Under the pieces are notes generated by a model. The model searched no databases and was not told the DNA's origin. It saw nothing but the letters and a program-made list of their open reading frames with translations. This document shows positions 1 through 64,000 of a stretch of 64,000 nt of DNA, piece by piece. This DNA is from a virus. The position numbers were made by a program, and so were the translations under genes. The DNA is taken from IMG/VR virus record IMGVR_UViG_3300022916_000006, positions 54,746 to 118,745 of that record; one strand, written 5' to 3'. Positions within the stretch are counted from its first letter, which is position 1. The number at the start of each line of letters is the position of its first letter.

Positions 1-2
1 TA

Positions 3-1370
3 CCAAATGGTGAGTTAAGCTTAATTGATTTGGATGGTGTATATGATATTTCAGATTACAGTTTGATGAATTCACATAATGCAGAAATCAAACCAAATAC
101 ATTAAAAAAATATATACAACAAAAATGGAGTGATAAATATATGAAGCCAATTAGTTTTATAATACCAAGCAGAACAAATCTAAAATATTTAAAACAAGCA
201 TATAATTCAATAAGACAAAATCTACATCCAATGCATGAAATTTGTATTGCCGATGATGCTTCAACAGATGATACTTGGAAGTGGTTGACTGAAAAAGTCA
301 AAACAGATGTTAATTTAAAATTATATAAAAATGAAGGTCCAGATAGATTAGGTCACACAATATTATATGATACATTGGTGAATGAAATATCAACAAAGGA
401 TATTATCTGTATATTTCATGCTGATATGTATGCATGTAAAGGATTAGATGATGAGTTTATTAAATATCTAAAGCCAAGTGTAGTTGTGTCAGGTACTCGA
501 ATTGAACCACCATTACATCCAGACGGTCCTGAAAAGATAATAAAAGATTTTGGAATAGAACCAGAAGAATTTAAAGAAAGTGAATTAAACGATTTTGTTG
601 AAAATTTAAAAAATCAACATAGAACCAAATTAACAAATGGTATATTTGCACCCTGGGCTATGTATAAAGATGACTTTCAATCAATTCATGGACACGATCC
701 ATTATATGCCCCACAATCAAAAGAAGATTCGGACATCTTTAATAAGATGCATCTTGCTGGATATGATTTTATTCAGACTTGGAATGGTTTTGTATATCAT
801 ATGACATGTCGTGGAAGTAGATTTGCTGATGGTGCAAAGAGAAATCCAAATGGTGAAGTATTTATGAAAAATCGTGAGACTGATGAATGGTTGACTCAGA
901 ATAAAAAATCACATAGAAACTTCATTCGTAAATGGAGCTCAACGGTATTACATGATGCATATTTGAAACCAATAGTAAAGAATAAATATAATATTGGATT
1001 AGTAATATCAAATGCTAACTATGAATTAATTGAAATACTTGAACCATTCTTTGCAACATTATATGTAGATTGTGATTTTAAAATATATGTTGACAATGAA
1101 CAACCAAACACATTATATTCAATGATGGATAGAGTACAGAATATTGATGTTACACCACATAATGATATTGTTGTAGAATTCGATGCATCAAAATTAACAA
1201 ATGAATTGCTCAATGAATTCTTGATAAAATTATCAGATGTGATTGCAGATTCTGGTGAAATTGGTGAGTTCGAATATGAGATATTTAAAATAAAAATAAA
1301 AAGTGTTTCATCATATCAAAAAGATTTATTATATTATGATAACAATATAATCAATAAAAGAGCGTTTTAA
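3..1370 (+). CDS. Family 2 (GT-A) glycosyltransferase, 5' end outside window
   Basis: The reading frame is open to the left edge, so the gene probably starts before the window; the first in-window initiators (TTG 30, ATG 66) have no ribosome binding site. A GT-A domain starts near base 141 with the strand KPISFIIPSRTN, followed by DDASTDDTW (nucleotide-sugar site), an FHADMY segment where the metal-binding DxD motif is expected, and KEDSDIF for the ED motif region. About 130 C-terminal residues are of unknown type. It probably transfers a sugar to a phage structure, DNA base or host surface; the acceptor cannot be told. Its TAA overlaps the next ATG by one base (TAATG). Confidence 0.8.
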   Translation, partial: PNGELSLIDLDGVYDISDYSLMNSHNAEIKPNTLKKYIQQKWSDKYMKPISFIIPSRTNLKYLKQAYNSIRQNLHPMHEICIADDASTDDTWKWLTEKVKTDVNLKLYKNEGPDRLGHTILYDTLVNEISTKDIICIFHADMYACKGLDDEFIKYLKPSVVVSGTRIEPPLHPDGPEKIIKDFGIEPEEFKESELNDFVENLKNQHRTKLTNGIFAPWAMYKDDFQSIHGHDPLYAPQSKEDSDIFNKMHLAGYDFIQTWNGFVYHMTCRGSRFADGAKRNPNGEVFMKNRETDEWLTQNKKSHRNFIRKWSSTVLHDAYLKPIVKNKYNIGLVISNANYELIEILEPFFATLYVDCDFKIYVDNEQPNTLYSMMDRVQNIDVTPHNDIVVEFDASKLTNELLNEFLIKLSDVIADSGEIGEFEYEIFKIKIKSVSSYQKDLLYYDNNIINKRAF

Positions 1371-1645
1371 TGAAATATCCATGTTATATAGTCAAGATGA
1401 AGTCAACCAACAATATGGCGTTTAGTTGTAGTCCAGCATATTTAACCAAAGCATCAACAGGTGTTGTGACTGGTAAAATATGGATAGATTCTAATATTAA
1501 TGATGCTATTAGATTTGAAAGAAACGTAGATATAAAAAACTTACATAAACATGAAATTCCAATTAATTTATCAATATTAGTGGCTAAATATGGCGAACCA
1601 ATGAAAATAAATTCAGAAGCTGAATGGGTAGCAATGATGTTATGA
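1370..1645 (+). CDS. MKYYI-ELVA family protein, 91 aa (first of block 1)
   Basis: First member of the large paralogous family. Family architecture seen across the window: an N-terminal beta strand beginning MKYYI, a variable stretch usually with one Trp, a short strand plus an Ala-containing helix (PF.SYEDA or FKTK.EA), then a C-terminal strand and the tail S-E-x-E-L-V-A-x-L-L. This copy is divergent: MKYPCYIVKMK start, KIWIDSNINDAIRFER centre, an extra loop rich in Lys/Asn and tail SEAEWVAMML. Its start overlaps the glycosyltransferase stop; its stop overlaps the next start as ATGA. Function unknown. Confidence 0.8.
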   Translation: MKYPCYIVKMKSTNNMAFSCSPAYLTKASTGVVTGKIWIDSNINDAIRFERNVDIKNLHKHEIPINLSILVAKYGEPMKINSEAEWVAMML

Positions 1646-1860
1646 AATATTATATGATATATGATCCAGGTATGAGTGCCACCGAATTAAAATTTGTTTT
1701 TTATAATAGAGCATTGACTGTTTATAAATATACAACTGACTTTAGCAATAGTGATATTGTAGTATCAGATTCTAGAGATAAATTAAATAGTAATAGTGGT
1801 AAACGTTGGGGAAATGTTAAAGTATTTTCTGAAAATGAAATTATACCATATATATTGTAA
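1642..1860 (+). CDS. MKYYI-ELVA family protein, 72 aa
   Basis: Start taken at the ATGA junction (MKYYMIYDPG) rather than an in-frame ATG 18 bases upstream. Centre NSGKRWGNVKVFSENE, tail ENEIIPYIL. The Trp lies unusually close to the tail and the helix is poorly preserved. Ends with TAA, so the ATGA chain is broken and the next gene starts five bases downstream. Confidence 0.8.
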   Translation: MKYYMIYDPGMSATELKFVFYNRALTVYKYTTDFSNSDIVVSDSRDKLNSNSGKRWGNVKVFSENEIIPYIL

Positions 1861-1865
1861 AACAT

Positions 1866-2090
1866 ATGAAATATTATATTATAAGACCCAAGACAGATAT
1901 AAAAAATCCATATATTGCCCAAATGTCTAAGAATGATTATTATGCTACCCGTAATGTTGAAGACATTGTATCATTTAAAACCAAGTCTGAAGCTCAAAGA
2001 GTGATAGCACATGAAAGTATGAGGTATCCTGAGTTCTGGTGTGATGCTTATGTGATAGATGAAAATGAACTGATACCCCATCTGTTATGA
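1866..2090 (+). CDS. MKYYI-ELVA family protein, 74 aa
   Basis: MKYYIIRPKTD start; VEDIVSFKTKSEAQRVI helix; FWCDAYVIDENELIPHLL end. Closest in-window relatives by eye are the next gene and the copy at 25795 (same FW.D/T...V.NENE arrangement). Overlaps the next start by ATGA. Confidence 0.85.
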   Translation: MKYYIIRPKTDIKNPYIAQMSKNDYYATRNVEDIVSFKTKSEAQRVIAHESMRYPEFWCDAYVIDENELIPHLL

Positions 2091-2317
2091 AATATTATAT
2101 TATACGAATAAGTGATAATGAAAACCATTACAAATATGTTATGACAAGTGGATCAGGGTTACATTATGGGGCATCACCAGACTATACAAGGATAACAGCA
2201 TTCAAGTCCAAAACACAAGCACAAAACATAATAACTGCAGGCTGTAAACGTGATATGAATTTTTGGCATGATATGGTGGTAGTAAATGAGAATGAATTGG
2301 TTGCACATATTTTATGA
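2087..2317 (+). CDS. MKYYI-ELVA family protein, 76 aa
   Basis: MKYYIIRISDNE start, ITAFKSKTQAQNIITAG helix and NFWHDMVVVNENELVAHIL end. Clearly a duplicate of its upstream neighbour with diverged middle, consistent with local tandem duplication. ATGA on both sides. Confidence 0.87.
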   Translation: MKYYIIRISDNENHYKYVMTSGSGLHYGASPDYTRITAFKSKTQAQNIITAGCKRDMNFWHDMVVVNENELVAHIL

Positions 2318-2568
2318 AACGTTATTATATTGTATGGAAATATGTTGATATTGATAAGAGTTCAGTTGGAAATTGGCTCTGGCATTATGCTTACATGCGT
2401 AAGTATGTAATTGATGATGAACATGATGTTTTTTATTGGACATTTAATATAAATGAAGCACGGGTTTTTAATTATAAACTTTATGCTAAATGGTACATGT
2501 GGAGTCGAAAACGAACAGCTCATATGTGTATATTATCAGAACAAGAATTAGTATTGAAATTATTATGA
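2314..2568 (+). CDS. MKYYI-ELVA family protein, 84 aa
   Basis: Trp/Tyr-rich member: MKRYYIVWKYVDID start, GNWLWHYAYMRKYV, FYWTFNINEARVFNYK and tail LSEQELVLKLL. The TFN.NEA.VFN motif matches the copies at 12341 and 16532. ATGA junctions on both sides. Confidence 0.83.
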   Translation: MKRYYIVWKYVDIDKSSVGNWLWHYAYMRKYVIDDEHDVFYWTFNINEARVFNYKLYAKWYMWSRKRTAHMCILSEQELVLKLL

Positions 2569-2777
2569 ACAAATATTATATTGTATATCGTGTTAGTAGC
2601 TCAAATGAGTACGTATATAGAGGATCGAATGGGTGGTTGAGTACAACAAATGATAGAAAAATTATACCATATGAATCATATGAACATGCTATGGTGGATT
2701 ATGTTGGGTTGCATTGGGATATAGCGGATAACACATCAATAATGGATGAAATTGAATTGCTTGCTAAATTATTATGA
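2565..2777 (+). CDS. MKYYI-ELVA family protein, 70 aa
   Basis: Start set at the ATGA junction (MNKYYIVYRV). Belongs by eye to the 'Y.G..GW.....IPYESYE.A' subgroup: YRGSNGWLSTTNDRK followed by IIPYESYEHA. Tail MDEIELLAKLL is a variant. A longer in-frame version starting inside the upstream gene is not preferred. Confidence 0.83.
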   Translation: MNKYYIVYRVSSSNEYVYRGSNGWLSTTNDRKIIPYESYEHAMVDYVGLHWDIADNTSIMDEIELLAKLL

Positions 2778-3088
2778 ACAAAACGCTCAAACCAAGAATA
2801 TATCCATATTATGTATTAAGATTAAAAGATGGTAAAAAAGGATATGCATCTCAAGTACATCATCGTAAAACATCTCACATATTTAGACGACAATTTGGAT
2901 CATTTAAACAAACAGTCAAGCGACCTAAGATAATACATTCAGTGGATATGTTGGAAGCTCATAAATTTAAAACCTTTATTGAAGCATATGCTATGTGCAA
3001 TATTAGTGTGAAATGGACCAATGAAGATAGTTTATATGATATAATTAAAATATCAGATGAAGCATGTGAAATGGTATATTTATTATGA
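2774..3088 (+). CDS. MKYYI-ELVA family protein, 104 aa, basic
   Basis: Longer, Lys/His/Arg-rich member (MNKTLKPRIYPYYVLRLKDG start), with HKFKTFIEAYAM as the helix and SDEACEMVYLL as a degenerate tail. The positive charge sets it apart from the mostly acidic relatives. ATGA at both ends keeps it in the translational chain. Confidence 0.8.
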   Translation: MNKTLKPRIYPYYVLRLKDGKKGYASQVHHRKTSHIFRRQFGSFKQTVKRPKIIHSVDMLEAHKFKTFIEAYAMCNISVKWTNEDSLYDIIKISDEACEMVYLL

Positions 3089-3327
3089 AACATTATATAA
3101 TATATAAAGATGAAAGAGATAGTGGATATGTTCAATATGATATTACGGCAAATTCTTATGAATTAACTAAAAATATTAATAATATTATTGGATTTGATTC
3201 CAAAAGAAAAGCACAATTTATGATTACAGAGAGAATTAATTATTGTATTAAGCGTGGGTATAATTATCACTTCTGGAGTTATGTAACAATAGTGACAGAA
3301 AGTGAATTGGTTGCATATTTATTATGA
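3085..3327 (+). CDS. MKYYI-ELVA family protein, 80 aa
   Basis: MKHYIIYKDERDSG start; NNIIGFDSKRKAQFMI helix; YHFWSYVTIVTESELVAYLL end. Standard layout with the FW pair before the last strand. ATGA on both sides. Confidence 0.86.
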   Translation: MKHYIIYKDERDSGYVQYDITANSYELTKNINNIIGFDSKRKAQFMITERINYCIKRGYNYHFWSYVTIVTESELVAYLL

Positions 3328-3566
3328 AATATTATATTATAGCAATAAAGGGTGATACAACATATTACAGATCATATTTCTTAAGGAGACATGAAGATAT
3401 ATATTCATACTGGTCAATAAAATTTAAAAAAGCAATAGAATTTATATCTAGGGATGAAGCAACTAAGTTTACAAAAACTCATAGCTATAAATATACAGTT
3501 GGTGTACCATCTATGAGTGATCTTAAAATTGTATCAGAAACTGAATTAGTTGCATATTTATTATAG
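3324..3566 (+). CDS. MKYYI-ELVA family protein, 80 aa (last of block 1)
   Basis: MKYYIIAIKGDTTYYR start, SYWSIKFKKAIEFISRDEA centre, KIVSETELVAYLL end. Stops with TAG, which ends the coupled block; the next gene has its own ribosome binding site. Confidence 0.86.
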   Translation: MKYYIIAIKGDTTYYRSYFLRRHEDIYSYWSIKFKKAIEFISRDEATKFTKTHSYKYTVGVPSMSDLKIVSETELVAYLL

Positions 3567-3601
3567 TGTAAGAGAATAACATATGAATAAGGAAAATTAA
3601 A

Positions 3602-3748
3602 ATGACAAAGGTGGATTACAATGCCTTTGATGATGATAAGAATGACGGCTTTAAAAAAAGCAAGAAGCGCATCAAACGAATAAAAAAACGAAAAAGTGGC
3701 TATGATAAGAAATCATCAGATCACAGAAAAAACAAACCAAAGAGGTAA
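3602..3748 (+). CDS. Small, highly basic protein, 48 aa
   Basis: Forty-eight codons behind an AAGGA site (ATAAGGAAAATTAAAATG). The N-terminus is acidic (FDDDKND), followed by a Lys/Arg-rich stretch (KKSKKRIKRIKKRKSG) and a basic end. Such composition suggests nucleic-acid binding or a small structural protein, but nothing more specific can be said. The good ribosome binding site and tight spacing to the next gene support it as real. Confidence 0.6.
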   Translation: MTKVDYNAFDDDKNDGFKKSKKRIKRIKKRKSGYDKKSSDHRKNKPKR

Positions 3749-3753
3749 GTTAC

Positions 3754-3978
3754 ATGTTGGATTTTTCAAGAATGATAGCATTTGTTGAAAATGGTGTAAA
3801 GAAGATAAAATTACCAAAATTATGCGTAATTGGAATTCATAAATTTTCAAAGTGGGAAATTGTGGACGAAGGTGATCGTATTAATAATATATCAAAAGCA
3901 CCAATTGGCAGATATATAGAACAAAAAAAAGAATGCCCAAAATGTGGTATAGTAAAACTTAGAATAGAACTTTCTTAA
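3754..3978 (+). CDS. Zinc-ribbon protein, C-x4-H / C-x2-C type, 74 aa
   Basis: A putative metal site is formed by CVIGIH (C-x4-H) and CPKC (C-x2-C) near the C-terminus, separated by a KWE-containing segment. The gene at 40650 has the same four ligands, the same IG.H...KWE core and the same CxxCG..LR end, so the two are paralogues about 37 kb apart. Function unknown; zinc ribbons of this size often mediate protein or nucleic-acid contacts. Preceded by AAGAGGTAAGTTACATG. Confidence 0.75.
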   Translation: MLDFSRMIAFVENGVKKIKLPKLCVIGIHKFSKWEIVDEGDRINNISKAPIGRYIEQKKECPKCGIVKLRIELS

Positions 3979-4006
3979 ATAAAACAAAAAAAGGATATAT
4001 AATTAT

Positions 4007-4219
4007 ATGGAAAATGATGCAGTAGATGTCGGTCAAGTAGACTGGGAAAAAGAGAGATTTGGAATGGTGGATGAATCAACAATATTTTGGTTAAAACCAA
4101 GAGTTGGGCACTTAGAACCATCATTTAGAAAATTAGATGATAATCATGCAATGAATTTAAGGAGTAGAGCTACGATACTATTACAGTATGATTCTACAAT
4201 ATATCTGAAAGAATATTAA
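4007..4219 (+). CDS. Hypothetical protein, 70 aa
   Basis: Starts at ATG behind an AAGGATATATAATT leader. Soluble, with WEKERFGMVDESTIFWLKP near the N-terminus and LRSRATILLQYDSTIYL at the end. No motif recognised; it precedes an HNH gene by three bases, so the two are probably co-translated. Confidence 0.6.
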   Translation: MENDAVDVGQVDWEKERFGMVDESTIFWLKPRVGHLEPSFRKLDDNHAMNLRSRATILLQYDSTIYLKEY

Positions 4220-4222
4220 ACA

Positions 4223-4753
4223 ATGTGTGATAATGGAGAAAAATTAAAACCAACGTTATTACCAATAAAATTACCAAATAAGCATCTACCATTAACCAAA
4301 GAGTTAATATTAGAAGCTCAAAGGCATACAAAATCTGGTGGAGCAGCCGCTAGATTTCTTGGTGTTCATATTGTCACATATACAAAATATGCAAGAATAT
4401 ATGGAATATATGAATCACATAAAAATCAAAGTGGATTTGGAATTAGAAAAGGTAGAGCCGCACCAAAATTTGAAATGAGTAGAATATTCGATGGTGAACG
4501 ACCACATAGATTTAATTGGAGATATTTTAAACGTAGATTGGTTGAAGAAGGATATTTCAAAGAAGAATGTGGTATATGTGGATTCAATGAGATCAATTTA
4601 AATTCAGGTAGAGTGTGTCTTCATGTTGATACTGTGAATGGTGATCGTACTGATTTAGCATATGATAATGTAAGATTATTATGTCTTAATTGCTACGTGT
4701 CAAATAATGGATATTTACCAGCATCACCATTAAAGATATTTTGTGGTTGGTAA
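4223..4753 (+). CDS. HNH endonuclease-like protein with HTH, 176 aa
   Basis: Residues about 25-60 resemble a helix-turn-helix (GGAAARFLGVHIVTYTKYAR). The C-terminal half is a phage-type HNH domain: CGICG, then LHVDTVNGDRTD, then YDNVRLLCLNCY, giving two zinc CxxC pairs around the HNH core. The canonical 'HxDHxNGD' is here HVDTVNGD, so the second His of that motif is missing; the protein may be a weakened nuclease or a DNA-binding derivative. Phage HNH proteins of this size are commonly free-standing homing endonucleases. Confidence 0.75.
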   Translation: MCDNGEKLKPTLLPIKLPNKHLPLTKELILEAQRHTKSGGAAARFLGVHIVTYTKYARIYGIYESHKNQSGFGIRKGRAAPKFEMSRIFDGERPHRFNWRYFKRRLVEEGYFKEECGICGFNEINLNSGRVCLHVDTVNGDRTDLAYDNVRLLCLNCYVSNNGYLPASPLKIFCGW

Positions 4754-4936
4754 ATGTTTAAAATCAATGATATGGTGCGAATTAAAATTGATGTATATAT
4801 AAATAAGAAAAGAGTTTTAAAGTATGGTGATTTAGTTGTAATATTAGGTATGGGATATCCAGATAAAGATTTATGTGTGGGTACCAGTGACGATAGAATA
4901 TATTATATTGATGATTACCAAGTAGAAGAAGAATGA
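4754..4936 (+). CDS. Small SH3/KOW-like protein, 60 aa
   Basis: Starts directly after the HNH stop. All-beta pattern F.INDMVRIK....INKKRVLKYGDLVVILGMG with a hydrophobic-Gly turn and acidic end, similar in pattern to small SH3/KOW barrels. The fold is inference from pattern only. Confidence 0.55.
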   Translation: MFKINDMVRIKIDVYINKKRVLKYGDLVVILGMGYPDKDLCVGTSDDRIYYIDDYQVEEE

Positions 4937-4945
4937 GAAAGAAAA

Positions 4946-5320
4946 ATGATAAAGTTACAATTAGAGACTATTAGAAATATAATTCAACATTATGATGTGG
5001 AATGTTCTGTGATCATCACATCCAATGCAGATTTCTATGCTATGTACAATGTGGACACAAACACTATTACGATATCGAGAGATGATAATAACTCAATAGC
5101 CAGATTAGTGAAATCACTATTGCATGAAATTCAACATGCAATCACTGCTAAAGAACTTGGTAAAGAAAAATATAAAATTGATTATGAATTGGAAATGGAA
5201 GTGTTAATGCAAAAAGGATACTCTCATGAAAAAGCATATAAAAATAATAAATATGAGAAGATTGCCAACAAGTTTGCAAAAGATAATTTAAAAAAAATAA
5301 AAAAGTTGTTTTTTTATTGA
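4946..5320 (+). CDS. Zincin-like protein (HExxH), 124 aa
   Basis: Residues around 58 carry LLHEIQHAI, an HExxH zinc-protease motif, followed about 20 residues later by a Glu-rich helix (YELEMEVLMQKG) that could supply the third ligand, as in ImmA/IrrE-type peptidases. N-terminal half is beta-rich (SVIITSNADFYAMY..TITIS). C-terminus is Lys-rich. A small phage metallopeptidase is plausible; the substrate is unknown. A promoter-like element overlaps its last codons. Confidence 0.7.
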   Translation: MIKLQLETIRNIIQHYDVECSVIITSNADFYAMYNVDTNTITISRDDNNSIARLVKSLLHEIQHAITAKELGKEKYKIDYELEMEVLMQKGYSHEKAYKNNKYEKIANKFAKDNLKKIKKLFFY

Positions 5321-5345
5321 GTAAATATGTTATAACTTTCATTGC
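5309..5345 (+). promoter_or_regulatory. Promoter-like element upstream of MoxR operon
   Basis: TAACTT at 5333-5338 followed by TCATTGCATGA matches the 3' half of the recurring phage element; 18 bases upstream is only a T-run, and the better TTGTTT (5306) is 21 bases away. A weak match, supported by its place before the 5399 operon. Confidence 0.4.
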
Positions 5346-5398
5346 ATGAAAAATTGAATAAAGATAAAATAGAGTTTTAAACAAAAAAGGAACCGTAA

Positions 5399-6526
5399 AT
5401 GAGAATAATCAAAACGACTGAATATGCTACCATACTGGAATTGTGCTACACTGCAAAACAGCCACTATTTATACAAGGTGGACCTGGAGTTGGTAAGAGT
5501 GAAATTCCACGACAAGTATTTTCTGAAATCGCTAAACGAGATAAACTTGAATTTGTCGAATGGGACAAATGCTCAAATGAGAAGAAGGCTAATTTATTTG
5601 TTAATCCAGATAAATATTTTGTATTTTGTGATCAGAGATTATCACAAATGGATACGACTGATTTAGGTGGGCTACCAATGCCAAGTGAAGCAAAAGATCG
5701 ACTGTTGAAAATTCCACAAGCGTGGATTGTTTATTTTTGTGATCAAAAATCAAATGGTGTTATTTTCTTTGATGAAATTAACTTAGCACCACCTGTTGTT
5801 ACTGGATCAGCATATCAGATCATTCTTGATAGATCAATGTCTGACATGAAATTATCCGATAATGTTTATGTGATGGCTGCTGGAAATAGATCAGAAGATC
5901 AAGCGTTCACACATCAAATGCCATTGCCACTACGTGACCGATTTAATGAAATTGAAATACGACCTGATAAGAAATCTTGGGTTAGTTGGGCATCTAAAAA
6001 TGGTGTGAATCCTCACTTGATTGCATTCATTAACTGGAAAGAAAGTTATCTATACAAAGTTGATCAAAACGCATCAAATAAAAGTGTAACTCCTCGTGGT
6101 ATTGTTCGGGCATCACATTTGCTTGGTGATTTGAATTTCTTGGGAAGTGTATCGAATACAAAGAAAGCAAGATTGTATCTTGATATTTCTGTTGGTGAAG
6201 GATTCTCACAAGAGTTCATGGCTTACATCAAATATTACAAAAAACTCAAATGGGATACTATTTACAAAAACCCAAAAGAAGCACTTGCTAAACTTGAACG
6301 AAATGAAATCTTTGCTGTTACTGGTGGATTGATTGAACATTACATGGGAACTAAATACAGCACTGATCAAATCATCAATGTCATTAAGTACTTGGGATCA
6401 GAATTCTCAATCATGACACTACGAATGATTAAAGATACTGATGAAGCTAAATTTATGAAAGTTGCATTGAAGAATAAAACTTTCATCTCTGAAATCACTG
6501 ACGATATTAAAAAATACTTACTATAA
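5399..6526 (+). CDS. MoxR-type AAA+ ATPase, 375 aa
   Basis: Walker A GGPGVGKS at residues 27-34, Walker B GVIFFDEI near 120, sensor-1 Asn in MAAGNRSED and an Arg-finger region in PLPLRDRF: a complete MoxR-family ATPase core, about the usual family length. MoxR ATPases act as chaperone-like remodelers with VWA-domain partners, and the next gene encodes exactly such a protein, so the two very likely form a functional pair. Good ribosome binding site (AAAAAGGAACCGTAAATG). A second ATPase/VWA pair lies at 34.1-37.9 kb. Confidence 0.9.
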   Translation: MRIIKTTEYATILELCYTAKQPLFIQGGPGVGKSEIPRQVFSEIAKRDKLEFVEWDKCSNEKKANLFVNPDKYFVFCDQRLSQMDTTDLGGLPMPSEAKDRLLKIPQAWIVYFCDQKSNGVIFFDEINLAPPVVTGSAYQIILDRSMSDMKLSDNVYVMAAGNRSEDQAFTHQMPLPLRDRFNEIEIRPDKKSWVSWASKNGVNPHLIAFINWKESYLYKVDQNASNKSVTPRGIVRASHLLGDLNFLGSVSNTKKARLYLDISVGEGFSQEFMAYIKYYKKLKWDTIYKNPKEALAKLERNEIFAVTGGLIEHYMGTKYSTDQIINVIKYLGSEFSIMTLRMIKDTDEAKFMKVALKNKTFISEITDDIKKYLL

Positions 6527-6559
6527 ATTTTAATATCAAAAAGCAAAAAGGAGAAGTGA

Positions 6560-7855
6560 GTGAGTAGTAATAATACAAGTCACACGTTAAATGCTGAAGA
6601 CAGATTGCTTCGTGGTAAAATTAAACTACAACGTGAACAGCCATTTTATGCATATCTATTACTGGGGTTGGAATGTGTTAAAAACAATAAAATTCCAACT
6701 GCTGGTGTTGATATGGGAAGACACATGTATTACAATGAGAAGTGGGTTCAAAACTTATCTGATGAACATTTAAAGTTTGTCCTATGTCATGAAATCTTAC
6801 ATGTTGTGTTGTGTCATTTGATTCGTGGTGGAACTAGAAAACATCGTTTATTTAATATTGCGGCTGATATAGTTATAAATGCTATGTTGGTTGAAGATGG
6901 ATTTTCTACACCACCAGACGTAATTCAAATTGTTGATAACAGATGGGAATACAAAGACGCAAAAGGCAAAAAACATTACATTGACAAGTGCTCAGAAAAA
7001 TCATCAGAAGAAGTATATGATGAACTTCAAAAGATTTCTGAAGATATGGATGAACGAGATGCACATTATAAATGTGATGGTAATTGTCAACCTGGTGATG
7101 GTGATGGTCAGTGTAAAGGTGGTGGTGAATGTACTTGTGGTAATGAATTTGGTGATGTTGATCAATTTGATGAACACATGAGAGAATCAGGAATGTCACA
7201 AGATGAAATCGATGAAGCCAAAGAGGAGTTCAGAAGACAAATGGTTGAAGCCGCTACCCATGCAAAAAGTAGAGGCAACATGCCAGGATCAATGAAACGA
7301 ATCTTAGATGATTTGTTAAACCCTCAACTTGATTGGAAAACATTATTATATAATTATATCACAAAAGATATAATATATGATTTCACAATGAAACGCCCAG
7401 GTAGAAGAAGCTTTGCGGCAGGAGTATATCTACCAACCGTATTGAGAGAAAATCTTGATATTGATATTACAATTGATACATCTGGTTCAATTGGTGCAGA
7501 AGAATATAAGTCATTCATGAGTGAAGTGATTGGTATTGCAAATGCATTTGAAAGTATCAAAATGAACATTATCTTTTGGGATACTCAAGTTAGAGAACCA
7601 ATTGAAAAAGTTACAATGGGAAACAAAGAGCATTTGTTAAAAATGACACCAAAAGGTGGTGGTGGAACTACAATGTCATGTCTTGGTAAATACTATGAAG
7701 GTAAACAATTACCAAAATTGATTGTCACCCTAACAGACGGATATGTTGAATGTAATCCTAAATTACCAATGGGTGTACAACATCTGTTTGTGCTATCAAA
7801 AGATAGCTCAGATGAACAGCTTAAAGGTCTTGGAGTCATAACCAAGTTAAAATGA
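6560..7855 (+). CDS. VWA-like protein with N-terminal metallopeptidase motif, 431 aa
   Basis: GTG start chosen because AAGGAG lies just upstream. Residues 77-81 are HEILH within FVLCHEILHVVLCH, a zincin motif; a Gly/Cys/Asp-rich middle (about 155-200, several CxGxG/CTCG pairs) links to a VWA domain whose MIDAS is DTSGS near residue 306. This matches the DUF2201-type 'putative metallopeptidase plus VWA' architecture that bacteria encode beside MoxR ATPases. Overlaps the next gene by ATGA. Confidence 0.85.
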   Translation: MSSNNTSHTLNAEDRLLRGKIKLQREQPFYAYLLLGLECVKNNKIPTAGVDMGRHMYYNEKWVQNLSDEHLKFVLCHEILHVVLCHLIRGGTRKHRLFNIAADIVINAMLVEDGFSTPPDVIQIVDNRWEYKDAKGKKHYIDKCSEKSSEEVYDELQKISEDMDERDAHYKCDGNCQPGDGDGQCKGGGECTCGNEFGDVDQFDEHMRESGMSQDEIDEAKEEFRRQMVEAATHAKSRGNMPGSMKRILDDLLNPQLDWKTLLYNYITKDIIYDFTMKRPGRRSFAAGVYLPTVLRENLDIDITIDTSGSIGAEEYKSFMSEVIGIANAFESIKMNIIFWDTQVREPIEKVTMGNKEHLLKMTPKGGGGTTMSCLGKYYEGKQLPKLIVTLTDGYVECNPKLPMGVQHLFVLSKDSSDEQLKGLGVITKLK

Positions 7856-8208
7856 GCAAGTCAGATAAAAACAAAAATGATAATAAAACAAGATCATCAG
7901 GAACACCACCTGATGATCTTCTTCAACATATATTAAATTCTAAAACTACAGAATTGGATGATATTATCCTGCAATTACTGGGCACTGGAAAAATGAAAGA
8001 TGATGATGAATTCTTTACTGTGTCGGATATTAATGTAGAACAATTTACACTTGATGAAATTTTAGTCATGATAAAAGAGACATTACAAATAACATATGAT
8101 ACATCAAATAATGTAGTCAATATTAGTTTTAAAGGTGTTGATGCAAACAAATTCAACAAACAAATTCAACAAAAATTAACAGCAGGTGCAGTGACTGATA
8201 AATTATAA
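7852..8208 (+). CDS. Hypothetical protein of the MoxR/VWA operon, 118 aa
   Basis: Lys/Asn-rich N-terminus, a TPPDDLLQHIL helix, then a beta-rich end. Overlapping ATGA with the VWA gene suggests coupled translation and a role in the same complex, which is inference. No family recognised. Confidence 0.65.
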   Translation: MSKSDKNKNDNKTRSSGTPPDDLLQHILNSKTTELDDIILQLLGTGKMKDDDEFFTVSDINVEQFTLDEILVMIKETLQITYDTSNNVVNISFKGVDANKFNKQIQQKLTAGAVTDKL

Positions 8209-8219
8209 TATAAAATTAC

Positions 8220-8263
8220 TTGATAGATGTTATGATTTAATCGTAATTTTAAGTAGTTATGAC
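8220..8263 (+). promoter_or_regulatory. Phage promoter-like element
   Basis: TTGATA (8220-8225), 18 bp, TAATTT (8244-8249), then TAAGTAGTTATGACAGA. Fits the recurring bipartite consensus; the next gene at 8295 has an AAAGGA site. Confidence 0.6.
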
Positions 8264-8294
8264 AGATAAGAATTAAACAAAGGATAAAAATAAA

Positions 8295-8498
8295 ATGAAT
8301 GAAATCACAGTACATTATTGGCATGGTACAAAATATGAAGATATCAATTTTAATCATGGAGCAGTGTTTCCGTATACAGTTCGCAAACGAAATCAAATTA
8401 TTAATGCAGTTCAAAATGCTGGAAAATCAATCATGTTAAGACCATCTGGTGATAGCTTACAGATATGGATTGATGATGGTATGTTTAGGCAGAGGTAG
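8295..8498 (+). CDS. Hypothetical protein, 67 aa
   Basis: First gene behind the 8220 element with AAAGGATAAAAATAAAATG. Pattern EITVHYWHGTKYEDINF then KRNQIINAVQNAGKSIM and LQIWIDDGMF suggests a small alpha/beta protein. Not recognised. Confidence 0.6.
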   Translation: MNEITVHYWHGTKYEDINFNHGAVFPYTVRKRNQIINAVQNAGKSIMLRPSGDSLQIWIDDGMFRQR

Positions 8499-8501
8499 AT
8501 T

Positions 8502-8936
8502 ATGAAAAACGATATAAGAAATGCCACAAGAGGAACACCATCAGAGATTAAACTGGTGCTATATACTCAACTTGGTATTATCGGATTATTGATGCTTGTT
8601 ATATTTAAAATATCTGGTATTTTTACTGTTATATTTGGTGCAATAAGTGTGTATATGGCGTTCGATGCATTGGTAATAATCATTAATGCAATATCTCAAA
8701 ATAAAACAACTCCATCACATTCTAAAAATATATTTGATGATAGAGTTAGAGACTGTTATACTACAGGCATATCTAATAATACATTTTGGGTTATGACTTG
8801 GAGTAAAGTATTTATACTTCTATTTGCTGGTTGGTATTTTTATGCTGTTCTATGGTTAATCATTGGATGGGTGCATACTGAAGTTCGAAATACTGCAATT
8901 GAAAAATATGTCACAAAAACAAATAAAGGTAAATGA
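8502..8936 (+). CDS. Membrane protein with four predicted helices, 144 aa
   Basis: Two hydrophobic segments near residues 24-68 (LGIIGLLMLVIFKI, VYMAFDALVIIIN) and two near 95-125 (VMTWSKVFILLFAGW, FYAVLWLIIGWV) give a helical inner-membrane protein with short charged ends. Followed after four bases by another membrane-anchored protein. Confidence 0.65.
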   Translation: MKNDIRNATRGTPSEIKLVLYTQLGIIGLLMLVIFKISGIFTVIFGAISVYMAFDALVIIINAISQNKTTPSHSKNIFDDRVRDCYTTGISNNTFWVMTWSKVFILLFAGWYFYAVLWLIIGWVHTEVRNTAIEKYVTKTNKGK

Positions 8937-8940
8937 TATT

Positions 8941-9363
8941 ATGAAAGCTCGCTTAGTAACAAATCACGCTGTAGATTTTATATTAACTGCATTATTAATA
9001 ACATTAATTGGTGCATTTGTGATATCAATGTTTGCTGGTGATCCAGATGATTCTGTATATGCTAATAGTCCTGAAACCATTTTACAACCAACAACACCAA
9101 CAGATGTAAATGTGGTCACATATGATATGTCAATTGAAGTGACAAGACATAATGGTGATGTTGATACATTATCATATTCACATAGTACTAATAAATTATG
9201 GATTGATGGAAAAGGTGATCGTACATATTTAATGACATCATATCCAGAATCAGAAATTAACATTAAATACAATACTGATGAAAATGGTAAAACTGATACT
9301 TTATATTATGATCGAGTAGTATCATATGATGTTAAATCATATAGGATTCTATCAGCTGAATGA
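8941..9363 (+). CDS. Membrane-anchored exported protein with GDVDTL motif, 140 aa
   Basis: Start at ATG 8941 (MKARLVTNH), after the upstream stop. One transmembrane segment (FILTALLITLIGAFVISMF), then an exported beta-rich domain containing NGDVDTLSY and GKTDTLYYD. The 'GD.DT' repeat is shared with proteins at 40962, 41353 and 54493, forming a second paralogous family. Its stop overlaps the next array block (ATGA). Confidence 0.7.
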   Translation: MKARLVTNHAVDFILTALLITLIGAFVISMFAGDPDDSVYANSPETILQPTTPTDVNVVTYDMSIEVTRHNGDVDTLSYSHSTNKLWIDGKGDRTYLMTSYPESEINIKYNTDENGKTDTLYYDRVVSYDVKSYRILSAE

Positions 9364-9656
9364 TACGTTATTATATTTTAGGAACCCATATTAATGGTAA
9401 TGCTCCTGCTGGTATATATCTTGGTGATAACTTTTCAAGAGATACATATGGTAATGGAATAAGATGGAGTAAATTATCAACATGCCCATCTACTGTAGGT
9501 GATGTATCATTTAGTGCTGGATCATATCATATATTTAAAAATGAACATACAGCACAACAAAAATTAAATATGTTATTAAAACAAAAAAAGTTGAATATAG
9601 ATGCTTATAGTTTTAAAGTTATTTCAGACTCAGAGATGGTAGCATTAATATTATGA
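9360..9656 (+). CDS. MKYYI-ELVA family protein, 98 aa (start of block 2)
   Basis: MIRYYILGTHINGN start; AGIYLGDNFS, then IRWSKLSTCPS, a QQKLNMLLKQKKLNI helix and SFKVISDSEMVALIL end. It pairs with the 28284 copy: both share GIY.G, STCP/DSCP and the D.YSFKV ending. Confidence 0.85.
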   Translation: MIRYYILGTHINGNAPAGIYLGDNFSRDTYGNGIRWSKLSTCPSTVGDVSFSAGSYHIFKNEHTAQQKLNMLLKQKKLNIDAYSFKVISDSEMVALIL

Positions 9657-9985
9657 AATCTAAAAAATATTATATCGTAGACGTTGATAATGAAGCAAAT
9701 ATGACTGATATGAGTATGTTGTATGAAGTATATTATTATAAGAAATTACCATTCCCTACAAATAAGAACACTCCAATATTATACAGTAGTACATGGAGTA
9801 GTTGGCAATATGGTTATCGTATAAATAAATCAGACATATTTAATAGATCGATGGAATTGGATTCAAAAAAGAAAGCTGAGTTTTTAATAAACGAATTGAA
9901 AAAATTACAAGAGAATTTTGGTAAGAATATTGTTGCAATGTCAAGAGAGGACATTGAACTTAGATTGGTGATAGACGAATTATGA
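9653..9985 (+). CDS. MKYYI-ELVA family protein, 110 aa
   Basis: One of the longest copies: MKSKKYYIVDVDNEAN start, WSSWQYGYRINKSDIF centre, MELDSKKKAEFLINEL helix, and a diverged tail REDIELRLVIDEL. Shares the MKSxKYYIV start with its downstream neighbour. Confidence 0.82.
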   Translation: MKSKKYYIVDVDNEANMTDMSMLYEVYYYKKLPFPTNKNTPILYSSTWSSWQYGYRINKSDIFNRSMELDSKKKAEFLINELKKLQENFGKNIVAMSREDIELRLVIDEL

Positions 9986-10245
9986 AATCTGAAAAATATT
10001 ATATTGTATCTCAATTTATTGGTGATGCGTCTGCTATGGGATTTAATGGCGAATTTGATCGTATAGCTTGTTACGTTAATACAACAGCAACTTGGACTGG
10101 TAAGCTAAAGGACGCTAAACATTTCAATTCGAAAGATGAGGCTCAAAAATATTATGATGATGTTATAACAATGCCAGATGGATATATTGATCATATATTA
10201 AATACAGATGAAATTGAAGCCCTTAAAATAGCTGTAGAATTATGA
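9982..10245 (+). CDS. MKYYI-ELVA family protein, 87 aa
   Basis: MKSEKYYIVSQFIGDA start, ATWTGKLKDAKHFNSKDEA centre, tail TDEIEALKIAVEL. The EALKIA.EL tail variant also occurs at 12341 and 32144, so tail subtypes exist. ATGA on both sides. Confidence 0.83.
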   Translation: MKSEKYYIVSQFIGDASAMGFNGEFDRIACYVNTTATWTGKLKDAKHFNSKDEAQKYYDDVITMPDGYIDHILNTDEIEALKIAVEL

Positions 10246-10493
10246 AATGGTATGTATTCAATACGGGAGAATATGGTGAAGAAGATACTTATCGTGAAAT
10301 ATTTCTACATACTGGCAATGTTAATCTTAGTAGTGGATGGAGATGTCTACAATCTGTAATTGATGTGGATGGCATTTATCACTGTGAATTTAAAACAAAA
10401 GAAGACGCAATTGAGGCAATGGAAAATGCCACAGACAAACTACCAAGTGATATAGTTATTAATGGGTCAGAGTTAATGGTATATGTATTATGA
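10242..10493 (+). CDS. MKYYI-ELVA family protein, 83 aa
   Basis: MKWYVFNTGEYGEED start, EIFLHTGNVNLSSGWRCLQ, CEFKTKEDAIEAM helix, NGSELMVYVL end. Part of a 'MKWY.V/F...IHT...GW....C.FKTK.EA' subgroup with 10723 and 21999. Confidence 0.86.
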   Translation: MKWYVFNTGEYGEEDTYREIFLHTGNVNLSSGWRCLQSVIDVDGIYHCEFKTKEDAIEAMENATDKLPSDIVINGSELMVYVL

Positions 10494-10726
10494 AATGGTA
10501 TATTTTATGGAAACATGATGCGAGTGATATAACAGTTTTCGTTCGCAAAGTTGAAGACTTCAATAAAAGAAATAATCTATATTCAATAACTATGGAAATT
10601 GAAGACGCTCTAGTATTTGATACTGAGAATGATGCTCTTGATAATTTAGAGATAATGTGCGATGATAAAAATACAATTGGATATGAAGTAGTATCTGAAA
10701 CTAAATTGATTGCTATGATGTTATGA
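10490..10726 (+). CDS. MKYYI-ELVA family protein, 78 aa
   Basis: MKWYILWKHDASDIT start, EIEDALVFDTENDALDNL centre, VVSETKLIAMML end. The middle has no Trp after residue 7. Junctions ATGA on both sides. Confidence 0.84.
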   Translation: MKWYILWKHDASDITVFVRKVEDFNKRNNLYSITMEIEDALVFDTENDALDNLEIMCDDKNTIGYEVVSETKLIAMML

Positions 10727-10977
10727 AGTGGTATGTAGTTAATTCTGGGCGTTATTTTACTTACAAGGGGAAGCCAAAGATTGAAATACTTGTACACACT
10801 TTCAATATTAGGAATGGAACTGAAATTGGTTGGCAAGAGATTGAAGATATAGTTGATTTTGATGAGTGTGCTTTTAAAACAAAAGCTGAAGCAACTAATG
10901 CTAAAGCAACCAATACATATAAACAATCAAGTGATCTTGTCGTTAATGAATATGGATTGGTTGCATTTTTATTATGA
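10723..10977 (+). CDS. MKYYI-ELVA family protein, 84 aa
   Basis: MKWYVVNSGRYFTYKGK start, EILVHTFNIRNGTEIGWQEI, CAFKTKAEATNAKATN helix, VVNEYGLVAFLL end. Same subgroup as 10242 and 21999, sharing the HT..I..G.E..W pattern. Confidence 0.86.
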   Translation: MKWYVVNSGRYFTYKGKPKIEILVHTFNIRNGTEIGWQEIEDIVDFDECAFKTKAEATNAKATNTYKQSSDLVVNEYGLVAFLL

Positions 10978-11231
10978 AATGTTATATCATATATTACTCA
11001 CCTACTACGTTAGATATTGTTTCTTATAATAATAATAGCGAATATAAGAATGTCTTACAATGGGAAGCATATATAGGGTCAGGAGCTAAACATAGTATTA
11101 ATCCAAGGCCATATTTATTTAAAACCAAAGCTGAAGCTAAATTATGGTATAATGATAGAAGTAAAAATGAAAATAAATTAATGAACGATAAAATCATATC
11201 AGAAAAAGAATTAATGTTTTATTTATTATGA
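10974..11231 (+). CDS. MKYYI-ELVA family protein, 85 aa (last of block 2)
   Basis: MKCYIIYYSPTTLDI start, NPRPYLFKTKAEAKLWYND helix, IISEKELMFYLL end. The terminal ATGA opens only a 19-codon frame running into the next promoter, so the chain ends here. Confidence 0.85.
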   Translation: MKCYIIYYSPTTLDIVSYNNNSEYKNVLQWEAYIGSGAKHSINPRPYLFKTKAEAKLWYNDRSKNENKLMNDKIISEKELMFYLL

Positions 11232-11246
11232 ATGATAATAAAAATG

Positions 11247-11292
11247 TTTCATTGTATTATGTTTTATTCTTAAATTTAAGTAGTTAAGAAAT
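11247..11292 (+). promoter_or_regulatory. Phage promoter-like element
   Basis: TTTCAT (11247-11252), 18 bp, TAAATT (11271-11276), then TAAGTAGTTAAGAAATGA. Precedes an AAAGGAAACACACATG start at 11315. Confidence 0.65.
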
Positions 11293-11314
11293 GACAAAAA
11301 CAAAGGAAACACAC

Positions 11315-11584
11315 ATGCCAAAATTATATCAGATCGAAACAATAAACGATAATGAAGTTATTGAATCAGGTCTTTCAGAAAATGAAGTAGAGTCATTGTT
11401 GGAAACACTTGATTTTCAAGGGAAGTCTGTTCATGATGAATATGTTGTTGTTGAAATGGAATGTGAATCTTGTCATGGTGAGCGTGTTGTTGAATATATT
11501 ACAAATTGTGGACATACTGGACATGACGAACCAATTTATGATATGGTAGACTGCCCAATGTGTTCAAGCATCATTATTGATTAA
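11315..11584 (+). CDS. Zinc-binding small protein, 89 aa
   Basis: Start at 11315 (MPKLYQIETIND) because AAAGGAAACACACATG is the ribosome binding context; an in-frame ATG 24 bases upstream lies in the promoter tail. C-terminal half has CESCHG, CGHTGHDE and CPMC, four or more Cys/His ligands typical of a zinc ribbon/DnaJ-like finger. It heads the operon that runs straight into array block 3 (the next ATG follows its TAA directly). Confidence 0.75.
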   Translation: MPKLYQIETINDNEVIESGLSENEVESLLETLDFQGKSVHDEYVVVEMECESCHGERVVEYITNCGHTGHDEPIYDMVDCPMCSSIIID

Positions 11585-11794
11585 ATGAAATTTTATATTA
11601 TACATGTTAGTGAGAAGTTTGGAATACGATATGCGACTGCACGAATTACATGGTCGCTAGATTTTAGTAAGTCTTTATCATTTCCCACCCGTAAGAAAGC
11701 ACGAGATTATTACAGTGATAATTTAATTAAAATTGATCCATATTTTAAAAGAAAAATCGTAGCTGATGCAGAATTGACAATAATGAAATTATGA
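11585..11794 (+). CDS. MKYYI-ELVA family protein, 69 aa (first of block 3)
   Basis: MKFYIIHVSEKFG start, ARITWSLDFSKSLSFPTRKKA centre, VADAELTIMKL end. It abuts the zinc-protein stop (TAAATG) rather than overlapping it, so block 3 is presumably read from the 11247 element. Confidence 0.84.
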   Translation: MKFYIIHVSEKFGIRYATARITWSLDFSKSLSFPTRKKARDYYSDNLIKIDPYFKRKIVADAELTIMKL

Positions 11795-12072
11795 AATCTG
11801 AAAAATATTATGTGATATATCACAATAGACCACATGATTTTGTGTATGTGAGATCAGACGCCGCTAAGATACGAGATGATGATTTAACGATTATGACAAT
11901 TGATCCATTGTGGTCTAATTATTTTGATTGTGCTAAATCATTCAATTCGTATGATGAAGCATTGAAATGTGCAAATAAATTATATCATAAATCTCAGTTC
12001 AGAAGTGGTTATGATTATATGGATGATATTCATATATTGACAGAAGAAGAATTGGTGGCGTATGCAATCTAA
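11791..12072 (+). CDS. MKYYI-ELVA family protein, 93 aa
   Basis: MKSEKYYVIYHNRPHDF start, PLWSNYFDCAKSFNSYDEA centre, LTEEELVAYAI end. Ends with TAA, so the chain pauses; the next gene carries its own ribosome binding site. Confidence 0.85.
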   Translation: MKSEKYYVIYHNRPHDFVYVRSDAAKIRDDDLTIMTIDPLWSNYFDCAKSFNSYDEALKCANKLYHKSQFRSGYDYMDDIHILTEEELVAYAI

Positions 12073-12102
12073 TTACTAAAAAAATAAATTGGAGAAAGAG
12101 TT

Positions 12103-12336
12103 ATGAAATGTTATATATTTAATGAAAAATTTAAAGCATATCCATATTCTGGATTGGAATATGGATTGTGGTATAATGTGGATGATGTGAAACAAGGAAT
12201 GATGTGTTCTGGTAATCCAAAGTGCAGACCATTTAAAACAGCAAAAGATGCAGAAGATGCTATTCAAGAACGATATGGTGAAGTCTCATGGATGTATGTT
12301 GTACTGGAATCAAAAATAATTGCAGATTTATTGTAG
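12103..12336 (+). CDS. MKYYI-ELVA family protein, 77 aa
   Basis: MKCYIFNEKFKAYPYSG start, GLWYNVDDVKQGM, RPFKTAKDAEDAI helix and the diverged end LESKIIADLL. Unusually it has its own GGAG site (12091-12094), and ends in TAG. Confidence 0.84.
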   Translation: MKCYIFNEKFKAYPYSGLEYGLWYNVDDVKQGMMCSGNPKCRPFKTAKDAEDAIQERYGEVSWMYVVLESKIIADLL

Positions 12337-12340
12337 AGAT

Positions 12341-12565
12341 ATGGGATATTATGTGATAGCATATTCATTAACTTTAACTAATATGTGGTATAAAACAACA
12401 CCAGAATATAACTATTGGACATTTAATAAATCTCAAGCACTGGTATATAATACATCAACTCAAGCTGAATATGTTAAATCACAGAATACATTAACTAAAG
12501 ACTATGGGATACAAGTTGTGCGTGAGCAAGAACTTGAAACGTTCAAAGTTATGATTGAATTGTGA
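12341..12565 (+). CDS. MKYYI-ELVA family protein, 74 aa
   Basis: Start placed at ATG 12341 (MGYYVIAYSLT), five bases after the upstream TAG. YNYWTFNKSQALVYNTSTQA centre resembles 2314 and 16532; tail QELETFKVMIEL belongs to the longer tail subtype. Confidence 0.82.
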   Translation: MGYYVIAYSLTLTNMWYKTTPEYNYWTFNKSQALVYNTSTQAEYVKSQNTLTKDYGIQVVREQELETFKVMIEL

Positions 12566-12801
12566 TGAAGCATTATGTAGTATCAATGAGTGGTAATCAT
12601 TTACGATTTTATGTTACTAAAAAGATTGATAATAATAAATTAATTTGGATAGGTGGCTCAAATTTAAAAGACACCTCAATTCATCCATTTAAGACTAGAG
12701 AGGATGCTGTCAAGTGGTATAAATATTGTGATGTTAATACTAAAGAGGATAAATACGATAAAGTTGTATCAGATGCAGAATTGATGGTTATATTGTTATG
12801 A
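12565..12801 (+). CDS. MKYYI-ELVA family protein, 78 aa
   Basis: Junction is TTGTGATGAAG: the stop TGA overlaps a GTG (12562) and an ATG (12565); ATG gives MKHYVVSMSGNH. Centre IHPFKTREDAVKWYKY, tail VVSDAELMVILL. Confidence 0.84.
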   Translation: MKHYVVSMSGNHLRFYVTKKIDNNKLIWIGGSNLKDTSIHPFKTREDAVKWYKYCDVNTKEDKYDKVVSDAELMVILL

Positions 12802-13028
12802 AATATTATATTATATGCACAGACGATGCTAATAGTGATGTTGTTACGTATATTGAAGATACAACACATAGTAGGTATTCGTCTTCATTTTTAACTAACG
12901 ATGTATCAAAAGCTGTGGTATTTAATAATGAGAAATCAGCTATAGATTATATGCAAGCTGGGTTATTTGCCACATCAACATGTGATATTATTATATCAGA
13001 AAAAGAATTGATTGCAAGGTTATTATGA
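12798..13028 (+). CDS. MKYYI-ELVA family protein, 76 aa
   Basis: MKYYIICTDDANSDVV start, NDVSKAVVFNNEKSAIDYM helix, IIISEKELIARLL end. No central Trp. ATGA on both sides. Confidence 0.86.
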   Translation: MKYYIICTDDANSDVVTYIEDTTHSRYSSSFLTNDVSKAVVFNNEKSAIDYMQAGLFATSTCDIIISEKELIARLL

Positions 13029-13291
13029 AATATTATGTAGTTGATAAAAGTGACCGTGAAGATTTACCATTCATGAGCAATAGTTTTGAAATGTGTACGG
13101 ATGGTAAAGATCAATTTGATTGGTTTGGAAATGATAACATTGAACTGGTTGTACCATTTAATTCACATGAAGATGCTTTGAGGAATGTAGTTAAAGAGAA
13201 AATAAGACTAGCAAAATATTATGAAATTACTCCTTATGAACTTGATATTGAAATACTAACAGAAAATGAATTTGTGGCATATTTGATATGA
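13025..13291 (+). CDS. MKYYI-ELVA family protein, 88 aa
   Basis: MKYYVVDKSDREDLP start, FDWFGNDNIELVVPFNSHEDA centre, a long charged helix (RNVVKEKIRLAKYYE), LTENEFVAYLI end. Phe replaces Leu in the tail. Confidence 0.86.
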   Translation: MKYYVVDKSDREDLPFMSNSFEMCTDGKDQFDWFGNDNIELVVPFNSHEDALRNVVKEKIRLAKYYEITPYELDIEILTENEFVAYLI

Positions 13292-13506
13292 CGAAAAAGA
13301 AAAAACTCTATTATTATCTATATGATCCAGATGATACTCGATATACATATGGTGGTATTGATGAAGAGTGGGATGATAAATTATCATTGATAACACCATT
13401 TGATTCTTATGAAGATGCTGAAGAAGAACAGGTGAGTTGGTCAGAATGTCCAAATATGACAATAGAGTCAATGACAGAAGCAGAATATATAGCACTTATA
13501 TTATGA
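13288..13506 (+). CDS. MKYYI-ELVA family protein, 72 aa
   Basis: Basic N-terminus MTKKKKLYYYLYDPDD; YGGIDEEWDDKLSL and ITPFDSYEDAEEEQ; end MTEAEYIALIL. Member of the YDP.D subgroup, very acidic in its second half. The stop overlaps an ATG that opens only MKYI*; the real next start is 11 bases on. Confidence 0.86.
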   Translation: MTKKKKLYYYLYDPDDTRYTYGGIDEEWDDKLSLITPFDSYEDAEEEQVSWSECPNMTIESMTEAEYIALIL

Positions 13507-13513
13507 AATATAT

Positions 13514-13738
13514 ATGAAATATTATATTGTAAATACACGTAAATTTTTAATAACAAATGGAAGTGATAAGCGAGGTTATGCTTGGTCAACAGATATATCA
13601 CTAGCCAAAGTATTTAAAACTAAGAAGAGTGCAGAAGATGCTATGCGCATTCTTAGTACATGGTGGAATTTAACTTTTGATGATCAGGACCACAATTATA
13701 TACAAACTGAAGCAGAAGTGGTGGCAATGATATTATGA
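13514..13738 (+). CDS. MKYYI-ELVA family protein, 74 aa
   Basis: MKYYIVNTRKFLITN start, GYAWSTDISLAKVFKTKKSAEDAM centre, QTEAEVVAMIL end. The upstream junction has the duplicated ATGAAATAT sequence, leaving a four-codon decoy ORF before the true ATG. Confidence 0.85.
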   Translation: MKYYIVNTRKFLITNGSDKRGYAWSTDISLAKVFKTKKSAEDAMRILSTWWNLTFDDQDHNYIQTEAEVVAMIL

Positions 13739-14001
13739 AATATTATATATATAATACGACAAATATGAGACATCGATATCAAGGAATATCAGACTGGTGG
13801 TGCGAAATACCTGTAGATGGATACGACTCATTAACTAGGGAAATGATCATTGAGGAAAATACACATATCATACCATTCAATTCAAAAGGGGATGCACAAA
13901 AGAGGTTGGATCAATTAATAAAAAGTAATAGATATGGACGACAATTTACTGAAGATTGCATTGTAGTATCAGAAAATGAATTAGTGGTTTATATGTTATG
14001 A
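13735..14001 (+). CDS. MKYYI-ELVA family protein, 88 aa
   Basis: MKYYIYNTTNMRHRYQG start, DWWCEIPVDGYD, THIIPFNSKGDAQKRLDQL helix, VVSENELVVYML end. ATGA on both sides. Confidence 0.87.
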   Translation: MKYYIYNTTNMRHRYQGISDWWCEIPVDGYDSLTREMIIEENTHIIPFNSKGDAQKRLDQLIKSNRYGRQFTEDCIVVSENELVVYML

Positions 14002-14198
14002 AATATTATCTATTTGATACGGATGAAACGTATCATCAATATTGTGGAAAAAACAATAGCTGGTCTGGTATGTTTTCAGAAGTAATTCCATTTGATTCAT
14101 ATGAAGATGCAAAAAAATGTTATGATGATGAAACGTGGATGGAGTTTGAAGATATAATAATAATATCAGAACACGAATTAGTGGCGAGAATGTTATGA
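13998..14198 (+). CDS. MKYYI-ELVA family protein, 66 aa
   Basis: A compact, near-minimal member: MKYYLFDTDETYHQYCG start, NNSWSGMFSEVIPFDSYEDA, then IIISEHELVARML. Useful as the family core because every shared element is present with little between. Confidence 0.87.
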   Translation: MKYYLFDTDETYHQYCGKNNSWSGMFSEVIPFDSYEDAKKCYDDETWMEFEDIIIISEHELVARML

Positions 14199-14446
14199 CT
14201 AAATATTATTTAATAGCAATAGATAAAACAGATATAGATATGATATATGTATATACATCAGATATCGATGGTTATGTAAAATGGAGAAATTGGGCAATGT
14301 TAGAACATATTGATAAGGTAAATACTGATGTGCCATTACAAACTCTTAAAAAAAGATATAATAAACGAGGCATACATAAATTAAATAGAACTCAGTATAA
14401 TTTTGAAATAATGACAGAGGTTGAATTAGTGGCACTACTATTATGA
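14195..14446 (+). CDS. MKYYI-ELVA family protein, 83 aa (LIAIDK subgroup)
   Basis: MTKYYLIAIDKTDID start, MIYVYTSDIDG, WRNWAMLEHIDKVNTD, VPLQTLKKRYNKRG helix, FEIMTEVELVALLL end. Subgroup mates: 17359, 25350, 26040, 26969 and 31046, sharing 'L.AIDK..VYVYT...W..I....T..PL..LK'. Confidence 0.86.
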   Translation: MTKYYLIAIDKTDIDMIYVYTSDIDGYVKWRNWAMLEHIDKVNTDVPLQTLKKRYNKRGIHKLNRTQYNFEIMTEVELVALLL

Positions 14447-14697
14447 AGTACTATATAGTGGGAATTGCTGATGTGGTTGAACATACACGATATGCAGTGG
14501 ATGGTGGTATGGTAACTGGAGAATCAAAGTTTGGTGAATATAGGGGGTATAATGAATCATATGATGTTAAAAAATGTACTTCATTCAATTCATATGATGA
14601 TGCACTTAATGCTATGACCACACCTTGTGATAATCCAGACTTTTGGAATGGTATGAAAATAGTATCAGAAACTGAACTAGTGGCACTACTATTATGA
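14443..14697 (+). CDS. MKYYI-ELVA family protein, 84 aa
   Basis: MKYYIVGIADVVEHTRYA start, KKCTSFNSYDDALNAM helix, FWNGMKIVSETELVALLL end. The FWNGMKIV element links it with the FW subgroup (1866, 2087, 25795). Confidence 0.87.
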   Translation: MKYYIVGIADVVEHTRYAVDGGMVTGESKFGEYRGYNESYDVKKCTSFNSYDDALNAMTTPCDNPDFWNGMKIVSETELVALLL

Positions 14698-14906
14698 AGT
14701 ACTATGTATTATCAATATCTAAAAAATACCATGATATACTATATTGGTATGATAATAAACCCGTTAGACGATGGTTTACTTCAAAAAGAGAAGCTATTAT
14801 TTATTTAAATTTACTTAATAAAAAAGAACCAATACATGATGATTGGTATCGGGTTATATATGATGAAAATGAACTTAATGTATTATTGGTTGCTAAAGCA
14901 TTATGA
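14694..14906 (+). CDS. MKYYI-ELVA family protein, 70 aa
   Basis: MKYYVLSISKKYHDILYWYD start, VRRWFTSKREAIIYLNLL helix, tail DENELNVLLVAKAL, extended by a few residues relative to the usual ending. Confidence 0.84.
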   Translation: MKYYVLSISKKYHDILYWYDNKPVRRWFTSKREAIIYLNLLNKKEPIHDDWYRVIYDENELNVLLVAKAL

Positions 14907-15115
14907 AACGTTATTATATATATGATCCAAATGATCCAACTGAATTTATTTTTACTAGAGAAGGGTGGTCTACACGTGTATCGGATGCAAATCCATTTAC
15001 TTCATATAAAGAAGCTAAAGATAAATTAGATGAATTTACATCATCATCATATAGTTTTATAATAGAAGACCTTATTGTTGTAAATGAAAATGAATTAGTG
15101 GTATATTTACTATGA
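14903..15115 (+). CDS. MKYYI-ELVA family protein, 70 aa
   Basis: MKRYYIYDPNDPTEFIF start, REGWSTRVSDANPFTSYKEA centre, VVNENELVVYLL end. Typical YDP.D subgroup. Stop overlaps ATGATG, giving two possible next starts. Confidence 0.87.
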   Translation: MKRYYIYDPNDPTEFIFTREGWSTRVSDANPFTSYKEAKDKLDEFTSSSYSFIIEDLIVVNENELVVYLL

Positions 15116-15366
15116 TGAAATATTATATATATGATCAACTAGATACTTATAAACCATATAGAGGAGTTAGTGATCAATGGATGACTGATGCTCAACAACT
15201 TAGTCCTGATGATAGAAAACATCTACATATTGTTGAACATAAAGATATAATACCATTCAAATCAAGAGAATCAGCCAGTTTAGAACTTGCTATGTTAAAA
15301 GATCGTAGGTGGCATAAACGTTGCATGGTAGTATCAGAACAAGAACTAATAATAAAAATGTTATGA
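15112..15366 (+). CDS. MKYYI-ELVA family protein, 84 aa
   Basis: Start ATG 15112 or 15115 (MMKYYIYDQLDTYKPYRG). SDQWMTDAQQLSPDD, then KDIIPFKSRESASLEL helix and VVSEQELIIKML. Its stop is followed by a run of five ATGAA pentamers, so reinitiation must reach the last ATG at 15383. Confidence 0.86.
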   Translation: MMKYYIYDQLDTYKPYRGVSDQWMTDAQQLSPDDRKHLHIVEHKDIIPFKSRESASLELAMLKDRRWHKRCMVVSEQELIIKML

Positions 15367-15387
15367 AATGAAATGAAATGAAATGAA
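15363..15387 (+). repeat. Tandem ATGAA pentamer run at a gene junction
   Basis: Five consecutive copies of ATGAA span the junction. Each of the first four ATGs reads M-K-stop; only the last (15383) opens the next family gene. Probably replication slippage of the conserved ATGAAATA junction. Confidence 0.85.
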
Positions 15388-15586
15388 ATACTATATATAC
15401 GATCCAATTGATAAAATACAACCATATAGAGGATATAATAAATGGGTTAATAGTACTACAACTTTAGAAGAATTAATTCCATATGAATCATATGATCAAG
15501 CTAAAAACGTTTTATTTGCTATAGAGCCACGTGATTCTACATGGAAAATAGTAACAGAAGAAGAACTAATAGCATTAATGTTATGA
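15383..15586 (+). CDS. MKYYI-ELVA family protein, 67 aa
   Basis: MKYYIYDPIDKIQPYRG start, YNKWVNSTTTLEELIPYESYDQA centre, IVTEEELIALML end. YDP.D subgroup. The terminal ATG opens only MRYI*, and the next true start is eight bases downstream of the stop. Confidence 0.86.
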   Translation: MKYYIYDPIDKIQPYRGYNKWVNSTTTLEELIPYESYDQAKNVLFAIEPRDSTWKIVTEEELIALML

Positions 15587-15593
15587 GATACAT

Positions 15594-15791
15594 ATGAAAT
15601 ATTATATATTAGATAAACACCAAAGATATTTAGATATAAATCAATATAGTTGGACATGGACAACTCGTATAGAATGTGCAAAGATATTTAATACTAGAGA
15701 AGAAGCTGAGCATTATGATATACATCACATTCATGGATATCCTAATACTAAAGTAGTATCAGACGCAGAATTGGTAGCAATGTTAATATGA
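15594..15791 (+). CDS. MKYYI-ELVA family protein, 65 aa
   Basis: MKYYILDKHQRYLDI start, YSWTWTTRIECAKIFNTREEA centre, VVSDAELVAMLI end. The W.T.I..A..F.T..EA pattern is shared with 13514 and 17616. Confidence 0.86.
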   Translation: MKYYILDKHQRYLDINQYSWTWTTRIECAKIFNTREEAEHYDIHHIHGYPNTKVVSDAELVAMLI

Positions 15792-16084
15792 AGAATACTA
15801 ATATGAATGATATGAATGATGATGGAAATATTATCAGGTATGTTATACTAATGAATAATCCTACGCTTAATTATATACTTGGTACTACACAAAATAAATC
15901 AAGTATAGTTGAATATACGTATGTAAATAAGATGGGTCAAACTAAAATTAATATCACTAATGATTGTATATATACATCAGAGTATGAAGCTCAACAAGTA
16001 ATTGAAGAACATTTACCATATACATATCGAGAAGGTTTATTGGAAATCGTTAACATGAAACATCTTGTGGCTTATCTATTATGA
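15788..16084 (+). CDS. MKYYI-ELVA family protein, 98 aa
   Basis: Unusual Asn/Met/Asp-rich N-terminal extension (MKNTNMNDMNDDGN) before IIRYVILMNNP; no Trp; YTSEYEAQQVIEEH helix; tail VNMKHLVAYLL, in which the acidic SENE part is lost but LVAYLL is kept. Confidence 0.83.
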   Translation: MKNTNMNDMNDDGNIIRYVILMNNPTLNYILGTTQNKSSIVEYTYVNKMGQTKINITNDCIYTSEYEAQQVIEEHLPYTYREGLLEIVNMKHLVAYLL

Positions 16085-16317
16085 AATATTACGTAGTAGA
16101 AATAATTAACAATAGATTAGAATATTATATACACTATAATGGCAATAATAAAGGTAATATATGGATGGATTTAGAACATGAAGATGAATATCCAATACAT
16201 GCATTTAACTCATATGAAGAAGCTAAAGAATATTATGATAATAGTGAAGATATATATAAAGCAAGCGGAACAGATAAAATTATAAATGAAAATGAATTAA
16301 TAGCATATCTCTTATGA
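16081..16317 (+). CDS. MKYYI-ELVA family protein, 78 aa
   Basis: MKYYVVEIINNRLEYYI start, GNIWMDLEHEDEYPIHAFNSYEEA centre followed by KEYYDNSE helix, IINENELIAYLL end. Acidic. ATGA on both sides. Confidence 0.87.
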   Translation: MKYYVVEIINNRLEYYIHYNGNNKGNIWMDLEHEDEYPIHAFNSYEEAKEYYDNSEDIYKASGTDKIINENELIAYLL

Positions 16318-16535
16318 AATATTATATAGTATTTTGTGCATTATATAAACACCTAATAAACGGTGATAATATGGACTGGTATGTGTGGCAAAATGCACAT
16401 CATAATCCAGAAGTATTCAACTCTAAAGAGGACGCACTTATGTACATTAATATGTTTGATTATTTAAAGCAACATTATGCTAGTGGTAAAATGAAGATAG
16501 TAGATGAAAATGTAGTAGTAGCATATATGTTATGA
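16314..16535 (+). CDS. MKYYI-ELVA family protein, 73 aa
   Basis: MKYYIVFCALYKHLIN start, MDWYVWQNAHHNPEVFNSKEDA centre with a YINMFDYLKQHYASGK helix, IVDENVVVAYML end. Subgroup mates with the '.L...Y..G..KIV.EN' ending: 17828, 25583, 28072. Confidence 0.86.
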   Translation: MKYYIVFCALYKHLINGDNMDWYVWQNAHHNPEVFNSKEDALMYINMFDYLKQHYASGKMKIVDENVVVAYML

Positions 16536-16750
16536 AATATTATATAATAGCATATACAGATTATAAAAAATATATACATTTTAAAGGTAAACCAACTTAT
16601 GGATATTGGACTAGAAATTTAGATCATGCTGAAACATATAAAACAAGACAAATTGGAGAAGATATCATTAAATTTCAACGGAAAAGAATGTTAACAACAT
16701 ATACAATTAAAGTATTATCAGAAAACGAACTAATACCATATCTCTTATGA
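16532..16750 (+). CDS. MKYYI-ELVA family protein, 72 aa
   Basis: MKYYIIAYTDYKKYIHF start, YGYWTRNLDHAETYKTRQIGED centre, VLSENELIPYLL end. The YW..N...A..Y.T arrangement relates it to 12341. Confidence 0.86.
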   Translation: MKYYIIAYTDYKKYIHFKGKPTYGYWTRNLDHAETYKTRQIGEDIIKFQRKRMLTTYTIKVLSENELIPYLL

Positions 16751-16971
16751 AATATTATTATATAATTCAATGTACTAATAGAGACGATACTAATTGTAAT
16801 AAATATGCGGCCACTAACGAGTCTGATGATACATATACTACAAATTATAATCATATGTTAATATTTGATTCTCGTAAATTAGCTAAACAAGATATAAAAG
16901 AATATGGTGATGAAACTATTGAAAGAGTTAGTAGAATATCAGAAGCAGAACTAATGACATATCTATTATGA
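16747..16971 (+). CDS. MKYYI-ELVA family protein, 74 aa
   Basis: MKYYYIIQCTNRDDTN start, NYNHMLIFDSRKLAKQDI helix, RISEAELMTYLL end. No Trp; Tyr-rich. Junction downstream is ATGAAACATATGAAATAT, giving two candidate starts for the next gene. Confidence 0.85.
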   Translation: MKYYYIIQCTNRDDTNCNKYAATNESDDTYTTNYNHMLIFDSRKLAKQDIKEYGDETIERVSRISEAELMTYLL

Positions 16972-17180
16972 AACATATGAAATATTATCTATATGATTCA
17001 ACAGCTCCCAATTATATATATGGTGGAATAAATAATCATTGGAGTAGTGAGGTATCAAATGTAACCCCATATGATACTTATGGTGAAGCATTATATACTT
17101 ATAATAGATATTGGAATACTGATAAGTATAAACATATAAAAATAGTAACAGAGAATGAACTAGTAGCATATCTATTATGA
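16968..17180 (+). CDS. MKYYI-ELVA family protein, 70 aa
   Basis: MKHMKYYLYDSTAPNYIYGG (start 16968, or the internal ATG at 16977). NNHWSSEVSNVTPYDTYGEA centre, IVTENELVAYLL end. The MKHMKYY arrangement recurs at 18052, 25795 and 26040 and looks like a duplicated start. Confidence 0.86.
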   Translation: MKHMKYYLYDSTAPNYIYGGINNHWSSEVSNVTPYDTYGEALYTYNRYWNTDKYKHIKIVTENELVAYLL

Positions 17181-17362
17181 GATATTACGTATGGCATATT
17201 AAAACAAATGAATTATATCATGTCCTTGAAAATAATATATATCTATCAAGAGAAGAAGCTATGGTAGGTGTTACAAATTATATGGCTGACTGGAGAACAA
17301 TTATATCAGTAGATGATGTAATAATATTAAATGAAAATGAATACATAGCTTATATATTATGA
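17177..17362 (+). CDS. MKYYI-ELVA family protein, 61 aa
   Basis: One of the shortest complete copies: MRYYVWHIKTNELYHV start, NIYLSREEAMVGV helix, DWRTIISVDDVIILNENE then YIAYIL. The loop before the helix is almost absent. Confidence 0.85.
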   Translation: MRYYVWHIKTNELYHVLENNIYLSREEAMVGVTNYMADWRTIISVDDVIILNENEYIAYIL

Positions 17363-17619
17363 AAGAAAATCACAAATATTATTTAATAGCAACCGATAAA
17401 CAGTCTGAAGTGGTATACGTATATTACATTAACAATACTCGTACTTACAGCAGTACCAATTGGATAAATATAAAAACTATTAATGAAAGTAAAATCATAA
17501 CTGAAAATGAGATATCATTGAGTGATCTCAAAAAAGAATTAAAATCACAAAAACATAATCTAAACTCATTTAATTTTAAAATAATAACAGAGAATGAACT
17601 AATAGCCTATATATTATGA
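17359..17619 (+). CDS. MKYYI-ELVA family protein, 86 aa (LIAIDK subgroup)
   Basis: MKENHKYYLIATDKQSE start, VVYVYYINNTRTYSSTNWI, EISLSDLKKELKSQ helix, FKIITENELIAYIL end. Compared with 14195 it has a four-residue N-terminal extension. Confidence 0.86.
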   Translation: MKENHKYYLIATDKQSEVVYVYYINNTRTYSSTNWINIKTINESKIITENEISLSDLKKELKSQKHNLNSFNFKIITENELIAYIL

Positions 17620-17831
17620 AATATTATATATTAGATAAAAGAGATGATGAATATGTACATAAAAATCGTGGTACACTAGGAACTCCAGGAAACAGGTGGA
17701 CAACAAATATAATCAATGCTATAACATTTAATAATAAAGTAGATGCAACTGAATATTATCATACAGTATTATTTACAAGTAAATATTATAGAGTAGTATC
17801 AGAAACAGAACTAATAGCACGTTTATTATGA
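17616..17831 (+). CDS. MKYYI-ELVA family protein, 71 aa
   Basis: MKYYILDKRDDEYVHKN start, GNRWTTNIINAITFNNKVDA centre, VVSETELIARLL end. Pattern W.T.I..A..F matches 15594. Confidence 0.86.
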   Translation: MKYYILDKRDDEYVHKNRGTLGTPGNRWTTNIINAITFNNKVDATEYYHTVLFTSKYYRVVSETELIARLL

Positions 17832-18055
17832 AATATTATATAATATATTCTTACTTACGTGATATGAGTACATATATTCCTTGGATTGAGATATTAGAAG
17901 GTGATCTCACATATACTAGAACTCCAATGATATTTAAAACAAAAAAGAAAGCCATAAAATATATCAATGATGAGACAGTAATATTAAAACAATATTATAA
18001 AAGAGGACAGGTAAAAGTAGTAGATGAAAATGAATACATAGCCTATATATTATGA
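17828..18055 (+). CDS. MKYYI-ELVA family protein, 75 aa
   Basis: MKYYIIYSYLRDMSTYIPW start, PMIFKTKKKAIKYI helix, LKQYYKRGQVKVVDENEY then IAYIL. Close by eye to 25583 and 28072. Confidence 0.86.
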   Translation: MKYYIIYSYLRDMSTYIPWIEILEGDLTYTRTPMIFKTKKKAIKYINDETVILKQYYKRGQVKVVDENEYIAYIL

Positions 18056-18306
18056 AACATATGAAATATTATATATATGATAGAGGAGATATAAGTTTTC
18101 CATTTAGAGGTAAAACTGGTTGGTATGATAAAGACTATCAACATTTAAGTGAAATATTACCATATGATTCATACGAAGAAGCAAGACAATATATTCAAGA
18201 TGCTCCATATGTATTAGATATCTCATTTAGTAGAATATTACGTCGAAGTGAAATAAAAAGATTAAGCGTAATATCAGAATCAGAATTAATAATAATAATG
18301 TTATGA
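18052..18306 (+). CDS. MKYYI-ELVA family protein, 84 aa (last of block 3)
   Basis: MKHMKYYIYDRGDISFPFRG start, KTGWYDKDYQHLSEILPYDSYEE, a basic ILRRSEIKRLS insert, ISESELIIIML end. Ends the longest run of coupled genes; the sequence after it is the first gene-free island. Confidence 0.86.
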   Translation: MKHMKYYIYDRGDISFPFRGKTGWYDKDYQHLSEILPYDSYEEARQYIQDAPYVLDISFSRILRRSEIKRLSVISESELIIIML

Positions 18307-18554
18307 GAAGAAGAAGCACATATGAAAAGATTTCAATTTTAAGTATAATTTTAAGTACGATTCATGCAATTCGTATGATTGTTATGATTATGATGATCAT
18401 TATCTTCATACGTGGTCCTTAACCAAAGCACCCTAGAACGAACAGAATGACACCAAATCAGAGACTTTATATGATGGGTGTCATAATATGTGACATTTTC
18501 TTATTCGATAACATATATCATATGAAATATCATGAATATGCACTAAAGTATATG

Positions 18555-18581
18555 CAGTTGTACAACTGAACCGTACAACTG
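18555..18581. promoter_or_regulatory. 14-base palindrome plus half-site (operator-like)
   Basis: CAGTTGTACAACTG (18555-18568) is a perfect palindrome, followed four bases later by a direct half-site repeat GTACAACTG (18573-18581). This is the usual look of a dimeric repressor site; the regulator is unknown. Confidence 0.45.
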
Positions 18582-18670
18582 ATTATACTATATATACATA
18601 CTGGTGTATAGAGATAATGATATGTTGTTTTTGGGGGAGCTGGTGTAATCCACTAACCAAATACATCGAC

Positions 18671-18723
18671 AACCAAAGAATATTTGGTGAAACAGCCCAA
18701 AAACCAAAGAATATTTGGTGAAA
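18671..18723. repeat. Direct repeat of a hairpin sequence
   Basis: AACCAAAGAATATTTGGTGA occurs at 18671 and again at 18702. Each copy contains ACCAAA/TTTGGT arms around a five-base loop, so it could be an operator or small RNA hairpin. Confidence 0.6.
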
Positions 18724-18773
18724 TCAACCAAAACAACATAATATTCTGTTTTGAAGATACTTTTGAATAGTTC

Positions 18774-18803
18774 TTGCATCATATTGACTATTCTTCGTAA
18801 CTT
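18774..18803 (+). promoter_or_regulatory. Phage promoter-like element (island 1, copy 1)
   Basis: TTGCAT (18774-18779), 18 bp, TAACTT (18798-18803). No ORF follows within reach, so any product would be RNA. Confidence 0.5.
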
Positions 18804-18871
18804 ATGGTGTGATCTGAGCCAATTTATTCCATCTCTCTACCCATGAAAATGAATGATTTGGAAGAAAACAC

Positions 18872-18901
18872 TTGTTTTATGTAGCAAAATAGTCTTAAAT
18901 T
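18872..18901 (+). promoter_or_regulatory. Phage promoter-like element (island 1, copy 2)
   Basis: TTGTTT (18872-18877), 18 bp, TAAATT (18896-18901). Followed directly by the hairpin ACTGG/CCAGT with TTTT (18902-18920). Shares 33 identical bases with copy 3. Confidence 0.55.
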
Positions 18902-18944
18902 ACTGGTAGAAGCCAGTTTTCCCATAAAATAAATAAGAAAACAC

Positions 18945-18974
18945 TTGTTTTATGTAGCAAAATAGTCTTAATTT
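18945..18974 (+). promoter_or_regulatory. Phage promoter-like element (island 1, copy 3)
   Basis: TTGTTT (18945-18950), 18 bp, TAATTT (18969-18974), exactly 73 bases after copy 2. Followed by GGGGGG and a CCCAG/CTGGG hairpin. Confidence 0.55.
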
Positions 18975-19088
18975 ATGGGGGGCTCCCAGATTTGAACGCC
19001 TGGGTACGGAATATCAACAATATTATGAAGAAACACCGCGCCCACCAGTAGTGAAAATGAATGATTTTGAAGAAAAGTAGGAAAGTTC

Positions 19089-19132
19089 TTGCATTGTACA
19101 TTGGAATAGTTCTAACTTTAAGCAGTTATGAG
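19089..19132 (+). promoter_or_regulatory. Phage promoter-like element of the 19.1-21.3 kb operon
   Basis: TTGCAT (19089-19094), 18 bp, TAACTT (19113-19118), then TAAGCAGTTATGAGA. Gene start with AAAGGAACTAAGCACATG follows at 19158. Confidence 0.7.
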
Positions 19133-19157
19133 ACACACAAACAAAGGAACTAAGCAC

Positions 19158-19319
19158 ATGAATATCACAAGAATTAACGATCTAATTGACACCAAGACTG
19201 ATTCAATCGTAAATACACTATTAGTTCTATTAGTTATTATGATTGGAGTTGGTGGAGTTAGTCTTTTATTGGGACTTTCATTCATTTCTACACTTTTATT
19301 AAATTCAACATCATCATAA
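19158..19319 (+). CDS. Small membrane protein, 53 aa
   Basis: Start at 19158 (MNITRINDLI) because AAAGGA precedes it; the in-frame ATG at 19128 sits in the promoter tail. A single long hydrophobic stretch (TLLVLLVIMIGVGGVSLLLG) makes a one-helix, possibly two-helix, membrane protein. Function unknown. Confidence 0.6.
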   Translation: MNITRINDLIDTKTDSIVNTLLVLLVIMIGVGGVSLLLGLSFISTLLLNSTSS

Positions 19320-19340
19320 ATAAAGAAAATAGGAGCACAC

Positions 19341-19733
19341 ATGTCAATCACTAAAATGAACGGATCAGCACTTAGACTTATTAGAGAACGAATCAATCAA
19401 GCACTTGAATCGTTGGGTGAAGAGTTAAATGTATCGTTTGCAACTGGAAATGCTAGATATACTCCAGATAGTGCAACTTTTAAATTAAATGTATCAATCA
19501 TTGATTCTGGTGGAGTAGCACTTAGACCAGAAGTTACTGACTTTAATATATACGCCAGTAGATATGGACTCAAACCAAGTGATCTTGGTAGAAAATTTAG
19601 AACGTATAGTGGTTTATATGAAATAACTGGTTGCAGACCACGTAGTCCAAAGTATCCTATCTTGGGCAAAGATGTTAATTCTGGTAAAACGTTCAAGTTT
19701 GCACCACATTCAATTAAACACAATTTAATATAA
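19341..19733 (+). CDS. Conserved phage-type protein, 130 aa
   Basis: N-terminal helix (RLIRERINQALESLGEEL) and a beta-rich end containing YGLKPSDLGRKF, YEITGCRPRSPKYPIL and GKTFKFAP. The 'YGL.P.DLG..F...G..Y.I.G......YPI' pattern recurs in small proteins of many tailed phages; no function is known to me. Ribosome binding site AATAGGAGCACACATG. Confidence 0.7.
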   Translation: MSITKMNGSALRLIRERINQALESLGEELNVSFATGNARYTPDSATFKLNVSIIDSGGVALRPEVTDFNIYASRYGLKPSDLGRKFRTYSGLYEITGCRPRSPKYPILGKDVNSGKTFKFAPHSIKHNLI

Positions 19734-19748
19734 ATTAAGGATCACCAC

Positions 19749-20183
19749 ATGTCAAACAACAAACCAGAATTTGATCGAATGTGTGAGGGCACTCTTATAG
19801 CTGTTAACACTCATCCTCAACTAGTCGAAGCTATGACAAATGCTATGACTCAAGTTATGACAGGCACAGTGTGTGATACAGACACAGTGCCCGAAGTGCG
19901 TAGAGGTGATAATGGTGAATTGTTGATATCAAATTTCTTATATAAAGTTTCATTTCATACAGATGAAATTGAACAAGCAATCAAAGATTGGTGTGGGGCA
20001 ATAAATGACGAATCTACCAAATTGGAAATGGCTACATTTATAGTAGAATCAAGCCCAAAGGTGGAAATGCGTAATGCTCAAACTGATGAAGAAAAGATTG
20101 CAGTATTGATAAAAACACAATCAGAGTCAGAGTTAAGATCACTCTGTGGAACTATCCAAAAGATATGGAGTACTAATAAATGA
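19749..20183 (+). CDS. Hypothetical acidic protein, 144 aa
   Basis: Start behind AAGGATCACCACATG. Mostly helical, with acidic patches (IEQAIKDWCGAINDESTK, QTDEEKIAVLI). Overlaps the next gene by ATGA. Not recognised. Confidence 0.65.
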   Translation: MSNNKPEFDRMCEGTLIAVNTHPQLVEAMTNAMTQVMTGTVCDTDTVPEVRRGDNGELLISNFLYKVSFHTDEIEQAIKDWCGAINDESTKLEMATFIVESSPKVEMRNAQTDEEKIAVLIKTQSESELRSLCGTIQKIWSTNK

Positions 20184-20554
20184 ATGTTAAAGACCTAACA
20201 ACACTAGAACTAGCTACCACAATTGCTGGTGCAATGAACAGAGTATTTCAACGCATCAATGAAGGTATGGGAAGCCCACCTGATGTAGATGTACCAGAAA
20301 TAATGGTAGATGAACTTCTTGATGTCAAGTCACGAGATGAACTGGAAGCTATGTATAAAGAAGCTGTGAAGGTTGAAGAGACAATGGAAAGATTCCGTGG
20401 TAGTAAAGGTATATCATTGAGTGAACCATTTAAGAATATACCATTACCACCAAGTACTGATCTGATCGACGAGAATGATGATCCTACGAAGGTTTATTCA
20501 GTGCGTGACATAAGAGCCCACTATCCATCTTTCTCAACAGATGAGATGAATTGA
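20180..20554 (+). CDS. Hypothetical acidic helical protein, 124 aa
   Basis: MNVKDLTTLELATTIAGAM start; helix VKSRDELEAMYKEAVKVEETM; a Pro-containing end (IPLPPSTDLIDENDDP). Coupled to the preceding gene by ATGA, so they may act together. Not recognised. Confidence 0.62.
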   Translation: MNVKDLTTLELATTIAGAMNRVFQRINEGMGSPPDVDVPEIMVDELLDVKSRDELEAMYKEAVKVEETMERFRGSKGISLSEPFKNIPLPPSTDLIDENDDPTKVYSVRDIRAHYPSFSTDEMN

Positions 20555-20555
20555 T

Positions 20556-20795
20556 ATGGATATATTATTTATTGATAGATATAATAATATGCGTATAATA
20601 TATAATACTAATATTTTACCTAGACATGGTGATAGAATAGATATGTTTGATTACATACCATGTCCTGTGGTAAATGAAGTATTATTATATCCTACACTTG
20701 ATACGCTGAAAGGTGTACATGCAGAAGATTTGAAGAAAAATCCTAATTATCCTATAACAATGGTAGATGCAATTATATATGTGAGGCATGCTTAA
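20556..20795 (+). CDS. Hypothetical protein, 79 aa
   Basis: MDILFIDRYNNMRIIYNTN start and DMFDYIPCPVVNEVLLYPTL centre. The N-terminal strand recalls the array proteins, but the ELVA tail is absent (ends VDAIIYVRHA), so it is not counted with them. Confidence 0.55.
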   Translation: MDILFIDRYNNMRIIYNTNILPRHGDRIDMFDYIPCPVVNEVLLYPTLDTLKGVHAEDLKKNPNYPITMVDAIIYVRHA

Positions 20796-21090
20796 TATGA
20801 AATCAAATTGGGATAAATTTAAACTATTACTTAGCACAGTTGAATCTGCTAAGATTGCATTATTTGTGATTAGTCTAATACTATATATAATCATACTTAG
20901 TGTACTTTCAGTTATTCTGGATTCGGTGTTGGTTTTTGTTATGGGTATTATATTGTTCTTTGTATATTACATCGCTGGAATATACTTTTGGATGCTGTCA
21001 GAACATGAAAAAAGTAAGATGTTTCTAAAAACACGCAAGCAATATAAAGAATTTAAATCTAAATTAAATGATAAGGAAAACACATTATGA
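20788..21090 (+). CDS. Two-helix membrane protein, 100 aa
   Basis: Two adjacent hydrophobic segments (KIALFVISLILYIIILSVL and VLVFVMGIILFFVYYIAG) form a helical hairpin; both ends are charged, the C-terminal one strongly basic. Overlaps neighbours on both sides (8 and 4 bases). Confidence 0.65.
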   Translation: MLNMKSNWDKFKLLLSTVESAKIALFVISLILYIIILSVLSVILDSVLVFVMGIILFFVYYIAGIYFWMLSEHEKSKMFLKTRKQYKEFKSKLNDKENTL

Positions 21091-21320
21091 ACGCATATCA
21101 AAAAGTAGAAGTACGCAATGGCATCATACAAGGAATCATGTTATTATTATATGGTATGTTGTTAGCATATTTAAACATTGGGTTCTGGTCATTCACAATC
21201 ATATACGTTGCAACAATGGTAATATCCACACATGGATATGTCACAGGTGTGAAAGAACAAAGAGCCAATGCAGAGTGTGACAACAAAGATTTATTAAAAC
21301 TATGGGGTAAGAACTCATAA
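21087..21320 (+). CDS. Two-helix membrane protein, 77 aa
   Basis: GIMLLLYGMLLAYLNIGFW and FTIIYVATMVISTHGYV are the hydrophobic segments, followed by a polar end (EQRANAECDNKDLL). Translationally coupled (ATGA) to the preceding membrane protein; the pair may form one complex. Unknown function. Confidence 0.62.
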   Translation: MNAYQKVEVRNGIIQGIMLLLYGMLLAYLNIGFWSFTIIYVATMVISTHGYVTGVKEQRANAECDNKDLLKLWGKNS

Positions 21321-21341
21321 AGAACAAACAATTTTGTGGCA

Positions 21342-21440
21342 ATGATCATGTGTGTGAAAGCAAGTGGTTCGATGAGTTTTTCCAAAATGTTAATTAATTG
21401 GCTCATCAATGAACTACTTGCTTTTTTCAATATAAGATGA
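21342..21440 (+). CDS. Possible leader ORF, 32 codons, over a long hairpin
   Basis: ATG at 21342 reads MIMCVKASGSMSF...FFNIR and ends at 21440, four bases before the GTG start of array block 4. The hairpin at 21357-21427 is inside it. No convincing ribosome binding site, so it could be incidental. Confidence 0.3.
   Translation: MIMCVKASGSMSFSKMLINWLINELLAFFNIR
21357..21427 (+). terminator. Long hairpin with T-run (terminator or attenuator)
   Basis: Arms AAAGCAAGT/ACTTGCTTT, GTTC/GAAC, ATGAG/CTCAT and CCAA/TTGG nest in order, and the outer arm runs into TTTTTT. It separates the 19.1-21.3 kb operon from array block 4 and could terminate the operon or regulate read-through into the array. Confidence 0.65.
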
Positions 21441-21444
21441 TGGT

Positions 21445-21711
21445 GTGAAGTACTACATATTATCATCTGATAAGAGTTTAATATTGCATCAGCATAAAAG
21501 TGAAGTCGATAATAAATGGTGGGAATCTATAGATTGGACTCATGGTGGATATTATGCTACTACAAGGGGTGGTCATACCTATAAGAGTTATGAACTAATG
21601 GCATTTGAATCACGAGAAGAAGCTGAAAAAATTATAAACAATCGTAAGTATGGTACAGATCGAGATGATGAAGTTTTATCAGAAGCAGAAGTAGTGGCAA
21701 TGATGTTATGA
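21445..21711 (+). CDS. MKYYI-ELVA family protein, 88 aa (start of block 4)
   Basis: GTG start (GTGAAGTACTAC, M-K-Y-Y-I-L-S). NKWWESIDWTHGGYY centre, YELMAFESREEAEKII helix, VLSEAEVVAMML end. The bases before it (GATGATGGTGTGA) look like the tail end of a lost upstream copy (.MM.L-stop). Confidence 0.82.
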   Translation: MKYYILSSDKSLILHQHKSEVDNKWWESIDWTHGGYYATTRGGHTYKSYELMAFESREEAEKIINNRKYGTDRDDEVLSEAEVVAMML

Positions 21712-21971
21712 AATGTTATCTATTAGCAATCCCAAAGACAAGCTTTAAAAAAGGTAAAGATTCAATGTGGTATTGTGGAGCTGTACAATATATAGGTCCT
21801 CTAACATATAACTTACATGGATGGATTGAAGACGTTGACGATGCTAAAATGATACCATCAAAGACTATGGCTAGAAAGATAATAAAAGATAGTAAAACTC
21901 ATGGAGACAATGAAAGTGGATATAATTATAGAATAGTACCAGTCTCTGAAGTAGTAGCTAGGCTTCTATAA
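21708..21971 (+). CDS. MKYYI-ELVA family protein, 87 aa
   Basis: MKCYLLAIPKTSFKKGK start, MWYCGAVQYIGPLTYN, IEDVDDAKMIPSKTMARKII centre, VPVSEVVARLL end. Tail lacks the usual Glu-x-Glu. Stops with TAA. Confidence 0.83.
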   Translation: MKCYLLAIPKTSFKKGKDSMWYCGAVQYIGPLTYNLHGWIEDVDDAKMIPSKTMARKIIKDSKTHGDNESGYNYRIVPVSEVVARLL

Positions 21972-21998
21972 TGGTAGCATAGAGGGCTTATAATCATC

Positions 21999-22256
21999 AT
22001 GAAGTGGTACATAGTCAACACAAAATTTTTAACACAGAAGAATGGTAAAGAATATAAAACATTCGAAATATATATACATACAAGACCATCAGGCACTGAA
22101 TGGAGAGGAGCATATAAAGAACTCAATATAGACTATGAGAAGGACTGTTCATTCAAGACAGAAGTAGAGGCAACATTTGCAATGAATAATAGTGATAAAC
22201 AACTAACTACTGATAGAGTAATATCAGAAGATGAACTAGTAATATTGATATTATGA
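21999..22256 (+). CDS. MKYYI-ELVA family protein, 85 aa
   Basis: MKWYIVNTKFLTQKNGK start, FEIYIHTRPSGTEWRGAYK, CSFKTEVEATFAMNN helix, VISEDELVILIL end. Mate of 10242 and 10723 although 11 kb away. It starts 27 bases after the previous stop with only a weak AGAGGG upstream. Confidence 0.85.
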   Translation: MKWYIVNTKFLTQKNGKEYKTFEIYIHTRPSGTEWRGAYKELNIDYEKDCSFKTEVEATFAMNNSDKQLTTDRVISEDELVILIL

Positions 22257-22263
22257 AGTACAT

Positions 22264-22476
22264 ATGAAACGTTATTATATATACGATTGTGATGATAATA
22301 TATTTCCATATTTTGGTATTAATGGATGGTGTATAATAGCACAAGAAAAGATTAAACCATTTGAGTCATATAAAAAAGCACATAATGCATTGGAAATGAT
22401 ATTACATGGAGTAGGTAGAAATCGCAAACATTATAAGATAGTATCAGAAGATGAGCTGATAATATTACTATTATAA
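22264..22476 (+). CDS. MKYYI-ELVA family protein, 70 aa (last of block 4)
   Basis: MKRYYIYDCDDNIFPYFG start, INGWCIIAQEKIKPFESYKKA centre, IVSEDELIILLL end. The preceding ATGA opens only MKYI-stop, as at 13503. Stop TAA, then gene-free island 2. Confidence 0.86.
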   Translation: MKRYYIYDCDDNIFPYFGINGWCIIAQEKIKPFESYKKAHNALEMILHGVGRNRKHYKIVSEDELIILLL

Positions 22477-22493
22477 GAAAGAAAACAAAACAC

Positions 22494-22523
22494 TTGTTCC
22501 ATATAAGGAAAGAGTCGTAATTT
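22494..22523 (+). promoter_or_regulatory. Phage promoter-like element (island 2, copy 1)
   Basis: TTGTTC (22494-22499), 18 bp, TAATTT (22518-22523), followed by ATAGGCT. Confidence 0.5.
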
Positions 22524-22571
22524 ATAGGCTAAACCCAGATGCACATATGCTAATATAAGCAAAGATAAGTG

Positions 22572-22601
22572 TTGCATCGTATACGGAACTATTCGTAATT
22601 T
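22572..22601 (+). promoter_or_regulatory. Phage promoter-like element (island 2, copy 2)
   Basis: TTGCAT (22572-22577), 18 bp, TAATTT (22596-22601), followed by ACGTGCT; 78 bases after copy 1. Confidence 0.5.
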
Positions 22602-22644
22602 ACGTGCTAGGGTGGTTTGCATATTTGGGCCACAAAGATAACAC

Positions 22645-22683
22645 TTGCATCACATAACAAAAGAGTCGTGCAACGCATAATTT
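22645..22683 (+). promoter_or_regulatory. Degenerate promoter-like element (island 2, copy 3)
   Basis: TTGCAT (22645-22650), 73 bases after copy 2, but TAATTT lies 27 bases downstream because of an apparent nine-base insertion (TGCAACGCA). Followed by ATGGGCTATGCCCAT, a small hairpin. Confidence 0.35.
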
Positions 22684-22757
22684 ATGGGCTATGCCCATCT
22701 TCATTTGGTTGTTCGAGCTTTTTTATTGTGTTTTTGGGTGCGTCGAGTCTCCACACG

Positions 22758-22896
22758 AATTTTTCACCAAAAATCATATGTCAACTTTTTTTTATGATGA
22801 AGACTACCACACTCCATAATTTTTCACCAAAAATCATATGATCGAAGATTCAACTTTTTTTCTGATATGATGAAGACTACCACACTCCATAATTTT
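22758..22896. repeat. Overlapping direct repeats
   Basis: AATTTTTCACCAAAAATCAT.. is at 22758 and 22818; ATGATGAAGACTACCACACT.. (30 bases identical) is at 22794 and 22867. T-runs precede the latter. No protein is encoded across both copies. Confidence 0.75.
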
Positions 22897-22969
22897 CCAA
22901 CAAAAAACAGATATGAGGATATTCCCCATATGCCCCATATGCTCAAAAAATTTCCATAAGAAAAAACAG

Positions 22970-23012
22970 TTGCATCATATCATATTTTGATTTTAAATTT
23001 CAATGTGTTAAG
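22970..23012 (+). promoter_or_regulatory. Phage promoter-like element
   Basis: TTGCAT (22970-22975), 18 bp, TAAATT (22994-22999), then TCAATGTGTTAAGA. Precedes the AAAAGGAAAACGGATG start at 23038. Confidence 0.65.
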
Positions 23013-23037
23013 AATGAACAAAAGAAAAGGAAAACGG

Positions 23038-23397
23038 ATGAACAAATATTTGGTAACAATCGAGTTTAGATTCTCAGTTACACCAAAGCATGATGATGAT
23101 TTTACCAGCAAAACAAAGAAAATAACAATTGGTGTTTATGACGATCTGAAGAGTGCTTGTGATAATGGCAATAAAAACTTAAAGGTGCTTGAGTCTAAAT
23201 TTGAACTAAATCCCAACTACAATAATAAAGAACAAAGATTCAGTGCTAATGGTGGTTGTTTTAATATTCCAATAACTTTGGTTACACATCTAGGATATCT
23301 ACTAACACCTTTTGAGTTTTATGCCAAAATAACAACATTGAATTTTGAGTCAACTGAGAATGCCATAAACGAAGTTGTGGATGCAATAAACGATTGA
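23038..23397 (+). CDS. Conserved phage-type protein, 119 aa
   Basis: Start at 23038 (MNKYLVTIEFRF) after AAAAGG. Beta-rich N-terminus, then KKITIGVYDDLKSACDNGN with a helix; C-terminus again beta-rich (FYAKITTLNFES). Small proteins with the 'VYDDL..AC..GN' stretch occur in other phages without known function. Its stop overlaps the next TTG start (TTGA). Confidence 0.68.
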   Translation: MNKYLVTIEFRFSVTPKHDDDFTSKTKKITIGVYDDLKSACDNGNKNLKVLESKFELNPNYNNKEQRFSANGGCFNIPITLVTHLGYLLTPFEFYAKITTLNFESTENAINEVVDAIND

Positions 23398-23684
23398 AAT
23401 ATCACATTGTATATTTAATTACAGCAAAACACTTTGGAAAGCCACATGGTAGGCTATCATTCTATTTGAAAAACAATACGTGGAGTACGGTGCTAAGTCG
23501 TACTTATCGAGAGTTGGGGTTTCAAGCAGTTGCATCCTTCGACACACGAGATGAGGCTACCACTAAAATGAAAACGTTATATTCCACACATAGGGTTAAA
23601 AATGGTAGAGCTCAAACATTGGTGGTGCGAACTGATGAGATTGAGTCAATGCAGGATGCGTTGTCTGTGATGATCCAATTGTGA
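23394..23684 (+). CDS. MKYYI-ELVA family protein, 96 aa (start of block 5)
   Basis: TTG start in a TTGA overlap, reading M-K-Y-H-I-V-Y-L-I. NNTWSTVLSRTYRELGF, ASFDTRDEATTKM helix, and a distinct tail TDEIESMQDALSVMIQL. It pairs with 24572, which has the same .DE....DAL.VM..L tail. Confidence 0.83.
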   Translation: MKYHIVYLITAKHFGKPHGRLSFYLKNNTWSTVLSRTYRELGFQAVASFDTRDEATTKMKTLYSTHRVKNGRAQTLVVRTDEIESMQDALSVMIQL

Positions 23685-23698
23685 TGTGAAAAAAAGTC

Positions 23699-23740
23699 TT
23701 TGTTTATATTATATTATGGTTTTAAATTTCAATCATGAGA
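23699..23740 (+). promoter_or_regulatory. Phage promoter-like element inside array block 5
   Basis: TTTGTT (23699-23704), 18 bp, TAAATT (23723-23728), then TCAATCATGAGA. It is followed by an AAAGGAACACACACATG start that leads straight into a truncated array gene. Confidence 0.6.
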
Positions 23741-23774
23741 CAAGAGAAAGAAAACAAAAAAGGAACACACACAT

Positions 23775-23837
23775 GTGTTTGCATCACATGAAGTTAGAGA
23801 AATATCAGAATCTGAATTGATTGCACTATTGATATGA
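23775..23837 (+). pseudogene. Truncated MKYYI-ELVA copy: 20-codon C-terminal remnant
   Basis: From GTG 23775 the frame reads MFASHEVREISESELIALLI and ends in an intact ATGA overlap with the next gene. Everything before the tail is gone, and a promoter plus AAGGA leader is joined to it. An ATG two bases earlier (23773) reads a different short frame (MCLHHMKLEKYQ). It may still serve to deliver ribosomes to the next start. Confidence 0.7.
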
Positions 23838-24130
23838 AATATTACATAATACGAAACATGAATATAAAAAAAAGAAGTAAACGTAATCGCACTACTTACG
23901 TGTACGATACTGGCAAAGTAGATAATGGTGCTCGTAATATTCATGGTTTAGTAAATGAATTCAGAGCATATGATAATATTAATTATGCCACCACATATGA
24001 TAATAGACAAGAACCACAAAATATTATTAAACTAGGAAAACTATATAGTGGTAGTGACACTTGGTGGAATGATGCTGAAGTATTATCAGAAGCACAACTT
24101 AAAGCATATATGGTTATATTAGAATTGTGA
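23834..24130 (+). CDS. MKYYI-ELVA family protein, 98 aa
   Basis: Basic N-terminal half (MKYYIIRNMNIKKRSKRNR), YDNRQEPQNIIKLG where the helix should be, DTWWNDAEVLSEAQLKAYM and a terminal VILEL. The WW.D.EVLSE part aligns with the FW subgroup. Confidence 0.83.
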   Translation: MKYYIIRNMNIKKRSKRNRTTYVYDTGKVDNGARNIHGLVNEFRAYDNINYATTYDNRQEPQNIIKLGKLYSGSDTWWNDAEVLSEAQLKAYMVILEL

Positions 24131-24357
24131 AACGATATTTGATAATTGATCCACTTGATAATACATATATACTTAAAGATACGAGTGCTATATGGGGAAG
24201 ATCAGTGGATGATGCCGCCTCATTTGATACTAAAGAAGAAGCTAAAATATATTTAAAAAAAATAATATATAAATATGTAGTGCGAAATCAATGTGAACCT
24301 GTTATGAAAAGACATATCATTTTAACAGAACCAGAATTAATTGTGAGGATGTTATGA
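24127..24357 (+). CDS. MKYYI-ELVA family protein, 76 aa
   Basis: GTG start in a GTGA overlap (MKRYLIIDPLDNTYI). SAIWGRSVDDAASFDTKEEA centre, a basic KKIIYKYVVRNQ helix, ILTEPELIVRML end. Confidence 0.84.
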   Translation: MKRYLIIDPLDNTYILKDTSAIWGRSVDDAASFDTKEEAKIYLKKIIYKYVVRNQCEPVMKRHIILTEPELIVRML

Positions 24358-24575
24358 AATTTTATTACGTAGTTGTTTTAAAGTTATCAGCGACACCATA
24401 TCACAATGCATATTTAGATCGTTATGGGATGTGGCATAGGACCTTGGATGATGATTGTAGATTTTCAAAAAAATATGATGCCATAAGTGTTTGTAAAGAA
24501 CGTTGGTCCATCGCCTGGCATGAGGGTAGAATTGACATCATAACAGAACCAGAATTAATTGCGAGGATGTTATGA
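24354..24575 (+). CDS. MKYYI-ELVA family protein, 73 aa
   Basis: MKFYYVVVLKLSATPYH start, YGMWHRTLDDDCRFSKKYDA centre, IITEPELIARML end. Subgroup with 24891, 26515, 27199 and 31700, which share 'DD.C.F.S..EA......W...Y..G.I.I..ESEL'. Confidence 0.85.
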   Translation: MKFYYVVVLKLSATPYHNAYLDRYGMWHRTLDDDCRFSKKYDAISVCKERWSIAWHEGRIDIITEPELIARML

Positions 24576-24889
24576 ATAATAATAATAATAATAATATGAA
24601 GTTTCATATAGTACAAGCAGTTTCAATGATATGGGAACACGCCCCATGTGGAATAGTGTTATATTATTTAGCAGAAGATGCATGGATGGTCGAATATTCA
24701 TTGTTGAAGGACAGTGGATGTTTGATTGCATCGTTTGATTCGCACAATGAAGCTACCGATAAAATGGAATCATTGAAAAATCATGGACATATTTTTAAGA
24801 CAAATGATTCCACGTCACAAATGATGGTGGTGCAAACTGATGAACTTGCTACAATGAAAGATTCATTGGATGTGATGGTTAAATTGTGA
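24572..24889 (+). CDS. MKYYI-ELVA family protein, 105 aa, poly-Asn start
   Basis: From the ATGA start it reads M plus seven Asn from an AAT repeat, then MKFHIVQAVSMIW; an internal ATG at 24596 could also be used. ASFDSHNEATDKM helix and a TDELATMKDSLDVMVKL tail match 23394. Confidence 0.82.
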   Translation: MNNNNNNNMKFHIVQAVSMIWEHAPCGIVLYYLAEDAWMVEYSLLKDSGCLIASFDSHNEATDKMESLKNHGHIFKTNDSTSQMMVVQTDELATMKDSLDVMVKL

Positions 24890-24890
24890 T

Positions 24891-25115
24891 ATGAAATATG
24901 TTGCATTAAGATTGAAAGATTATATTAGTGATCCTTCTAGATATTCATATATATGTACCAATGGTATGTGGCAATATGATTATGATCCAAAGTTCTGCTT
25001 ATTTGAATCAAAAGAACAAGCAATGAAAATAATAGACTTTCACTGGCCTCATGTCTATAAATCAAAATGTATAAAGTTATTAACTGAGAGTGAATTAATA
25101 GCTTACTTATTATAA
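24891..25115 (+). CDS. MKYYI-ELVA family protein, 74 aa
   Basis: MKYVALRLKDYISDPS start, NGMWQYDYDPKFCLFESKEQA centre, HWPHVYKSKCIKLLTESE then LIAYLL. 'CLFESKEQAM.I...WP..Y' defines the CALL-KDY subgroup with 26515 and 27199. Starts one base after the previous TGA (TGATATG). Confidence 0.86.
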   Translation: MKYVALRLKDYISDPSRYSYICTNGMWQYDYDPKFCLFESKEQAMKIIDFHWPHVYKSKCIKLLTESELIAYLL

Positions 25116-25122
25116 AACATAT

Positions 25123-25353
25123 ATGAAAAAAAAACATTACATTTTTATAAAGCTTAGAGGAGAAGATCAATATGTTACAACTGAATCAATGTATTTTGAT
25201 GCAGGTGCATATACATCAGATATAAGATATGCTAGAATATATGAATCAAAAAAAATTGCAGAATTGGATATGGTTGGTTTTGGTGAAATTCCAAGAAAAC
25301 ATGAAAGAATTTTAATAATGTCTGAATCAGAATATATGGCTAGATTATTGTGA
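25123..25353 (+). CDS. MKYYI-ELVA family protein, 76 aa
   Basis: MKKKHYIFIKLRGEDQY start, TSDIRYARIYESKKIAELDM centre, IMSESEYMARLL end. Begins seven bases after a TAA, with no ribosome binding site except an A-rich leader. Confidence 0.84.
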   Translation: MKKKHYIFIKLRGEDQYVTTESMYFDAGAYTSDIRYARIYESKKIAELDMVGFGEIPRKHERILIMSESEYMARLL

Positions 25354-25586
25354 AACAATATTTAATAGCAACATATATAATTGATGATACCTCATATTTA
25401 TATACTCCAACACGCCCAAGTGGTATGGGTACATGGACAGCTATATCAGAATTAACTATGGATATATTCAACGATATAAATACAAGTCAATCAGAGATGG
25501 ATGATAAAGTGAAGTCATTAAGACACGTTCCAACTTATACTTTTAAGATCATATCAGAAATAGAATTAATGGTGATGGTATTATGA
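25350..25586 (+). CDS. MKYYI-ELVA family protein, 78 aa (LIAIDK subgroup)
   Basis: GTG start in a GTGA overlap (MKQYLIATYIIDDTSYLYT). GMGTWTAISELTMDI, then DDKVKSLRHVPTYTFKI and SEIELMVMVL. Confidence 0.84.
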   Translation: MKQYLIATYIIDDTSYLYTPTRPSGMGTWTAISELTMDIFNDINTSQSEMDDKVKSLRHVPTYTFKIISEIELMVMVL

Positions 25587-25798
25587 AATATATGAAATAC
25601 TATATAATATATATGTGGGCAAGTGAACCGTCAAACTGGCGTATATGGACTCATCTTGGTACTGATAAACCTCAATCGTTTAAAACTAGAAATAAAGCAA
25701 TGAAGTATATTAATCATAGTATACCATTGAGTAGACATTATAAAAAGGGATATATAAAAATAGTAAATGAAAATGAAGTGGTAGCTTATATATTGTGA
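25583..25798 (+). CDS. MKYYI-ELVA family protein, 71 aa
   Basis: MKYMKYYIIYMWASEP (ATG 25583 or 25592). NWRIWTHLGTDKPQSFKTRNKA, LSRHYKKGYIKIVNENE then VVAYIL. Mate of 17828 and 28072. Confidence 0.86.
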   Translation: MKYMKYYIIYMWASEPSNWRIWTHLGTDKPQSFKTRNKAMKYINHSIPLSRHYKKGYIKIVNENEVVAYIL

Positions 25799-26043
25799 AA
25801 CATATGAAATACTACATAATACGATTGAGTAAAGATAACTTTTTTAATGAATATGGATTTATACAACAACATTACGATGAGTTGAGAGTGCTACATTATA
25901 GAACAGTGAGAATATCAAAAGCGACAATATTTAAATCAAGAACAGACGCTCAAAATATAATTGATGCTAAACCACATTATGATGCATTTTGGACAAATAC
26001 TAAAGTGTTAAATGAAAATGAAGTAGTTGCATATCTATTGTGA
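25795..26043 (+). CDS. MKYYI-ELVA family protein, 82 aa
   Basis: GTG start in GTGA (MKHMKYYIIRLSKDNFF), with an ATG three codons in. RISKATIFKSRTDAQNII helix, DAFWTNTKVLNENE then VVAYLL. FW subgroup (1866, 2087). Confidence 0.86.
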   Translation: MKHMKYYIIRLSKDNFFNEYGFIQQHYDELRVLHYRTVRISKATIFKSRTDAQNIIDAKPHYDAFWTNTKVLNENEVVAYLL

Positions 26044-26297
26044 AACATATGAAATACTACCTACTAGGAATTGATAAAGAACATATAGATAGTGTATATG
26101 TATATACTACCAATAGTACACAACATAAGCGTGTAGATTATGCTAATTGGACACATATAAGATATATCAATGAAGTGGATACAGAGATACCATTACAGAC
26201 GCTTAAAGATGTGATTGATAATATAGATAAATTGAATACAACTGTATACAAATTTAAAATAGTAAGTGAGCCAGAACTAGTGGTAATGATGATATGA
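26040..26297 (+). CDS. MKYYI-ELVA family protein, 85 aa (LIAIDK subgroup)
   Basis: GTG start in GTGA (MKHMKYYLLGIDKEHIDS). VYVYTTNSTQHKR, YANWTHIRYINEVDTEIPLQ, TLKDVIDNIDKLN helix, IVSEPELVVMMI end. Very like 14195 in layout. Confidence 0.86.
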   Translation: MKHMKYYLLGIDKEHIDSVYVYTTNSTQHKRVDYANWTHIRYINEVDTEIPLQTLKDVIDNIDKLNTTVYKFKIVSEPELVVMMI

Positions 26298-26518
26298 CCT
26301 CTAAAAGATATTATGTATATGATCCAATTGATGATTCTATGCCATTTGCCAGTAAGGATGGTCCGTGGAAAGTGTGTATAGAGGAGGTGATACCATTCGA
26401 CTCAAAAGAAGAAACTCAAATGGAATGTGATCGATATAACACATGTTCAAGAAATTATCCACAATCAATAAAAGTTCTAGTATTAACTGAAAATAAAATG
26501 GTAGCATATTTGTTATGA
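26294..26518 (+). CDS. MKYYI-ELVA family protein, 74 aa
   Basis: MTSKRYYVYDPIDDSMPFA start, GPWKVCIEEVIPFDSKEETQM centre, VLTENKMVAYLL end. YDP.D subgroup with Lys in place of the second tail Glu. Confidence 0.86.
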   Translation: MTSKRYYVYDPIDDSMPFASKDGPWKVCIEEVIPFDSKEETQMECDRYNTCSRNYPQSIKVLVLTENKMVAYLL

Positions 26519-26733
26519 AATATGTAGCATTAATAAAAAGCGGTGCTGGAAACAAACAGTCATATAGTTATATAAGCAATCACGCTAATGCTTACTTTTC
26601 ATTCACTGACGATTGTAAATTCGATTCATATGCAGAAGCAATGGATATAGTTAAGTTAAAATGGCCCCATTCATATGCAGAAGGTTGGATAACAATAATA
26701 CCAGAATCTGATTTAGTGGCATATATATTATGA
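26515..26733 (+). CDS. MKYYI-ELVA family protein, 72 aa
   Basis: MKYVALIKSGAGNKQSY start, FTDDCKFDSYAEAMDIV centre, KWPHSYAEGWITIIPESD then LVAYIL. Nearest relative by eye: 27199. Confidence 0.86.
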   Translation: MKYVALIKSGAGNKQSYSYISNHANAYFSFTDDCKFDSYAEAMDIVKLKWPHSYAEGWITIIPESDLVAYIL

Positions 26734-26972
26734 GTGGTTACTATATATTTGATCCCAATGATAAACTCAGACCATATCGTGGTTCAAACATATGGGTTGG
26801 TGGCATGGGTTATGAAGAAGATAAAAAAAATGAACCAAGAGTTACCACGTTTAAAGATGTTATACCATTTGAATCATATGCAGATGCAGAACGTATTGTA
26901 ATTGAAACGTGTAGTATAAATACTAATGTACGTATTGTAAACGAAAAAGAATTAATAGCTTTGATGTTATGA
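26730..26972 (+). CDS. MKYYI-ELVA family protein, 80 aa
   Basis: MSGYYIFDPNDKLRPYRG start, NIWVGGMGYEEDKKNEP insert, KDVIPFESYADAERIV helix, IVNEKELIALML end. YDP.D subgroup. Confidence 0.87.
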   Translation: MSGYYIFDPNDKLRPYRGSNIWVGGMGYEEDKKNEPRVTTFKDVIPFESYADAERIVIETCSINTNVRIVNEKELIALML

Positions 26973-27202
26973 AATATTATTTAATATCAACTCAAAATTA
27001 TGATGCTGATAATATACAGGTGTTGGTTACAAGTTCAACATTGAATGTAAATTATTGGTGTAGATTGGATCGTATGATGAAGGCTGATTTAGATAATACT
27101 GATATACCAATACGTAGATTGGATTATTTAAAAATAATGTATAGCTCAGGATTTACAAGAAAGATTATATCAGAAGCTGAATTGATGATAATGATATTAT
27201 GA
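26969..27202 (+). CDS. MKYYI-ELVA family protein, 77 aa (LIAIDK subgroup)
   Basis: MKYYLISTQNYDADNIQVLV start, NYWCRLDRMMKADLDNTD, IPIRRLDYLKIMYSSG helix, IISEAELMIMIL end. Confidence 0.85.
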   Translation: MKYYLISTQNYDADNIQVLVTSSTLNVNYWCRLDRMMKADLDNTDIPIRRLDYLKIMYSSGFTRKIISEAELMIMIL

Positions 27203-27423
27203 AATATATTGCATTGCTAAAGGATTATGATTCTCCCGTTGACAAGTCACCTAGATATATTTCTAAACATGATGCCGCCGCCTATCCTAATCTAACTGAT
27301 GATTGTAAGTTTGATTCTGATCGTGAAGCAAGAAGTTATGTAGAAACTTATTGGCCCGCTAATTATAAAATAGGGTTTATTGTTATCGTAAAAGAATCAG
27401 AATTGGTGGCATATTTATTATGA
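27199..27423 (+). CDS. MKYYI-ELVA family protein, 74 aa
   Basis: MKYIALLKDYDSPVDKS start, LTDDCKFDSDREARSYV centre, YWPANYKIGFIVIVKESE then LVAYLL. Strongly similar to 26515 although two unrelated subgroup members lie between them. Confidence 0.86.
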   Translation: MKYIALLKDYDSPVDKSPRYISKHDAAAYPNLTDDCKFDSDREARSYVETYWPANYKIGFIVIVKESELVAYLL

Positions 27424-27668
27424 AGTTTTATATTGTAAATATTGAACATAATGAAATATTAAGTAATGAGATGCACAATCCAGCAGATGCGTCTCCACGT
27501 TATTTTTGGTATGGGCTTGATGATATTGATGATATTATACCATTTGATTCATATGAGGATGCTCAAGTTGCGGTAAAAAATGAAAAAAAAGCTTGGAAAC
27601 CATTTAGGTATGACACTACTCTATTTAAGATTATAGATGAAAATGAATTAATTGCGAGGATATTATGA
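27420..27668 (+). CDS. MKYYI-ELVA family protein, 82 aa
   Basis: MKFYIVNIEHNEILSNE start, RYFWYGLDDIDDIIPFDSYEDA centre, a basic KNEKKAWKPF helix, IIDENELIARIL end. Confidence 0.86.
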   Translation: MKFYIVNIEHNEILSNEMHNPADASPRYFWYGLDDIDDIIPFDSYEDAQVAVKNEKKAWKPFRYDTTLFKIIDENELIARIL

Positions 27669-28075
27669 AAAAAACAAAAGAAATAAACAAAGCCCTTAGG
27701 AAACTTAATAATTTATTGGATTATGTCAAACTTGAAAAACAAGAATCTCTTTCAGATGATATCATAAAATCTATTGATGTACTTTATGATAAGTATAATA
27801 AAGAAAAAACTCTTGATATGAAATATTACATATATGATCCAAAAGCAAAAAGTGGAAATGCATTTTGTGGTAAATATGGTGTATGGGCAAATGTTAATGA
27901 ATTATGGAGACGCAAGACTTCAGATTACAAAACCATCATTCCATTCCCATGCAAGCGATTGGCATACGATGCCCTAGCTAGATATAGGAGTGCTTGTTAT
28001 TGGGATGGTGGTCATACTTGGGCAAGAGATGCAAAAGTGGTATCAGGAGATGAGTTATTGATGATAGTGTTATGA
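27665..28075 (+). CDS. MKYYI-ELVA family protein with N-terminal helical extension, 136 aa
   Basis: The largest copy: 51 residues of Lys/Leu-rich helix (KEINKALRKLNNLLDYV, DDIIKSIDVLYDKY) are fused to a family domain that begins MKYYIYDPKAK at ATG 27818. That internal ATG lacks a ribosome binding site, so the fusion from the ATGA start is preferred. Domain: YGVWANVNELW, IIPFPCKRLAYDAL, VVSGDELLMIVL. Related by eye to 29001 and 30777. Confidence 0.8.
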   Translation: MKKTKEINKALRKLNNLLDYVKLEKQESLSDDIIKSIDVLYDKYNKEKTLDMKYYIYDPKAKSGNAFCGKYGVWANVNELWRRKTSDYKTIIPFPCKRLAYDALARYRSACYWDGGHTWARDAKVVSGDELLMIVL

Positions 28076-28287
28076 AGTGGTATATTGTATATAAATCGAT
28101 ATTTCGTGAAGATGGTAATGAGATGATACCGTGGAGAAATGGTTTACACGATGACCACCCTCACCCATTTGCAACAAAAGCTAAAGCTATAGAATATATT
28201 AATACTATGATATTATTAAAATCACAACTTAAATCTGGACATGCAAAAATAATAACAGAAAATGAGTTGGTGGCTTATTTATTATGA
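28072..28287 (+). CDS. MKYYI-ELVA family protein, 71 aa
   Basis: MKWYIVYKSIFREDGNEMI start, HPFATKAKAIEYIN helix, LKSQLKSGHAKIITENE then LVAYLL. Mate of 16314, 17828 and 25583. Confidence 0.86.
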   Translation: MKWYIVYKSIFREDGNEMIPWRNGLHDDHPHPFATKAKAIEYINTMILLKSQLKSGHAKIITENELVAYLL

Positions 28288-28592
28288 ACGATCAATCACC
28301 ATATATCATTGTTGTGTATTGTCGAGAATTTAATACACACACACCACAACCAATTGGTATTTATGTTGGATCAAGTGCATCACCAGCAAGGCGATTTAAA
28401 CGAATTGATTCATGTCCAGATGATTTTCCAGATAGCTTATTTGCAGATGCAACCACAAATATTCATTTGTTTAAATTGAAGAGAACTGCAAAAATGGTAT
28501 TGACTAAATTAATCAACAATGGTAAGTTACACATTGAAGATTATAGTTTTAAAGTACAACCAGAATCTGAATTGGTTGCTATGATGTTATGA
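28284..28592 (+). CDS. MKYYI-ELVA family protein, 102 aa
   Basis: MNDQSPYIIVVYCREFN start, IGIYVGSSASPARRFKRID, TAKMVLTKLINNGKLHI helix, SFKVQPESELVAMML end. The GIYVG stretch superficially recalls GIY-YIG nucleases, but the rest matches its paralogue at 9360, not a nuclease. Confidence 0.84.
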   Translation: MNDQSPYIIVVYCREFNTHTPQPIGIYVGSSASPARRFKRIDSCPDDFPDSLFADATTNIHLFKLKRTAKMVLTKLINNGKLHIEDYSFKVQPESELVAMML

Positions 28593-28780
28593 AATATTAT
28601 ATATACGATCCACATGATAAAAACTATCCATATCGAGGACACTTTAGATGGGTTCATATAAACAATGTACATACTGTAAGACCATATAGTTCATATGAAA
28701 TTGCCCACGCAGATTTATCTGCTTGTAGTGAAGACTGTATGGTTGTTAATGAAAATGAGTTGGTAGCACTACTGATATGA
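28589..28780 (+). CDS. MKYYI-ELVA family protein, 63 aa
   Basis: Compact YDP.D copy: MKYYIYDPHDKNYPYRG start, HFRWVHINNVHTVRPYSSYEIA centre, VVNENELVALLI end. Confidence 0.87.
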   Translation: MKYYIYDPHDKNYPYRGHFRWVHINNVHTVRPYSSYEIAHADLSACSEDCMVVNENELVALLI

Positions 28781-29004
28781 AATGGTATATATACGATCCA
28801 AATGATAAAGACCTACCATATATGGGAAGGAATACAAAATGGTTGGGTGAATTCGATGGAACTCTTACTACACACGAAGACATCATACCATTCAAAACAA
28901 AAAAAGATGCATTACATTATTTACACGATACTAGTGGTTTATATCTAGATGATGATTATTTTATTGTTGTGAATGAATTAAAATTGATTGCATTGATGTT
29001 ATGA
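28777..29004 (+). CDS. MKYYI-ELVA family protein, 75 aa
   Basis: MKWYIYDPNDKDLPYMG start, NTKWLGEFDGTLTTHED, IIPFKTKKDALHYL helix, VVNELKLIALML end. Probably a recent duplicate of the preceding copy's subgroup. Confidence 0.87.
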   Translation: MKWYIYDPNDKDLPYMGRNTKWLGEFDGTLTTHEDIIPFKTKKDALHYLHDTSGLYLDDDYFIVVNELKLIALML

Positions 29005-29276
29005 AATATTATTTATATGCATATGAATTGACAGGTGATAATGCACCATACTATATTGGTATGTATGGAGTGTGGGCACTTCCTAGAGTTAAAAGTTGGG
29101 CTAGTAAAGAAATATATATGCCAAAAGTGACACCATTTAATTCGAGAGAAAAAGCACAACGTGCATTGTATCGTTATATAAGACTTTATAATGAAAATAA
29201 ACCATTTACTTCATATCGTTGGGCAACTAAAAGTAGGGTGATAACTGAAACTGAACTTGTTGCGTTAATGTTATGA
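29001..29276 (+). CDS. MKYYI-ELVA family protein, 91 aa
   Basis: MKYYLYAYELTGDNAPYY start, MYGVWALPRVKSWASKE, VTPFNSREKAQRALYRYI helix, RVITETELVALML end. The 'G.W......PF....AQ.AL.RY.R' pattern is shared with 27665 and 30777. Confidence 0.86.
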   Translation: MKYYLYAYELTGDNAPYYIGMYGVWALPRVKSWASKEIYMPKVTPFNSREKAQRALYRYIRLYNENKPFTSYRWATKSRVITETELVALML

Positions 29277-29500
29277 AAAAATATGTTATATATAATACGT
29301 CCGATAAACACTATCTAAGACATTTTAATGTAGATATTGATGATGTGTGTGAGTGGACACCCAATTATGATGAAGCATTGAATATTGATGATCGGGCTAT
29401 GGGTCAGGGTATGGTAAAAGAGTTGCTATGCCCATGTAAATGTGATGAAATGAGAATTTTATTAATGTCAGATCAAGATTTAGTTGCACACTTATTATAG
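29273..29500 (+). CDS. MKYYI-ELVA family protein, 75 aa (last of block 5)
   Basis: MKKYVIYNTSDKHYLRH start, CEWTPNYDEALNIDDRAMGQ centre, MSDQDLVAHLL end. Cys-containing (CPCKC). TAG stop ends the block directly before a promoter-like element. Confidence 0.85.
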   Translation: MKKYVIYNTSDKHYLRHFNVDIDDVCEWTPNYDEALNIDDRAMGQGMVKELLCPCKCDEMRILLMSDQDLVAHLL

Positions 29501-29507
29501 AAAACAG

Positions 29508-29551
29508 TTTGATTGTGTCATGTTTTATTCTTAACTTTAATTAGTTATGAA
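29508..29551 (+). promoter_or_regulatory. Phage promoter-like element
   Basis: TTTGAT (29508-29513), 18 bp, TAACTT (29532-29537), then TAATTAGTTATGAAAGA. The gene at 29583 has TTAGGAAATCACACATG. Confidence 0.68.
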
Positions 29552-29582
29552 AGACCAAAACAACAACATTAGGAAATCACAC

Positions 29583-30329
29583 ATGTCAAACACATCAACA
29601 CCAACAATGGGATTCACCAATAAATATTTCACACTGTGGATGGTAAGTGAGCCATATGAACAGTATATCGATAAACACTTATATGTTATGAGAATTGATT
29701 ATACATATAGACAGAATCTTAGTTTTAATGAAAAGTCTGCAACTGCAAAGATGGTTGATAGATTTGGTGATGATTATAACGTAGACTTGGAATTACGATC
29801 TACACAATCATTCTACAGAGACAGTTCAATTAAGAATAACTATCCAGAAGATGTGTTTTCATTTGGTATGTTCTCTGGAGTAAAGTTCAGCGAATGTGAT
29901 GATGTATGGCAGTTGAATCGAGCCAGATCAAGTGAAGAATCTGATGTCAGAAAACAACATGCATTGAATCGATTAATTGAATTGAATGAAGTTGTGAAAT
30001 GTGGTAATGAATATCTAACACAAAAAGAATATGAAAAAGTTATAATTAAAGATAAGATTAAATCACTAAATAGTGGACACTTATATGTTGATGGTAAACG
30101 AATTGAATTGTTAGTGAAAGAAATTGAGTCATTCTCATTTGAGGGTGCTTATGGATCATGTAACGTTATCACATATGAAACTGATGATGGTAATCTTGTT
30201 AAATATGTTGGTGGTGGTTATCCAGATACACTTGGTACTGAGTTTACTAAAATTAAAGCGACCATCAAACATAGTGATTACAATGGTACATCAGAAACTA
30301 AACTACAACGAATTTTTAATGTTAAATAA
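29583..30329 (+). CDS. Possible OB-fold nucleic-acid-binding phage protein, 248 aa
   Basis: Start at 29583 (MSNTSTPTMGF), with AGGA upstream, rather than the in-frame ATG 36 bases earlier. The C-terminal ~80 residues (GSCNVITYETDDGNLVKYV, then IKATIKHSDYNGTSETKLQR) match the pattern of the short OB-like module many phage proteins carry, in which a 'G..V.IKATIK.H..Y.G...T.L.R' strand pair ends the domain. Residues 60-150 are helical and charged. A role in DNA metabolism is inference. Confidence 0.62.
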   Translation: MSNTSTPTMGFTNKYFTLWMVSEPYEQYIDKHLYVMRIDYTYRQNLSFNEKSATAKMVDRFGDDYNVDLELRSTQSFYRDSSIKNNYPEDVFSFGMFSGVKFSECDDVWQLNRARSSEESDVRKQHALNRLIELNEVVKCGNEYLTQKEYEKVIIKDKIKSLNSGHLYVDGKRIELLVKEIESFSFEGAYGSCNVITYETDDGNLVKYVGGGYPDTLGTEFTKIKATIKHSDYNGTSETKLQRIFNVK

Positions 30330-30341
30330 AAGGAATCACAT

Positions 30342-30680
30342 ATGAAGTCCATGAATGCAAAAGAGTTTTTTGAAAACAATTATTATTCACTTGCTGAATA
30401 TGATGAAGGTGGATTTATTGGTATCGATGAAGTAAAAGTTGTCGATCTATTGAATGATTATGCTAATCAACTACCAAAAGAAACACTACGAGATAAATTA
30501 GCAATGTCTGCAATGCATACTAATGTGACCGTTTGGAATTCTCAGTTAAGGGATGATCAACGAAAATTTTGGGAAGATGCACTAACGAATGAATTTGGTA
30601 ATATTCCAATTGAGGAAGCTTTAGCCAAAGATAGTTATAAGATGGCAGATATAATGTTAAAAGCTCGTACTAACAATTAA
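30342..30680 (+). CDS. Hypothetical protein, 112 aa
   Basis: AAAAGGAATCACATATG leader. Mostly helical and acidic (KEFFENNYYSLAEYDEGG, DDQRKFWEDAL). Twelve bases after the OB-like gene, so co-transcribed with it. Not recognised. Confidence 0.62.
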   Translation: MKSMNAKEFFENNYYSLAEYDEGGFIGIDEVKVVDLLNDYANQLPKETLRDKLAMSAMHTNVTVWNSQLRDDQRKFWEDALTNEFGNIPIEEALAKDSYKMADIMLKARTNN

Positions 30681-30709
30681 AATTACCTTAATAACAACAC
30701 AAGGAGATA

Positions 30710-30767
30710 GTGAGTAGGCAAGAAATACCTACATTGAATTTAGTGGTCATTGTAGGTGCTTACTCAC
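30710..30767 (+). promoter_or_regulatory. Nested RNA stem in the leader of array block 6
   Basis: GTGAGTAGGC (30710-30719) pairs with GCTTACTCAC (30758-30767) over ten pairs including one G.U, and inside it ACCTACA (30727-30733) pairs with TGTAGGT (30751-30757). The stem would hide the leader start codon, leaving the AAGGAG just outside. Confidence 0.7.
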
Positions 30768-30787
30768 GTTATTATTATGACACGTAA
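30710..30787 (+). CDS. Possible leader peptide, 25 aa
   Basis: GTG start five bases after a strong AAGGAG, reading MSRQEIPTLNLVVIVGAYSR..DT and stopping 11 bases inside the next array gene. The whole frame coincides with a nested stem, and it provides the only ribosome binding site before array block 6, so it probably feeds ribosomes to ATG 30777. Confidence 0.5.
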   Translation: MSRQEIPTLNLVVIVGAYSRYYYDT

Positions 30788-31049
30788 AAATTATTATATA
30801 TATTATCAATGGAATGCACCAGGAGCATATCCACAACATCGATATTGTGGAATGCATGGTAAATGGTTAGTTGGTTGTTATTCTGATAATCTAATTGAAC
30901 CGTTTTCAAAAAAGAAACATGCACAAAAAGCACTTAATCGATATAAAAGAAATGTAATAAATGGTGGTCCACAGGCTGAATATAAATATGGTTGGTCAGC
31001 AAACGCCAGAGTAATATCAGAAGCAGAAATAATTGCAATACTCTTATGA
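30777..31049 (+). CDS. MKYYI-ELVA family protein, 90 aa (start of block 6)
   Basis: ATG 30777 (MTRKNYYIYYQWN), in a TTATTATGA context like other junctions. YCGMHGKWLVGCYSDN, IEPFSKKKHAQKALNRYKRN helix, RVISEAEIIAILL end. Mate of 29001. Its start lies inside the last codons of the 25-codon leader ORF. Confidence 0.84.
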   Translation: MTRKNYYIYYQWNAPGAYPQHRYCGMHGKWLVGCYSDNLIEPFSKKKHAQKALNRYKRNVINGGPQAEYKYGWSANARVISEAEIIAILL

Positions 31050-31300
31050 AACACTATTTAGTAGCAATACCAAAAAATTATAACAACAACGTATTATGTG
31101 TTTTTATTCAATCCGATGGTTGTAAAAAAATTAAACTACCACAAGGTTGGGTGGTTGCACGAGATGTAACTACTATAATGTTGGATAATACAAATATGAC
31201 AGACGGTGAGTTACATCAGGTGAGTAAACAATATTCATCCGTACCAGTACATGAAATAAAGATTGTAACTGAAGCAGAGTTGATGGCATTGTTGTTATGA
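31046..31300 (+). CDS. MKYYI-ELVA family protein, 84 aa (LIAIDK subgroup)
   Basis: MKHYLVAIPKNYNNN start at the ATGA junction, VLCVFIQSDGCKKIKLPQG, TDGELHQVSKQYSS helix, IVTEAELMALLL end. Confidence 0.85.
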   Translation: MKHYLVAIPKNYNNNVLCVFIQSDGCKKIKLPQGWVVARDVTTIMLDNTNMTDGELHQVSKQYSSVPVHEIKIVTEAELMALLL

Positions 31301-31437
31301 AGTGGATTATAAGATCAAAAGAACGTGTTAATAATAGAGTACTTTATTATGGTCATATTGGATCACACAGTCGTTGGATTAGTATCGCAATTGGCCTCTA
31401 TAGAGACCCATCATTGAAAATTGCAACACTATTATGA
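31297..31437 (+). CDS. Short MKYYI-ELVA family protein, 46 aa
   Basis: The smallest intact copy: MKWIIRSKERVNNRVLYYG, HSRWISIAIGLYRDP, then KIATLL. It keeps the first strand, a Trp segment and the last residues, but the SENE acidic motif is gone. It preserves ATGA junctions on both sides, which argues it is still translated. Alternatively it is an internal-deletion remnant. Confidence 0.7.
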   Translation: MKWIIRSKERVNNRVLYYGHIGSHSRWISIAIGLYRDPSLKIATLL

Positions 31438-31703
31438 AATTTTATATATACGATAAACAAGATAAAGATTTTGCTGGTATATATGATGAAAATATATTAT
31501 CTAAATATATATCTCATGATTCAGAAATGGTATCTTGGTGTCATATAAAACATGTTGATAAATTAACACCATTCAATTCATATAAAGATGCAAATGAGTT
31601 TGTGAAGTGGTATTCGGACATATATCTAGGAAATGATGATGATGCGGCTCGGCACCAATTTAAAATTATAACAGAAACAGAATTGTTGGTGATGGTATTA
31701 TGA
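31434..31703 (+). CDS. MKYYI-ELVA family protein, 89 aa
   Basis: MKFYIYDKQDKDFAGIY start, MVSWCHIKHVDKLTPFNSYKDA centre, IITETELLVMVL end. ATGA on both sides. Confidence 0.86.
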   Translation: MKFYIYDKQDKDFAGIYDENILSKYISHDSEMVSWCHIKHVDKLTPFNSYKDANEFVKWYSDIYLGNDDDAARHQFKIITETELLVMVL

Positions 31704-31927
31704 AAGAAAAATATTATATAATATATGCATTTGATGAATGTTGGGAAAGATTGCCAATGTATGATTGGAAGAACGAGAATGAGAATAATTACAAATGTAA
31801 TGAAGATGATTCATTCACAACTCACGCTGAAGCGTTTCATGTTGTGCAATCAAAATGGAAATCATTATTTAGAAGTAAGAGAATAAAAATTGTAACTGAA
31901 TCAGAATATATTGCAACGATATTGTGA
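31700..31927 (+). CDS. MKYYI-ELVA family protein, 75 aa
   Basis: MKEKYYIIYAFDECWER start, EDDSFTTHAEAFHVVQSKW centre, RSKRIKIVTESEYIATIL end. Related to the 24354/26515 subgroup (EA..VV.SKW). Confidence 0.85.
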   Translation: MKEKYYIIYAFDECWERLPMYDWKNENENNYKCNEDDSFTTHAEAFHVVQSKWKSLFRSKRIKIVTESEYIATIL

Positions 31928-31934
31928 TGAACAT

Positions 31935-32147
31935 ATGAAATACTATATATATTATAAAGCTGATAGTTTTGGTGATCAATGGATTTTAGATAAACATAGG
32001 TGGTCATTGATTGAGACGATTGGTAGAAGAGGATTAACACCATTTGATACTCATAATGAAGCAGAGATACGACTTCGTGAAGCAGTAGAGTTATATGGTG
32101 AATCATACGTTATAACTGAATCAGAATTAGTGGTGATGCTGTTATGA
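31935..32147 (+). CDS. MKYYI-ELVA family protein, 70 aa
   Basis: Start ATG 31935 (MKYYIYYKADSFGD), eight bases after the previous stop; the overlapping GTG opens only a short dead frame. KHRWSLIETIGRRGLTPFDTHNE centre shortened, VITESELVVMLL end. Confidence 0.85.
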   Translation: MKYYIYYKADSFGDQWILDKHRWSLIETIGRRGLTPFDTHNEAEIRLREAVELYGESYVITESELVVMLL

Positions 32148-32368
32148 CACGTTATTATTTATATGACCCAGTAGATAAACACATAACTGGTAAAGATGGT
32201 GGTTGGCGAAGTGATTATAATTTAGTAAAACCATATAACACTAAACTAGGGGCTGATCTACATGTAGAGAGATTGCATATTGTTTTTCCAAACGTTGAAT
32301 GGATAAATCGTGTTGAAATTATAACAGAAGAACAATTAATGGCAATTAAAGTCATAGAGGAACTATGA
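32144..32368 (+). CDS. MKYYI-ELVA family protein, 74 aa
   Basis: MTRYYLYDPVDKHITG start, DGGWRSDYNLVKPYNTKLGA centre, IITEEQLMAIKVIEEL end (extended tail subtype as in 9982 and 12341). Confidence 0.85.
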   Translation: MTRYYLYDPVDKHITGKDGGWRSDYNLVKPYNTKLGADLHVERLHIVFPNVEWINRVEIITEEQLMAIKVIEEL

Positions 32369-32607
32369 ATCCTTATTATATAATAATTGATGAGGAGTAT
32401 GAACAATACGCATTTGTATCTGGATATGACGTTAGACCAGGGCAGAGCTATTTAACTTATACTGACATTATAGAAGATGCGTATGAATTCGTATCGAAGC
32501 ACTCAGCTGAAGAAGTATTACGTAAATTGCGTAAAGAATATGCTTATTATAATATGGTAGATCATACCATTGTATCGGAAGCTGAGTTAGTAGCACTGGC
32601 ATTATAA
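32365..32607 (+). CDS. MKYYI-ELVA family protein, 80 aa
   Basis: MNPYYIIIDEEYEQYAF start, no Trp, EDAYEFVSKHSAEEVLRKL helix, IVSEAELVALAL end. Acidic. TAA stop precedes another promoter-like element. Confidence 0.85.
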   Translation: MNPYYIIIDEEYEQYAFVSGYDVRPGQSYLTYTDIIEDAYEFVSKHSAEEVLRKLRKEYAYYNMVDHTIVSEAELVALAL

Positions 32608-32623
32608 ATACTAAATATAATGG

Positions 32624-32668
32624 TTGCATCGTATTATATTTAATATCTAATTTTCAATAGTTATGAGA
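32624..32668 (+). promoter_or_regulatory. Phage promoter-like element inside array block 6
   Basis: TTGCAT (32624-32629), 18 bp, TAATTT (32648-32653), then TCAATAGTTATGAGA. Followed by TTGGAGAAAACTTATG. Confidence 0.7.
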
Positions 32669-32697
32669 CACACAAATCACACAATTGGAGAAAACTT

Positions 32698-32889
32698 ATG
32701 ATAATGAATACAATGATGGCAGTTAAACTGCATAAAACAATCAACTCAATGCATGTACCAAGAGTACGAAAAAATGTTGATTCACCTTCCACTCTCATAT
32801 GGTTGAGAGACAATTTAAAACTTAAAAACAAATCACACCCAAAATTAAACGAAGCACTAAACATCGTTAAATTATTATTATCAGCATAA
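32698..32889 (+). CDS. Hypothetical basic protein, 63 aa
   Basis: MIMNTMMAVKLHKTIN start behind TTGGAG; a second ATG two codons in is possible. Lys/Arg-rich helices (RVRKNVDSPSTLIWLRDNL, NEALNIVKLLLSA). Not a family member. Heads the sub-operon that continues with array genes. Confidence 0.6.
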   Translation: MIMNTMMAVKLHKTINSMHVPRVRKNVDSPSTLIWLRDNLKLKNKSHPKLNEALNIVKLLLSA

Positions 32890-32906
32890 ATAAAGAATAA
32901 ACACAC

Positions 32907-33137
32907 ATGGAAAATAATGAAAACAATGAAAATAATTATTATATCTACATTGAAGAATGGAATGATATACTGGATGCCGATGGACAGTTTTTTAATCTAG
33001 ATAGGGATAAAGACACCTTAGATGAAATCGTACCATTTACATCATATAGTAGCGTTTGTGCAGTACGCAAAGAAGCATACGCTGTGCAGGAATCCACAAT
33101 ACTTACTGAGGCCGAATTTGTTGCATTAGTGTTATGA
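32907..33137 (+). CDS. MKYYI-ELVA family protein, 76 aa, Asn/Glu repeat start
   Basis: N-terminus MENNENNENNYYIYIEEW, the ENN triplet repeated before the YYI strand. LDEIVPFTSYSSVCAV centre, ILTEAEFVALVL end. No close ribosome binding site; lies 17 bases after the preceding stop. Confidence 0.84.
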   Translation: MENNENNENNYYIYIEEWNDILDADGQFFNLDRDKDTLDEIVPFTSYSSVCAVRKEAYAVQESTILTEAEFVALVL

Positions 33138-33316
33138 AAAACAAAATACAAATAAAAGATATGTGTTTCAATTGTAATAAAATCATTGATGTATGTATTT
33201 GTGATCAACCAATTACTGACATACAAGAATATTATAATCATATTCAAAGTAAAACAAAAGTTGATACAGAAGAATATAGACTATATTTAAAATTGAAAAA
33301 TAAATTCAGTGAGTAA
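33134..33316 (+). CDS. Small Cys-containing protein in array, 60 aa
   Basis: Starts in an ATGA overlap but is not a family member: CFNCNKIIDVCICDQP gives C-x2-C...C-x-C, a possible metal knuckle, followed by a charged helix (TEEYRLYLKLKNKFSE). The next gene's GTG overlaps its end by eight bases. A non-family insertion that keeps the coupling. Confidence 0.68.
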   Translation: MKNKIQIKDMCFNCNKIIDVCICDQPITDIQEYYNHIQSKTKVDTEEYRLYLKLKNKFSE

Positions 33317-33551
33317 TAATCTAAATTATTATATCGAATATTTGGATATAAATACGCTTAGTTATACACAACCAATGTATATACGTAGTACTGCTGTAAT
33401 GTCTGATCGTATAACCGATGCTCGTATGTTTGATACTGAATTACAAGCTATTGCATATCGACTTGTATTATATCGAAATGATATGGTTGAAAGATGTAGA
33501 TGTACAATTAAATCAATATCAGATGTTGAATTGGTTGCATTGCATTTATGA
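33309..33551 (+). CDS. MKYYI-ELVA family protein, 80 aa
   Basis: GTG start (MSNNLNYYIEYLD) within the end of the preceding gene. ITDARMFDTELQAIAY helix, SISDVELVALHL end. No Trp. Confidence 0.82.
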   Translation: MSNNLNYYIEYLDINTLSYTQPMYIRSTAVMSDRITDARMFDTELQAIAYRLVLYRNDMVERCRCTIKSISDVELVALHL

Positions 33552-33793
33552 AATATTATATCACAAATATTAATACCGTTCATGGTGAACCAGCTACACT
33601 TTATTTAGTATATGTAAATGGTGAACATTTTTGGTCAACATTTATGACAAATGCACTACATTTTAAATCAGCACATGATGCAAATTTATTTATTTTATTT
33701 TATAATCATAATCGCTCTAGTAAACATAAAAAAGTTAATTATAGTGAATATATAATACAATCAGAAGCTGAATTGATAGCTCGTATATTATGA
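33548..33793 (+). CDS. MKYYI-ELVA family protein, 81 aa
   Basis: MKYYITNINTVHGEPA start, GEHFWSTFMTNALHFKSAHDA centre, IQSEAELIARIL end. His/Asn-rich loop before the last strand. Confidence 0.86.
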   Translation: MKYYITNINTVHGEPATLYLVYVNGEHFWSTFMTNALHFKSAHDANLFILFYNHNRSSKHKKVNYSEYIIQSEAELIARIL

Positions 33794-34038
33794 GTCCAGA
33801 ATATATATTCTATCTATATTATGATTCAGGTACGCTACACAGACATAAATATATATCCGATATAAATCGTGAAAATAATGATATAACTATAAGCATGCGT
33901 TTTAATGATTCTATGATATTTGATACGTGGGTGGATGCTTGGAATACTCGATCATATATTTTAAGTGTTGGTAGATTACGTGATAATATATCAGTTAAAA
34001 AAATGTTATTAGCAGAGTATTTAATAAAAATATTATAA
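33790..34038 (+). CDS. MKYYI-ELVA family protein, 82 aa (last of block 6)
   Basis: Divergent: MSPEYIFYLYYDSGTLH start, DSMIFDTWVDAWNTR centre, tail KKMLLAEYLIKIL. Only the hydrophobic ending and the ATGA start keep it recognisably in the family. Confidence 0.78.
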   Translation: MSPEYIFYLYYDSGTLHRHKYISDINRENNDITISMRFNDSMIFDTWVDAWNTRSYILSVGRLRDNISVKKMLLAEYLIKIL

Positions 34039-34052
34039 ATTTAAAATAATTG

Positions 34053-34095
34053 TTGTTTCACGTTATATTTTTTTCTTAACTTTAAGCAGTTATGA
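34053..34095 (+). promoter_or_regulatory. Phage promoter-like element
   Basis: TTGTTT (34053-34058), 18 bp, TAACTT (34077-34082), then TAAGCAGTTATGAGA. Best match to the consensus; precedes the VWA giant. Confidence 0.72.
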
Positions 34096-34109
34096 GAGGA
34101 CACAAACAC

Positions 34110-36488
34110 ATGAGAAGAACAAATTTTATTTCGAACTTAATCCCACAATTCGACAATACATTAGGTACAGATTCAAAACTACAAGATATCATGTACAAAG
34201 CTAATGCATTGAAACTAATCAAAAATTTTGTAAATGTTATATCAGATAAAACTGCCATTGTAAAGTTCAATACTACTGATGGAGCTGGTGGTGGTCGTGC
34301 ATCAATAACAGATAATGGTGAATATCAAGTATATATAAGTGGTAAACTAACAAAATCTACTTTTGATCATCATGTTGGTCTTGCACTACATGAAGCATCA
34401 CATCTAAGATACTCAGATATGGATTATCTTAAAAAAGTAATGGCACATGCACGATATAAGGAACTTGATCCACAATACATAACATCAGAAATGTACACTG
34501 ATGCACTTATCAAACTAGGTGTTCGTAGATCACAATTAACTGGTGCATATAAATCAATTGTTAATATAATTGAAGATCGTAGAATCGACACGTTAACATT
34601 TGAAGATGCTCCAGGATATCGAATGTACTATGAAGCATTATATAAAAAGTTTTATAGAAGTGCAATAGTGAACACTATGTTAAAATCATCAAAATATCGA
34701 GATGAAACACTTCAAAGTTATGTCGGTAGATTTTGTTATTTGATTAATAAAAATACTGATCTAAGTGCATTGAAAGAATTAAGTACAATAAATGATATGC
34801 TTGATATATCAAACATCACTAGACTTGATACTCCAGAAAAATTATTTAAACTTGGTACTGATATTTTAAATCATATATTAACTTCATTATTCACAACTAA
34901 AGAAGAGGAAGAAAAAAAAGAAGCAGAGTTGAATAACGAATCAGATGAAAATGAATCAGATGAAAACGAATCAGATGAAAATGAATCAGATGAAAATGAA
35001 TCAGATGAAAATGAATCAGATGAAAACGAATCAGATGAAAACGAATCAGATGAAAATGAATCAGATGAAAATGATGATGATGATGAAAATGAATCAGATG
35101 AAAATGAATCAGATGAAAACGAATCAGATGAAAATGAATCAGATGAAAACGAATCAGATGAAAATGATGATGATGAAAATGATGATGATGAAAATGATGA
35201 TGATGAAAATGATGATGATGATGAAAATGATGATGATGAAAATGATGATGATGAAAATGATGATGATGATGAAAATGATGATGATGATGATGATGAAAAT
35301 GATGATGATGATGATGATGATGGAACTGAATCAGATGAAAATGAATCAGATGAAAATGAATCAGATGATGATGGTGATGATGAACTTGAAGATTTAACTC
35401 CAAAAGAGGAAAAGAGTTTATACAGATCAATGAAAAAAATGGCTGGGTTTGTACATGATACACTTCAAAAACCAACAATGTCAGAAGGAAATGCAACAGC
35501 AATAACAGCATTTTCAAAAACAAAATCTACTGAGTTAATATCTTCATTTTCAGATATTCAGATACTTGAGATTGATGATATAAAAGCTACATCAGAAATG
35601 TCAAAAGTATTTCCATTTCTATCTCAACATAAACCATCAAGATATGTTGATGCAGTTGCACAGGGATTTATATCTGGAAAACAACTATCAAAAAAATTAT
35701 CAATAATCAATGATGATAAAACTACTATTAGAATGAGAACAAAACACGGAAATATCAGTCGAAGATTATTATCAAGTGCATCATTCAACTCTAATATATT
35801 TGATCAGAAAGTTACACAAGTATATGGTAATAGTTATATTCACATATCACTTGATGGTAGTGGTTCAATGTCTGGTTCAAGATGGGTCAGTGCTTTGACT
35901 ACAGCAACAGCAATTGCAGTTGCATGTGATATAGTTGGTAAATCTCATGTTGAAATCGCAATACGAACGCAAATGGATAATTCACCAGTAAGTGCTATCG
36001 TATATAATTCAAACGTAGATAAGATTTCAAAACTTAAAAATATACTTCCAATGATTACTCTTGATAGTTATACTCCAGAAGGATTATGTTTCGAATCATC
36101 AATGAATAGAATGATGTTAAATTCTAAAAAATCTCACAATTCATATTTTATTAATGTATCTGATGGTGAACCTTATGGTTGTTATCGTACAAATACACTA
36201 TCTCTAATGAAACGAACTGCAACTAGCAGATCAAATATGGATTCTACAACTTCAGTATTTAATGGAAGAAATGCTTTAGATTTTACAAAAAAACAAGTTG
36301 ACACAATTAAAAGTCATGGATTTAAAGTACTGAGTTATTTTGTGACTAGTGGGAAATCGGATGGTGGTGTTGATGATATGAAAGATATGTTCACTCATAT
36401 GTATGGTAAAGATGCATTTTTTGGTGATGTCAAATCTACCATTATTCTTGCTAAAAGTCTTAACAACATGATCATTGGTAATAAATAA
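34110..36488 (+). CDS. CobT-like zincin/VWA protein with giant acidic repeat linker, 792 aa
   Basis: Start at 34110 (MRRTNFISNLIPQ) after GAGAGGACACAAACAC; the ATG at 34092 lies in the promoter tail. HEASH near residues 94-98 (VGLALHEASHLRYSD) is a zincin motif. About residues 275-430 are an almost pure acidic repeat of ESDEN and DDDEN units. The C-terminal VWA domain has MIDAS DGSGS near residue 581 and ends near KSLNNMIIGNK. An acidic middle plus VWA is the CobT arrangement, and the next gene is a CobS/MoxR-like ATPase, so the pair likely forms a chelatase-like remodelling machine; involvement in cobalt insertion is not implied. Confidence 0.85.
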   Translation: MRRTNFISNLIPQFDNTLGTDSKLQDIMYKANALKLIKNFVNVISDKTAIVKFNTTDGAGGGRASITDNGEYQVYISGKLTKSTFDHHVGLALHEASHLRYSDMDYLKKVMAHARYKELDPQYITSEMYTDALIKLGVRRSQLTGAYKSIVNIIEDRRIDTLTFEDAPGYRMYYEALYKKFYRSAIVNTMLKSSKYRDETLQSYVGRFCYLINKNTDLSALKELSTINDMLDISNITRLDTPEKLFKLGTDILNHILTSLFTTKEEEEKKEAELNNESDENESDENESDENESDENESDENESDENESDENESDENESDENDDDDENESDENESDENESDENESDENESDENDDDENDDDENDDDENDDDDENDDDENDDDENDDDDENDDDDDDENDDDDDDDGTESDENESDENESDDDGDDELEDLTPKEEKSLYRSMKKMAGFVHDTLQKPTMSEGNATAITAFSKTKSTELISSFSDIQILEIDDIKATSEMSKVFPFLSQHKPSRYVDAVAQGFISGKQLSKKLSIINDDKTTIRMRTKHGNISRRLLSSASFNSNIFDQKVTQVYGNSYIHISLDGSGSMSGSRWVSALTTATAIAVACDIVGKSHVEIAIRTQMDNSPVSAIVYNSNVDKISKLKNILPMITLDSYTPEGLCFESSMNRMMLNSKKSHNSYFINVSDGEPYGCYRTNTLSLMKRTATSRSNMDSTTSVFNGRNALDFTKKQVDTIKSHGFKVLSYFVTSGKSDGGVDDMKDMFTHMYGKDAFFGDVKSTIILAKSLNNMIIGNK
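34936..35370 (+). repeat. In-frame DNA repeats coding the acidic linker
   Basis: Tandem 15-base units GAATCAGATGAAAAT/C (ESDEN) followed by GATGATGATGAAAAT-type units with 2-7 GAT codons. Synonymous AAT/AAC differences and variable GAT number show active expansion and contraction. Confidence 0.9.
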
Positions 36489-36508
36489 GTAATTATCTCA
36501 TAACGATG

Positions 36509-36598
36509 AACACAACACTATTCATTTCACCGATAAACACAATGTTGATAGTATGAACTCACATTGTAATTTACCTCGTGATTTGGTAGTGTTTTGTT
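36509..36598 (+). ncRNA. Nested inverted repeat in intergenic region
   Basis: AACACAACACTA (36509-36520) pairs with TAGTGTTTTGTT (36587-36598) with one mismatch, and ACAATGT/ACATTGT (36539-36545/36561-36567) pair inside. The gap between the VWA and ATPase genes (36489-36692) holds no ORF with a ribosome binding site. Could be a terminator-like or processed RNA structure. Confidence 0.45.
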
Positions 36599-36692
36599 CG
36601 AAATTTGACTATTCTGTGATTATAGATGAATCAATAAATGGTAATGTGAATACCAAAAATTATAAGAAAATAAAAAAGAGATTAAAAAGTTC

Positions 36693-36736
36693 TTGTTTCG
36701 CAATATATTTATTTCTTAACTTTCAGTAGATGAGAA
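36693..36736 (+). promoter_or_regulatory. Phage promoter-like element
   Basis: TTGTTT (36693-36698), 18 bp, TAACTT (36717-36722), then TCAGTAGATGAGAAA. Precedes the ATPase gene, giving it its own transcription start. Confidence 0.7.
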
Positions 36737-36766
36737 ACGAAACAATTAACAACTAGGAGAACACAC

Positions 36767-37894
36767 ATGATTTTACGACCAGAATTAAGAGGAACCAACA
36801 CAACAGTATTAGTTGATGTAGATACTAACGAAATTGTAAAGAAAACTGCACTGTTTACTTACCAAAAAAGACGTGCATATAAAAGTAATATGTTGATTGA
36901 TTGGAATGGTAAATTCAATAAAGAAAAACGATTTGCATACATTCCAAATGCAGACGCCCCATCATTTGTGACTCCAACATCGAACGAACCTACAAAACTT
37001 TCACCAGTAAAAAAAGTATTATCTACTGTTAATTTTAACAATGTACCAAAACCAAAACATTATATAATCAATGATTTGAAATGGAAATTTTTAGCACGTA
37101 CTGTTCTCACTGGTAGAAATGCTATGTTGCGTGGTGATCGTGGTTGTGGTAAAACAATGGGTGCTGAAGCAATTGCAATCGCAACCAACAGACCATTTTT
37201 TAATATCAATCTTGGTTCTACTCAAGACCCAAAATCAACATTGATTGGTAACACTCATTATGATACTGACTCAGGTACATATTTCAAACCAAGTTATTTT
37301 GTTCAAGCTATTCAAACACCAAATGCTGTGATTCTATTAGATGAATTATCGAGAGCTAATCCAGAAGCATGGAATATCTTGATGTCAGTTTTAGATTTGA
37401 AACAAAGATATTTAAGACTTGATGATGCTGTTGATTGTGATACAGTTAAAGTTGCAGATGGTGTTTCATTCATCGCAACTGCAAATGTTGGAACTAAATA
37501 TACATCAACAAATATTATGGATGATGCATTGATTGATAGGTTCGGAATTCTCGAACTTGATTTACTTGATGTTAGTGGTGAAATGAAATTAATGAATATG
37601 TTATTTGGTAACAGTGATGGATTACATGATGATTATAAAAAGATTGCAAAGTTTGCGGCACTGAGTAGAACACAAGCATTGTTAGATTCAGTTATCATTG
37701 ATGTTGGAATTTCAACTAGAACATCAGTTGAAATGGGTCACTTGATTGCCGATGGATTTTCATTCATGGATGCGGCAGAAATCATGATCTACCCTCAGTA
37801 TGATAATGATGGTGGTGTTGAGAGTGAACGTAACTTCGTCAAAGTCATGTTGCAGAAGTTCAATAGTGACGGGTCAGATGCTACGTTATTTTAA
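36767..37894 (+). CDS. CobS/MoxR-like AAA+ ATPase, 375 aa
   Basis: About 100 residues of N-terminal leader, then Walker A GDRGCGKT (residues ~123-130), Walker B VILLDELSRA near 188, sensor-1 ATANVG and arginine-finger DRF in ALIDRFGILELDLL. The layout fits CobS/MoxR chelatase-type ATPases, known in T4-like phages as 'cobS'. Partner of the VWA protein upstream. Strong ribosome binding site (CTAGGAGAACACACATG); an intrinsic terminator follows. Confidence 0.87.
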   Translation: MILRPELRGTNTTVLVDVDTNEIVKKTALFTYQKRRAYKSNMLIDWNGKFNKEKRFAYIPNADAPSFVTPTSNEPTKLSPVKKVLSTVNFNNVPKPKHYIINDLKWKFLARTVLTGRNAMLRGDRGCGKTMGAEAIAIATNRPFFNINLGSTQDPKSTLIGNTHYDTDSGTYFKPSYFVQAIQTPNAVILLDELSRANPEAWNILMSVLDLKQRYLRLDDAVDCDTVKVADGVSFIATANVGTKYTSTNIMDDALIDRFGILELDLLDVSGEMKLMNMLFGNSDGLHDDYKKIAKFAALSRTQALLDSVIIDVGISTRTSVEMGHLIADGFSFMDAAEIMIYPQYDNDGGVESERNFVKVMLQKFNSDGSDATLF

Positions 37895-37920
37895 GAATTG
37901 ATGAAAGTCATGTGTGTGTG

Positions 37921-37956
37921 GACTGGGTGTGGTTTGGTCACCCACCCAGTCTTTTT
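37921..37956 (+). terminator. Intrinsic terminator
   Basis: GACTGGGTG (37921-37929) pairs with CACCCAGTC (37943-37951), nine pairs, followed by TTTTT. Placed 27 bases after the ATPase stop. Confidence 0.85.
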
Positions 37957-37982
37957 AAAAAATTTAAATTGGGAGAAATGAA

Positions 37983-38393
37983 ATGGAATTTACAGAAAAA
38001 ATGTTAAAAGAATTATGTGATAAGGCAAAATGTATAGGTATAATTGAATTTGGTGGCTCTGATAGTACAGTCACTGAATCTAATTTTGATGGAATTACCA
38101 TATATTATGATGGTGAAATAGGCGCAAAATTTATCAAAAATAATGAGTGTGGATGTTGTTCAGAAAGAATAGTATCAATATCATTAGCTGATTTGAATAA
38201 ATCGATGGATCAATTACAAGCTGAACAAGTAGAAGTAATAAAAAAAGAAGAAGAAGCTAAAATTGAAAAACACCGATTAGATAAAATAGCTAGAGATAAA
38301 AAAGCTAAAGAAGAACAAATTAGAAAAGATAAAAGAGAACATGAACTTTATTTAAAGTTACATGAAAGATACAAAAACACACAGGAGAAATGA
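37983..38393 (+). CDS. Hypothetical coiled-coil protein, 136 aa
   Basis: N-terminal alpha/beta part with a CGCC pair (NNECGCCSERIVSISL), then from about residue 75 a long charged helix (EEEAKIEKHRLDKIARDKKA). Start after GGGAGAAATGAAATG. Probably cytoplasmic; role unknown. First gene after the terminator, but no clear promoter element was seen. Confidence 0.65.
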   Translation: MEFTEKMLKELCDKAKCIGIIEFGGSDSTVTESNFDGITIYYDGEIGAKFIKNNECGCCSERIVSISLADLNKSMDQLQAEQVEVIKKEEEAKIEKHRLDKIARDKKAKEEQIRKDKREHELYLKLHERYKNTQEK

Positions 38394-38396
38394 AAA

Positions 38397-38828
38397 ATGA
38401 AACTAACAAAAAAAGATAAAGTATTAGGAATTGGTGCATTTGCAATTATTGGTTTTGTTGTAATATATGGTCTTGTAATGGACATGTTATCATTCGACCG
38501 TACTGAACCAACATTTACTACAGTTGACGGTTATGACGGAAAGATGTTGCGTACTATGGTTGACATAGAATGTTTAAATTTCGATACACATAGCTATGAA
38601 GTTCAGTCACATATATATATAGTAGATGAAAGAGGTCGATATATACGGGGTGCTAATTCTATTCCATATAATACCGTTTTTAATATCACAACATCTAATA
38701 TAGATAGTGTATATTATGCTGAAGTAAATAGATTGGAGCAGATGATTGCCGATGGACTTACATATAATGTGAATACAACGGTGTATGAAAATGAACGACT
38801 AGATAAATTAAGACATGATAGTTATTAA
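38397..38828 (+). CDS. Membrane-anchored exported protein, 143 aa
   Basis: One N-terminal transmembrane helix (VLGIGAFAIIGFVVIYGLVM), then an exported domain with beta strands (HSYEVQSHIYIVDERGRYI) and a C-terminal helix (YAEVNRLEQMIADGL). Precedes two more single-pass proteins, suggesting an envelope-associated set. Confidence 0.65.
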   Translation: MKLTKKDKVLGIGAFAIIGFVVIYGLVMDMLSFDRTEPTFTTVDGYDGKMLRTMVDIECLNFDTHSYEVQSHIYIVDERGRYIRGANSIPYNTVFNITTSNIDSVYYAEVNRLEQMIADGLTYNVNTTVYENERLDKLRHDSY

Positions 38829-38844
38829 TAAGGGATAAATTAAT

Positions 38845-39333
38845 ATGAAAACAGATATACCAAAATATATGAAAATATTGATGATAGCTGGTGGAATAAT
38901 GATAGGTCTTTTAATATTTTTTAAGGGTGTTATGGGAACATTATTATTTTTTGATGTTATTGAAATCTCTATGGTTGATGAAACACCACCACCAACATCC
39001 ACAATAATTGAAATTCTCCCAGATGGATCAGTGCTTAGAATAGAGTTGGATAATGATATCGTTCTTACAGATAGTTTAATATCAGTTTTTATTGAAGAAG
39101 CTCAGCGACGAACTTCATTTATTATGCAACAAAAAATGAAGGTTGATTCTATTAGAATTGCTGATCGTGCCGTTGCTTATAGAGCGTATCAGAAAGCATT
39201 ATTAAATAATATATCTAATTTCTCTGTACCAGAAATGCCAGAAATAATAGTATCAGATAATAATGCTCGGGAGAAATATATTAAAAAATGTATTGAAGAT
39301 ATTGAAGAATACATTAACATACAGGGAAATTAA
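38845..39333 (+). CDS. Membrane-anchored coiled-coil protein, 162 aa
   Basis: Hydrophobic N-terminal segment (ILMIAGGIMIGLLIFFKGVM), a Pro-rich TPPPTS linker, then a beta hairpin and a long helix (IADRAVAYRAYQKALL). AAGGGATAAATTAATATG leader. Unknown function. Confidence 0.63.
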   Translation: MKTDIPKYMKILMIAGGIMIGLLIFFKGVMGTLLFFDVIEISMVDETPPPTSTIIEILPDGSVLRIELDNDIVLTDSLISVFIEEAQRRTSFIMQQKMKVDSIRIADRAVAYRAYQKALLNNISNFSVPEMPEIIVSDNNAREKYIKKCIEDIEEYINIQGN

Positions 39334-39489
39334 ATGAATAACGAAGTAATGACAAAAAGTGGAATCAAAGTTATTCCAGTTAGACAATCTGAAATGGCAG
39401 TTACTCCAATGTTTATCAATCAAGCAGTTTGGAATTTTATCAAACCAATCGAATCTAAAAAAATTAAAAAAGGTAAGAAGAAAAAATGA
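39334..39489 (+). CDS. Small basic protein, 51 aa
   Basis: ATG directly follows the upstream TAA; AGGGAAATTAA serves as a ribosome binding site. MNNEVMTKSGIKVIPVRQ start, a strand-rich middle and a Lys cluster at the end (SKKIKKGKKKK). Overlaps the next gene by ATGA. Confidence 0.6.
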   Translation: MNNEVMTKSGIKVIPVRQSEMAVTPMFINQAVWNFIKPIESKKIKKGKKKK

Positions 39490-39824
39490 ATAAGATAAAA
39501 AAGTTTTATGATAATTTTAGAATTCGTATCTGTACACCAAATACTACATACGCTACACTTGGTAAAACCACAATTGATAAAAAGGAAATATTTGAATGGG
39601 TTGAGATATTGGTAAGTGGAACTTTTATGATAATCCTTTTATTTTTAACATTTAAAGCATTAGAAATGCAATCAATAAATGCTCACAACGGTAAAGTTGC
39701 ATATTTTGAGAATAGACTTGACAGTTTATCGGTTGAGGCAGAAAAGCTTGAAAGTTCAATAGTACGTGAAATGGATAGTCTAAGAATAATTATAAAAAAT
39801 AATCAAACATTAATAACTATATAA
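39486..39824 (+). CDS. Single-pass membrane protein with coiled coil, 112 aa
   Basis: Basic N-terminus, one helix (ILVSGTFMIILLFLTFKAL), then a heptad-like segment (VAYFENRLDSLSVEAEKLES). ATGA-coupled to the small basic protein. Not recognised. Confidence 0.63.
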   Translation: MNKIKKFYDNFRIRICTPNTTYATLGKTTIDKKEIFEWVEILVSGTFMIILLFLTFKALEMQSINAHNGKVAYFENRLDSLSVEAEKLESSIVREMDSLRIIIKNNQTLITI

Positions 39825-39839
39825 TCGTTAACAAAATAA

Positions 39840-40088
39840 GTGAAATATTATATAAAATTTATGGAAAATAATTTACTATCTGGTTTTGTAATGCCAGGAA
39901 AGTTAGAGGATATTCCCATTCATAGGGGCATATCAGATGATCCTAAATTTGCTGAAGCATTCACATTAAAATGGAAAGCACAACATCTATCAGATGAAAT
40001 AAATGCAGACAACCTAGAACATGGTATAACTCGTAAGACTAAATGTATTGTAATAACAGAAACAGAATTGATTGCACTTATATTGTGA
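39840..40088 (+). CDS. MKYYI-ELVA family protein, 82 aa (start of block 7)
   Basis: GTG start (MKYYIKFMENNLLSG). PKFAEAFTLKWKAQHLSDEI centre, VITETELIALIL end. A small, isolated block inside a membrane-protein operon; the TGA is followed by an ATG eight bases on. Confidence 0.83.
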   Translation: MKYYIKFMENNLLSGFVMPGKLEDIPIHRGISDDPKFAEAFTLKWKAQHLSDEINADNLEHGITRKTKCIVITETELIALIL

Positions 40089-40095
40089 CGATCAT

Positions 40096-40386
40096 ATGAA
40101 ATATTATTGTATTATACGATTGGGACCAAAACGATTATCATATTTAGATATGCATTGGAGATTTAGGCAGGTTACTACCGATGGAACGGTTGATTATGCC
40201 ATAAGAACGTTTTATACAGCTGAATATGCTGAAGAGCGAAAATCCAGAATTATACGACGATCTGTATTTAGACAAAAGAAAAGAAATCGAAATCGAGATA
40301 AAACGCATCGTTGTGTTAAAATTCCAAACTTAAAAGTGATATGTATGGATGAACTATCAGCATATAAAGTTGCATATATATTATGA
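40096..40386 (+). CDS. MKYYI-ELVA family protein, 96 aa, basic
   Basis: ATG 40096 (MKYYCIIRLGPKRLSY). MHWRFRQVTTDG, FYTAEYAEERKSRI helix, then a strongly basic insert (RQKKRNRNRDKTHR) and MDELSAYKVAYIL tail. With 2774, one of the few basic copies. Confidence 0.82.
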   Translation: MKYYCIIRLGPKRLSYLDMHWRFRQVTTDGTVDYAIRTFYTAEYAEERKSRIIRRSVFRQKKRNRNRDKTHRCVKIPNLKVICMDELSAYKVAYIL

Positions 40387-40634
40387 AATATTATGTAGTA
40401 ACTCCACCTGGTTGTAGACTATGGTATGTGCGTGGTATTATTAATCACAGATTCGTTTGGGTTGACGATATTAAAGATGCTATATCATTTAAAACTGCTC
40501 GTGATGGATGGAAGTTTACAGAACAAGCGGATAGAGGTGAGGGTAATCATAAATGGAATCGACAAATTCATAATCACTATTTTACTAAACGGGTTGTTAT
40601 GTCTGGTGCAGAATTAATAATTAGAGAATTGTAA
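40383..40634 (+). CDS. MKYYI-ELVA family protein, 83 aa (last of block 7)
   Basis: MKYYVVTPPGCRLWYVRG start, HRFVWVDDIKDAISFKTARDGW centre, VVMSGAELIIREL end. His-rich loop (HKWNRQIHNHYF). TAA stop ends the block. Confidence 0.83.
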   Translation: MKYYVVTPPGCRLWYVRGIINHRFVWVDDIKDAISFKTARDGWKFTEQADRGEGNHKWNRQIHNHYFTKRVVMSGAELIIREL

Positions 40635-40649
40635 AAAAAGGAAAATGAA

Positions 40650-40949
40650 ATGTCAGAACAAAATGAAAAATTATATTTTAACATTGATCTTAAAGCGATC
40701 ATTGCAAAAATTAAAAAAATTAAATCAAGTTTGAAATTTAGAATATCATTCTGCAAAATTGGTGTTCATTCTTGGGACAAGTGGGAAGATGTTAAAGATG
40801 GTAAAGTTTATCAGCGAGAACATCATTCACAACCTAGTAAGGATTGGCCTACTGTTGGGGTTTGGTATCGGCAAAAACGATATTGTAGCTCGTGTGGTAA
40901 GATTGAGCTTAGAACAATCAATGAATACACAATCAAGAATAATAATTAA
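40650..40949 (+). CDS. Zinc-ribbon protein, paralogue of 3754 gene, 99 aa
   Basis: Ligand pattern CKIGVH (C-x4-H) and CSSC (C-x2-C) matches the 3754 protein, as do IGVHSWDKWEDV and CSSCGKIELR. It differs in a longer N-terminal helix (LKAIIAKIKKIKSSLKF) and a QPSKDWPTVGVWYRQ insert. AAAAAAGGAAAATGAAATG leader. Confidence 0.75.
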   Translation: MSEQNEKLYFNIDLKAIIAKIKKIKSSLKFRISFCKIGVHSWDKWEDVKDGKVYQREHHSQPSKDWPTVGVWYRQKRYCSSCGKIELRTINEYTIKNNN

Positions 40950-40961
40950 AGGAATAATAAA

Positions 40962-41330
40962 ATGAAATTCAATAAAATAAAAATAGAATGGGTAGTTGCA
41001 TTAGTATTAATTGTGATGGCATTGTTTATATTCACGGATTGTTCAAGTGATAATTATAATGATGCTCCAAAAAAATCAAAGAGTAGACCGAAAATTGAAT
41101 ATGAAAAGGTATTAACAATTGTGGTTCATTATGAAACTTGTGAATCTGATACAATAACATTTAGGACTCAAAGCAGTAAAGATGTTATTTGTGGATTGCG
41201 TCGTAATACAAGTACTCAACCATGTTATCTATTTGGATATGATAAAAATAATAAACGTCAAGCTATTGCAAATAACGTTCTTTCGTTTGACATTATAAAA
41301 GTTGTCAAAGCTGAACGAATCACATTATAA
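40962..41330 (+). CDS. Membrane-anchored or lipoprotein-like exported protein, 122 aa
   Basis: Signal-like N-terminus (VVALVLIVMALFIFTDCSS) with a Cys that could be lipidated, though the lipobox is poor. Exported domain starts TIVVHYETCESDTITF; the '.D.DT' strand and a final 'FDIIKVVKAERI' link it with 8941, 41353 and 54493. Confidence 0.65.
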   Translation: MKFNKIKIEWVVALVLIVMALFIFTDCSSDNYNDAPKKSKSRPKIEYEKVLTIVVHYETCESDTITFRTQSSKDVICGLRRNTSTQPCYLFGYDKNNKRQAIANNVLSFDIIKVVKAERITL

Positions 41331-41352
41331 AATAAGATAAAGGATACATGAA

Positions 41353-41847
41353 ATGAGATCAGGAACAGGTTGGATAATAATAGTATTAGTTTCAGTGTTT
41401 TTTATTGGTAGTTGTTGGATTGATAATCATGCACCAACTGATAATTACTACGATGATGATGTGGATACTATTGTCACATCACGTCATTCTACGTCCGAGG
41501 ATGTATCAAATGGAACACCAATTGAAGAACCTACTATAACTATTGAAGATGATAATTCCGATGGTCTTATCGATGATGATAGTGATGATGGTTATATTCA
41601 TCCAGATGACCGAACAACTATAGACAAATACACTATTGAAGTTCAATATACATCTGGTGATATAGATACAATAGTATATAAAAGTAATTGGAAATATAAA
41701 GATAGATCATCATCTTTATTTTTAAAAAATAGTGATGGTATCATGTGTTTAATTGGAACTAAAGCAGAAAATATAAGAGATATCAAATTAGCATGTTATG
41801 TGCGAAATTTCACAGTTATAAGTAAAGAAATAGTCAATAAAAAATAA
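41353..41847 (+). CDS. Putative lipoprotein with GDIDT motif, 164 aa
   Basis: MRSGTGWIIIVLVSVFFIGSC gives a signal peptide ending in a reasonable lipobox (I-G-S-C). A long acidic, Ser/Thr-rich linker (residues ~27-85) leads to a domain with YTSGDIDTIVYKSNW and FTVISKEIV. Second paralogue in a row after 40962, suggesting tandem duplication. Confidence 0.66.
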   Translation: MRSGTGWIIIVLVSVFFIGSCWIDNHAPTDNYYDDDVDTIVTSRHSTSEDVSNGTPIEEPTITIEDDNSDGLIDDDSDDGYIHPDDRTTIDKYTIEVQYTSGDIDTIVYKSNWKYKDRSSSLFLKNSDGIMCLIGTKAENIRDIKLACYVRNFTVISKEIVNKK

Positions 41848-41853
41848 AAATTG

Positions 41854-41896
41854 TTTCATTGTATCATATTTTGTTTGTAACTTTCAGTAGTTATGA
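41854..41896 (+). promoter_or_regulatory. Phage promoter-like element
   Basis: TTTCAT (41854-41859), 18 bp, TAACTT (41878-41883), then TCAGTAGTTATGAGAAGA. The gene at 41922 has AAAGGAAACATACATG. Confidence 0.7.
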
Positions 41897-41921
41897 GAAG
41901 ACAAAAATAAAGGAAACATAC

Positions 41922-42254
41922 ATGTTAAAACATAAAGAAGTAGAAATTAAACAAACAGTTAACTTTGATATAATTCATTGTGATTTCTGTGATGCCGTTT
42001 CTGTACAGCAACCACATACAATTGGTTCATTTAACAAAAATGATGTACATGTCAACACCGTTCCATTTGATTGGATAGCTCGATGTAATTTATGTGGTAA
42101 AGATGTTTGTAGCAATCACGGTTATTGTGATGGGTGTGAAGATGCATTTTTATGTCATGAATGTTCCGAAACACATTATATTGATAATAGTGAGGGTGTT
42201 GGTATTATTAATAAAAATACTGGTAAAAGTGTTAAGTGGGATTGTTCTTATTAA
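41922..42254 (+). CDS. Cys-rich multi-zinc protein, 110 aa
   Basis: Start at 41922 (MLKHKEVEIKQTVNF), not the TTG 63 bases upstream in the promoter. Cys pairs CDFC, CNLC, CDGC and CHEC with interspersed His (SNHGYC, SETHYI) imply two or more zinc sites, treble-clef/RING-like. Likely binds protein or nucleic acid; partner unknown. Confidence 0.72.
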   Translation: MLKHKEVEIKQTVNFDIIHCDFCDAVSVQQPHTIGSFNKNDVHVNTVPFDWIARCNLCGKDVCSNHGYCDGCEDAFLCHECSETHYIDNSEGVGIINKNTGKSVKWDCSY

Positions 42255-42474
42255 GTTAATACTAATAATAATCATAGGTCTTTTGAACACTAGTTTTGTT
42301 CCAGTTGAATTAAAAACTATCACCGTTCAAAAGGTATTTCTACCAAATACAGTTAATGGTAATACTTCATTTGAATATGTTGTAGACAATGATGGTGATG
42401 TTGGTGGTTATGTTTCAGATACAGAATATGACACTGGTGATACTATCTCTGAATATTATGATGTGTCATTATAA
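42229..42474 (+). CDS. Small exported or membrane protein, 81 aa
   Basis: The open frame is longer upstream, but the likely start is GTG 42229 inside the end of the zinc-protein gene: VLSGIVLIKLILIIIIGLL is a signal/anchor segment followed by an acidic exported part (DNDGDVGGYVSDTEYDTGD). No ribosome binding site is clear. Confidence 0.45.
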   Translation: MLSGIVLIKLILIIIIGLLNTSFVPVELKTITVQKVFLPNTVNGNTSFEYVVDNDGDVGGYVSDTEYDTGDTISEYYDVSL

Positions 42475-42489
42475 GAATAAAGATCAATT

Positions 42490-42678
42490 ATGAAAATTAA
42501 AAAAACACTTAAATCAGTAGGCACGTTTATCTTCAATTCATTCATCAAGGTATTAGAAAATATGTTTACTGAAAAATGTTTAAAATGTGGTGGATTTGGT
42601 ATTAGATTGCGTAGAAACTTAACACATGAGTCATACAAATGTGAATTATGTGGTAGCACTTGGGTAAAGAGATTATAA
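42490..42678 (+). CDS. Zinc-ribbon protein, 62 aa
   Basis: Amphipathic N-terminal helix (KSVGTFIFNSFIKVLENMF) followed by a two-knuckle ribbon: CLKCGG and CELCGS, 22 residues apart. Typical of small zinc ribbons that bind nucleic acid or RNA polymerase, but unassigned. Confidence 0.66.
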   Translation: MKIKKTLKSVGTFIFNSFIKVLENMFTEKCLKCGGFGIRLRRNLTHESYKCELCGSTWVKRL

Positions 42679-42682
42679 CAAT

Positions 42683-42952
42683 ATGACAACTTATCATTAT
42701 TATATAGAGCTTGCAGATATATTATCAAGTGATTGGAATGTTTTATTTTATTCAAAATATAGAACTAAAATCAATGGTGATAAAATCAAAGCATATTATT
42801 GGAAAGCTCAATTAAACGATGCTAATTTAAAAAGTATATCATGTGGATTTACCACATCAAAAGATTGTATCAAAAATTTAATAAACACACTAAATACTGG
42901 AGATAATAATACAAATGAGAAAAACATTAGTAACACGTATGCTTCATGTTGA
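42683..42952 (+). CDS. Hypothetical protein, possible distant array relative, 89 aa
   Basis: MTTYHYYIELADILSSDW start and YYWKAQLNDANLKSISCGF centre resemble the family strand-Trp-helix order, but the C-terminus is Asn/Thr-rich and lacks the ELVA tail. Overlaps the next gene by 38 bases. Confidence 0.5.
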   Translation: MTTYHYYIELADILSSDWNVLFYSKYRTKINGDKIKAYYWKAQLNDANLKSISCGFTTSKDCIKNLINTLNTGDNNTNEKNISNTYASC

Positions 42953-43106
42953 TCTGGAATGGGAAATTGATAAGATTGCAACCAAGCATCATGTTAAAGC
43001 TGAAATCAAAATGGTGAAATATCACACAGCCCAAACTGCATATGTGACATTGCATGGAAATAAAAAAGAAATAGTTGATGTCTTAATGGAAATTCATCGA
43101 ATTTAA
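42915..43106 (+). CDS. Hypothetical protein, 63 aa
   Basis: MRKTLVTRMLHVDLEWEID start and KMVKYHTAQTAYVTLHGNKK; beta-alpha-beta pattern ending in a helix (EIVDVLMEIHRI). A GGAG lies 13 bases upstream within the preceding gene. Not recognised. Confidence 0.5.
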   Translation: MRKTLVTRMLHVDLEWEIDKIATKHHVKAEIKMVKYHTAQTAYVTLHGNKKEIVDVLMEIHRI

Positions 43107-43141
43107 ATATTAATAAAAAAAGAAAGAAAGTGAAATAATAA

Positions 43142-43354
43142 ATGCGACATTTTATGGAAAATCCGAACTGTGACAAATGTGGAAGTAAAAGAATCAATAT
43201 ACAGTATAAAAGTCATACTCTTGAACCTCATCATAAAGATGAAATTGAATATATTCTTTGTACTTGTAGGACATGTAAGCACGATTGGGAAATGAAAGTC
43301 AAAGATGCTACTGTGGATGAAGGTGTTGATAATCGTGAACTCTTGTGTGACTGA
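43142..43354 (+). CDS. Zinc-ribbon protein, 70 aa
   Basis: CDKCGS and CTCRTCKHDW supply the metal ligands, with KRINIQYKSHTLEPHHKDE between. Looks like a transcription-factor-type zinc ribbon (CxxC...CxxC with a W after the second knuckle). AGAAAGAAAGTGAAATAATAAATG leader. Confidence 0.68.
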   Translation: MRHFMENPNCDKCGSKRINIQYKSHTLEPHHKDEIEYILCTCRTCKHDWEMKVKDATVDEGVDNRELLCD

Positions 43355-43362
43355 ATAAATAG

Positions 43363-43818
43363 ATGTCAACAAATACCTACACATCTTTGGTTGATGATTT
43401 CATTGAGACAATTGAGAATGAAATTACAATTTCAAAAAAATTAGGTAGAGGTGTCATATTATCATCACTTGAATACGTAGAACATATTGCACTTCAAAAT
43501 AAATCAGAAGCACAAGAAATGTTAATGTCTGCAATTATAAAGTTAATAGCCTCAAATAATATAGATCATATTTTAGTGATAATAGATATATTGTTAAAAA
43601 CTAATGTTAAATTAATTGGTAATGTTGGATTATTCTTGATGCCGACTATATATACTATCGATGATCAAGTTGTTAAATTTCTTTCAATACAATTATTAGA
43701 ACGAGCAATATCAAGCCAACCAAAGATTGTTAAATCAATTGTGACATCTTTACGTGCACCATCGAGTAAAATTGCACGCCAAAAATTTGATGCACTATTA
43801 GTTTTGTGTGAATTATAA
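43363..43818 (+). CDS. Hypothetical all-helical protein, 151 aa
   Basis: Repeated amphipathic helices (TSLVDDFIETIENEI, AQEMLMSAIIKLIASN, HILVIIDILLKTN, VKFLSIQLLERAISSQ) recall HEAT/ARM-like packing. Eight bases after the zinc-ribbon gene. No family recognised. Confidence 0.62.
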   Translation: MSTNTYTSLVDDFIETIENEITISKKLGRGVILSSLEYVEHIALQNKSEAQEMLMSAIIKLIASNNIDHILVIIDILLKTNVKLIGNVGLFLMPTIYTIDDQVVKFLSIQLLERAISSQPKIVKSIVTSLRAPSSKIARQKFDALLVLCEL

Positions 43819-43840
43819 AATAAAAAGGAAATAATAAACA

Positions 43841-43867
43841 ATGAAGATTATTGGAATTGAACAATGA
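43841..43867 (+). CDS. Eight-residue upstream minicistron (MKIIGIEQ)
   Basis: ATG behind AAAAAGGAAATAATAAAC, reading MKIIGIEQ and stopping in an ATGA overlap with the 43864 gene. It carries the only ribosome binding site for that gene, so it may be a leader for reinitiation or a gene remnant. Confidence 0.4.
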   Translation: MKIIGIEQ

Positions 43868-44085
43868 CTAACGTAATACCAATTAACGCAATCATTCAAA
43901 TAACAAATACTGAGCATCATTTATATAGATGTTTCTTATGTGTAACTACTCAAAGTGAAGATACTGGTAATGTAGTTGCATATATTGATTATCCTGTATT
44001 AGATAAAAATGAAGATAAATATTACATTAAACGACATGAACATTTCATCCAATATGAAGATTTCAATCAAGTTGGATTAATATAA
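43864..44085 (+). CDS. Hypothetical protein, 73 aa
   Basis: Beta-rich: VIPINAIIQITNTEHHLYR, VVAYIDYPVLDKNEDKYYI and an acidic end. Start fixed by the ATGA overlap with the minicistron. Not recognised. Confidence 0.58.
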   Translation: MTNVIPINAIIQITNTEHHLYRCFLCVTTQSEDTGNVVAYIDYPVLDKNEDKYYIKRHEHFIQYEDFNQVGLI

Positions 44086-44095
44086 AAGGAATAAT

Positions 44096-44626
44096 ATGAG
44101 CAATCCACACACATCAACAAATAAACAATTAGCAATATTACGTAAGTTTTTTAGATATGCATCTTTCATATCAATCGGTATAACTTTAGCATTGGTCGCA
44201 ATTGGAATACCTTTAAAAATGTATTTCAATAGTATTGATCCAGATGTTCAATCTATATATGAATCTGGATATATGTTAGTCACGTCTCTTTATTTAAGTT
44301 ACACATTATTAACAATTGGTGCATTAGCACAGAAAGTTAAAATGACACGCATATTCATATCAAAATCACTGTCAAATGCTGATTTGATGCGAATGTTCGT
44401 ATTAACAATGATCAGCATTATTGGTGTAGCTTATTTATGTATCACGTATAAATCAATAACATATGGAGTGTTTGGAATTATAATTGCTATCACTCAATTG
44501 GATCGAATCACAATAGTTGGAATGAAATATACACAGAAATTTAGAGATGATTCAATATCAGCATATAAACAAACTCCAAAAGAATATGTAGCAATATTAG
44601 CTTCATATCTAAAACATATTAAATAA
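44096..44626 (+). CDS. Four-helix membrane protein, 176 aa
   Basis: Hydrophobic stretches ASFISIGITLALVAIGIPL, MLVTSLYLSYTLLTIGAL, MFVLTMISIIGVAYLCIT and SITYGVFGIIIAITQ, with basic loops. AAAAGGAATAATATG leader. Integral inner-membrane protein of unknown role. Confidence 0.66.
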   Translation: MSNPHTSTNKQLAILRKFFRYASFISIGITLALVAIGIPLKMYFNSIDPDVQSIYESGYMLVTSLYLSYTLLTIGALAQKVKMTRIFISKSLSNADLMRMFVLTMISIIGVAYLCITYKSITYGVFGIIIAITQLDRITIVGMKYTQKFRDDSISAYKQTPKEYVAILASYLKHIK

Positions 44627-44633
44627 TAATCAA

Positions 44634-44870
44634 ATGGATAGAAAAATAAAAACTCAAGAATTACTCGATAATGGATTCAGAGAAGTTATTAGTAGTTATA
44701 ATAACAAACCCGTTTTCGTTGGCTCACATGCATTATATTATTATGAGGCTGATTTCCTCTTTCTCAAGAGATTAACGGGTAGAAATATAATGATCGACAA
44801 TGTTGAATATAATATAGAATTACATTTCAAATTAGAAGGTGTTCCAGCTGGAATTTATGGAAAAGAATAA
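44634..44870 (+). CDS. Hypothetical protein, 78 aa
   Basis: MDRKIKTQELLDNGFREV start, then YYYEADFLFLKRLTGRN and VEYNIELHFKLEGVPAG. Soluble alpha/beta; not recognised. Confidence 0.58.
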   Translation: MDRKIKTQELLDNGFREVISSYNNKPVFVGSHALYYYEADFLFLKRLTGRNIMIDNVEYNIELHFKLEGVPAGIYGKE

Positions 44871-44882
44871 ATGGAGAATTAA

Positions 44883-45017
44883 ATGATAAAGTATCAAGTA
44901 ACATATCAATCGGGTAAAGTAATTGAAGTGGAAGTGCATCACCCAGGAGAAATATTAATGTATACTGCAAAAAATTCAGTTAAAAATGTCAAAAAGCTAT
45001 CAGAAAAGAAAACATAA
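44883..45017 (+). CDS. Small basic protein, 44 aa
   Basis: Behind ATGGAGAATTAAATG. MIKYQVTYQSGKVIEVEVHH start (a beta hairpin) and a Lys-rich helix (SVKNVKKLSEKKT). Short, but the GGAG site and spacing support it. Confidence 0.58.
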   Translation: MIKYQVTYQSGKVIEVEVHHPGEILMYTAKNSVKNVKKLSEKKT

Positions 45018-45050
45018 AAGAAAAAAATGATTAATTAGTTAAGTACTATA

Positions 45051-45083
45051 TATAAATATAGGATAGAATCACCAAGTCAACAA
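45051..45083 (-). promoter_or_regulatory. TTGACT-type promoter, leftward
   Basis: Read on the minus strand: CTTGTTGACTTGGTGATTCT then ATCCTATATTTATA. Same sequence type as the rightward copies at 45148 and 57046. It faces the end of + strand genes, so it could make antisense or short RNA. Confidence 0.6.
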
Positions 45084-45147
45084 GTTTTTTGAAAAAAGAT
45101 GAAAATAAATGAAAAAAATAAAATAAATGAAAATAAATGAAGAAAAG
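45084..45147. other. A-rich iterated segment between divergent promoters
   Basis: Repeats of TGAAAATAAATGAA/AAATAAA on an almost C-free strand, flanked by the divergent promoters. Candidate DNA-unwinding or regulator-binding region, possibly an origin; nothing decisive is visible. Confidence 0.35.
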
Positions 45148-45182
45148 TTGTTGACTTGCGACTTTTACCCTATATTTATTAT
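45148..45182 (+). promoter_or_regulatory. TTGACT-type promoter, rightward
   Basis: GTTGTTGACTTGCGACTTTT then ACCCTATATTTATTATA. Close to a host sigma70-like -35/-10 arrangement (TTGACT and TATATT/TATTTA). First gene downstream is at 45284. Confidence 0.62.
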
Positions 45183-45222
45183 AAAAAAGATAATAATAAC
45201 TAAACAAAAGATTTTAATTCTA

Positions 45223-45270
45223 TATGTAGATTAAAATAAAGAAAGATATGTAGATTAAAATAAAGAAAGA
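45223..45270 (+). repeat. Perfect 24-base tandem duplication
   Basis: TATGTAGATTAAAATAAAGA.. (24 bases) is repeated head-to-tail at 45223-45246 and 45247-45270, just upstream of the 45284 start and containing its only AGAAAGA ribosome-binding-like sequence. Confidence 0.85.
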
Positions 45271-45283
45271 TATATAATTTAAA

Positions 45284-45625
45284 ATGAATATTAATAATAT
45301 AAAACATTTTAATAGTGTTAATAATATCAGTATGGTTGATGGTTATAATTATTCATGGGAATATTCATATGATGATCGATCAGATGAAAAATCACTTAGT
45401 ATGTCAATATATGATAAAGAACATAGAACAGTTCATTTTTCATTTGATGTTAAAACTGATATATTATCGATTGTCCCAAATGCATTTTGTTACGAATCCT
45501 CAGATATGATTGAATTTAAATGCACACTTAAAGATGCAGAAATGTTAGTAAAGGCTTCATTGGAAGCAAATGGTACTGAACTGCCACCACTATTCGAAAA
45601 AAGAGAAAGTAATAATTTAAAATGA
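45284..45625 (+). CDS. Hypothetical protein, 113 aa
   Basis: MNINNIKHFNSVNNISMVDG start; beta-rich middle (YSWEYSYDDRSDEKSLSM, HFSFDVKTDILSIV) and helix KDAEMLVKASLEANG. Its stop overlaps the next array gene by ATGA. Not recognised. Confidence 0.58.
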   Translation: MNINNIKHFNSVNNISMVDGYNYSWEYSYDDRSDEKSLSMSIYDKEHRTVHFSFDVKTDILSIVPNAFCYESSDMIEFKCTLKDAEMLVKASLEANGTELPPLFEKRESNNLK

Positions 45626-45939
45626 AAAAAGATAACAATGAAAAATATTATATCGTATCCGTTAATTGCAAATTTGATGGATATGTTATATTAGATGTGA
45701 ATGATAATTGGATACGTGCAAAAGAAATTATTAACAGTCACATATTCGAATCTCGCAAATCTGCCAATGATCATTATCTTGGAAGTGTTGATGAAATTAA
45801 TTTAGTCACTAGTGATTTCGAATCAACATTTATTGAAGATGTTAGTACAATACATGATTCGAAAATTAAAACAGATTGGTTTGATGTAGTGGTATCAGAA
45901 AAAGAATTAGATTCACTTACAATAGCAACATTATTATAA
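45622..45939 (+). CDS. MKYYI-ELVA family protein, 105 aa (isolated, block 8)
   Basis: MKKDNNEKYYIVSVNCKFDG start, DNWIRAKEIINSHIFESRKSA centre, then a longer acidic insert and VVVSEKELDSLTIATLL end. A single family gene between unrelated genes, showing that the module can be inserted alone. Confidence 0.8.
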   Translation: MKKDNNEKYYIVSVNCKFDGYVILDVNDNWIRAKEIINSHIFESRKSANDHYLGSVDEINLVTSDFESTFIEDVSTIHDSKIKTDWFDVVVSEKELDSLTIATLL

Positions 45940-45963
45940 CAAAATTATAAGGAAAAGGAAAAG

Positions 45964-46461
45964 ATGAAACATACAAAAATTAGAACATCTGTATTTGAAA
46001 CAAACAGCTCAAGTACTCACAGTATGTGCATTGCAAAAAATGCAACATTGACTGTACCAGATAAATTACATTTTGCATTTGGTGAATTTGGTTGGGAGTA
46101 TGAAACTTTAACTTCCGTTGGTGAGAAAGCTAGTTATATGTTCACTGGTTTATATAATTTAAATCGGATTGAAGAAATTAAAAAAGTAATTGGTATATTG
46201 GAAGCTGATGGTATTGAAATCACGTATGAAAGTAGAGATCAAAAAAACAAATCTGCTGATTGGTGGGATTATGATTCTGGTTATGTTGATCATATGCATG
46301 ACATGGGTAACTTTTTAACTGCTCTTGTTACTGATAAAGATAAATTAAAATCATATTTATTTTCACCACTCAGTTTCGTAATAACTGGAAATGATAATGA
46401 CGAAAGTGATACGGGCATTCATGTTGATTATGATCATGATGAATATTACAAACACAATTAA
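45964..46461 (+). CDS. Conserved phage-type protein with FETNSSSTHS motif, 165 aa
   Basis: The start RTSVFETNSSSTHSMCIAK matches a conserved N-terminal signature I recall from hypothetical proteins of many large phages and some bacteria; the Ser/Thr-His cluster may bind phosphate or metal. C-terminal half acidic (GIHVDYDHDEYY). AAGGAAAAGGAAAAGATG leader; it stands directly before the radical SAM gene. Confidence 0.7.
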   Translation: MKHTKIRTSVFETNSSSTHSMCIAKNATLTVPDKLHFAFGEFGWEYETLTSVGEKASYMFTGLYNLNRIEEIKKVIGILEADGIEITYESRDQKNKSADWWDYDSGYVDHMHDMGNFLTALVTDKDKLKSYLFSPLSFVITGNDNDESDTGIHVDYDHDEYYKHN

Positions 46462-46483
46462 ATAAATAAAAAAAAAGGTTGAT

Positions 46484-47362
46484 GTGAATCAATTAGTAAA
46501 ATATATTAATGGTAATACTACTGTTACAATAATGGAAGATGGCACAAAAATACGTGAGTATGAAGGTGATCCTATTGTAGAACATCCAGAAAGCATTGAT
46601 GTTAAGATCACAGATTATTGTGATATGGGATGTGAATATTGTCACGAAGGATCGTCGGTAACAGGAGCACATGCTGATTTGACTACATTGTATGAAACGT
46701 TAAAGATACTCCCGTCTGGGGTTGAATTAGCTCTTGGTGGTGGCAATCCATTATCACATCCGAATCTATTTGAGTTTCTTGTTAAATTAAAAGATCATGG
46801 TTTCATTGCTAATATTACAATCAACCAAAATCATATCACCAGCAATTTTGAATTGATATCAGATTTGATTAATCATAAATTGGTACATGGAATTGGTATA
46901 TCAGTGGTTAATAATAATTTCATCAATAGCATACATCGATTGTTGCAGTTAACAAATAATATTGTATATCATGTGATTGCTGGTATTAATGAGATCACTA
47001 TCATCGATGATTTAAATCGGATGGATGATAATTGTAAAATATTAATATTAGGATATAAAAGATTTGGTCGTGGTGATCAATATTGGAATGTTAAAACACA
47101 TTGTAATCTACATGCATGGAAACATAATATGCGTAAATATATTACAAGTGGTGTGATATCATTTGACAATTTAGCACTTGAGCAATTGGAGATCAAAAAG
47201 TTATTAACGGTTGAAGCTTGGGATCAATTTTACATGGGTGATGATTTTACATTTTCAATGTACGTTGATGGTGTGAAAAGAGAATATGCACCAACGAGCA
47301 CAAGTGAAGAAAGACGAATGCTTTTTTCAGATATGTCTATATTAAAATATTTTAATGAGTAA
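46484..47362 (+). CDS. Radical SAM enzyme, 292 aa
   Basis: GTG start behind AAAAGG. CDMGCEYCHE (Cys 46, 50, 53) is the CxxxCxxC iron-sulfur motif, followed by the GGNPLSHP SAM-binding strand (usually GGEP). The C-terminal half has no extra Cys cluster for SPASM. Substrate unknown: phage radical SAM enzymes modify nucleotides, peptides or RNA. The pairing with the FETNSSSTHS protein suggests a possible peptide or protein substrate, which is inference. It lacks the viperin signature CNYKCxFCF. Confidence 0.85.
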   Translation: MNQLVKYINGNTTVTIMEDGTKIREYEGDPIVEHPESIDVKITDYCDMGCEYCHEGSSVTGAHADLTTLYETLKILPSGVELALGGGNPLSHPNLFEFLVKLKDHGFIANITINQNHITSNFELISDLINHKLVHGIGISVVNNNFINSIHRLLQLTNNIVYHVIAGINEITIIDDLNRMDDNCKILILGYKRFGRGDQYWNVKTHCNLHAWKHNMRKYITSGVISFDNLALEQLEIKKLLTVEAWDQFYMGDDFTFSMYVDGVKREYAPTSTSEERRMLFSDMSILKYFNE

Positions 47363-47624
47363 ATATCATTTAATATTATATCCAATTGGGAGATTTGCAG
47401 AGTCAATAACAGAAGATTTTATGTCTGTTGTTTCATATCGAGCTAGAGACGATTGGTGTGGTGATGGGTGGTGGTGTGAAGATAAAACTTATGCTAAAAT
47501 ATTTAAATCAAAAGAGCAAGCATTACATGATCCAGCACAGAAAGAAGAAACTGTTGGACTTTTAGGAATGTCTATTGTTCCAGTTGATACTGCTGAAGCA
47601 TTTATTGTAGCAATGATGTTATGA
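47355..47624 (+). CDS. MKYYI-ELVA family protein, 89 aa (block 9)
   Basis: MSKYHLILYPIGRFAES start, DDWCGDGWWCEDKTYAKIF (three Trp and two Cys) and SKEQALHDPAQK helix, VDTAEAFIVAMML end. Overlaps the radical SAM stop by eight bases. Confidence 0.82.
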   Translation: MSKYHLILYPIGRFAESITEDFMSVVSYRARDDWCGDGWWCEDKTYAKIFKSKEQALHDPAQKEETVGLLGMSIVPVDTAEAFIVAMML

Positions 47625-47851
47625 AATATTACATATATGATCCACATGGATATTATGGAAAATTTGTTTATAGTAAAAATGGATGGACGGTGGATACAGT
47701 AGGTGCAAAACCATATAATTCATATGAAGAAGCTAAAGAGTATTTTGACGGGGCAGATTGGGGTGAGATGGAGACAGAAAATGGGATGCAGGAAATGAAA
47801 TATCATTACATAATATTAGATGAAAATGAAATTATACCATATCTATTATGA
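47621..47851 (+). CDS. MKYYI-ELVA family protein, 76 aa
   Basis: MKYYIYDPHGYYGKFVYSK start, NGWTVDTVGAKPYNSYEEA centre, ILDENEIIPYLL end. YDP.D subgroup; contains an internal MKYHYII that repeats the family start. Confidence 0.86.
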   Translation: MKYYIYDPHGYYGKFVYSKNGWTVDTVGAKPYNSYEEAKEYFDGADWGEMETENGMQEMKYHYIILDENEIIPYLL

Positions 47852-47998
47852 AAAATTACGGTGTATTTTTTTAGATTTGGATCAGGACATGATAGATATA
47901 CTGGAGATGTTGACGCAGAAACAGCTAAAGAGGTGTTCGAATTAGCAATTGAAAAATATTTTGATGATATTGTGAAAAAAATAAAAAAAGTAGTTTAA
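47848..47998 (+). pseudogene. Possible frameshifted small gene at the array end
   Basis: The ATGA start reads MKNYGVFF and stops at a T7 run (TTTTTTTAG). With one T fewer the frame continues RFGSGHDRYTGDVDAETAKE and a long charged helix (EVFELAIEKYFDDIVKKIK) to TAA 47996-47998. Either a disrupted gene, a sequencing or assembly slip, or polymerase/ribosome slippage on the homopolymer. Confidence 0.5.
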
Positions 47999-48034
47999 TA
48001 TATATAATATGTTTTAAATTACACTGTAAATGAG
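47991..48034 (+). promoter_or_regulatory. Phage promoter-like element (weak upstream half)
   Basis: TAGTTT (47991-47996), 18 bp, TAAATT (48015-48020), then ACACTGTAAATGAGA. The 3' half and TGAGA fit; the first hexamer lacks TTG. Confidence 0.45.
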
Positions 48035-48067
48035 AAATAAAAAATGAAACAAAAAAAAAGGAAAAAT

Positions 48068-49219
48068 ATGGAAGTAAAACTTCAAGAACTAAATGCTAAA
48101 TTAATGGCATTGAGTAATAAGATTGACGATGTTATATATAGCGAGAAACTGCAACATATGATATTGGAGATGCAGGAGGATGTGCTAAGTATGCAAATGA
48201 TTTCTGTTAAAATGAAAAAGTCTAAATTGAGTATTGAGCAACAATGTGATATTGTAAAATCAGATGATGTACTTGAACCAACGGATACTTCAAAGTCCAA
48301 TGGTGGTAATGGTAATGCAAAAATTGAATTGATTACACGGGAGTCATTTAAAGCTATGAGAAATGCTAAAAATCTCACTGCTAAATATGTGGAAGCTAAT
48401 ACAGGAGTTCCAATGCATGCGGTCTATACGTCTGAAAATCTCAATCTTAACGTTAAGGATGAATATATTAGTATATTACAAACTTACTATGCATCTGATG
48501 ATTATAATAAAATTGCAACTCGTGATAAATCAAATGATTCAATTGATAACATTAAAGTTTGTAGAGCCAATTTCAAAAAACTTAGACTTAGAAAAAATAT
48601 ATCTGGATATAAAGTCGCTGAAATTGTGGGTGTTAGTGATTGTTCGATATATTCTGCTGAAAATGTTAAAAAATATGCAGTATCTAAGGATATGATTAAT
48701 CGAATATCTAAATTTTATATGTCTGATTATTATAAAAATATCAATATTCAATCTAACAATAAAACTATTAATATGTTTCCAAAATTGAATATGATTGAAG
48801 TATGTAGAGATAATTTTAAATTACTCAGAAATTTAAAAAACTTATCTGCTGTTAAAATGGGTATGCTTATAGGAATTTCTCAAAAGACGATATATAAAGC
48901 TGAGAATGTTGATAACGATACCGTGTCAAATATAATGATTAAACGCATAACGTATTTTTTTAATTCTACTGTTTATAAGAAAATGAGTGAAGAAATTAAA
49001 CCGTCTAAAGTTAAATCAAACCAGACTATACTTAACAACGCATCAGATGATTTATCAGGAATACAATTGAGATTGATGAGACTGAAACGTAAACTTACAC
49101 AATTGGAAGTATGTAATGCAATTCAAATATCAGCTCCAACATTAAGTAGACTTGAATGTGATGGTGGTTCTAGGTTAGAAACTAGATTACGAGTATTTAA
49201 TTATTATAACTCATTATAA
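48068..49219 (+). CDS. Putative DNA-binding regulator with four tandem HTH-like repeats, 383 aa
   Basis: Start at 48068 (MEVKLQELNAKLM), with AAAGGAAAAAT before it; ATG 48044 lacks a site. Residues ~1-65 form a coiled coil. Then four similar units of about 80 residues begin near residues 91, 168, 248 and 332: FKAMRNAKNLTAKYVEANTG, FKKLRLRKNISGYKVAEIVG, FKLLRNLKNLSAVKMGMLIG and LRLMRLKRKLTQLEVCNAIQ, each followed by a turn and a Tyr/Ser-Glu recognition-like helix (IYSAEN, IYKAEN, LSRLEC). These fit XRE/Cro-type helix-turn-helix domains. Likely a multivalent DNA-binding protein; a link to the repeated promoters is speculation. Confidence 0.72.
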   Translation: MEVKLQELNAKLMALSNKIDDVIYSEKLQHMILEMQEDVLSMQMISVKMKKSKLSIEQQCDIVKSDDVLEPTDTSKSNGGNGNAKIELITRESFKAMRNAKNLTAKYVEANTGVPMHAVYTSENLNLNVKDEYISILQTYYASDDYNKIATRDKSNDSIDNIKVCRANFKKLRLRKNISGYKVAEIVGVSDCSIYSAENVKKYAVSKDMINRISKFYMSDYYKNINIQSNNKTINMFPKLNMIEVCRDNFKLLRNLKNLSAVKMGMLIGISQKTIYKAENVDNDTVSNIMIKRITYFFNSTVYKKMSEEIKPSKVKSNQTILNNASDDLSGIQLRLMRLKRKLTQLEVCNAIQISAPTLSRLECDGGSRLETRLRVFNYYNSL

Positions 49220-49251
49220 TATAATAATATAACGTATGATGAATAATTATA

Positions 49252-49332
49252 ATGAATGTAGAGTCCACATATCAGACAATGATGATATGGTTTGCAATAG
49301 TATCATGTTACTTAATGCTACATTCATTATAA
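49252..49332 (+). CDS. Possible tiny membrane peptide, 26 aa
   Basis: ATG 49252 reads MNVESTYQTMMIWFAIVSCY..HSL, one hydrophobic helix. No clear ribosome binding site, so weakly supported; it fills the gap before the next membrane-protein operon. Confidence 0.25.
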   Translation: MNVESTYQTMMIWFAIVSCYLMLHSL

Positions 49333-49358
49333 TTTCTAATTAACAGTTAAAGGACAAC

Positions 49359-49796
49359 ATGAATTTAAACAAATTTAAATCAATACTACGTAAGATAAGT
49401 ATCTATGTTAATAATATTAAAGCACTCCGATTTATAATATTATGGACAACGATCTTGATATTATTTCGATATTTGATAGTAAACATATTTTTGTGGGGTG
49501 CCAGTAAAAATTGTATGGGGTCTGGTGAGATATTTATGTCAATGGTTGGATTTTTCTCCATTATATTTACATGTTTTGGTATGATTATGGTGATTGCTAT
49601 TGGTATAGAATGGGCAAAAGATTCAAAATCGTTTTATCATGAAGTACGAGTTGATTTATTGAAAATGTGGTTCATATTAAAATGTAAAGTTTATGATAAT
49701 CTCAATAAAGTGAAAACTTCAATAGATAATGCTAATCGAGAAGTTAAAGATTCACCACATAAAACAAATCAGGAAATTGAGGATTTAGACGAATGA
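49359..49796 (+). CDS. Two-helix membrane protein, 145 aa
   Basis: Hydrophobic segments FIILWTTILILFRYLIVNIFL and MVGFFSIIFTCFGMIMVIAIG, then a soluble tail with a helix ending NQEIEDLDE. AAAGGACAACATG leader. Similar tail (NKQIEELDNETDK) in the next protein, so the two are probable paralogues. Confidence 0.65.
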   Translation: MNLNKFKSILRKISIYVNNIKALRFIILWTTILILFRYLIVNIFLWGASKNCMGSGEIFMSMVGFFSIIFTCFGMIMVIAIGIEWAKDSKSFYHEVRVDLLKMWFILKCKVYDNLNKVKTSIDNANREVKDSPHKTNQEIEDLDE

Positions 49797-50155
49797 TTTC
49801 ATTAAAATCGTTATACGATTCTATTTATGTGCGCAACAGTATTATATATATTAATAATATGCCAATATTAAGACTGTTAATATCAGCTATATTAATCATA
49901 TTACATTTTATTGTTGGTATATATTTCTTATTCATGTTTCCAGATTACAGTGTAATAATGCCAGCACTTTTTATTGGGATTAGTTTGTTTATGATAGTTA
50001 GTGAGATATGGGTTGCTATTTGTTGGATAGAAGACCCAGTTCAATTATATAATGATATATTAGTTATAATAGATAAGACTTATGGTAATGTTAAAGACTC
50101 GTATGAAAACGCTAATAAACAAATTGAGGAGTTAGATAATGAAACCGATAAATAA
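49793..50155 (+). CDS. Two-helix membrane protein, paralogue of preceding gene, 120 aa
   Basis: Segments LLISAILIILHFIVGIYFLF and ALFIGISLFMIVSEIWVAI; NAN..I.ELD tail as in the 49359 product. ATGA overlap with its neighbour; overlaps the next gene by 17 bases. Confidence 0.65.
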   Translation: MISLKSLYDSIYVRNSIIYINNMPILRLLISAILIILHFIVGIYFLFMFPDYSVIMPALFIGISLFMIVSEIWVAICWIEDPVQLYNDILVIIDKTYGNVKDSYENANKQIEELDNETDK

Positions 50156-50552
50156 CAGATTAGAAATATTGGATATAATATGCACGGTGATAGTTGGATT
50201 TACACTATTGACAGGTTTTGTTATAGCAATGGCATTAAATAAGACTGATGATACTTTAAAATTGGTAAATGCTATATTATTAGGAATTGGCCCATTATTT
50301 GTATTAACTACAATGTTATTGAGATATATGTATAAAGTCAGTGGAGATTTAAATAAGTTTCTACATATATTGATTGGTAAAATCTTTATGATAAAATTAA
50401 TTGTTGTATTGTTATTAGTTGTATTTGGTGTGGTATTTCAATTACCAATAAAATTATATATATTCATATTACTTGGTGCGTTTATTGTGACACATCATAT
50501 TGAAGCATATTTTGCTTACACTTTATTCTTAGAGGGGAACATAAAAAAATGA
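50139..50552 (+). CDS. Four-helix membrane protein, 137 aa
   Basis: Segments LDIICTVIVGFTLLTGFVIAM, AILLGIGPLFVLTTMLLRY, IKLIVVLLLVVFGVVF and LYIFILLGAFIVTHHIEAYF with short loops. GAGGAGTTAGATAATG leader inside the preceding gene. Unknown role, probably part of a membrane complex with its neighbours. Confidence 0.65.
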   Translation: MKPINNRLEILDIICTVIVGFTLLTGFVIAMALNKTDDTLKLVNAILLGIGPLFVLTTMLLRYMYKVSGDLNKFLHILIGKIFMIKLIVVLLLVVFGVVFQLPIKLYIFILLGAFIVTHHIEAYFAYTLFLEGNIKK

Positions 50553-50896
50553 AATCATCAGCAGACAAACAAAAAGTAGAAATAACAGTAGCTGAATTTA
50601 TGGAATTTAATGAACTTAAAGAACATGAAAAGATGGTTAAAATTATTAATAAAACTGAATATATGGGGCATGATAATAGAAAATGGGTTTCATCAGATAT
50701 ATCCTGGAAATCAGATGGTAAGTGTTGGATGCATCTTGCGGCTAAGTTAAGTAGCCAAAGTGATAAATTAAGAGATTTAGTTAAAGAAAATAAAAAACTA
50801 AAACGAACCAAGGATGATAAAAAATCAAGTTTGGAATTTTTATTCAATTCAATAAAAAATACAATGAAACCTATGTGGAGATGGTATACAAGATGA
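50549..50896 (+). CDS. Hypothetical basic helical protein, 115 aa
   Basis: KVEITVAEFMEFNELKEHEK start, MGHDNRKWVSSDISWKSDGK middle and a Lys-rich coiled end (LRDLVKENKKLKRTKDDKK). ATGA overlaps on both sides bridge the membrane genes to the PRPP synthetase operon. Confidence 0.62.
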   Translation: MKSSADKQKVEITVAEFMEFNELKEHEKMVKIINKTEYMGHDNRKWVSSDISWKSDGKCWMHLAAKLSSQSDKLRDLVKENKKLKRTKDDKKSSLEFLFNSIKNTMKPMWRWYTR

Positions 50897-51780
50897 GTAC
50901 AGCTATATTAAATCTAACAGATGGATTTGAACCATATTTTGAAACATCTCTACCAGAGTTTAATTATGATTCATTCATATTTAATGGGGGAGAAGTTCAT
51001 TTTAAACTTGATCTTCATAATATGGGCTATCCAGCATATGATAAAGTCATAATCACATCTAGAGCATCATGTAGTGATGATATCATGAGAATATTAATTG
51101 CTAAAGATGCATTAGAACGTACTGGTGTTAAATCATTTGAATTGATAATGCCATATATCCCATATGCTCGTCAAGATAGAGTATGCGATGAAGGTGAATC
51201 GTTTTCATTGAAAGTATTTGCTAATATAATTAATTCAGCTGAATTTGATAAAGTGATAACATTAGATGCACATTCATTAGTGGCTCCTGCATTATTAAAC
51301 AATTGTGTTGATGGTAGTAATGAATCATACATATTAAATTCGGGACATGCTACTTGGAGAATTTTACAAGATGAAACAAAAGAATTATTATTAATATCAC
51401 CAGATATGGGAGCTAATAAGAAGTCTGAAAAATTAATGAGAGATTCTGATTTCAAAGAAATGATTCAATGTGATAAGACTCGTGATCCAAAGACTGGAAA
51501 ATTAACAGGATTCAAAGTACTTGCTGATGATCTTGGTGGATTACCGTGTTTGATTGCTGATGATGTTTGTGATGGTGGTGGAACTTTTATGGGATTAGCA
51601 GTAGAATTGAAAAAGAAAAATGCTGGTAATTTATATTTGTTTGTTACACATGGGATTTTCTCAAATGGATTTGATGAATTAAAGAAACATTTTAAATTGA
51701 TTTTTTGTACTGATTCATTCAGTGATTTGAGTGACAATGATAATGTTATACAATATAAGGTTGAAATATATAATATATGA
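50893..51780 (+). CDS. prs: Ribose-phosphate pyrophosphokinase (PRPP synthetase), 295 aa
   Basis: Start at the ATGA overlap (MSTAILNLTDGFEP). Recognised by MPYIPYARQDRVCDEGESFS, the LDAHS strand, the DDLGG segment and the PRPP-binding loop CLIADDVCDGGGTF. Converts ribose 5-phosphate and ATP to PRPP. Slightly shorter than bacterial Prs (about 310 aa), as usual in phages. It stands two genes before NAMPT, which needs PRPP, so it presumably supplies NAD salvage. Confidence 0.92.
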   Translation: MSTAILNLTDGFEPYFETSLPEFNYDSFIFNGGEVHFKLDLHNMGYPAYDKVIITSRASCSDDIMRILIAKDALERTGVKSFELIMPYIPYARQDRVCDEGESFSLKVFANIINSAEFDKVITLDAHSLVAPALLNNCVDGSNESYILNSGHATWRILQDETKELLLISPDMGANKKSEKLMRDSDFKEMIQCDKTRDPKTGKLTGFKVLADDLGGLPCLIADDVCDGGGTFMGLAVELKKKNAGNLYLFVTHGIFSNGFDELKKHFKLIFCTDSFSDLSDNDNVIQYKVEIYNI

Positions 51781-52745
51781 GTAGTATTGTTTTTACACCT
51801 AAAGATAAGCATCAAGCAATGATATTGATGGGTTTACCATTATCTGGTAAGAGTACGTGGATAGAAGATAATGTAACATTTGATGATAATATAAAATTAG
51901 TATCAGCAGATGATATAAAAGAAGCTCATCCTGATTATGATCCAAATCGTGCATGTGATTTACATCAGTATAGTGTAAAAGAAGCTAGAAAATTGATGGA
52001 TGAATATTCAGATAAGAAGCTTGATATTGTAATGGATGGTGGTGGTATAAATAATAATTATACTATTGAAATAATAAAAATGTTACGAAAGAAACGATAT
52101 ACTATAGGACTGGTACATATAAAAACACCATATACTGTGTGTATTGAACGAAATAAAAATAGAACGAGAAAAGTTCCAGATGAAGATATAATATATAAAG
52201 CAATACGAGAAAATGCACAGCGACATAAATTATCGATGTATGTTGATAAAATACATGTTGTTGATTATTTTTCAAACAAACATATCTTTGTTGATATGGA
52301 TGGAGTGATTGCCGCATTATCTACACTACCAATAATAAATGGTGAGATTGATTTTGTAAATGCTGAAGTTCATAAATACTTAAAACCAGTACATCAAGTA
52401 ATTAGTAAATTAAGAGAATTACAATTTAAAGGTCATGAGTTATATATATTATCAGCCATACCAAATTCATTTGCATATACAGAAAAGAATGAGTGGTTAG
52501 ATCGACATTTCAATATTCCAATTGATCGACGATTTTTTGTAAATCAAGGTAGACATAAAGTTGAGATGTTATGTAACCTAGCTGATAAATTAAAATTAGA
52601 TAGAAAAGACGTTACGATGTTAGATGATATACATGATACGTTATATAAAGTGAAAAGCCGTGGAATGAATAGTATGCATGTATCAGAATTTCTAGCAAAA
52701 GTTTTTGTACCAATTAATAATGATAAAAATAAAAAGGATAAATAA
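51777..52745 (+). CDS. Polynucleotide kinase/phosphatase-like protein, 322 aa
   Basis: N-terminal P-loop kinase GLPLSGKST (residues 19-27) with an SADD strand after it, and a C-terminal HAD phosphatase with FVDMDGVIA (Asp173, Asp175) and TMLDDIHDT near the end. This kinase-then-HAD order and length match T4 Pnk/PseT (301 aa). It may repair tRNA or DNA 5'/3' ends; given its position between prs and NAMPT, a nucleotide-level role in NAD metabolism is also possible. ATGA overlap with prs. Confidence 0.78.
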   Translation: MSSIVFTPKDKHQAMILMGLPLSGKSTWIEDNVTFDDNIKLVSADDIKEAHPDYDPNRACDLHQYSVKEARKLMDEYSDKKLDIVMDGGGINNNYTIEIIKMLRKKRYTIGLVHIKTPYTVCIERNKNRTRKVPDEDIIYKAIRENAQRHKLSMYVDKIHVVDYFSNKHIFVDMDGVIAALSTLPIINGEIDFVNAEVHKYLKPVHQVISKLRELQFKGHELYILSAIPNSFAYTEKNEWLDRHFNIPIDRRFFVNQGRHKVEMLCNLADKLKLDRKDVTMLDDIHDTLYKVKSRGMNSMHVSEFLAKVFVPINNDKNKKDK

Positions 52746-52747
52746 AA

Positions 52748-54208
52748 ATGAATATTAACAGTTTACTAATCAGTGATGCATATAAACAATCACACAGAAT
52801 TCAATATCCAGAAGGAACAACATTGGTATATTCAAACTGGACACCAAGAAGTGATCGACATTCAGTAACGAAAGGTGGAGTTGTCGTATTTGGAATACAA
52901 GCATTTTTGAAAAAAATAACAAAAGAGTTTAATGATAATTTCTTTTCAATGCCTCATGATATTGTGGTTGATTCGTATAAACAAGGATATCTTGAATATT
53001 TTGGAACTGAAACTGATGCTCAACATGTTAAAGATTTACATGACTTAGGGTATTTACCAATTTGTGTGAAAGCATTACCAGAAGGTTCTATTTGTCCAAT
53101 TGGTGTTCCAATGTTGACGATATGGAATTCAATACCAAAGTTCTTCTGGATTACCAATTTTTTAGAAACGATCATGTCAACTGAATTATGGTTACCAATG
53201 ACATCAGCAACAATTGCAAAAGAATATAATAACATATTGATGGGCTGGGCGACTTGGACTTGTGATAATTATGATCACATTCCATTTCAAGCTCATGACT
53301 TTTCGATGAGAGGTATGAGTGGATTAGAATCAGCATCAGCAAGTGGAGCTGGACATTTGTTATCTTCATCTGGAAGTGATACAATTCCTGCTGTTTATTA
53401 CTTAAAAGAGTATTATCATGCAGACGCATCAAAAGAATTAATTGGTGTAAGTATTCCAGCTACGGAACATTCTGTAATGAGTATGGGCACGCAAACTGAC
53501 GAGTTGGGCACGTTTCGAAGACTTATCACAGAAACATACCCAAACGGTCTTCTATCGATAGTTTCAGACACCTGGGACCTGTGGAAAGTGTTAACAGAAT
53601 ATGTACCAGCATTAAAAAACGAAATCATGGCACGAGATGGTAAAATTGTAATCAGACCAGATAGTGGAAATCCAGTTGATATTATTTGTGGTGATTCTCA
53701 TGCTGAATATGGCACTCCACAAAGTAAAGGTGTAATTGAATTACTTTGGGATATTTTTGGTGGAACTGTGAATGATAAAACATATCGTGTATTGGATGAA
53801 CACATTGGTGCTATATATGGTGATGCAATCACATTAGCACGAGCTGATGAAATACTCAGACGATTAGAAATTAAAGGGTTTGCAAGCTCAAATATCGTAT
53901 TTGGTGTTGGTAGTTATACATATCAGTATAATACACGAGATACATATGGATTCGCTATGAAAGCGACATATGGTGAAGTTAATCATAATGGTAGAGCAAT
54001 CTACAAGAATCCAGTGACAGATTTAGGTGGTGCAAAAAAATCATTAAAAGGTTTGATTCGTGTTGAACTTGAAAATGGAAAATATGTTGCCCATGATGAA
54101 TGTAGTTGGGTGACTGAAAATACAGGTGAATTAATTGAAGTATATGCTAATGGTAAATTCGAAAAAGAATATACGTTAAGCGAAATAAGAGAACGATTAA
54201 ACGGATAA
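52748..54208 (+). CDS. nadV: Nicotinamide phosphoribosyltransferase, 486 aa
   Basis: Full-length NAMPT: LLISDAYKQSHRIQYPEGT at the N-terminus, FSMRGMSGLESASASGAG and GVSIPATEHSVMSMGTQTDE in the centre, KIVIRPDSGNPVDIICGD phosphate-binding strand, and FGVGSYTYQYNTRDTYG near the end. Makes nicotinamide mononucleotide from nicotinamide and PRPP. With Prs it forms the front half of NAD salvage; no NMN adenylyltransferase is seen here. Phages use such genes to restore NAD consumed by host defence. AAAAAGGATAAATAAAAATG leader. Confidence 0.95.
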   Translation: MNINSLLISDAYKQSHRIQYPEGTTLVYSNWTPRSDRHSVTKGGVVVFGIQAFLKKITKEFNDNFFSMPHDIVVDSYKQGYLEYFGTETDAQHVKDLHDLGYLPICVKALPEGSICPIGVPMLTIWNSIPKFFWITNFLETIMSTELWLPMTSATIAKEYNNILMGWATWTCDNYDHIPFQAHDFSMRGMSGLESASASGAGHLLSSSGSDTIPAVYYLKEYYHADASKELIGVSIPATEHSVMSMGTQTDELGTFRRLITETYPNGLLSIVSDTWDLWKVLTEYVPALKNEIMARDGKIVIRPDSGNPVDIICGDSHAEYGTPQSKGVIELLWDIFGGTVNDKTYRVLDEHIGAIYGDAITLARADEILRRLEIKGFASSNIVFGVGSYTYQYNTRDTYGFAMKATYGEVNHNGRAIYKNPVTDLGGAKKSLKGLIRVELENGKYVAHDECSWVTENTGELIEVYANGKFEKEYTLSEIRERLNG

Positions 54209-54217
54209 TATAATCTA

Positions 54218-54496
54218 ATGATGAACAAACGATTAAAAATGGTATTGTACAAAGAACCAAATAAACACTTATGTATATTTGGTAACTCTGAACATCTAAT
54301 TGGTCGGCATGTTGATATTCGTGATGAAAAGTATATTTCATTGAAAACTGATATTGAACATTCATCTGGTGTATTAATTGGATTAGAATCTGAGTTGATT
54401 GCGCCAGTTAAAGTCATTGTAGATAAATATGAATTAAATAAGGAATATGTACAGTATGTTATGTTATATAGTGTTACGGATATTTACGTAAAATGA
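54218..54496 (+). CDS. Hypothetical protein, 92 aa
   Basis: MNKRLKMVLYKEPNKHLCIF (second Met as start is possible), HVDIRDEKYISLKTDIEHSS and YVQYVMLYSVTDIYV; mixed alpha/beta. ATGA overlap with the next gene. Not recognised. Confidence 0.58.
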   Translation: MMNKRLKMVLYKEPNKHLCIFGNSEHLIGRHVDIRDEKYISLKTDIEHSSGVLIGLESELIAPVKVIVDKYELNKEYVQYVMLYSVTDIYVK

Positions 54497-54822
54497 GATT
54501 CTTATTATATATCATATTCTTTAATATTGCAATGGCATACGGACCATTTGTTCAACTTGATATTGTAGATTCTAATGGTGAAGTATATGTATCAGCACCG
54601 TCATATACATTCTTTGATATTGATGATAGTGATCGACGAATCATAATTGATGATAAATGGGATGGTGATGTTGATACTTTGTATTATGATTATGTGGATG
54701 TTGATGCTGAGAATAATGAATTCTATTATGTAGATGGTGAACCACGATTAATCATAGATAGAGTACATGAGATAATTTTAATTTTAGACATGTCATTTTC
54801 ATTGGTGTATCTTAAAAACTGA
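54493..54822 (+). CDS. Exported protein with GDVDT motif, 109 aa
   Basis: Signal peptide MRFLLYIIFFNIAMAYGPF, cleavage probably after AMA. Exported domain with DKWDGDVDTLYYDYVDVD and FYYVDGEPRLIID; acidic. Paralogue by motif of 8941, 40962 and 41353. Confidence 0.66.
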   Translation: MRFLLYIIFFNIAMAYGPFVQLDIVDSNGEVYVSAPSYTFFDIDDSDRRIIIDDKWDGDVDTLYYDYVDVDAENNEFYYVDGEPRLIIDRVHEIILILDMSFSLVYLKN

Positions 54823-54841
54823 GAGAAAAGGTAAATAAAAT

Positions 54842-55144
54842 ATGATAAAAATATTTAAGATATTAAAATTAATGGTTGATGAACTTAGATGGACTCGTCC
54901 GATTGTTGTACTGTTTGTTATATTTTTGATAATAAGTTTATTTTCAGTTAAATGTGCCCTGACGACAGTATTTGCAATTTTAGTATTGGTTGGTATGTTA
55001 TTGAGTGTTTTATTATTTGTTGGTCTATGTGCGTGGATATTTGAAGATAAAAAAGAAGATACTATTGGTGATATTATTAAGGGTATTAAAAAGCTCATCA
55101 ACAATATCAAATCTACAATTGAAAAAATTAAAGAATTAGATTAA
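54842..55144 (+). CDS. Two-helix membrane protein, 100 aa
   Basis: Segments PIVVLFVIFLIISLF and ALTTVFAILVLVGMLLSVLLF followed by an amphipathic Lys-rich helix (IIKGIKKLINNIKSTIEKIK). Similar overall to the 49359/49793 proteins. GAAAAGGTAAATAAAATATG leader. Confidence 0.63.
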   Translation: MIKIFKILKLMVDELRWTRPIVVLFVIFLIISLFSVKCALTTVFAILVLVGMLLSVLLFVGLCAWIFEDKKEDTIGDIIKGIKKLINNIKSTIEKIKELD

Positions 55145-55172
55145 ATAAAAAAAAAGAAAAGGATGATAAAAT

Positions 55173-55397
55173 ATGTTACAATTTATATTTCCAGGAATAC
55201 TAATATGTATATTTGCACTTCTAGTGTATAAAGCATTTAGACCTGCAATAGCTAAAGCTGAGATATTAGATGCTAAAGCTGATCTTCAAAACGAAATTGA
55301 TGCAAGTGATAGCGTTCCAACGAAAGGTATCAATAAAGAAGAAATGAAGAATGCTAGGAAAAAGTTAAAAGATTTTGACAATCTGAAAAACAAGTAA
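55173..55397 (+). CDS. Single-pass membrane protein, 74 aa
   Basis: N-terminal helix MLQFIFPGILICIFALLVYK followed by a charged helical tail (AKAEILDAKADLQNEIDA). GAAAAGGATGATAAAATATG leader. Directly before the SPFH gene and may cooperate with it. Confidence 0.63.
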   Translation: MLQFIFPGILICIFALLVYKAFRPAIAKAEILDAKADLQNEIDASDSVPTKGINKEEMKNARKKLKDFDNLKNK

Positions 55398-55466
55398 GAA
55401 AAGAAAAAACGTAAAAAACGTAATAATAAACAATGAACAAAAAATAACAAAATAAAGGAGTTATAA

Positions 55467-56735
55467 ATGAGTTCAACACAAAGACAGGGACTTCCTGTAT
55501 TCAAAACGATCACAATGATCTTAGGTGCACTATGCTTGCTATTAGCTATATTCTTAGGTAAGAATCTAGTAGAAGAAAATCAAGCTGGTTACTATCAAAT
55601 CAAACAATCATTTCCTAAAGGTATTATGTCAGAACGTAATGCTCCAGGATATTATGGTCAATGGCTTGATAAGTTGACAACATATAAAATATCAGAAGAA
55701 ATTGCCTTATCATCTGACGATTTGGATGGTGGAGATGGTGCTGAAGCTCAAGCTGTACGAGTTCAATTTCCAGATGGATATGCCGATATTGATATTGTAG
55801 TTCAATATATATTGTCAACTGAAAGTACAAATCAGCAAGAGTTGCATAGATTATATGGATCAAATGTTGCGGTAAAAAGTATGATCAGACAGCAAATAAT
55901 TGAAGCCTTTCAAAATACAGGCTCATTATTTAATTCTGGTGATGCATACGCTGATAGACGATCTGATTTCATATCAACTGCAAAAGATCAAGTAGTTGAT
56001 GGGCTGTATATGCCTATGGTAACAGTTGAAACTATCACAAATAAAGATAATACAACCAGAACGAAAAAGCATTATACGGTTAAGTTAGATAATAACGGTT
56101 TCCCAATAATCAAAAAAGAATCAACAATTGCTAGCTTTGGCATTACGTTTACTCAATTTAATGTTAAAGATATGAAATTTGATCCAAAATTGATGGCATT
56201 AATTGATGCAAAGAAAGATGCTCAGAAAGCCGAACAAGATGCTATTACAGCTAAAGCGGCTGGTGATGCTAAGATTGCAACAGAACGTGCTACTCAAGAA
56301 ATTGAGAAAATCAAACAAGTTACAATCGCTCAAAAAAATAAAGAAGTTGCTGTTTTAGATGCCAATAGGAAATATGAAGTTGAAGTTAGACTTGCTGAAA
56401 AAGCATTTGAAACTGAAAGACTTGCGGCTTTGAAAGCTCTTGAAACTGCAAAGAAAATCGAAGCTGAAGGTATGGCGAAAGCTAATGCAAATAGAGCTCT
56501 GGTTGCGGCTGGTTTAACTCCACTTGAACGTGCTAACATTGATAAAGATACTGCAATTGGTGTTGCACGAGAGATTGCAAAAGTGAATCTACCTGGTATG
56601 ATGATAATTGGTGGTGATGGTCAAGGTGGAACTCCAGTTGATCCATTTACGGCCGTTGGTGTTAAAGCTATTTGGGACTTGTCAAAAGAGATGAGTGACA
56701 GTGGCACATCTAGTGCTAGAGTAAATAACAAATAG
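55467..56735 (+). CDS. SPFH/Band 7 (prohibitin-like) protein, 422 aa
   Basis: Transmembrane helix near residues 12-32 (TITMILGALCLLLAIFLG), then a Band 7 domain (about 35-250; YADIDIVVQYILSTEST, VKSMIRQQIIEAFQ), then an Ala/Lys/Glu-rich coiled coil (260-370) and a short Gly-rich end. SPFH proteins form large membrane-bound rings; phage copies are known in T4-like and jumbo phages, where they may counter host lysis or protect membrane proteins. AAAGGAGTTATAAATG leader; terminator follows. Confidence 0.87.
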   Translation: MSSTQRQGLPVFKTITMILGALCLLLAIFLGKNLVEENQAGYYQIKQSFPKGIMSERNAPGYYGQWLDKLTTYKISEEIALSSDDLDGGDGAEAQAVRVQFPDGYADIDIVVQYILSTESTNQQELHRLYGSNVAVKSMIRQQIIEAFQNTGSLFNSGDAYADRRSDFISTAKDQVVDGLYMPMVTVETITNKDNTTRTKKHYTVKLDNNGFPIIKKESTIASFGITFTQFNVKDMKFDPKLMALIDAKKDAQKAEQDAITAKAAGDAKIATERATQEIEKIKQVTIAQKNKEVAVLDANRKYEVEVRLAEKAFETERLAALKALETAKKIEAEGMAKANANRALVAAGLTPLERANIDKDTAIGVAREIAKVNLPGMMIIGGDGQGGTPVDPFTAVGVKAIWDLSKEMSDSGTSSARVNNK

Positions 56736-56765
56736 ATAGATAAGTAGTTTATTTATTACATTGAA

Positions 56766-56800
56766 AATGGACTGCAACATAAGAACCAGTCCATTTTTTT
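56766..56800 (+). terminator. Intrinsic terminator
   Basis: AATGGACTG (56766-56774) pairs with CAGTCCATT (56787-56795) followed by a seven-T run; it closes the SPFH operon. Confidence 0.88.
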
Positions 56801-56823
56801 AATACTAAGAGAATGATAATATT

Positions 56824-57030
56824 ATGATCAAACAAGAACGAGAAGCTATTGATTTAGCAATTGAACTTTGTGAAAAAGCACAATATGGACAGCGACACAT
56901 AAAACATTTAGAAAATATAAGACTGATATTAGAAGGTGTGGATACTCCTAAAGTATTGTTAATGTTAGAGCAGGCTAGAATAGCTAGTATCAAACATTGC
57001 AAAAAATGTGGTCAAGAAATAAAAAAATAA
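56824..57030 (+). CDS. Small protein with C-terminal CxxC, 68 aa
   Basis: Helical (EREAIDLAIELCEKAQYGQ, LMLEQARIASIK) ending in CKKCGQEIKK, a half zinc ribbon that would need dimerisation to bind metal. Weak leader (GAGAATGATAATATTATG). Not recognised. Confidence 0.6.
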   Translation: MIKQEREAIDLAIELCEKAQYGQRHIKHLENIRLILEGVDTPKVLLMLEQARIASIKHCKKCGQEIKK

Positions 57031-57045
57031 AAAAAAATGAAAAAA

Positions 57046-57081
57046 GTTGTTGACTTACTGATTTTACCCTATATTTATATA
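57046..57081 (+). promoter_or_regulatory. TTGACT-type promoter
   Basis: GTTGTTGACTTACTGATTTT then ACCCTATATTTATATAT, nearly identical to the pair at 45.05-45.18 kb. It reads towards the tRNA cluster. Confidence 0.65.
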
Positions 57082-57164
57082 TAGTAAGTGATGTAACTTA
57101 CATAAACGTTTTAACAGATAATAACTGTTGAATTAAGGAGAACAATAACTTATATTGTAAAATT

Positions 57165-57344
57165 ATGAGAATGTTAGTAGTAAATAGTAAAATTAATTTG
57201 AATGAATCGAATATTAGATTTATTGGGACTTGGGATATAAGTCTTGGTGTGATTGGTACGGATTGTCGTGACCATTATATGGAACATCAAGCGAGACTAC
57301 CAAGAACTGAAAATTTAATGAAACCGATTATATCATCAAACTAA
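57165..57344 (+). CDS. Hypothetical protein, 59 aa
   Basis: ATG 57165 reads MRMLVVNSKINLNES, FIGTWDISLGVIGTD and HQARLPRTENLMK. An AAGGAG lies 24 bases upstream, too far for a normal start, so the start is uncertain; the frame is clean and follows the TTGACT promoter. Confidence 0.42.
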   Translation: MRMLVVNSKINLNESNIRFIGTWDISLGVIGTDCRDHYMEHQARLPRTENLMKPIISSN

Positions 57345-57463
57345 TAATAAACTAATAAACTATAAAATACTAAACATAAAATATAACTCATAATCCTTAA
57401 ACTTTAAACAGTGTAGTTTTAAAGACACTTAAAAAACTTTAAATTTGACATAAGAAAAATATT

Positions 57464-57539
57464 GCAGTAGTAGTTCCAATTGGCTAGAACGTGAGATTTC
57501 CAATCTTGATGCTTATGGGTTCGAGTCCCATCTACTGCA
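57464..57539 (+). tRNA. tRNA-Gly(UCC)
   Basis: Acceptor GCAGTAG/CTACTGC, anticodon arm TGAGA-TTTCCAA-TCTTG (anticodon TCC), T arm ATGGG-TTCGAGT-CCCAT. Confidence 0.88.
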
Positions 57540-57543
57540 CACT

Positions 57544-57614
57544 GCGAATATAGTTCAGTGGAAGAACACAACGTTGCCAACGTTGGTATGAGAGTTCGAT
57601 TCTCTCTATTCGCT
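57544..57614 (+). tRNA. tRNA-Gly(GCC)
   Basis: Acceptor GCGAATA/TATTCGC, anticodon arm CAACG-TTGCCAA-CGTTG, T arm GAGAG-TTCGATT-CTCTC. Only four bases after the previous tRNA. Confidence 0.92.
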
Positions 57615-57724
57615 CAAATGAAAAAATAATTTAAAATAATTGTTTTTTTATATAGATTATATGTTATAGATTACATAACATAATTGAGATGCTATTTGAC
57701 ATTGTTGGTAACTGTTTTAATAAT

Positions 57725-57785
57725 TGCTATGTTCATGAAACACGGTACAGTAGTTCGCTACACATCAAAAGTAGTGAACATAGCA
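57725..57785 (+). ncRNA. Structured RNA candidate in tRNA cluster (A)
   Basis: TGCTATGTTCA (57725-57735) pairs perfectly with TGAACATAGCA (57775-57785), enclosing a GTAG-TTCG-CTAC tetraloop hairpin. No tRNA arms; ends eight bases before the next tRNA. Confidence 0.55.
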
Positions 57786-57792
57786 TAAGTTT

Positions 57793-57862
57793 GGCGATAT
57801 GTGATGGTTCACGTGAATGCTTCATACGTATTCATTGATCAGTTCGAAACTGGTTGTCGCTA
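57793..57862 (+). tRNA. tRNA with CAU anticodon (Met or Ile2)
   Basis: Acceptor GGCGATA/TGTCGCT (two wobbles), anticodon arm AATGC-TTCATAC-GTATT, T arm ATCAG-TTCGAAA-CTGGT. The D arm is small and poorly defined. Met versus lysidine-Ile cannot be told. Confidence 0.72.
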
Positions 57863-57864
57863 CT

Positions 57865-57950
57865 GTGTAGGTGGTTAGATTGGTAATACACTCGACTGTG
57901 AATCGAGTTGGAAGATGTTCCTCATGCGGGTTCAAATCCCGTCCTACACC
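57865..57950 (+). tRNA. tRNA-like gene with His(GUG) anticodon and long variable arm
   Basis: Acceptor GTGTAGG/CCTACAC, anticodon arm CTCGA-CTGTGAA-TCGAG (anticodon GTG), T arm GCGGG-TTCAAAT-CCCGT, C discriminator as in bacterial tRNA-His. Between anticodon and T arms lie 18 bases with a GGAA-GATG-TTCC hairpin, a type II variable arm that tRNA-His does not normally have. Confidence 0.8.
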
Positions 57951-57951
57951 C

Positions 57952-58039
57952 TATAGGATGGCGTGGTAGCCTGAGTGGAAAGATGTTTTGAGATAGGGAC
58001 CTCAAACTCATAGAAACTTGTAAGCCAATTACTCCTATA
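57952..58039 (+). tRNA. Atypical tRNA-like sequence (anticodon unclear)
   Basis: TATAGGA/TCCTATA make a perfect acceptor stem, and GTGGTAGCCTGAGTGGAAAG looks like a D arm; TTGAG/CTCAA encloses an eight-base loop (ATAGGGAC). No TTC-containing T loop is present, so it may be degenerate or need an unusual fold. Confidence 0.4.
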
Positions 58040-58043
58040 TTTT

Positions 58044-58123
58044 GGATGTTTAGCCCGACTGGTAAGGGGGGAATCTGTAAAATTTCTTAACCATCAAGAT
58101 GAGTTCGAATCTCTCAACATCCA
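58044..58123 (+). tRNA. tRNA-Tyr(GUA)
   Basis: Acceptor GGATGTT/AACATCC, anticodon arm GGAAT-CTGTAAA-ATTTC, extended variable region, T loop TTCGAAT with a weak outer stem. Confidence 0.82.
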
Positions 58124-58125
58124 CA

Positions 58126-58256
58126 AAGTGAAGTCTGATTAATAAATTGATTCTTTAATGCTTATTTGTAATATACTGAGAGTGTATTTATTTTATTGAA
58201 TTTTTATAATTACGCTGTATATTTAATTAAATAATGTATTTAACTAGACTTCACTT
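58126..58256 (+). ncRNA. Structured RNA candidate in tRNA cluster (B)
   Basis: AAGTGAAGTCT (58126-58136) pairs perfectly with AGACTTCACTT (58246-58256); inside is AATATAC-TGAGA-GTGTATT among AT-rich sequence. Fills the gap between tRNA-Tyr and tRNA-Asn. Confidence 0.5.
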
Positions 58257-58261
58257 AATTT

Positions 58262-58332
58262 GGTTTGGTAGCTCAATGGTAGAGCGTGGGGCTGTTAACC
58301 TCGTGACTAAGGTTCGATTCCTTATCAAACCG
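58262..58332 (+). tRNA. tRNA-Asn(GUU)
   Basis: Acceptor GGTTTGG/TCAAACC, anticodon arm TGGGG-CTGTTAA-CCTCG, T arm TAAGG-TTCGATT-CCTTA, G discriminator. Confidence 0.92.
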
Positions 58333-58336
58333 CAAT

Positions 58337-58408
58337 AGGAGTATGGTGTAACGGTAGCACACTGGACTTTGAATCCGGGAATGTCGAGTTCGATTCTCAC
58401 TACTTCTG
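58337..58408 (+). tRNA. tRNA-Gln(UUG)
   Basis: Acceptor AGGAGTA/TACTTCT, anticodon arm CTGGA-CTTTGAA-TCCGG, T loop TTCGATT, G discriminator as expected for Gln. Confidence 0.88.
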
Positions 58409-58439
58409 CAAAAATAAATAAAAATGATTTAAAAATTAT

Positions 58440-58514
58440 GGGCGGTTAGTATAAATGGACTAGTACACAAAACTTTCAATTTTGGGAATGCGAGTTCGAA
58501 TCTCGTACCGTCTA
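58440..58514 (+). tRNA. tRNA-Glu(UUC)
   Basis: Acceptor GGGCGGT/ACCGTCT, anticodon arm CAAAA-CTTTCAA-TTTTG, T arm GCGAG-TTCGAAT-CTCGT. Confidence 0.88.
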
Positions 58515-58551
58515 CAGACTTGGGACAGGAGTTCGATTCTCCTATCGCCTA
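58515..58551 (+). pseudogene. 3' tRNA remnant (T arm and acceptor half)
   Basis: AGGAG-TTCGATT-CTCCT is a perfect T arm, followed by ATCGCCTA. No 5' half precedes it; its acceptor half could pair with that of the adjacent tRNA-Glu, suggesting a partial duplication or deletion. Confidence 0.65.
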
Positions 58552-58571
58552 CAAAAAAAGGATATTACATT

Positions 58572-58847
58572 ATGAACATAGCACAAAAATTTATGGCTTA
58601 TGTCTTTAAATGGCAATATGTAAGATTGATACATGATTATCGTATGAATCAACCAGATTTAATTAGACGTGCGTATTCTATCGATGATAATTGGTTTGCT
58701 AATCCATATTTACCAAGTACAAGAGTACATTTAACATCTACTGGTACAGTATATAAAGGTAGATATATTATTGATTCTGTGAATTATGCTAGTTATATTG
58801 ATAGTTGGGAGCCAATTACAAAAGGTATGATTGCGTTGTATTTATGA
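58572..58847 (+). CDS. Probable divergent MKYYI-ELVA family protein, 91 aa (block 10)
   Basis: Start at ATG 58572 (MNIAQKFMAYVFKW), after AAAAAAGGATATTACATT; the longer frame reads through tRNA sequence. The N-terminus is unlike the family, but SWEPITKGMIALYL and an ATGA end fit. Middle: DDNWFANPYLPSTRVHL, YKGRYIIDSVNYASY. Possibly a distinct gene at the block head. Confidence 0.62.
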   Translation: MNIAQKFMAYVFKWQYVRLIHDYRMNQPDLIRRAYSIDDNWFANPYLPSTRVHLTSTGTVYKGRYIIDSVNYASYIDSWEPITKGMIALYL

Positions 58848-59062
58848 AATATTGTATTTACGATATAGTCAATGAGAAATATCATACCAAATATGGTAAA
58901 ATGTTTAATTATAAACATTGGCATGATGAATTGACGAGTGATGTACAATTGTTTGATTCATATGAAGATGCATTTGATCATTTAAATCATTGTGATATGG
59001 ATGATATAGTAACAATGATAAAAGAAGTAACAGATGCAGAAGCGGTGATAATGTTATTATGA
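58844..59062 (+). CDS. MKYYI-ELVA family protein, 72 aa
   Basis: MKYCIYDIVNEKYHTKYG start at the ATGA junction, KHWHDELTSDVQLFDSYEDA centre, EVTDAEAVIMLL end. The 'W...L.SDV.LFDSYEDAF' core is shared by the next copies of this block. Confidence 0.85.
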   Translation: MKYCIYDIVNEKYHTKYGKMFNYKHWHDELTSDVQLFDSYEDAFDHLNHCDMDDIVTMIKEVTDAEAVIMLL

Positions 59063-59280
59063 AATATTATATATATGATAACAAAGTAAAATTATATTTT
59101 AAAGAAATTGGATATTATGAAGAAGGTGAATGGTCGTATGATTTATCAATACGTGTTAGATTCTTTAATTCTAACATTGAGGCTCGAAATTACATGTTTA
59201 CGTGGTTGGAATATAAATGGTACAAACATCTAGAAGTGAAATCAATATCAGATGCAGAATATATTGTAAGAATATTATGA
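59059..59280 (+). CDS. MKYYI-ELVA family protein, 73 aa
   Basis: MKYYIYDNKVKLYFKE start, EGEWSYDLSIRVRFFNSNIEA centre, SISDAEYIVRIL end. The WYKHLEVKSISDAE strand matches 59277 (WYRDLEIRSISESA). Confidence 0.86.
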   Translation: MKYYIYDNKVKLYFKEIGYYEEGEWSYDLSIRVRFFNSNIEARNYMFTWLEYKWYKHLEVKSISDAEYIVRIL

Positions 59281-59531
59281 AATATTATATGAAATATTAT
59301 ATATATGATCGAGATGATCCTGAGGAAGTATATTATAATAAGTGTGATATCGATGATCGTAATTCAATGTTCCCCTCAAGGTGGTCCAATAAAATTACAA
59401 GTGAACTTAGATTATTTGATTCATATGAAGATGCTTTTAACTACTCACAACAATGGTCTGATAATATATGGTATCGTGATTTAGAAATAAGATCAATATC
59501 AGAATCAGCGTTTGTGGCAACCATATTATGA
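59277..59531 (+). CDS. MKYYI-ELVA family protein, 84 aa
   Basis: MKYYMKYYIYDRDDPEE: the start sequence ATGAAATATTAT is duplicated, giving a doubled MKYY. PSRWSNKITSELRLFDSYEDA centre, SISESAFVATIL end. A longer frame from inside the previous gene is not used. Confidence 0.86.
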   Translation: MKYYMKYYIYDRDDPEEVYYNKCDIDDRNSMFPSRWSNKITSELRLFDSYEDAFNYSQQWSDNIWYRDLEIRSISESAFVATIL

Positions 59532-59773
59532 AATATTATATAGTGGATAAGTATGAGGATGTAACTTCAATATATTATATAGGAAACCATCGTTGGTATT
59601 CTACATTAAGTAATAATATAAAATTATTTACAACTAGATATTATGCAAAAAAATATATTACATTGAATCTTAATGTTGTGCATCATATCTTTTATAATGG
59701 GATCATACATGGGAATGGTTGCTATGTGATAAAATCAATATCAGATGAAGAAGCTGTAATAACAAAATTATAA
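59528..59773 (+). CDS. MKYYI-ELVA family protein, 81 aa (last of block 10)
   Basis: MKYYIVDKYEDVTSIYYIG start, HRWYSTLSNNIKLFTTRYYA centre, SISDEEAVITKL end. TAA stop only eight bases before tRNA-Leu(CAA), so mRNA and tRNA must be separated by processing. Confidence 0.85.
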   Translation: MKYYIVDKYEDVTSIYYIGNHRWYSTLSNNIKLFTTRYYAKKYITLNLNVVHHIFYNGIIHGNGCYVIKSISDEEAVITKL

Positions 59774-59780
59774 AATAAAT

Positions 59781-59862
59781 GGTTCTGTGGTGGAACGTAT
59801 ACACGCTGTACTCAAAATGCAGTGATCGAAAGGTCGTGAGAGTTCAAATCTCTCCAGAACTA
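59781..59862 (+). tRNA. tRNA-Leu(CAA)
   Basis: Acceptor GGTTCTG/CAGAACT, anticodon arm CTGTA-CTCAAAA-TGCAG, long variable arm (GATC-GAAA-GGTC), T arm GAGAG-TTCAAAT-CTCTC. Confidence 0.92.
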
Positions 59863-59874
59863 CAATAAAGAATT

Positions 59875-59958
59875 GGTCCTGTGGTGGAATGGTAGACACA
59901 TCAGATTTAAAATCTGTGGCTCTTTATGGGCGTGAGAGTTCAAGTCTCTCCAGGACTA
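59875..59958 (+). tRNA. tRNA-Leu(UAA)
   Basis: Acceptor GGTCCTG/CAGGACT, anticodon loop TTTAAAA between CAGA and TCTG, long variable arm, T arm GAGAG-TTCAAGT-CTCTC. Very similar to the preceding Leu tRNA in both acceptor and T arms. Confidence 0.92.
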
Positions 59959-60047
59959 CAAAAATAAAAAAAATAAATGTTTTTTTATATTAATAAAATG
60001 TAATATATTTACATAGTTAATTGATAACAAAAGTAAGGAAATCACAC

Positions 60048-60260
60048 ATGAGTAATTTATTTGATAGAATGTTTCCACCAGAGAATTATCCAAAATATAT
60101 GTTTAGATTGTTGAAAGATTTTGGTGATCATAAAGCTGATACTGAGTTTGATTGCTGTGGTGGAAATGTACGAGGTATATCAACTAAGAGTGGAGCAACG
60201 ATTAATTTTGATGATAGTGACTATTTTGAATACGTTGGAGAGGTTGAAAACAATGTCTAA
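60048..60260 (+). CDS. Hypothetical protein, 70 aa
   Basis: Start at 60048 (MSNLFDRMFPPENYP) after AAGGAAATCACAC. KADTEFDCCGGNVRGIST and INFDDSDYFEYVGEV form a beta-rich end with a vicinal Cys pair. A weak promoter-like AT-rich stretch lies at 59977-60030. Overlaps the next gene by eight bases. Confidence 0.6.
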   Translation: MSNLFDRMFPPENYPKYMFRLLKDFGDHKADTEFDCCGGNVRGISTKSGATINFDDSDYFEYVGEVENNV

Positions 60261-60486
60261 ACAAAATATCAAAAGATTTTTAGGAACAAGATTTCATGTT
60301 TCTAAACATGGTGAACGAGAACTACGTAAACATCAGTTGAATCCAATAAAAGCTATGCAACGTCTTACAGTTGAGTTAGCAAAAAATGATGATAGAGGTG
60401 GTGTTTATGTTGAATCAAATGGTAAGTTGTGGAGAAAGAATAAACACGTTTCTCCAGAAGAATTGTTTAATCAATTAGAAAAATAA
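60253..60486 (+). CDS. Hypothetical basic protein, 77 aa
   Basis: Start at ATG 60253 (MSKQNIKRFLGTRFHVS) inside the previous gene's end, with GGAGAGG upstream. SKHGERELRKHQLNPIKAM and GGVYVESNGKLWRKNKHVS; alpha/beta. Not recognised. Confidence 0.6.
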   Translation: MSKQNIKRFLGTRFHVSKHGERELRKHQLNPIKAMQRLTVELAKNDDRGGVYVESNGKLWRKNKHVSPEELFNQLEK

Positions 60487-60498
60487 AGGATTAATGAT

Positions 60499-60699
60499 AT
60501 GAAAGTAACCATGCCACTAACAGTTGGTAGATTATTATGTGGTACAGTAAGAGACTTTTTAAATAAATGTAAGTTTCAAGGAATGGATATTACATTTATA
60601 GAATCTTCTGGATGGATTGAACGAGACTTTATTGTCAAAGGTTCTAGAAAAGATATTGAAACTATTAGAATTTCAATACAAAATTATATAAATGCTTAA
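60499..60699 (+). CDS. Hypothetical protein, 66 aa
   Basis: AAAGGATTAATGATATG leader. VGRLLCGTVRDFLNKCKFQG, WIERDFIVKGSRKDIETI: beta-alpha-beta-like with two Cys; resembles in layout the 42915 product (DLEWEID..V.G.KKEI). Ends ten bases before the split tRNA. Confidence 0.58.
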   Translation: MKVTMPLTVGRLLCGTVRDFLNKCKFQGMDITFIESSGWIERDFIVKGSRKDIETIRISIQNYINA

Positions 60700-60708
60700 A
60701 AAAACAAT

Positions 60709-60740
60709 GGGTGCGTAGCTCAGCTTGGTAGAGCATTATT
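60709..60740 (+). tRNA. Split tRNA 1, 5' half
   Basis: GGGTGCG acceptor half followed by a normal D arm (TAGCTCAGCTTGGTAGAGCA) and then unrelated sequence. Its acceptor half pairs 7/7 with CGCACCT at 61771-61777. Confidence 0.75.
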
Positions 60741-60766
60741 GTTTTTAGTTTTTTGAAATATTAAAA

Positions 60767-60838
60767 TGGTCCATAGGTTAACTGGTAAACCAAATGACTT
60801 TTAATCATTAATTCTCAGTTCGAGTCTGAGTGGGCCAA
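60767..60838 (+). tRNA. tRNA-Lys(UUU), complete, inside split tRNA 1
   Basis: Acceptor TGGTCCA/TGGGCCA, anticodon arm AATGA-CTTTTAA-TCATT, T arm with TTCGAGT (CTCAG/CTGAG). Confidence 0.92.
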
Positions 60839-60904
60839 CTTAAATAAATTTTTAATCAAAAAACATAGGTTCGACTATATTTATTAGTATAGGAGAATTT
60901 ATAA

Positions 60905-61732
60905 ATGAAGAAATGTAAAAAATGTGGTGATGAATTTGAACCACGAAAAGGATTGATAAGTTATTGTTCTTTGTCATGTAGAAACACAAGAGTACATTCA
61001 GAAGAAACTAAAAAGAAAATATCAGATACGAATTCTGGTAAATATTTTGGAACATATGCATTACCAAAAAAATGTAAATATTGTGAAAAAGTATTAGTAG
61101 ATTATTTACGCAAAGCAAATACTTGTAATGGTTGTAAACCGTATGTTCTTAATATAAAATTATTTGAAAAATTAAATATACATGAAACTGATTTAGGTAA
61201 AGCTAACATATTAGCATGTGATAAATTAATTGATTTATATTATTCTAACAATAAATCATTAAGTGAGATATATGAAGAATATAATATACGTGGTAATACC
61301 ATATATTATTTTTTAAAGAAAAACGGAATACCACTACGGACAGTACGTGATGGAGTTAGATTAGCTATTGCATCTGGAAAGATAATAACACCAGTAAATA
61401 AACAATATAAGTCAGGTATACATACGACATGGTTTAATAAAGATATCTTTATGCGTAGTTCATATGAATTTAGATTTGCAACACATTTAGATAAACAGAA
61501 AGTTTTTTACCAATATGAGAAACAATTTGAATATTACTTTGATGATTTATATAGAACATATAGAGCTGATTTTTTTATTCCAGATTGGAATCTTGTGGTT
61601 GAAACAAAAAGTAGATACTATTATGAAAAAGATAAAAAAAAGATTGGAATACAAAGGCAAGCAGTGTTAGATTCAGGGTATGAATTTGTATTGTTATTAG
61701 ATGAAGATGAAATTGATAATTTTAATAAATAA
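60905..61732 (+). CDS. PD-(D/E)XK homing-type endonuclease inside split tRNA 1, 275 aa
   Basis: N-terminal zinc knuckles (CKKCGDEFEPRKG, YCSLSCRNT; CKYCEKV, CNGC) with a NUMOD3-like HSEETKKKISDTNSGK stretch; an HTH near residues 115-145 (EIYEEYNIRGNTIYYFLKKN). C-terminal nuclease: SSYEFRFATHLDKQKVFY, then YRADFFIPDWNLVVETKSRY, which supplies the D...ExK active site. Such proteins are phage homing endonucleases. Its TAA directly precedes the tRNA 3' half. GGAGAATTTATAAATG leader. Confidence 0.8.
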   Translation: MKKCKKCGDEFEPRKGLISYCSLSCRNTRVHSEETKKKISDTNSGKYFGTYALPKKCKYCEKVLVDYLRKANTCNGCKPYVLNIKLFEKLNIHETDLGKANILACDKLIDLYYSNNKSLSEIYEEYNIRGNTIYYFLKKNGIPLRTVRDGVRLAIASGKIITPVNKQYKSGIHTTWFNKDIFMRSSYEFRFATHLDKQKVFYQYEKQFEYYFDDLYRTYRADFFIPDWNLVVETKSRYYYEKDKKKIGIQRQAVLDSGYEFVLLLDEDEIDNFNK

Positions 61733-61778
61733 GGTCTTTTAAACCATTGGTCGTCGGGTTCAAATCCCACCGCACCTA
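61733..61778 (+). tRNA. Split tRNA 1, 3' half
   Basis: Starts immediately after the endonuclease TAA. GGT-CTTTTAA-ACC could be an anticodon loop (UUU, Lys) or part of a variable arm; then GTCGGG-TTCAAAT-CCCAC and CGCACCT acceptor half with A discriminator. Confidence 0.72.
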
Positions 61779-61783
61779 CAAAT

Positions 61784-61981
61784 ATGAAGTACTATATAAT
61801 ATCACATAGAGAAGATGATAAAGGTGATCCTCTAATATCTGATGCAATTGATTTAAATGAAGCAAAAGATTTATTAGCTGAAATTATGGATGCTTTTACT
61901 GGGAGTATAATTTTTCCAGATGCTACATCAGATGATTTTGAAATCGTTGATGAAAATGAAGCAGTGGCATATTTGTTATGA
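61784..61981 (+). CDS. MKYYI-ELVA family protein, 65 aa (block 11)
   Basis: MKYYIISHREDDKGDPLIS start five bases after the tRNA half, no Trp, AIDLNEAKDLLAEIMDA helix, IVDENEAVAYLL end. Acidic, compact, no ribosome binding site visible. Confidence 0.82.
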   Translation: MKYYIISHREDDKGDPLISDAIDLNEAKDLLAEIMDAFTGSIIFPDATSDDFEIVDENEAVAYLL

Positions 61982-62160
61982 AATATGTTTTAAAATATAC
62001 TATAGATGGTGAATATGTAAGTAAAGATTGTGATACTTATGTATCTAAAATGAGAGATGCTATAGTATTTGATTTAAAAGAAGATGCTGAATCTGAAGCT
62101 GGTGTGACGGAGCGTATAATCGAAATGACAGATGCAGAATATATAGTTAAAATATTATGA
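61978..62160 (+). CDS. MKYYI-ELVA family protein, 60 aa
   Basis: MKYVLKYTIDGEYVSKD start, KMRDAIVFDLKEDAESEA centre, MTDAEYIVKIL end. No Trp. ATGA on both sides. Confidence 0.83.
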   Translation: MKYVLKYTIDGEYVSKDCDTYVSKMRDAIVFDLKEDAESEAGVTERIIEMTDAEYIVKIL

Positions 62161-62429
62161 AGAAGAAAACTGATATCAAGAAAATTCATATTAAATCCAA
62201 TGGTAGTTTTTTTATGAAATCGAAAGATATTTTCGATGATAAAGAGAAATCATTAAAACTTATTAAAAAATTACAAAAGAGTGTTGATCATTATATAGGA
62301 AAAACTAATAAATATAAATGTAAACATTGTAAAAAAATAGTAGAACGTGATAGTGATAAACAATGGATTAAAAGTTATTGTGATGTGACTGGAAAGAATG
62401 TACATTTGATATTGATAAAGAAAAAATAA
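62157..62429 (+). CDS. Basic zinc-knuckle protein, 90 aa
   Basis: Enters through ATGA from the array gene but has no family features. Very Lys-rich; CKHCKKIVERDSDKQ and SYCDVTGKNVHL provide a possible CxxC...C...H site. Could bind RNA or DNA. Ends five bases before tRNA-Leu(UAG). Confidence 0.62.
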   Translation: MKKKTDIKKIHIKSNGSFFMKSKDIFDDKEKSLKLIKKLQKSVDHYIGKTNKYKCKHCKKIVERDSDKQWIKSYCDVTGKNVHLILIKKK

Positions 62430-62433
62430 AAAT

Positions 62434-62517
62434 GGCTGATTGGTGGAATTGGTATACACGCTGGCCTTAGGTCCCAGTATCCGAAAGGGTGTAAGAGTTC
62501 GAGTCTCTTATCAGCTA
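62434..62517 (+). tRNA. tRNA-Leu(UAG)
   Basis: Acceptor GGCTGAT/ATCAGCT, anticodon loop CTTAGGT between CTGG and CCAG (one C-C mismatch at the loop), long variable arm (ATCC-GAAA-GGGT), T arm AAGAG-TTCGAGT-CTCTT. Confidence 0.88.
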
Positions 62518-62530
62518 CATGAAAACATAT

Positions 62531-62606
62531 GCCTCAGTATCGCCTCGGATTTCTAACCCGTAGAAAGCGTAACGGACACATAAAGGTTCGAATCCTTTCT
62601 GGGGTA
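62531..62606 (+). tRNA. Atypical tRNA-Arg(UCU)-like gene lacking a D arm
   Basis: Acceptor GCCTCAG/CTGGGGT, TCGGA-TTTCTAA-CCCGT gives anticodon TCT, T arm AAAGG-TTCGAAT-CCTTT. Only seven bases separate acceptor and anticodon stem, while about 20 bases with a CCGT/ACGG hairpin sit where the variable arm should be. Total length (76) is normal. Confidence 0.6.
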
Positions 62607-62628
62607 CAAGTAATTGCGAATTACGTAT

Positions 62629-62708
62629 ATAATAATATATTGTCTAGTAGTCAATTCCAATGACTTTAATATTTCCTATGGATGGAAAGCTAGATGATGT
62701 GTTATTAT
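62629..62708 (+). ncRNA. Structured RNA candidate in tRNA cluster (C)
   Basis: 62629-62647 pairs with 62690-62708 over 19 positions, four of them G.U on the same side, closing on TCTAG/CTAGA. Inside are two hairpins, GTCA-attccaa-TGAC and TTTCC-tatggat-GGAAA: a three-way-junction shape with no tRNA arms. Confidence 0.6.
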
Positions 62709-62729
62709 CTGAATAAAATAAAAAATTAT

Positions 62730-62762
62730 GCTGACATTACCTAAGCGGTCGACAGCAGGATT
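62730..62762 (+). tRNA. Split tRNA 2, 5' half
   Basis: GCTGACA acceptor half, D arm TTACCTAAGCGGTCGACAGC and GGATT (likely 5' anticodon strand). Its acceptor half pairs 7/7 with TGTCAGC at 63921-63927. Confidence 0.75.
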
Positions 62763-62770
62763 TATATAAT

Positions 62771-62843
62771 GCTTCTATATGCTTAACTGGAAAAGCAACT
62801 GCCTTGTAAGCAGAAGTTCGGGGTTCGGTTCCTCGTAGAAGCC
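62771..62843 (+). tRNA. tRNA-Thr(UGU), complete, inside split tRNA 2
   Basis: Acceptor GCTTCTA/TAGAAGC, anticodon arm ACTGC-CTTGTAA-GCAGA (T27/43 mismatch tolerated), T arm CGGGG-TTCGGTT-CCTCG. Confidence 0.9.
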
Positions 62844-62867
62844 CAACAAAAAAAAATTGAAAAAAGT

Positions 62868-62911
62868 AGTTCGATTTTCATTGTTGGCTTATATTTATAT
62901 ATATATATAAG
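62868..62911 (+). promoter_or_regulatory. Possible promoter of endonuclease gene
   Basis: TTCGATTTTCATTGTTGGCT then TATATTTATATATA resembles the downstream half of the TTGACT-type promoters (CTATATTTATATAT). A similar TTCGACTATATTTATTA lies before the other endonuclease gene at about 60870. Confidence 0.4.
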
Positions 62912-62926
62912 AACGGAGAATTGAAT

Positions 62927-63877
62927 ATGTATAAATGTAAATATTGTAATAAAGAATGTAAAACGTATCAGTCGTTAGGTGGTCATACAGTCAAATGTAA
63001 TGATAATCCGAAAAAAGATGAGTATATAAAAAAAGCTAATAAAGCAAAAACACACGAACGAAATGAATATGAATTTGAGTGTAAAAAATGTAATAAAATA
63101 TATAGCGTAGAATTAACTGAAAATCAATTAAAGAAAAATCAATTTAAAAAGCACTGTAGCAGAGCGTGTGCGAATAGTAGAACCTGGTCAGATGAAGATA
63201 AAGTTAAAAAAAGTATAAGTAGTAAAACATCTAATTTTGTACGAGAATCACGAGAAAATAGATGGAAAGACTATAAAAAGAAAGTAAAAAAGGTAAGGGC
63301 TAGTTCATATATTAAGGTTAAAAATCCTAAAAAGCCTGGACCTATGCGAGCCGTGAGACGTATTGTATATTGTAAACATTGTAATGTTAAATTTGAAGTA
63401 TATAATAAATCAATTCAAAAGTTTTGTTCACAGCCATGTTCGAATGATTTTAGACGTGCAAATAAATCGTATAAAAAAATGATGAGTGAACAAATGAAAT
63501 TACAATATAAAAATGGTCGTAAAATATATGGTGGGCACGACAATGTTAAGTGGTATGAATATAATGGAATTAAAGTGCACGGTACGTGGGAATTGCGAAC
63601 TTGTAAAATTTTAGATAAGTGGAAACGAATTGGTAAAATTATAAATTGGGAATATGAATCAACACTACATAGATTTCAATATGTAAATGATACTGGACAA
63701 CATACATATATACCAGATTTTGCGATTTATAATGTTGATGGTACAGTTAGTATTCTTGAAATAAAGGGATTGAAGCGTGATGATGTTGATTTAAAAACAA
63801 AATCAACATTAAAAGCTGGATATCAAATTGAAATTTGGGATGATATTAAAACAATAAAAAGATATGAGTTGGAGTAA
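62927..63877 (+). CDS. PD-(D/E)XK homing-type endonuclease inside split tRNA 2, 316 aa
   Basis: Start ATG 62927 with GGAG eight bases upstream. Three N-terminal zinc modules: CKYCNKECKTYQSLGGHTVKC (C2HC), CKKCNK with CSRACAN, and CKHCNVKFE with CSQPCSN. C-terminal nuclease: VHGTWELRTCKILDKWK, then YIPDFAIYNVDGTVSILEIK with the D...ExK residues. Same architecture as the 60905 protein with an extra finger and no clear HTH. Its TAA overlaps the 3' anticodon strand of the split tRNA. Confidence 0.8.
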   Translation: MYKCKYCNKECKTYQSLGGHTVKCNDNPKKDEYIKKANKAKTHERNEYEFECKKCNKIYSVELTENQLKKNQFKKHCSRACANSRTWSDEDKVKKSISSKTSNFVRESRENRWKDYKKKVKKVRASSYIKVKNPKKPGPMRAVRRIVYCKHCNVKFEVYNKSIQKFCSQPCSNDFRRANKSYKKMMSEQMKLQYKNGRKIYGGHDNVKWYEYNGIKVHGTWELRTCKILDKWKRIGKIINWEYESTLHRFQYVNDTGQHTYIPDFAIYNVDGTVSILEIKGLKRDDVDLKTKSTLKAGYQIEIWDDIKTIKRYELE

Positions 63878-63928
63878 TCAGGTGGATAGATAAGTTCTCC
63901 CACGTAGGTTCGAATCCTACTGTCAGCT
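63876..63928 (+). tRNA. Split tRNA 2, 3' half
   Basis: AATCA (complementary to GATT of the 5' half), a long variable region, T arm GTAGG-TTCGAAT-CCTAC and acceptor half TGTCAGC. The two halves would make a type II tRNA interrupted in the anticodon loop, so its identity is lost. Confidence 0.73.
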
Positions 63929-63946
63929 CAAATAAAAAGGAAAAAA

Positions 63947-64000
63947 ATGACTGATCTAAAAGAAAAACTAATAGCACTTGCTGTTGTAGTATTTTGTGTT
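63947..64000 (+). CDS. Membrane or exported protein, 3' end outside window
   Basis: ATG after AAAAAGGAAAAAA reads MTDLKEKLIALAVVVFCV and continues past the end; the hydrophobic run suggests a signal anchor. Confidence 0.55.
   Translation, partial: MTDLKEKLIALAVVVFCV

Follow-up and report, generated by a model that had tools for sequence, protein, structure and literature searches.

A tailed-phage array of about 93 paralogous small proteins with one predicted fold, variable loops and a fixed C-terminal tail

The "host takeover" region of Bacillus phage SPO1 is a cluster of small, presumably early genes that are mostly unrelated to one another. At the locus described here the genes are instead all of one family, and the only comparable array that we found in the literature is the zinc ribbon of Bacillus phage G. 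It is a lineage-specific expansion of about 35 copies, termed unprecedented in a survey of 224 jumbo phages, and its copies were proposed to bind different DNA or RNA elements (PMC7824862). Our family is likewise a small phage domain at tens of copies in one lineage, but it is another domain, present at about 93 copies (about 2.7 times the phage G family, from a record just 118.7 kb long); its genes form coupled operons and its proteins share a fixed tail. A zinc ribbon identity is rejected because paired Cys ligands are absent (Cys makes up 1.2% of the family and none is conserved). With many paralogues of one domain in arrays limited to two virus lineages within IMG/VR, the array is a phage lineage-specific expansion at extreme scale.

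The window that we analysed covers 64,000 bases at the right-hand end of a record of 118,745 bases (IMGVR_UViG_3300022916_000006) that comes from a tailed phage, with bacteria as hosts. An iterated HMM found 93 family members at E<1e-3 when all ORFs were counted and 89 in a non-overlapping set of + strand ORFs; one of 1,700 shuffled proteins passed the same threshold. Four further ORFs were borderline (E 0.004-0.05) and each has the family tail, and there is also a 46-aa ORF with an E of 0.034, so the original prediction of about 98 paralogues holds up. Clear members are 60-136 aa long and every one is on the + strand. The 89 members occupy 21,936 bases, or 34% of the window, in agreement with the predicted third. 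The tandem blocks are real, but they number twelve rather than eleven, between 1370 and 62160, and the largest have 29 and 24 genes (Table 1). To the left of the window, 54.7 kb of the record contain no family member apart from a single borderline ORF right at the window's edge. The large single-family array is thus confirmed.

Table 1. Coordinates of the family groups and associated features in the window.
Feature	Position	Strand	Details
Group 1	1370..2777	+	6 members: 1370, 1624, 1866, 2087, 2314, 2490
Group 1, last member	2490	+	probable start 2565
Borderline member just 5' of group 2	2774-3088	+	
Group 2	3085..3566	+	2 members
MoxR AAA + metallopeptidase-vWA (DUF2201) pair	5399-7855		between arrays
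Promoter-like site	8218..8267	+	TTG-N20-TAATTTT
Group 3	9360..11231	+	7 members
Promoter-like site	11245..11294	+	precedes 29-gene group
Group 4	11585..18306	+	29 consecutive members, ATGA overlaps in most
Modelled representative member	15383..15586	+	AlphaFold pLDDT 92.5, pTM 0.80
Promoter-like site	19087..19136	+	
Group 5	21445..22476	+	4 members
Promoter-like site	22968..23017	+	
Group 6	23394..29500	+	24 members; non-family ORF at 23686
Promoter-like site	23697..23746	+	from scan; 5' of 23 family genes
Modelled divergent member	26040..26297	+	pLDDT 81.5, pTM 0.69
Member with clear G001 orthologue	27420..27668	+	62% identity
Promoter-like site	29506..29555	+	
Group 7	30756..33793	+	10 members: 30756, 30992, 31434, 31700, 31911, 32144, 32365, 32907, 33309, 33548
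Group 7, member 30992	30992	+	probable start 31046
Group 7, borderline ORFs	31297 (46 aa) and 33790	+	
Promoter-like site	32622..32671	+	
Promoter-like site	34051..34100	+	
Promoter-like site	36691..36740	+	from scan
Group 8	39840..40634	+	2 members + borderline 40072
Promoter-like site	41852..41901	+	
Lone family member	45622..45939	+	
Family pair	47355..47851	+	2 members
Family group amid tRNA genes	58805..59773	+	4 members: 58805, 59059, 59217, 59528
Last family pair	61784..62160	+	2 members

The alignment has the KYYI start, the Trp, the F-S/T...A helix and the E-x-E-L-V-A-x-L-L end that had been noticed in the sequence. We modelled two members, and the models predict that the family is one fold with a constant b-b-b-a-b frame and a C-terminal helix. 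The representative has strand 3-6, helix 37-47, strand 55-58 and a tail helix at 59-66 (AlphaFold), and the divergent member has the same order of strands and helices with its tail helix at 77-84. The frame corresponds to conserved positions Y3, Y4, I5, Y15, W21, F34, A40, I56, V57, E59, E61, L62, A64 and L67. Between conserved positions there are three loops, whose lengths span 3-39, 0-27 and 1-21 residues. A constant tail with a variable middle, as anticipated, is what we see. The family has about twice as much Tyr and Trp as the other proteins of this phage. Net charge runs from -13 to +8 (median -2, median pI 5.9), and on this ground we reject uniform DNA mimicry; this composition and wide charge range would suit a variety of binding partners better than a single role in which all copies share a charge.

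The closest relative that we found is phrog_5247, a small protein of Drexlerviridae (Escherichia phages DTL and Rtp, rtp46-like). On the DTL protein (MG050172 34860-35108) the family profile scores 28.9 bits (E 5e-10), whereas the highest score among 300 shuffles is 8.8 bits, and one member from a divergent phage (G001) matches phrog_5247 at E 0.001. The best Foldseek match in BFVD was an 82-aa DTL protein of equal length (prob 0.97, TM 0.61, E 0.16), a match that was absent with the second model. The profile match covers positions 3-72 of 86 and not the tail, and the family core, tail excluded, is homologous to phrog_5247. That protein is single copy (119 places in 117 records), forms no arrays and is without the E-x-E-L-V-A-x-L-L tail, as against 93 copies here. 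It is a non-arrayed relative, but not one with an assigned role, and so does not refute the original reading. A similar case is a 190-kb IMG/VR contig, G010, where locus L040 encodes a single MKYYI protein whose core matches the profile at E 9e-6, again in one copy and tailless, in contrast to the tailed arrays here.

Other leads did not survive. Foldseek suggested ICP1 ORF65, but it scored 10.8 bits against 10.2 for its own shuffles; locus L216 was a false lead, and single-member and looser pattern searches gave chance loci. Searching 84,980 prokaryote genomes with the junction pattern gave 55 single chance matches and no arrays, and tblastn with one member against phage records gave no match. 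No family in Pfam, NCBIfam, PADLOC or PHROGs scored above cut-off, the weak matches being scattered over many families, and the PDB gave no match by Foldseek and none above noise. We found no defence or anti-defence match in the PADLOC, Pfam and NCBIfam models, libraries which contain few anti-defence proteins. DUF1033, NDUS4 (PF04800) and PARP3, in what we take to be its WGR region, place an aromatic strand, a Trp and an F-x-S/T-x-x-x-A helix in a similar order, but their profile matches were all below cut-off or insignificant and we treat this as resemblance only.

In 64 of 89 family genes the end overlaps the following gene by four bases (ATGA), compared with 14 of 80 other genes. A promoter motif with a constant TTG-N20-TAAnTT[TA] is present on the + strand at 12 sites from 8.2 to 41.9 kb, whereas the 92.7 kb to the left contain none. 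The same motif precedes the family array in G001. It resembles the consensus of the Bacteroidota primary (housekeeping) sigma factor, -33 TTTG / -7 TAnnTTTG (PMC7366714). The promoter model was built from ten sites, of which two fail in leave-one-out tests.

Our preferred but tentative proposal, which we find plausible but short of probable, is that the array encodes a library of small binding proteins, expressed early and coupled in translation, with target-specific loops and a shared tail. About 93 small single-domain accessory proteins would be made early in infection from host-type promoters, on polycistronic messages with coupled translation. The promoter type is the one observation that points to early timing. 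Each copy would combine the same small frame and fixed C-terminal helix with its own three loops. The likeliest role of these loops would be to bind a range of proteins from the host, from its defences or from rival elements, and the set as a whole would then help in the takeover of varied hosts. The copies, 93 versions of one frame, form a natural panel whose small size would allow joint synthesis and screening. Should they bind distinct host proteins, they would reveal phage targets in a group of hosts that has been little studied and would provide a new, small scaffold for binding; otherwise the array is a remarkable example of a gene family that has grown and been retained with no obvious use.

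The second possibility is close to drift: conserved gene ends would permit duplication and shuffling by recombination, the array would be maintained by its own mechanics, and most copies would be nearly dispensable. DNA similarity is indeed found mostly at the gene junctions, where it reaches 88% across 73 bases, and nearest paralogues are adjacent no more often than by chance. Tail codons are also biased, with Ser -10 being TCA in 81% compared with 40% in family middles, which is a sign of shared DNA ancestry or of a translation signal. However, we noticed no frameshifted remnants, and the copies keep their reading frame, frame residues and exact ends. There are no recent duplicates either. 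A BLASTP neighbour within the family exists for 83 of 89 members, with best identities of 25-51% over most of the length, and identity to the reference copy is 13-49% in the full alignment. The copies differ greatly, as had been noticed, with no pair above 51%, and given this and the chance-level adjacency we reject recent tandem duplication as the engine in this phage. G001 has 14 family members that pair with particular paralogues of our phage at up to 62%, indicating that individual copies are kept. It also has one tandem pair at 63% identity, with the N-terminal half most diverged. Diversification is old, with paralogues kept as separate lineages across phages. We consider the drift reading, with its near-dispensable copies, unlikely. 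The strong selection for diversity that had been supposed is not seen now: a near-identical record (99.93% identity over 75 kb) carries the same arrays with zero differences in the array genes, and dN/dS is about 0.45 for one clear orthologue pair, other pairs being saturated or noisy. This lack of current diversifying selection counts against the library proposal. A diversity-generating retroelement target was rejected, with no RVT_1 found in the incomplete records G000, G001 and G002 in a search that included positive controls.

The tail is the most fixed element. It is at the exact C-terminus in 89 of 89 members, with or without overlap by the next gene, and ends in Leu in 84 and Ile in 5; variants with a longer helix keep their last residues in register with the C-terminus. 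It is also constant in G001 and absent from the single-copy relative. These features would suit an adaptor library, in which each copy's loops would seize a different host protein and the constant helix would pass it on to a common machine, for example a protease of the host or the phage's own MoxR and DUF2201 pair, which sits among the arrays. We regard such delivery as quite unlikely. The tail is predicted to be an ordered helix whose acidic residues fit an N-capping box (S/T-E-x-E), so structure alone may explain part of the conservation of these residues and packing alone could account for the tail, and MoxR-vWA pairs of other phages have a proposed role in virion assembly (PMC7824862). 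The full version, in which about 93 interchangeable binders with variable loops and one constant C-terminal docking helix hand many host proteins to a single common machine, would resemble a recognition repertoire that sets variable loops on a fixed frame and is kept in the form of an operon; this we hold to be decidedly doubtful.

The constant frame and hydrophobic tail could also mean that any copy can stand in for another as a subunit of heterogeneous oligomers or of a coat, with packing through the tail helix, and coupled translation would yield them in similar amounts. We find this improbable, as shared packing surfaces would be hard to keep with so little identity, loops of 0-39 residues and widely varying net charge, and the single-copy relatives show that the fold can exist without paralogous partners. 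Regulators or nucleic-acid binders, with each copy on a different DNA or RNA element, are highly improbable despite the large small-binder expansions of phages (PMC7824862) and a very weak PARP3 resemblance (E 0.95), given the acidic median charge and pI and the lack of any match above cut-off to a known nucleic-acid-binding family.

An iterated profile found 89 members of the family in the non-overlapping ORF set (E<1e-3) and 93 when all ORFs were allowed, and only 1 of 1,700 shuffled proteins passed it. Beyond the 93 there are four borderline ORFs that share the family ending and one ORF of 46 aa. The 89 members, 60–136 aa long (median 79), fill 34% of the window, and every member is encoded on one strand. 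Identity reaches 51% in the closest pair of paralogues and lies at 25–45% in most best pairs, which makes the family old, with no fresh duplicates in this phage.

Given the paralogue alignment as input, AlphaFold produced a confident model (pLDDT 92.5, pTM 0.80) of the 67-aa member starting at 15383, with strands, a helix at residues 37–47, a strand at 55–58 and a C-terminal helix at 59–66. Member 26040, from a subfamily without the usual F-x-S/T motif, shows the same order of elements at lower confidence (pLDDT 81.5); this model is not fully independent of the first because family alignments fed both. Conserved positions map to the frame. Three connecting segments span 3–39, 0–27 and 1–21 residues, and the tail hardly ever departs from 13 residues.

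The profile matched a protein present once in Escherichia phage DTL (E 5e-10, covering positions 3–72 of 86, with the tail outside the match) and one protein in a 190-kb contig (E 9e-6), both far above their own shuffles. The DTL protein belongs to phrog_5247, whose function is unannotated, and has relatives in 117 phage records, mostly at one place each. From this core match we read the array protein as a known kind of small phage domain that carries a new helix at its C-terminus and has expanded about ninety-fold. A search with a junction pattern, whose exact matching diverged arrays would escape, detected arrays in two IMG/VR virus lineages and in none of 84,980 prokaryote genomes. The nearest published parallel we found is the Bacillus phage G zinc ribbon, whose approximately 35 copies a survey of 224 jumbo phages termed unprecedented (PMC7824862), although domain, arrangement and scale are all different. 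Neither the core domain nor the phenomenon is new, and we therefore consider the arrays a lineage-specific phage expansion and not a categorically new system.

A distant relative (G001, 57.5 kb) has 14 members, several of which pair with particular paralogues of the window: 27420 (62% identity), 59528 (41%), and 12798 and 17616 (38–43%), with tree support >0.9. This pairing indicates that the copies diversified before the two phage lineages parted and were maintained as separate lines. There was also local growth, with three 27420-like copies in G001. A tandem pair there (L024:9949-10451, 63% identity) has an N-terminal half far more diverged than its C-terminal half, which possibly shows how new copies diversify. 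For 27420 and its orthologue, dS is 0.50 and dN 0.22 (ratio 0.45); other pairs, nearly saturated in this AT-rich genome, gave dN/dS of about 0.35–1.0.

Most family genes are coupled: in 64 of 89 the end overlaps the following gene by four bases (ATGA), which is so for 14 of 80 non-family genes. A search upstream of the 89 genes gave no Shine-Dalgarno-like motif for 81. A promoter-like intergenic repeat was first spotted by eye, and 10 of its sites served to build a weight matrix. When each was left out of the model in turn, eight scored 23–47, and the two at 18772 and 22570 failed. Scanning added 23697 (score 20.1) and 36691 (38.2), against a top score of 14.2 in shuffled sequence. Strong + strand sites all lie between 8.2 and 41.9 kb of the window, and the scan found none in the 92.7 kb leftward (our record plus the left part of the near-identical G002). 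Of the two sites in G001, the one at 55483 (- strand) precedes the array. All sites have TTG or TTT, followed at constant spacing by TAAnTT[TA]. The elements recognised by the Bacteroidota primary sigma factor are TTTG near -33 and, at -7, TAnnTTTG (PMC7366714). On this sequence likeness, the host is probably a member of the Bacteroidota whose RNA polymerase would transcribe the arrays, which in turn would suggest early expression. G001 proteins carry GCTDPEA-type repeats, which, like missing Shine-Dalgarno motifs, fit a Bacteroidota host.

Our favoured, still tentative, reading is that the arrays are an early library in which many small proteins would each bind a different target. It draws on the constant frame, the variable loops, the enrichment of Tyr and Trp, the wide charge range and the long-term retention of separate copies. 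Drift by recombination is an unlikely rival, but the one that fares best. Over 75 kb, our record and G002 differ in 48 alignment columns, all at 19,682–20,552 in non-family genes, and not once inside the arrays, so we see no sign of current diversifying selection. The gene at 20180 has about 24 codons replaced through compensating indels, and just beyond this segment the two records diverge to 89%.

The last residue is Leu in 84 of 89 members and Ile in the other 5, whereas 8 of about 80 other window proteins end in Leu. Glu occupies -9 in 70 and -7 in 69 members, and Ala -4 in 58. The overlap does not force this ending, since the 21 members without an overlapping next gene end in Leu (20) or Ile (1). 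By eye, the helix is longer in about seven members, with the last residues still in register with the C-terminus. An adaptor version, in which the tail would dock on a common machine, seems improbable to us; the tail begins with S/T-E-x-E, which matches a helix-capping box, and part of its conservation may thus be structural. Several tail codons are more uniform than expected (Ser -10 is TCA in 81% versus 40%), the first codons of the genes are not, and DNA similarity among copies is concentrated at gene junctions. Tail-codon uniformity makes a DNA-level role also possible, either in initiating translation of the downstream gene or in giving the copies common ends for recombination. We give a mixed assembly of the diverse copies about as little credence as the adaptor, and think it quite improbable that the copies are nucleic-acid regulators.

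The window is positions 54746–118745 of a 118,745-base record, and from their ORF starts we take the genes to its left to be tailed-phage structural, replication, queuosine-type and sugar genes. G002 is 99.93% identical across 75.3 kb and reaches 37.9 kb further left, and another record (G006) has 35.7 kb in common at 100% identity.

Other features of the window
Position	Feature	Remarks
5399-7855	MoxR-type AAA protein, then DUF2201 metallopeptidase-vWA protein	pair also reported for group 2.2 jumbo phages (PMC7824862)
18862-18975	41-base near-perfect direct repeat	gene-poor gap between promoter-like sites
22617-22912	82% identical direct repeat (22758-22839 / 22818-22912)	around doubtful ORF, near promoter-like sites
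34092-36488	798-aa protein, no Pfam match	strong DNA repeats inside the gene (34915-35393); Microcystis phage Mel-JY01 and uncultured phage LR756508 (484 kb) have distant relatives at 28-31% identity
36767-37894	second AAA protein	weak CbbQ/NorQ match at C-terminus
46484-47362	radical SAM protein	immediately 5' of two family members (47355, 47621)
51777-52745	Zeta-toxin/AAA_33 kinase fused to NT5C-like phosphatase match	
52748-54208	nicotinamide phosphoribosyltransferase	adjoins the kinase gene
57464-62844	twelve tRNA genes	family members interspersed
60905-61732, 62921-63877	proteins resembling homing-endonuclease relatives (by eye)	near tRNA genes
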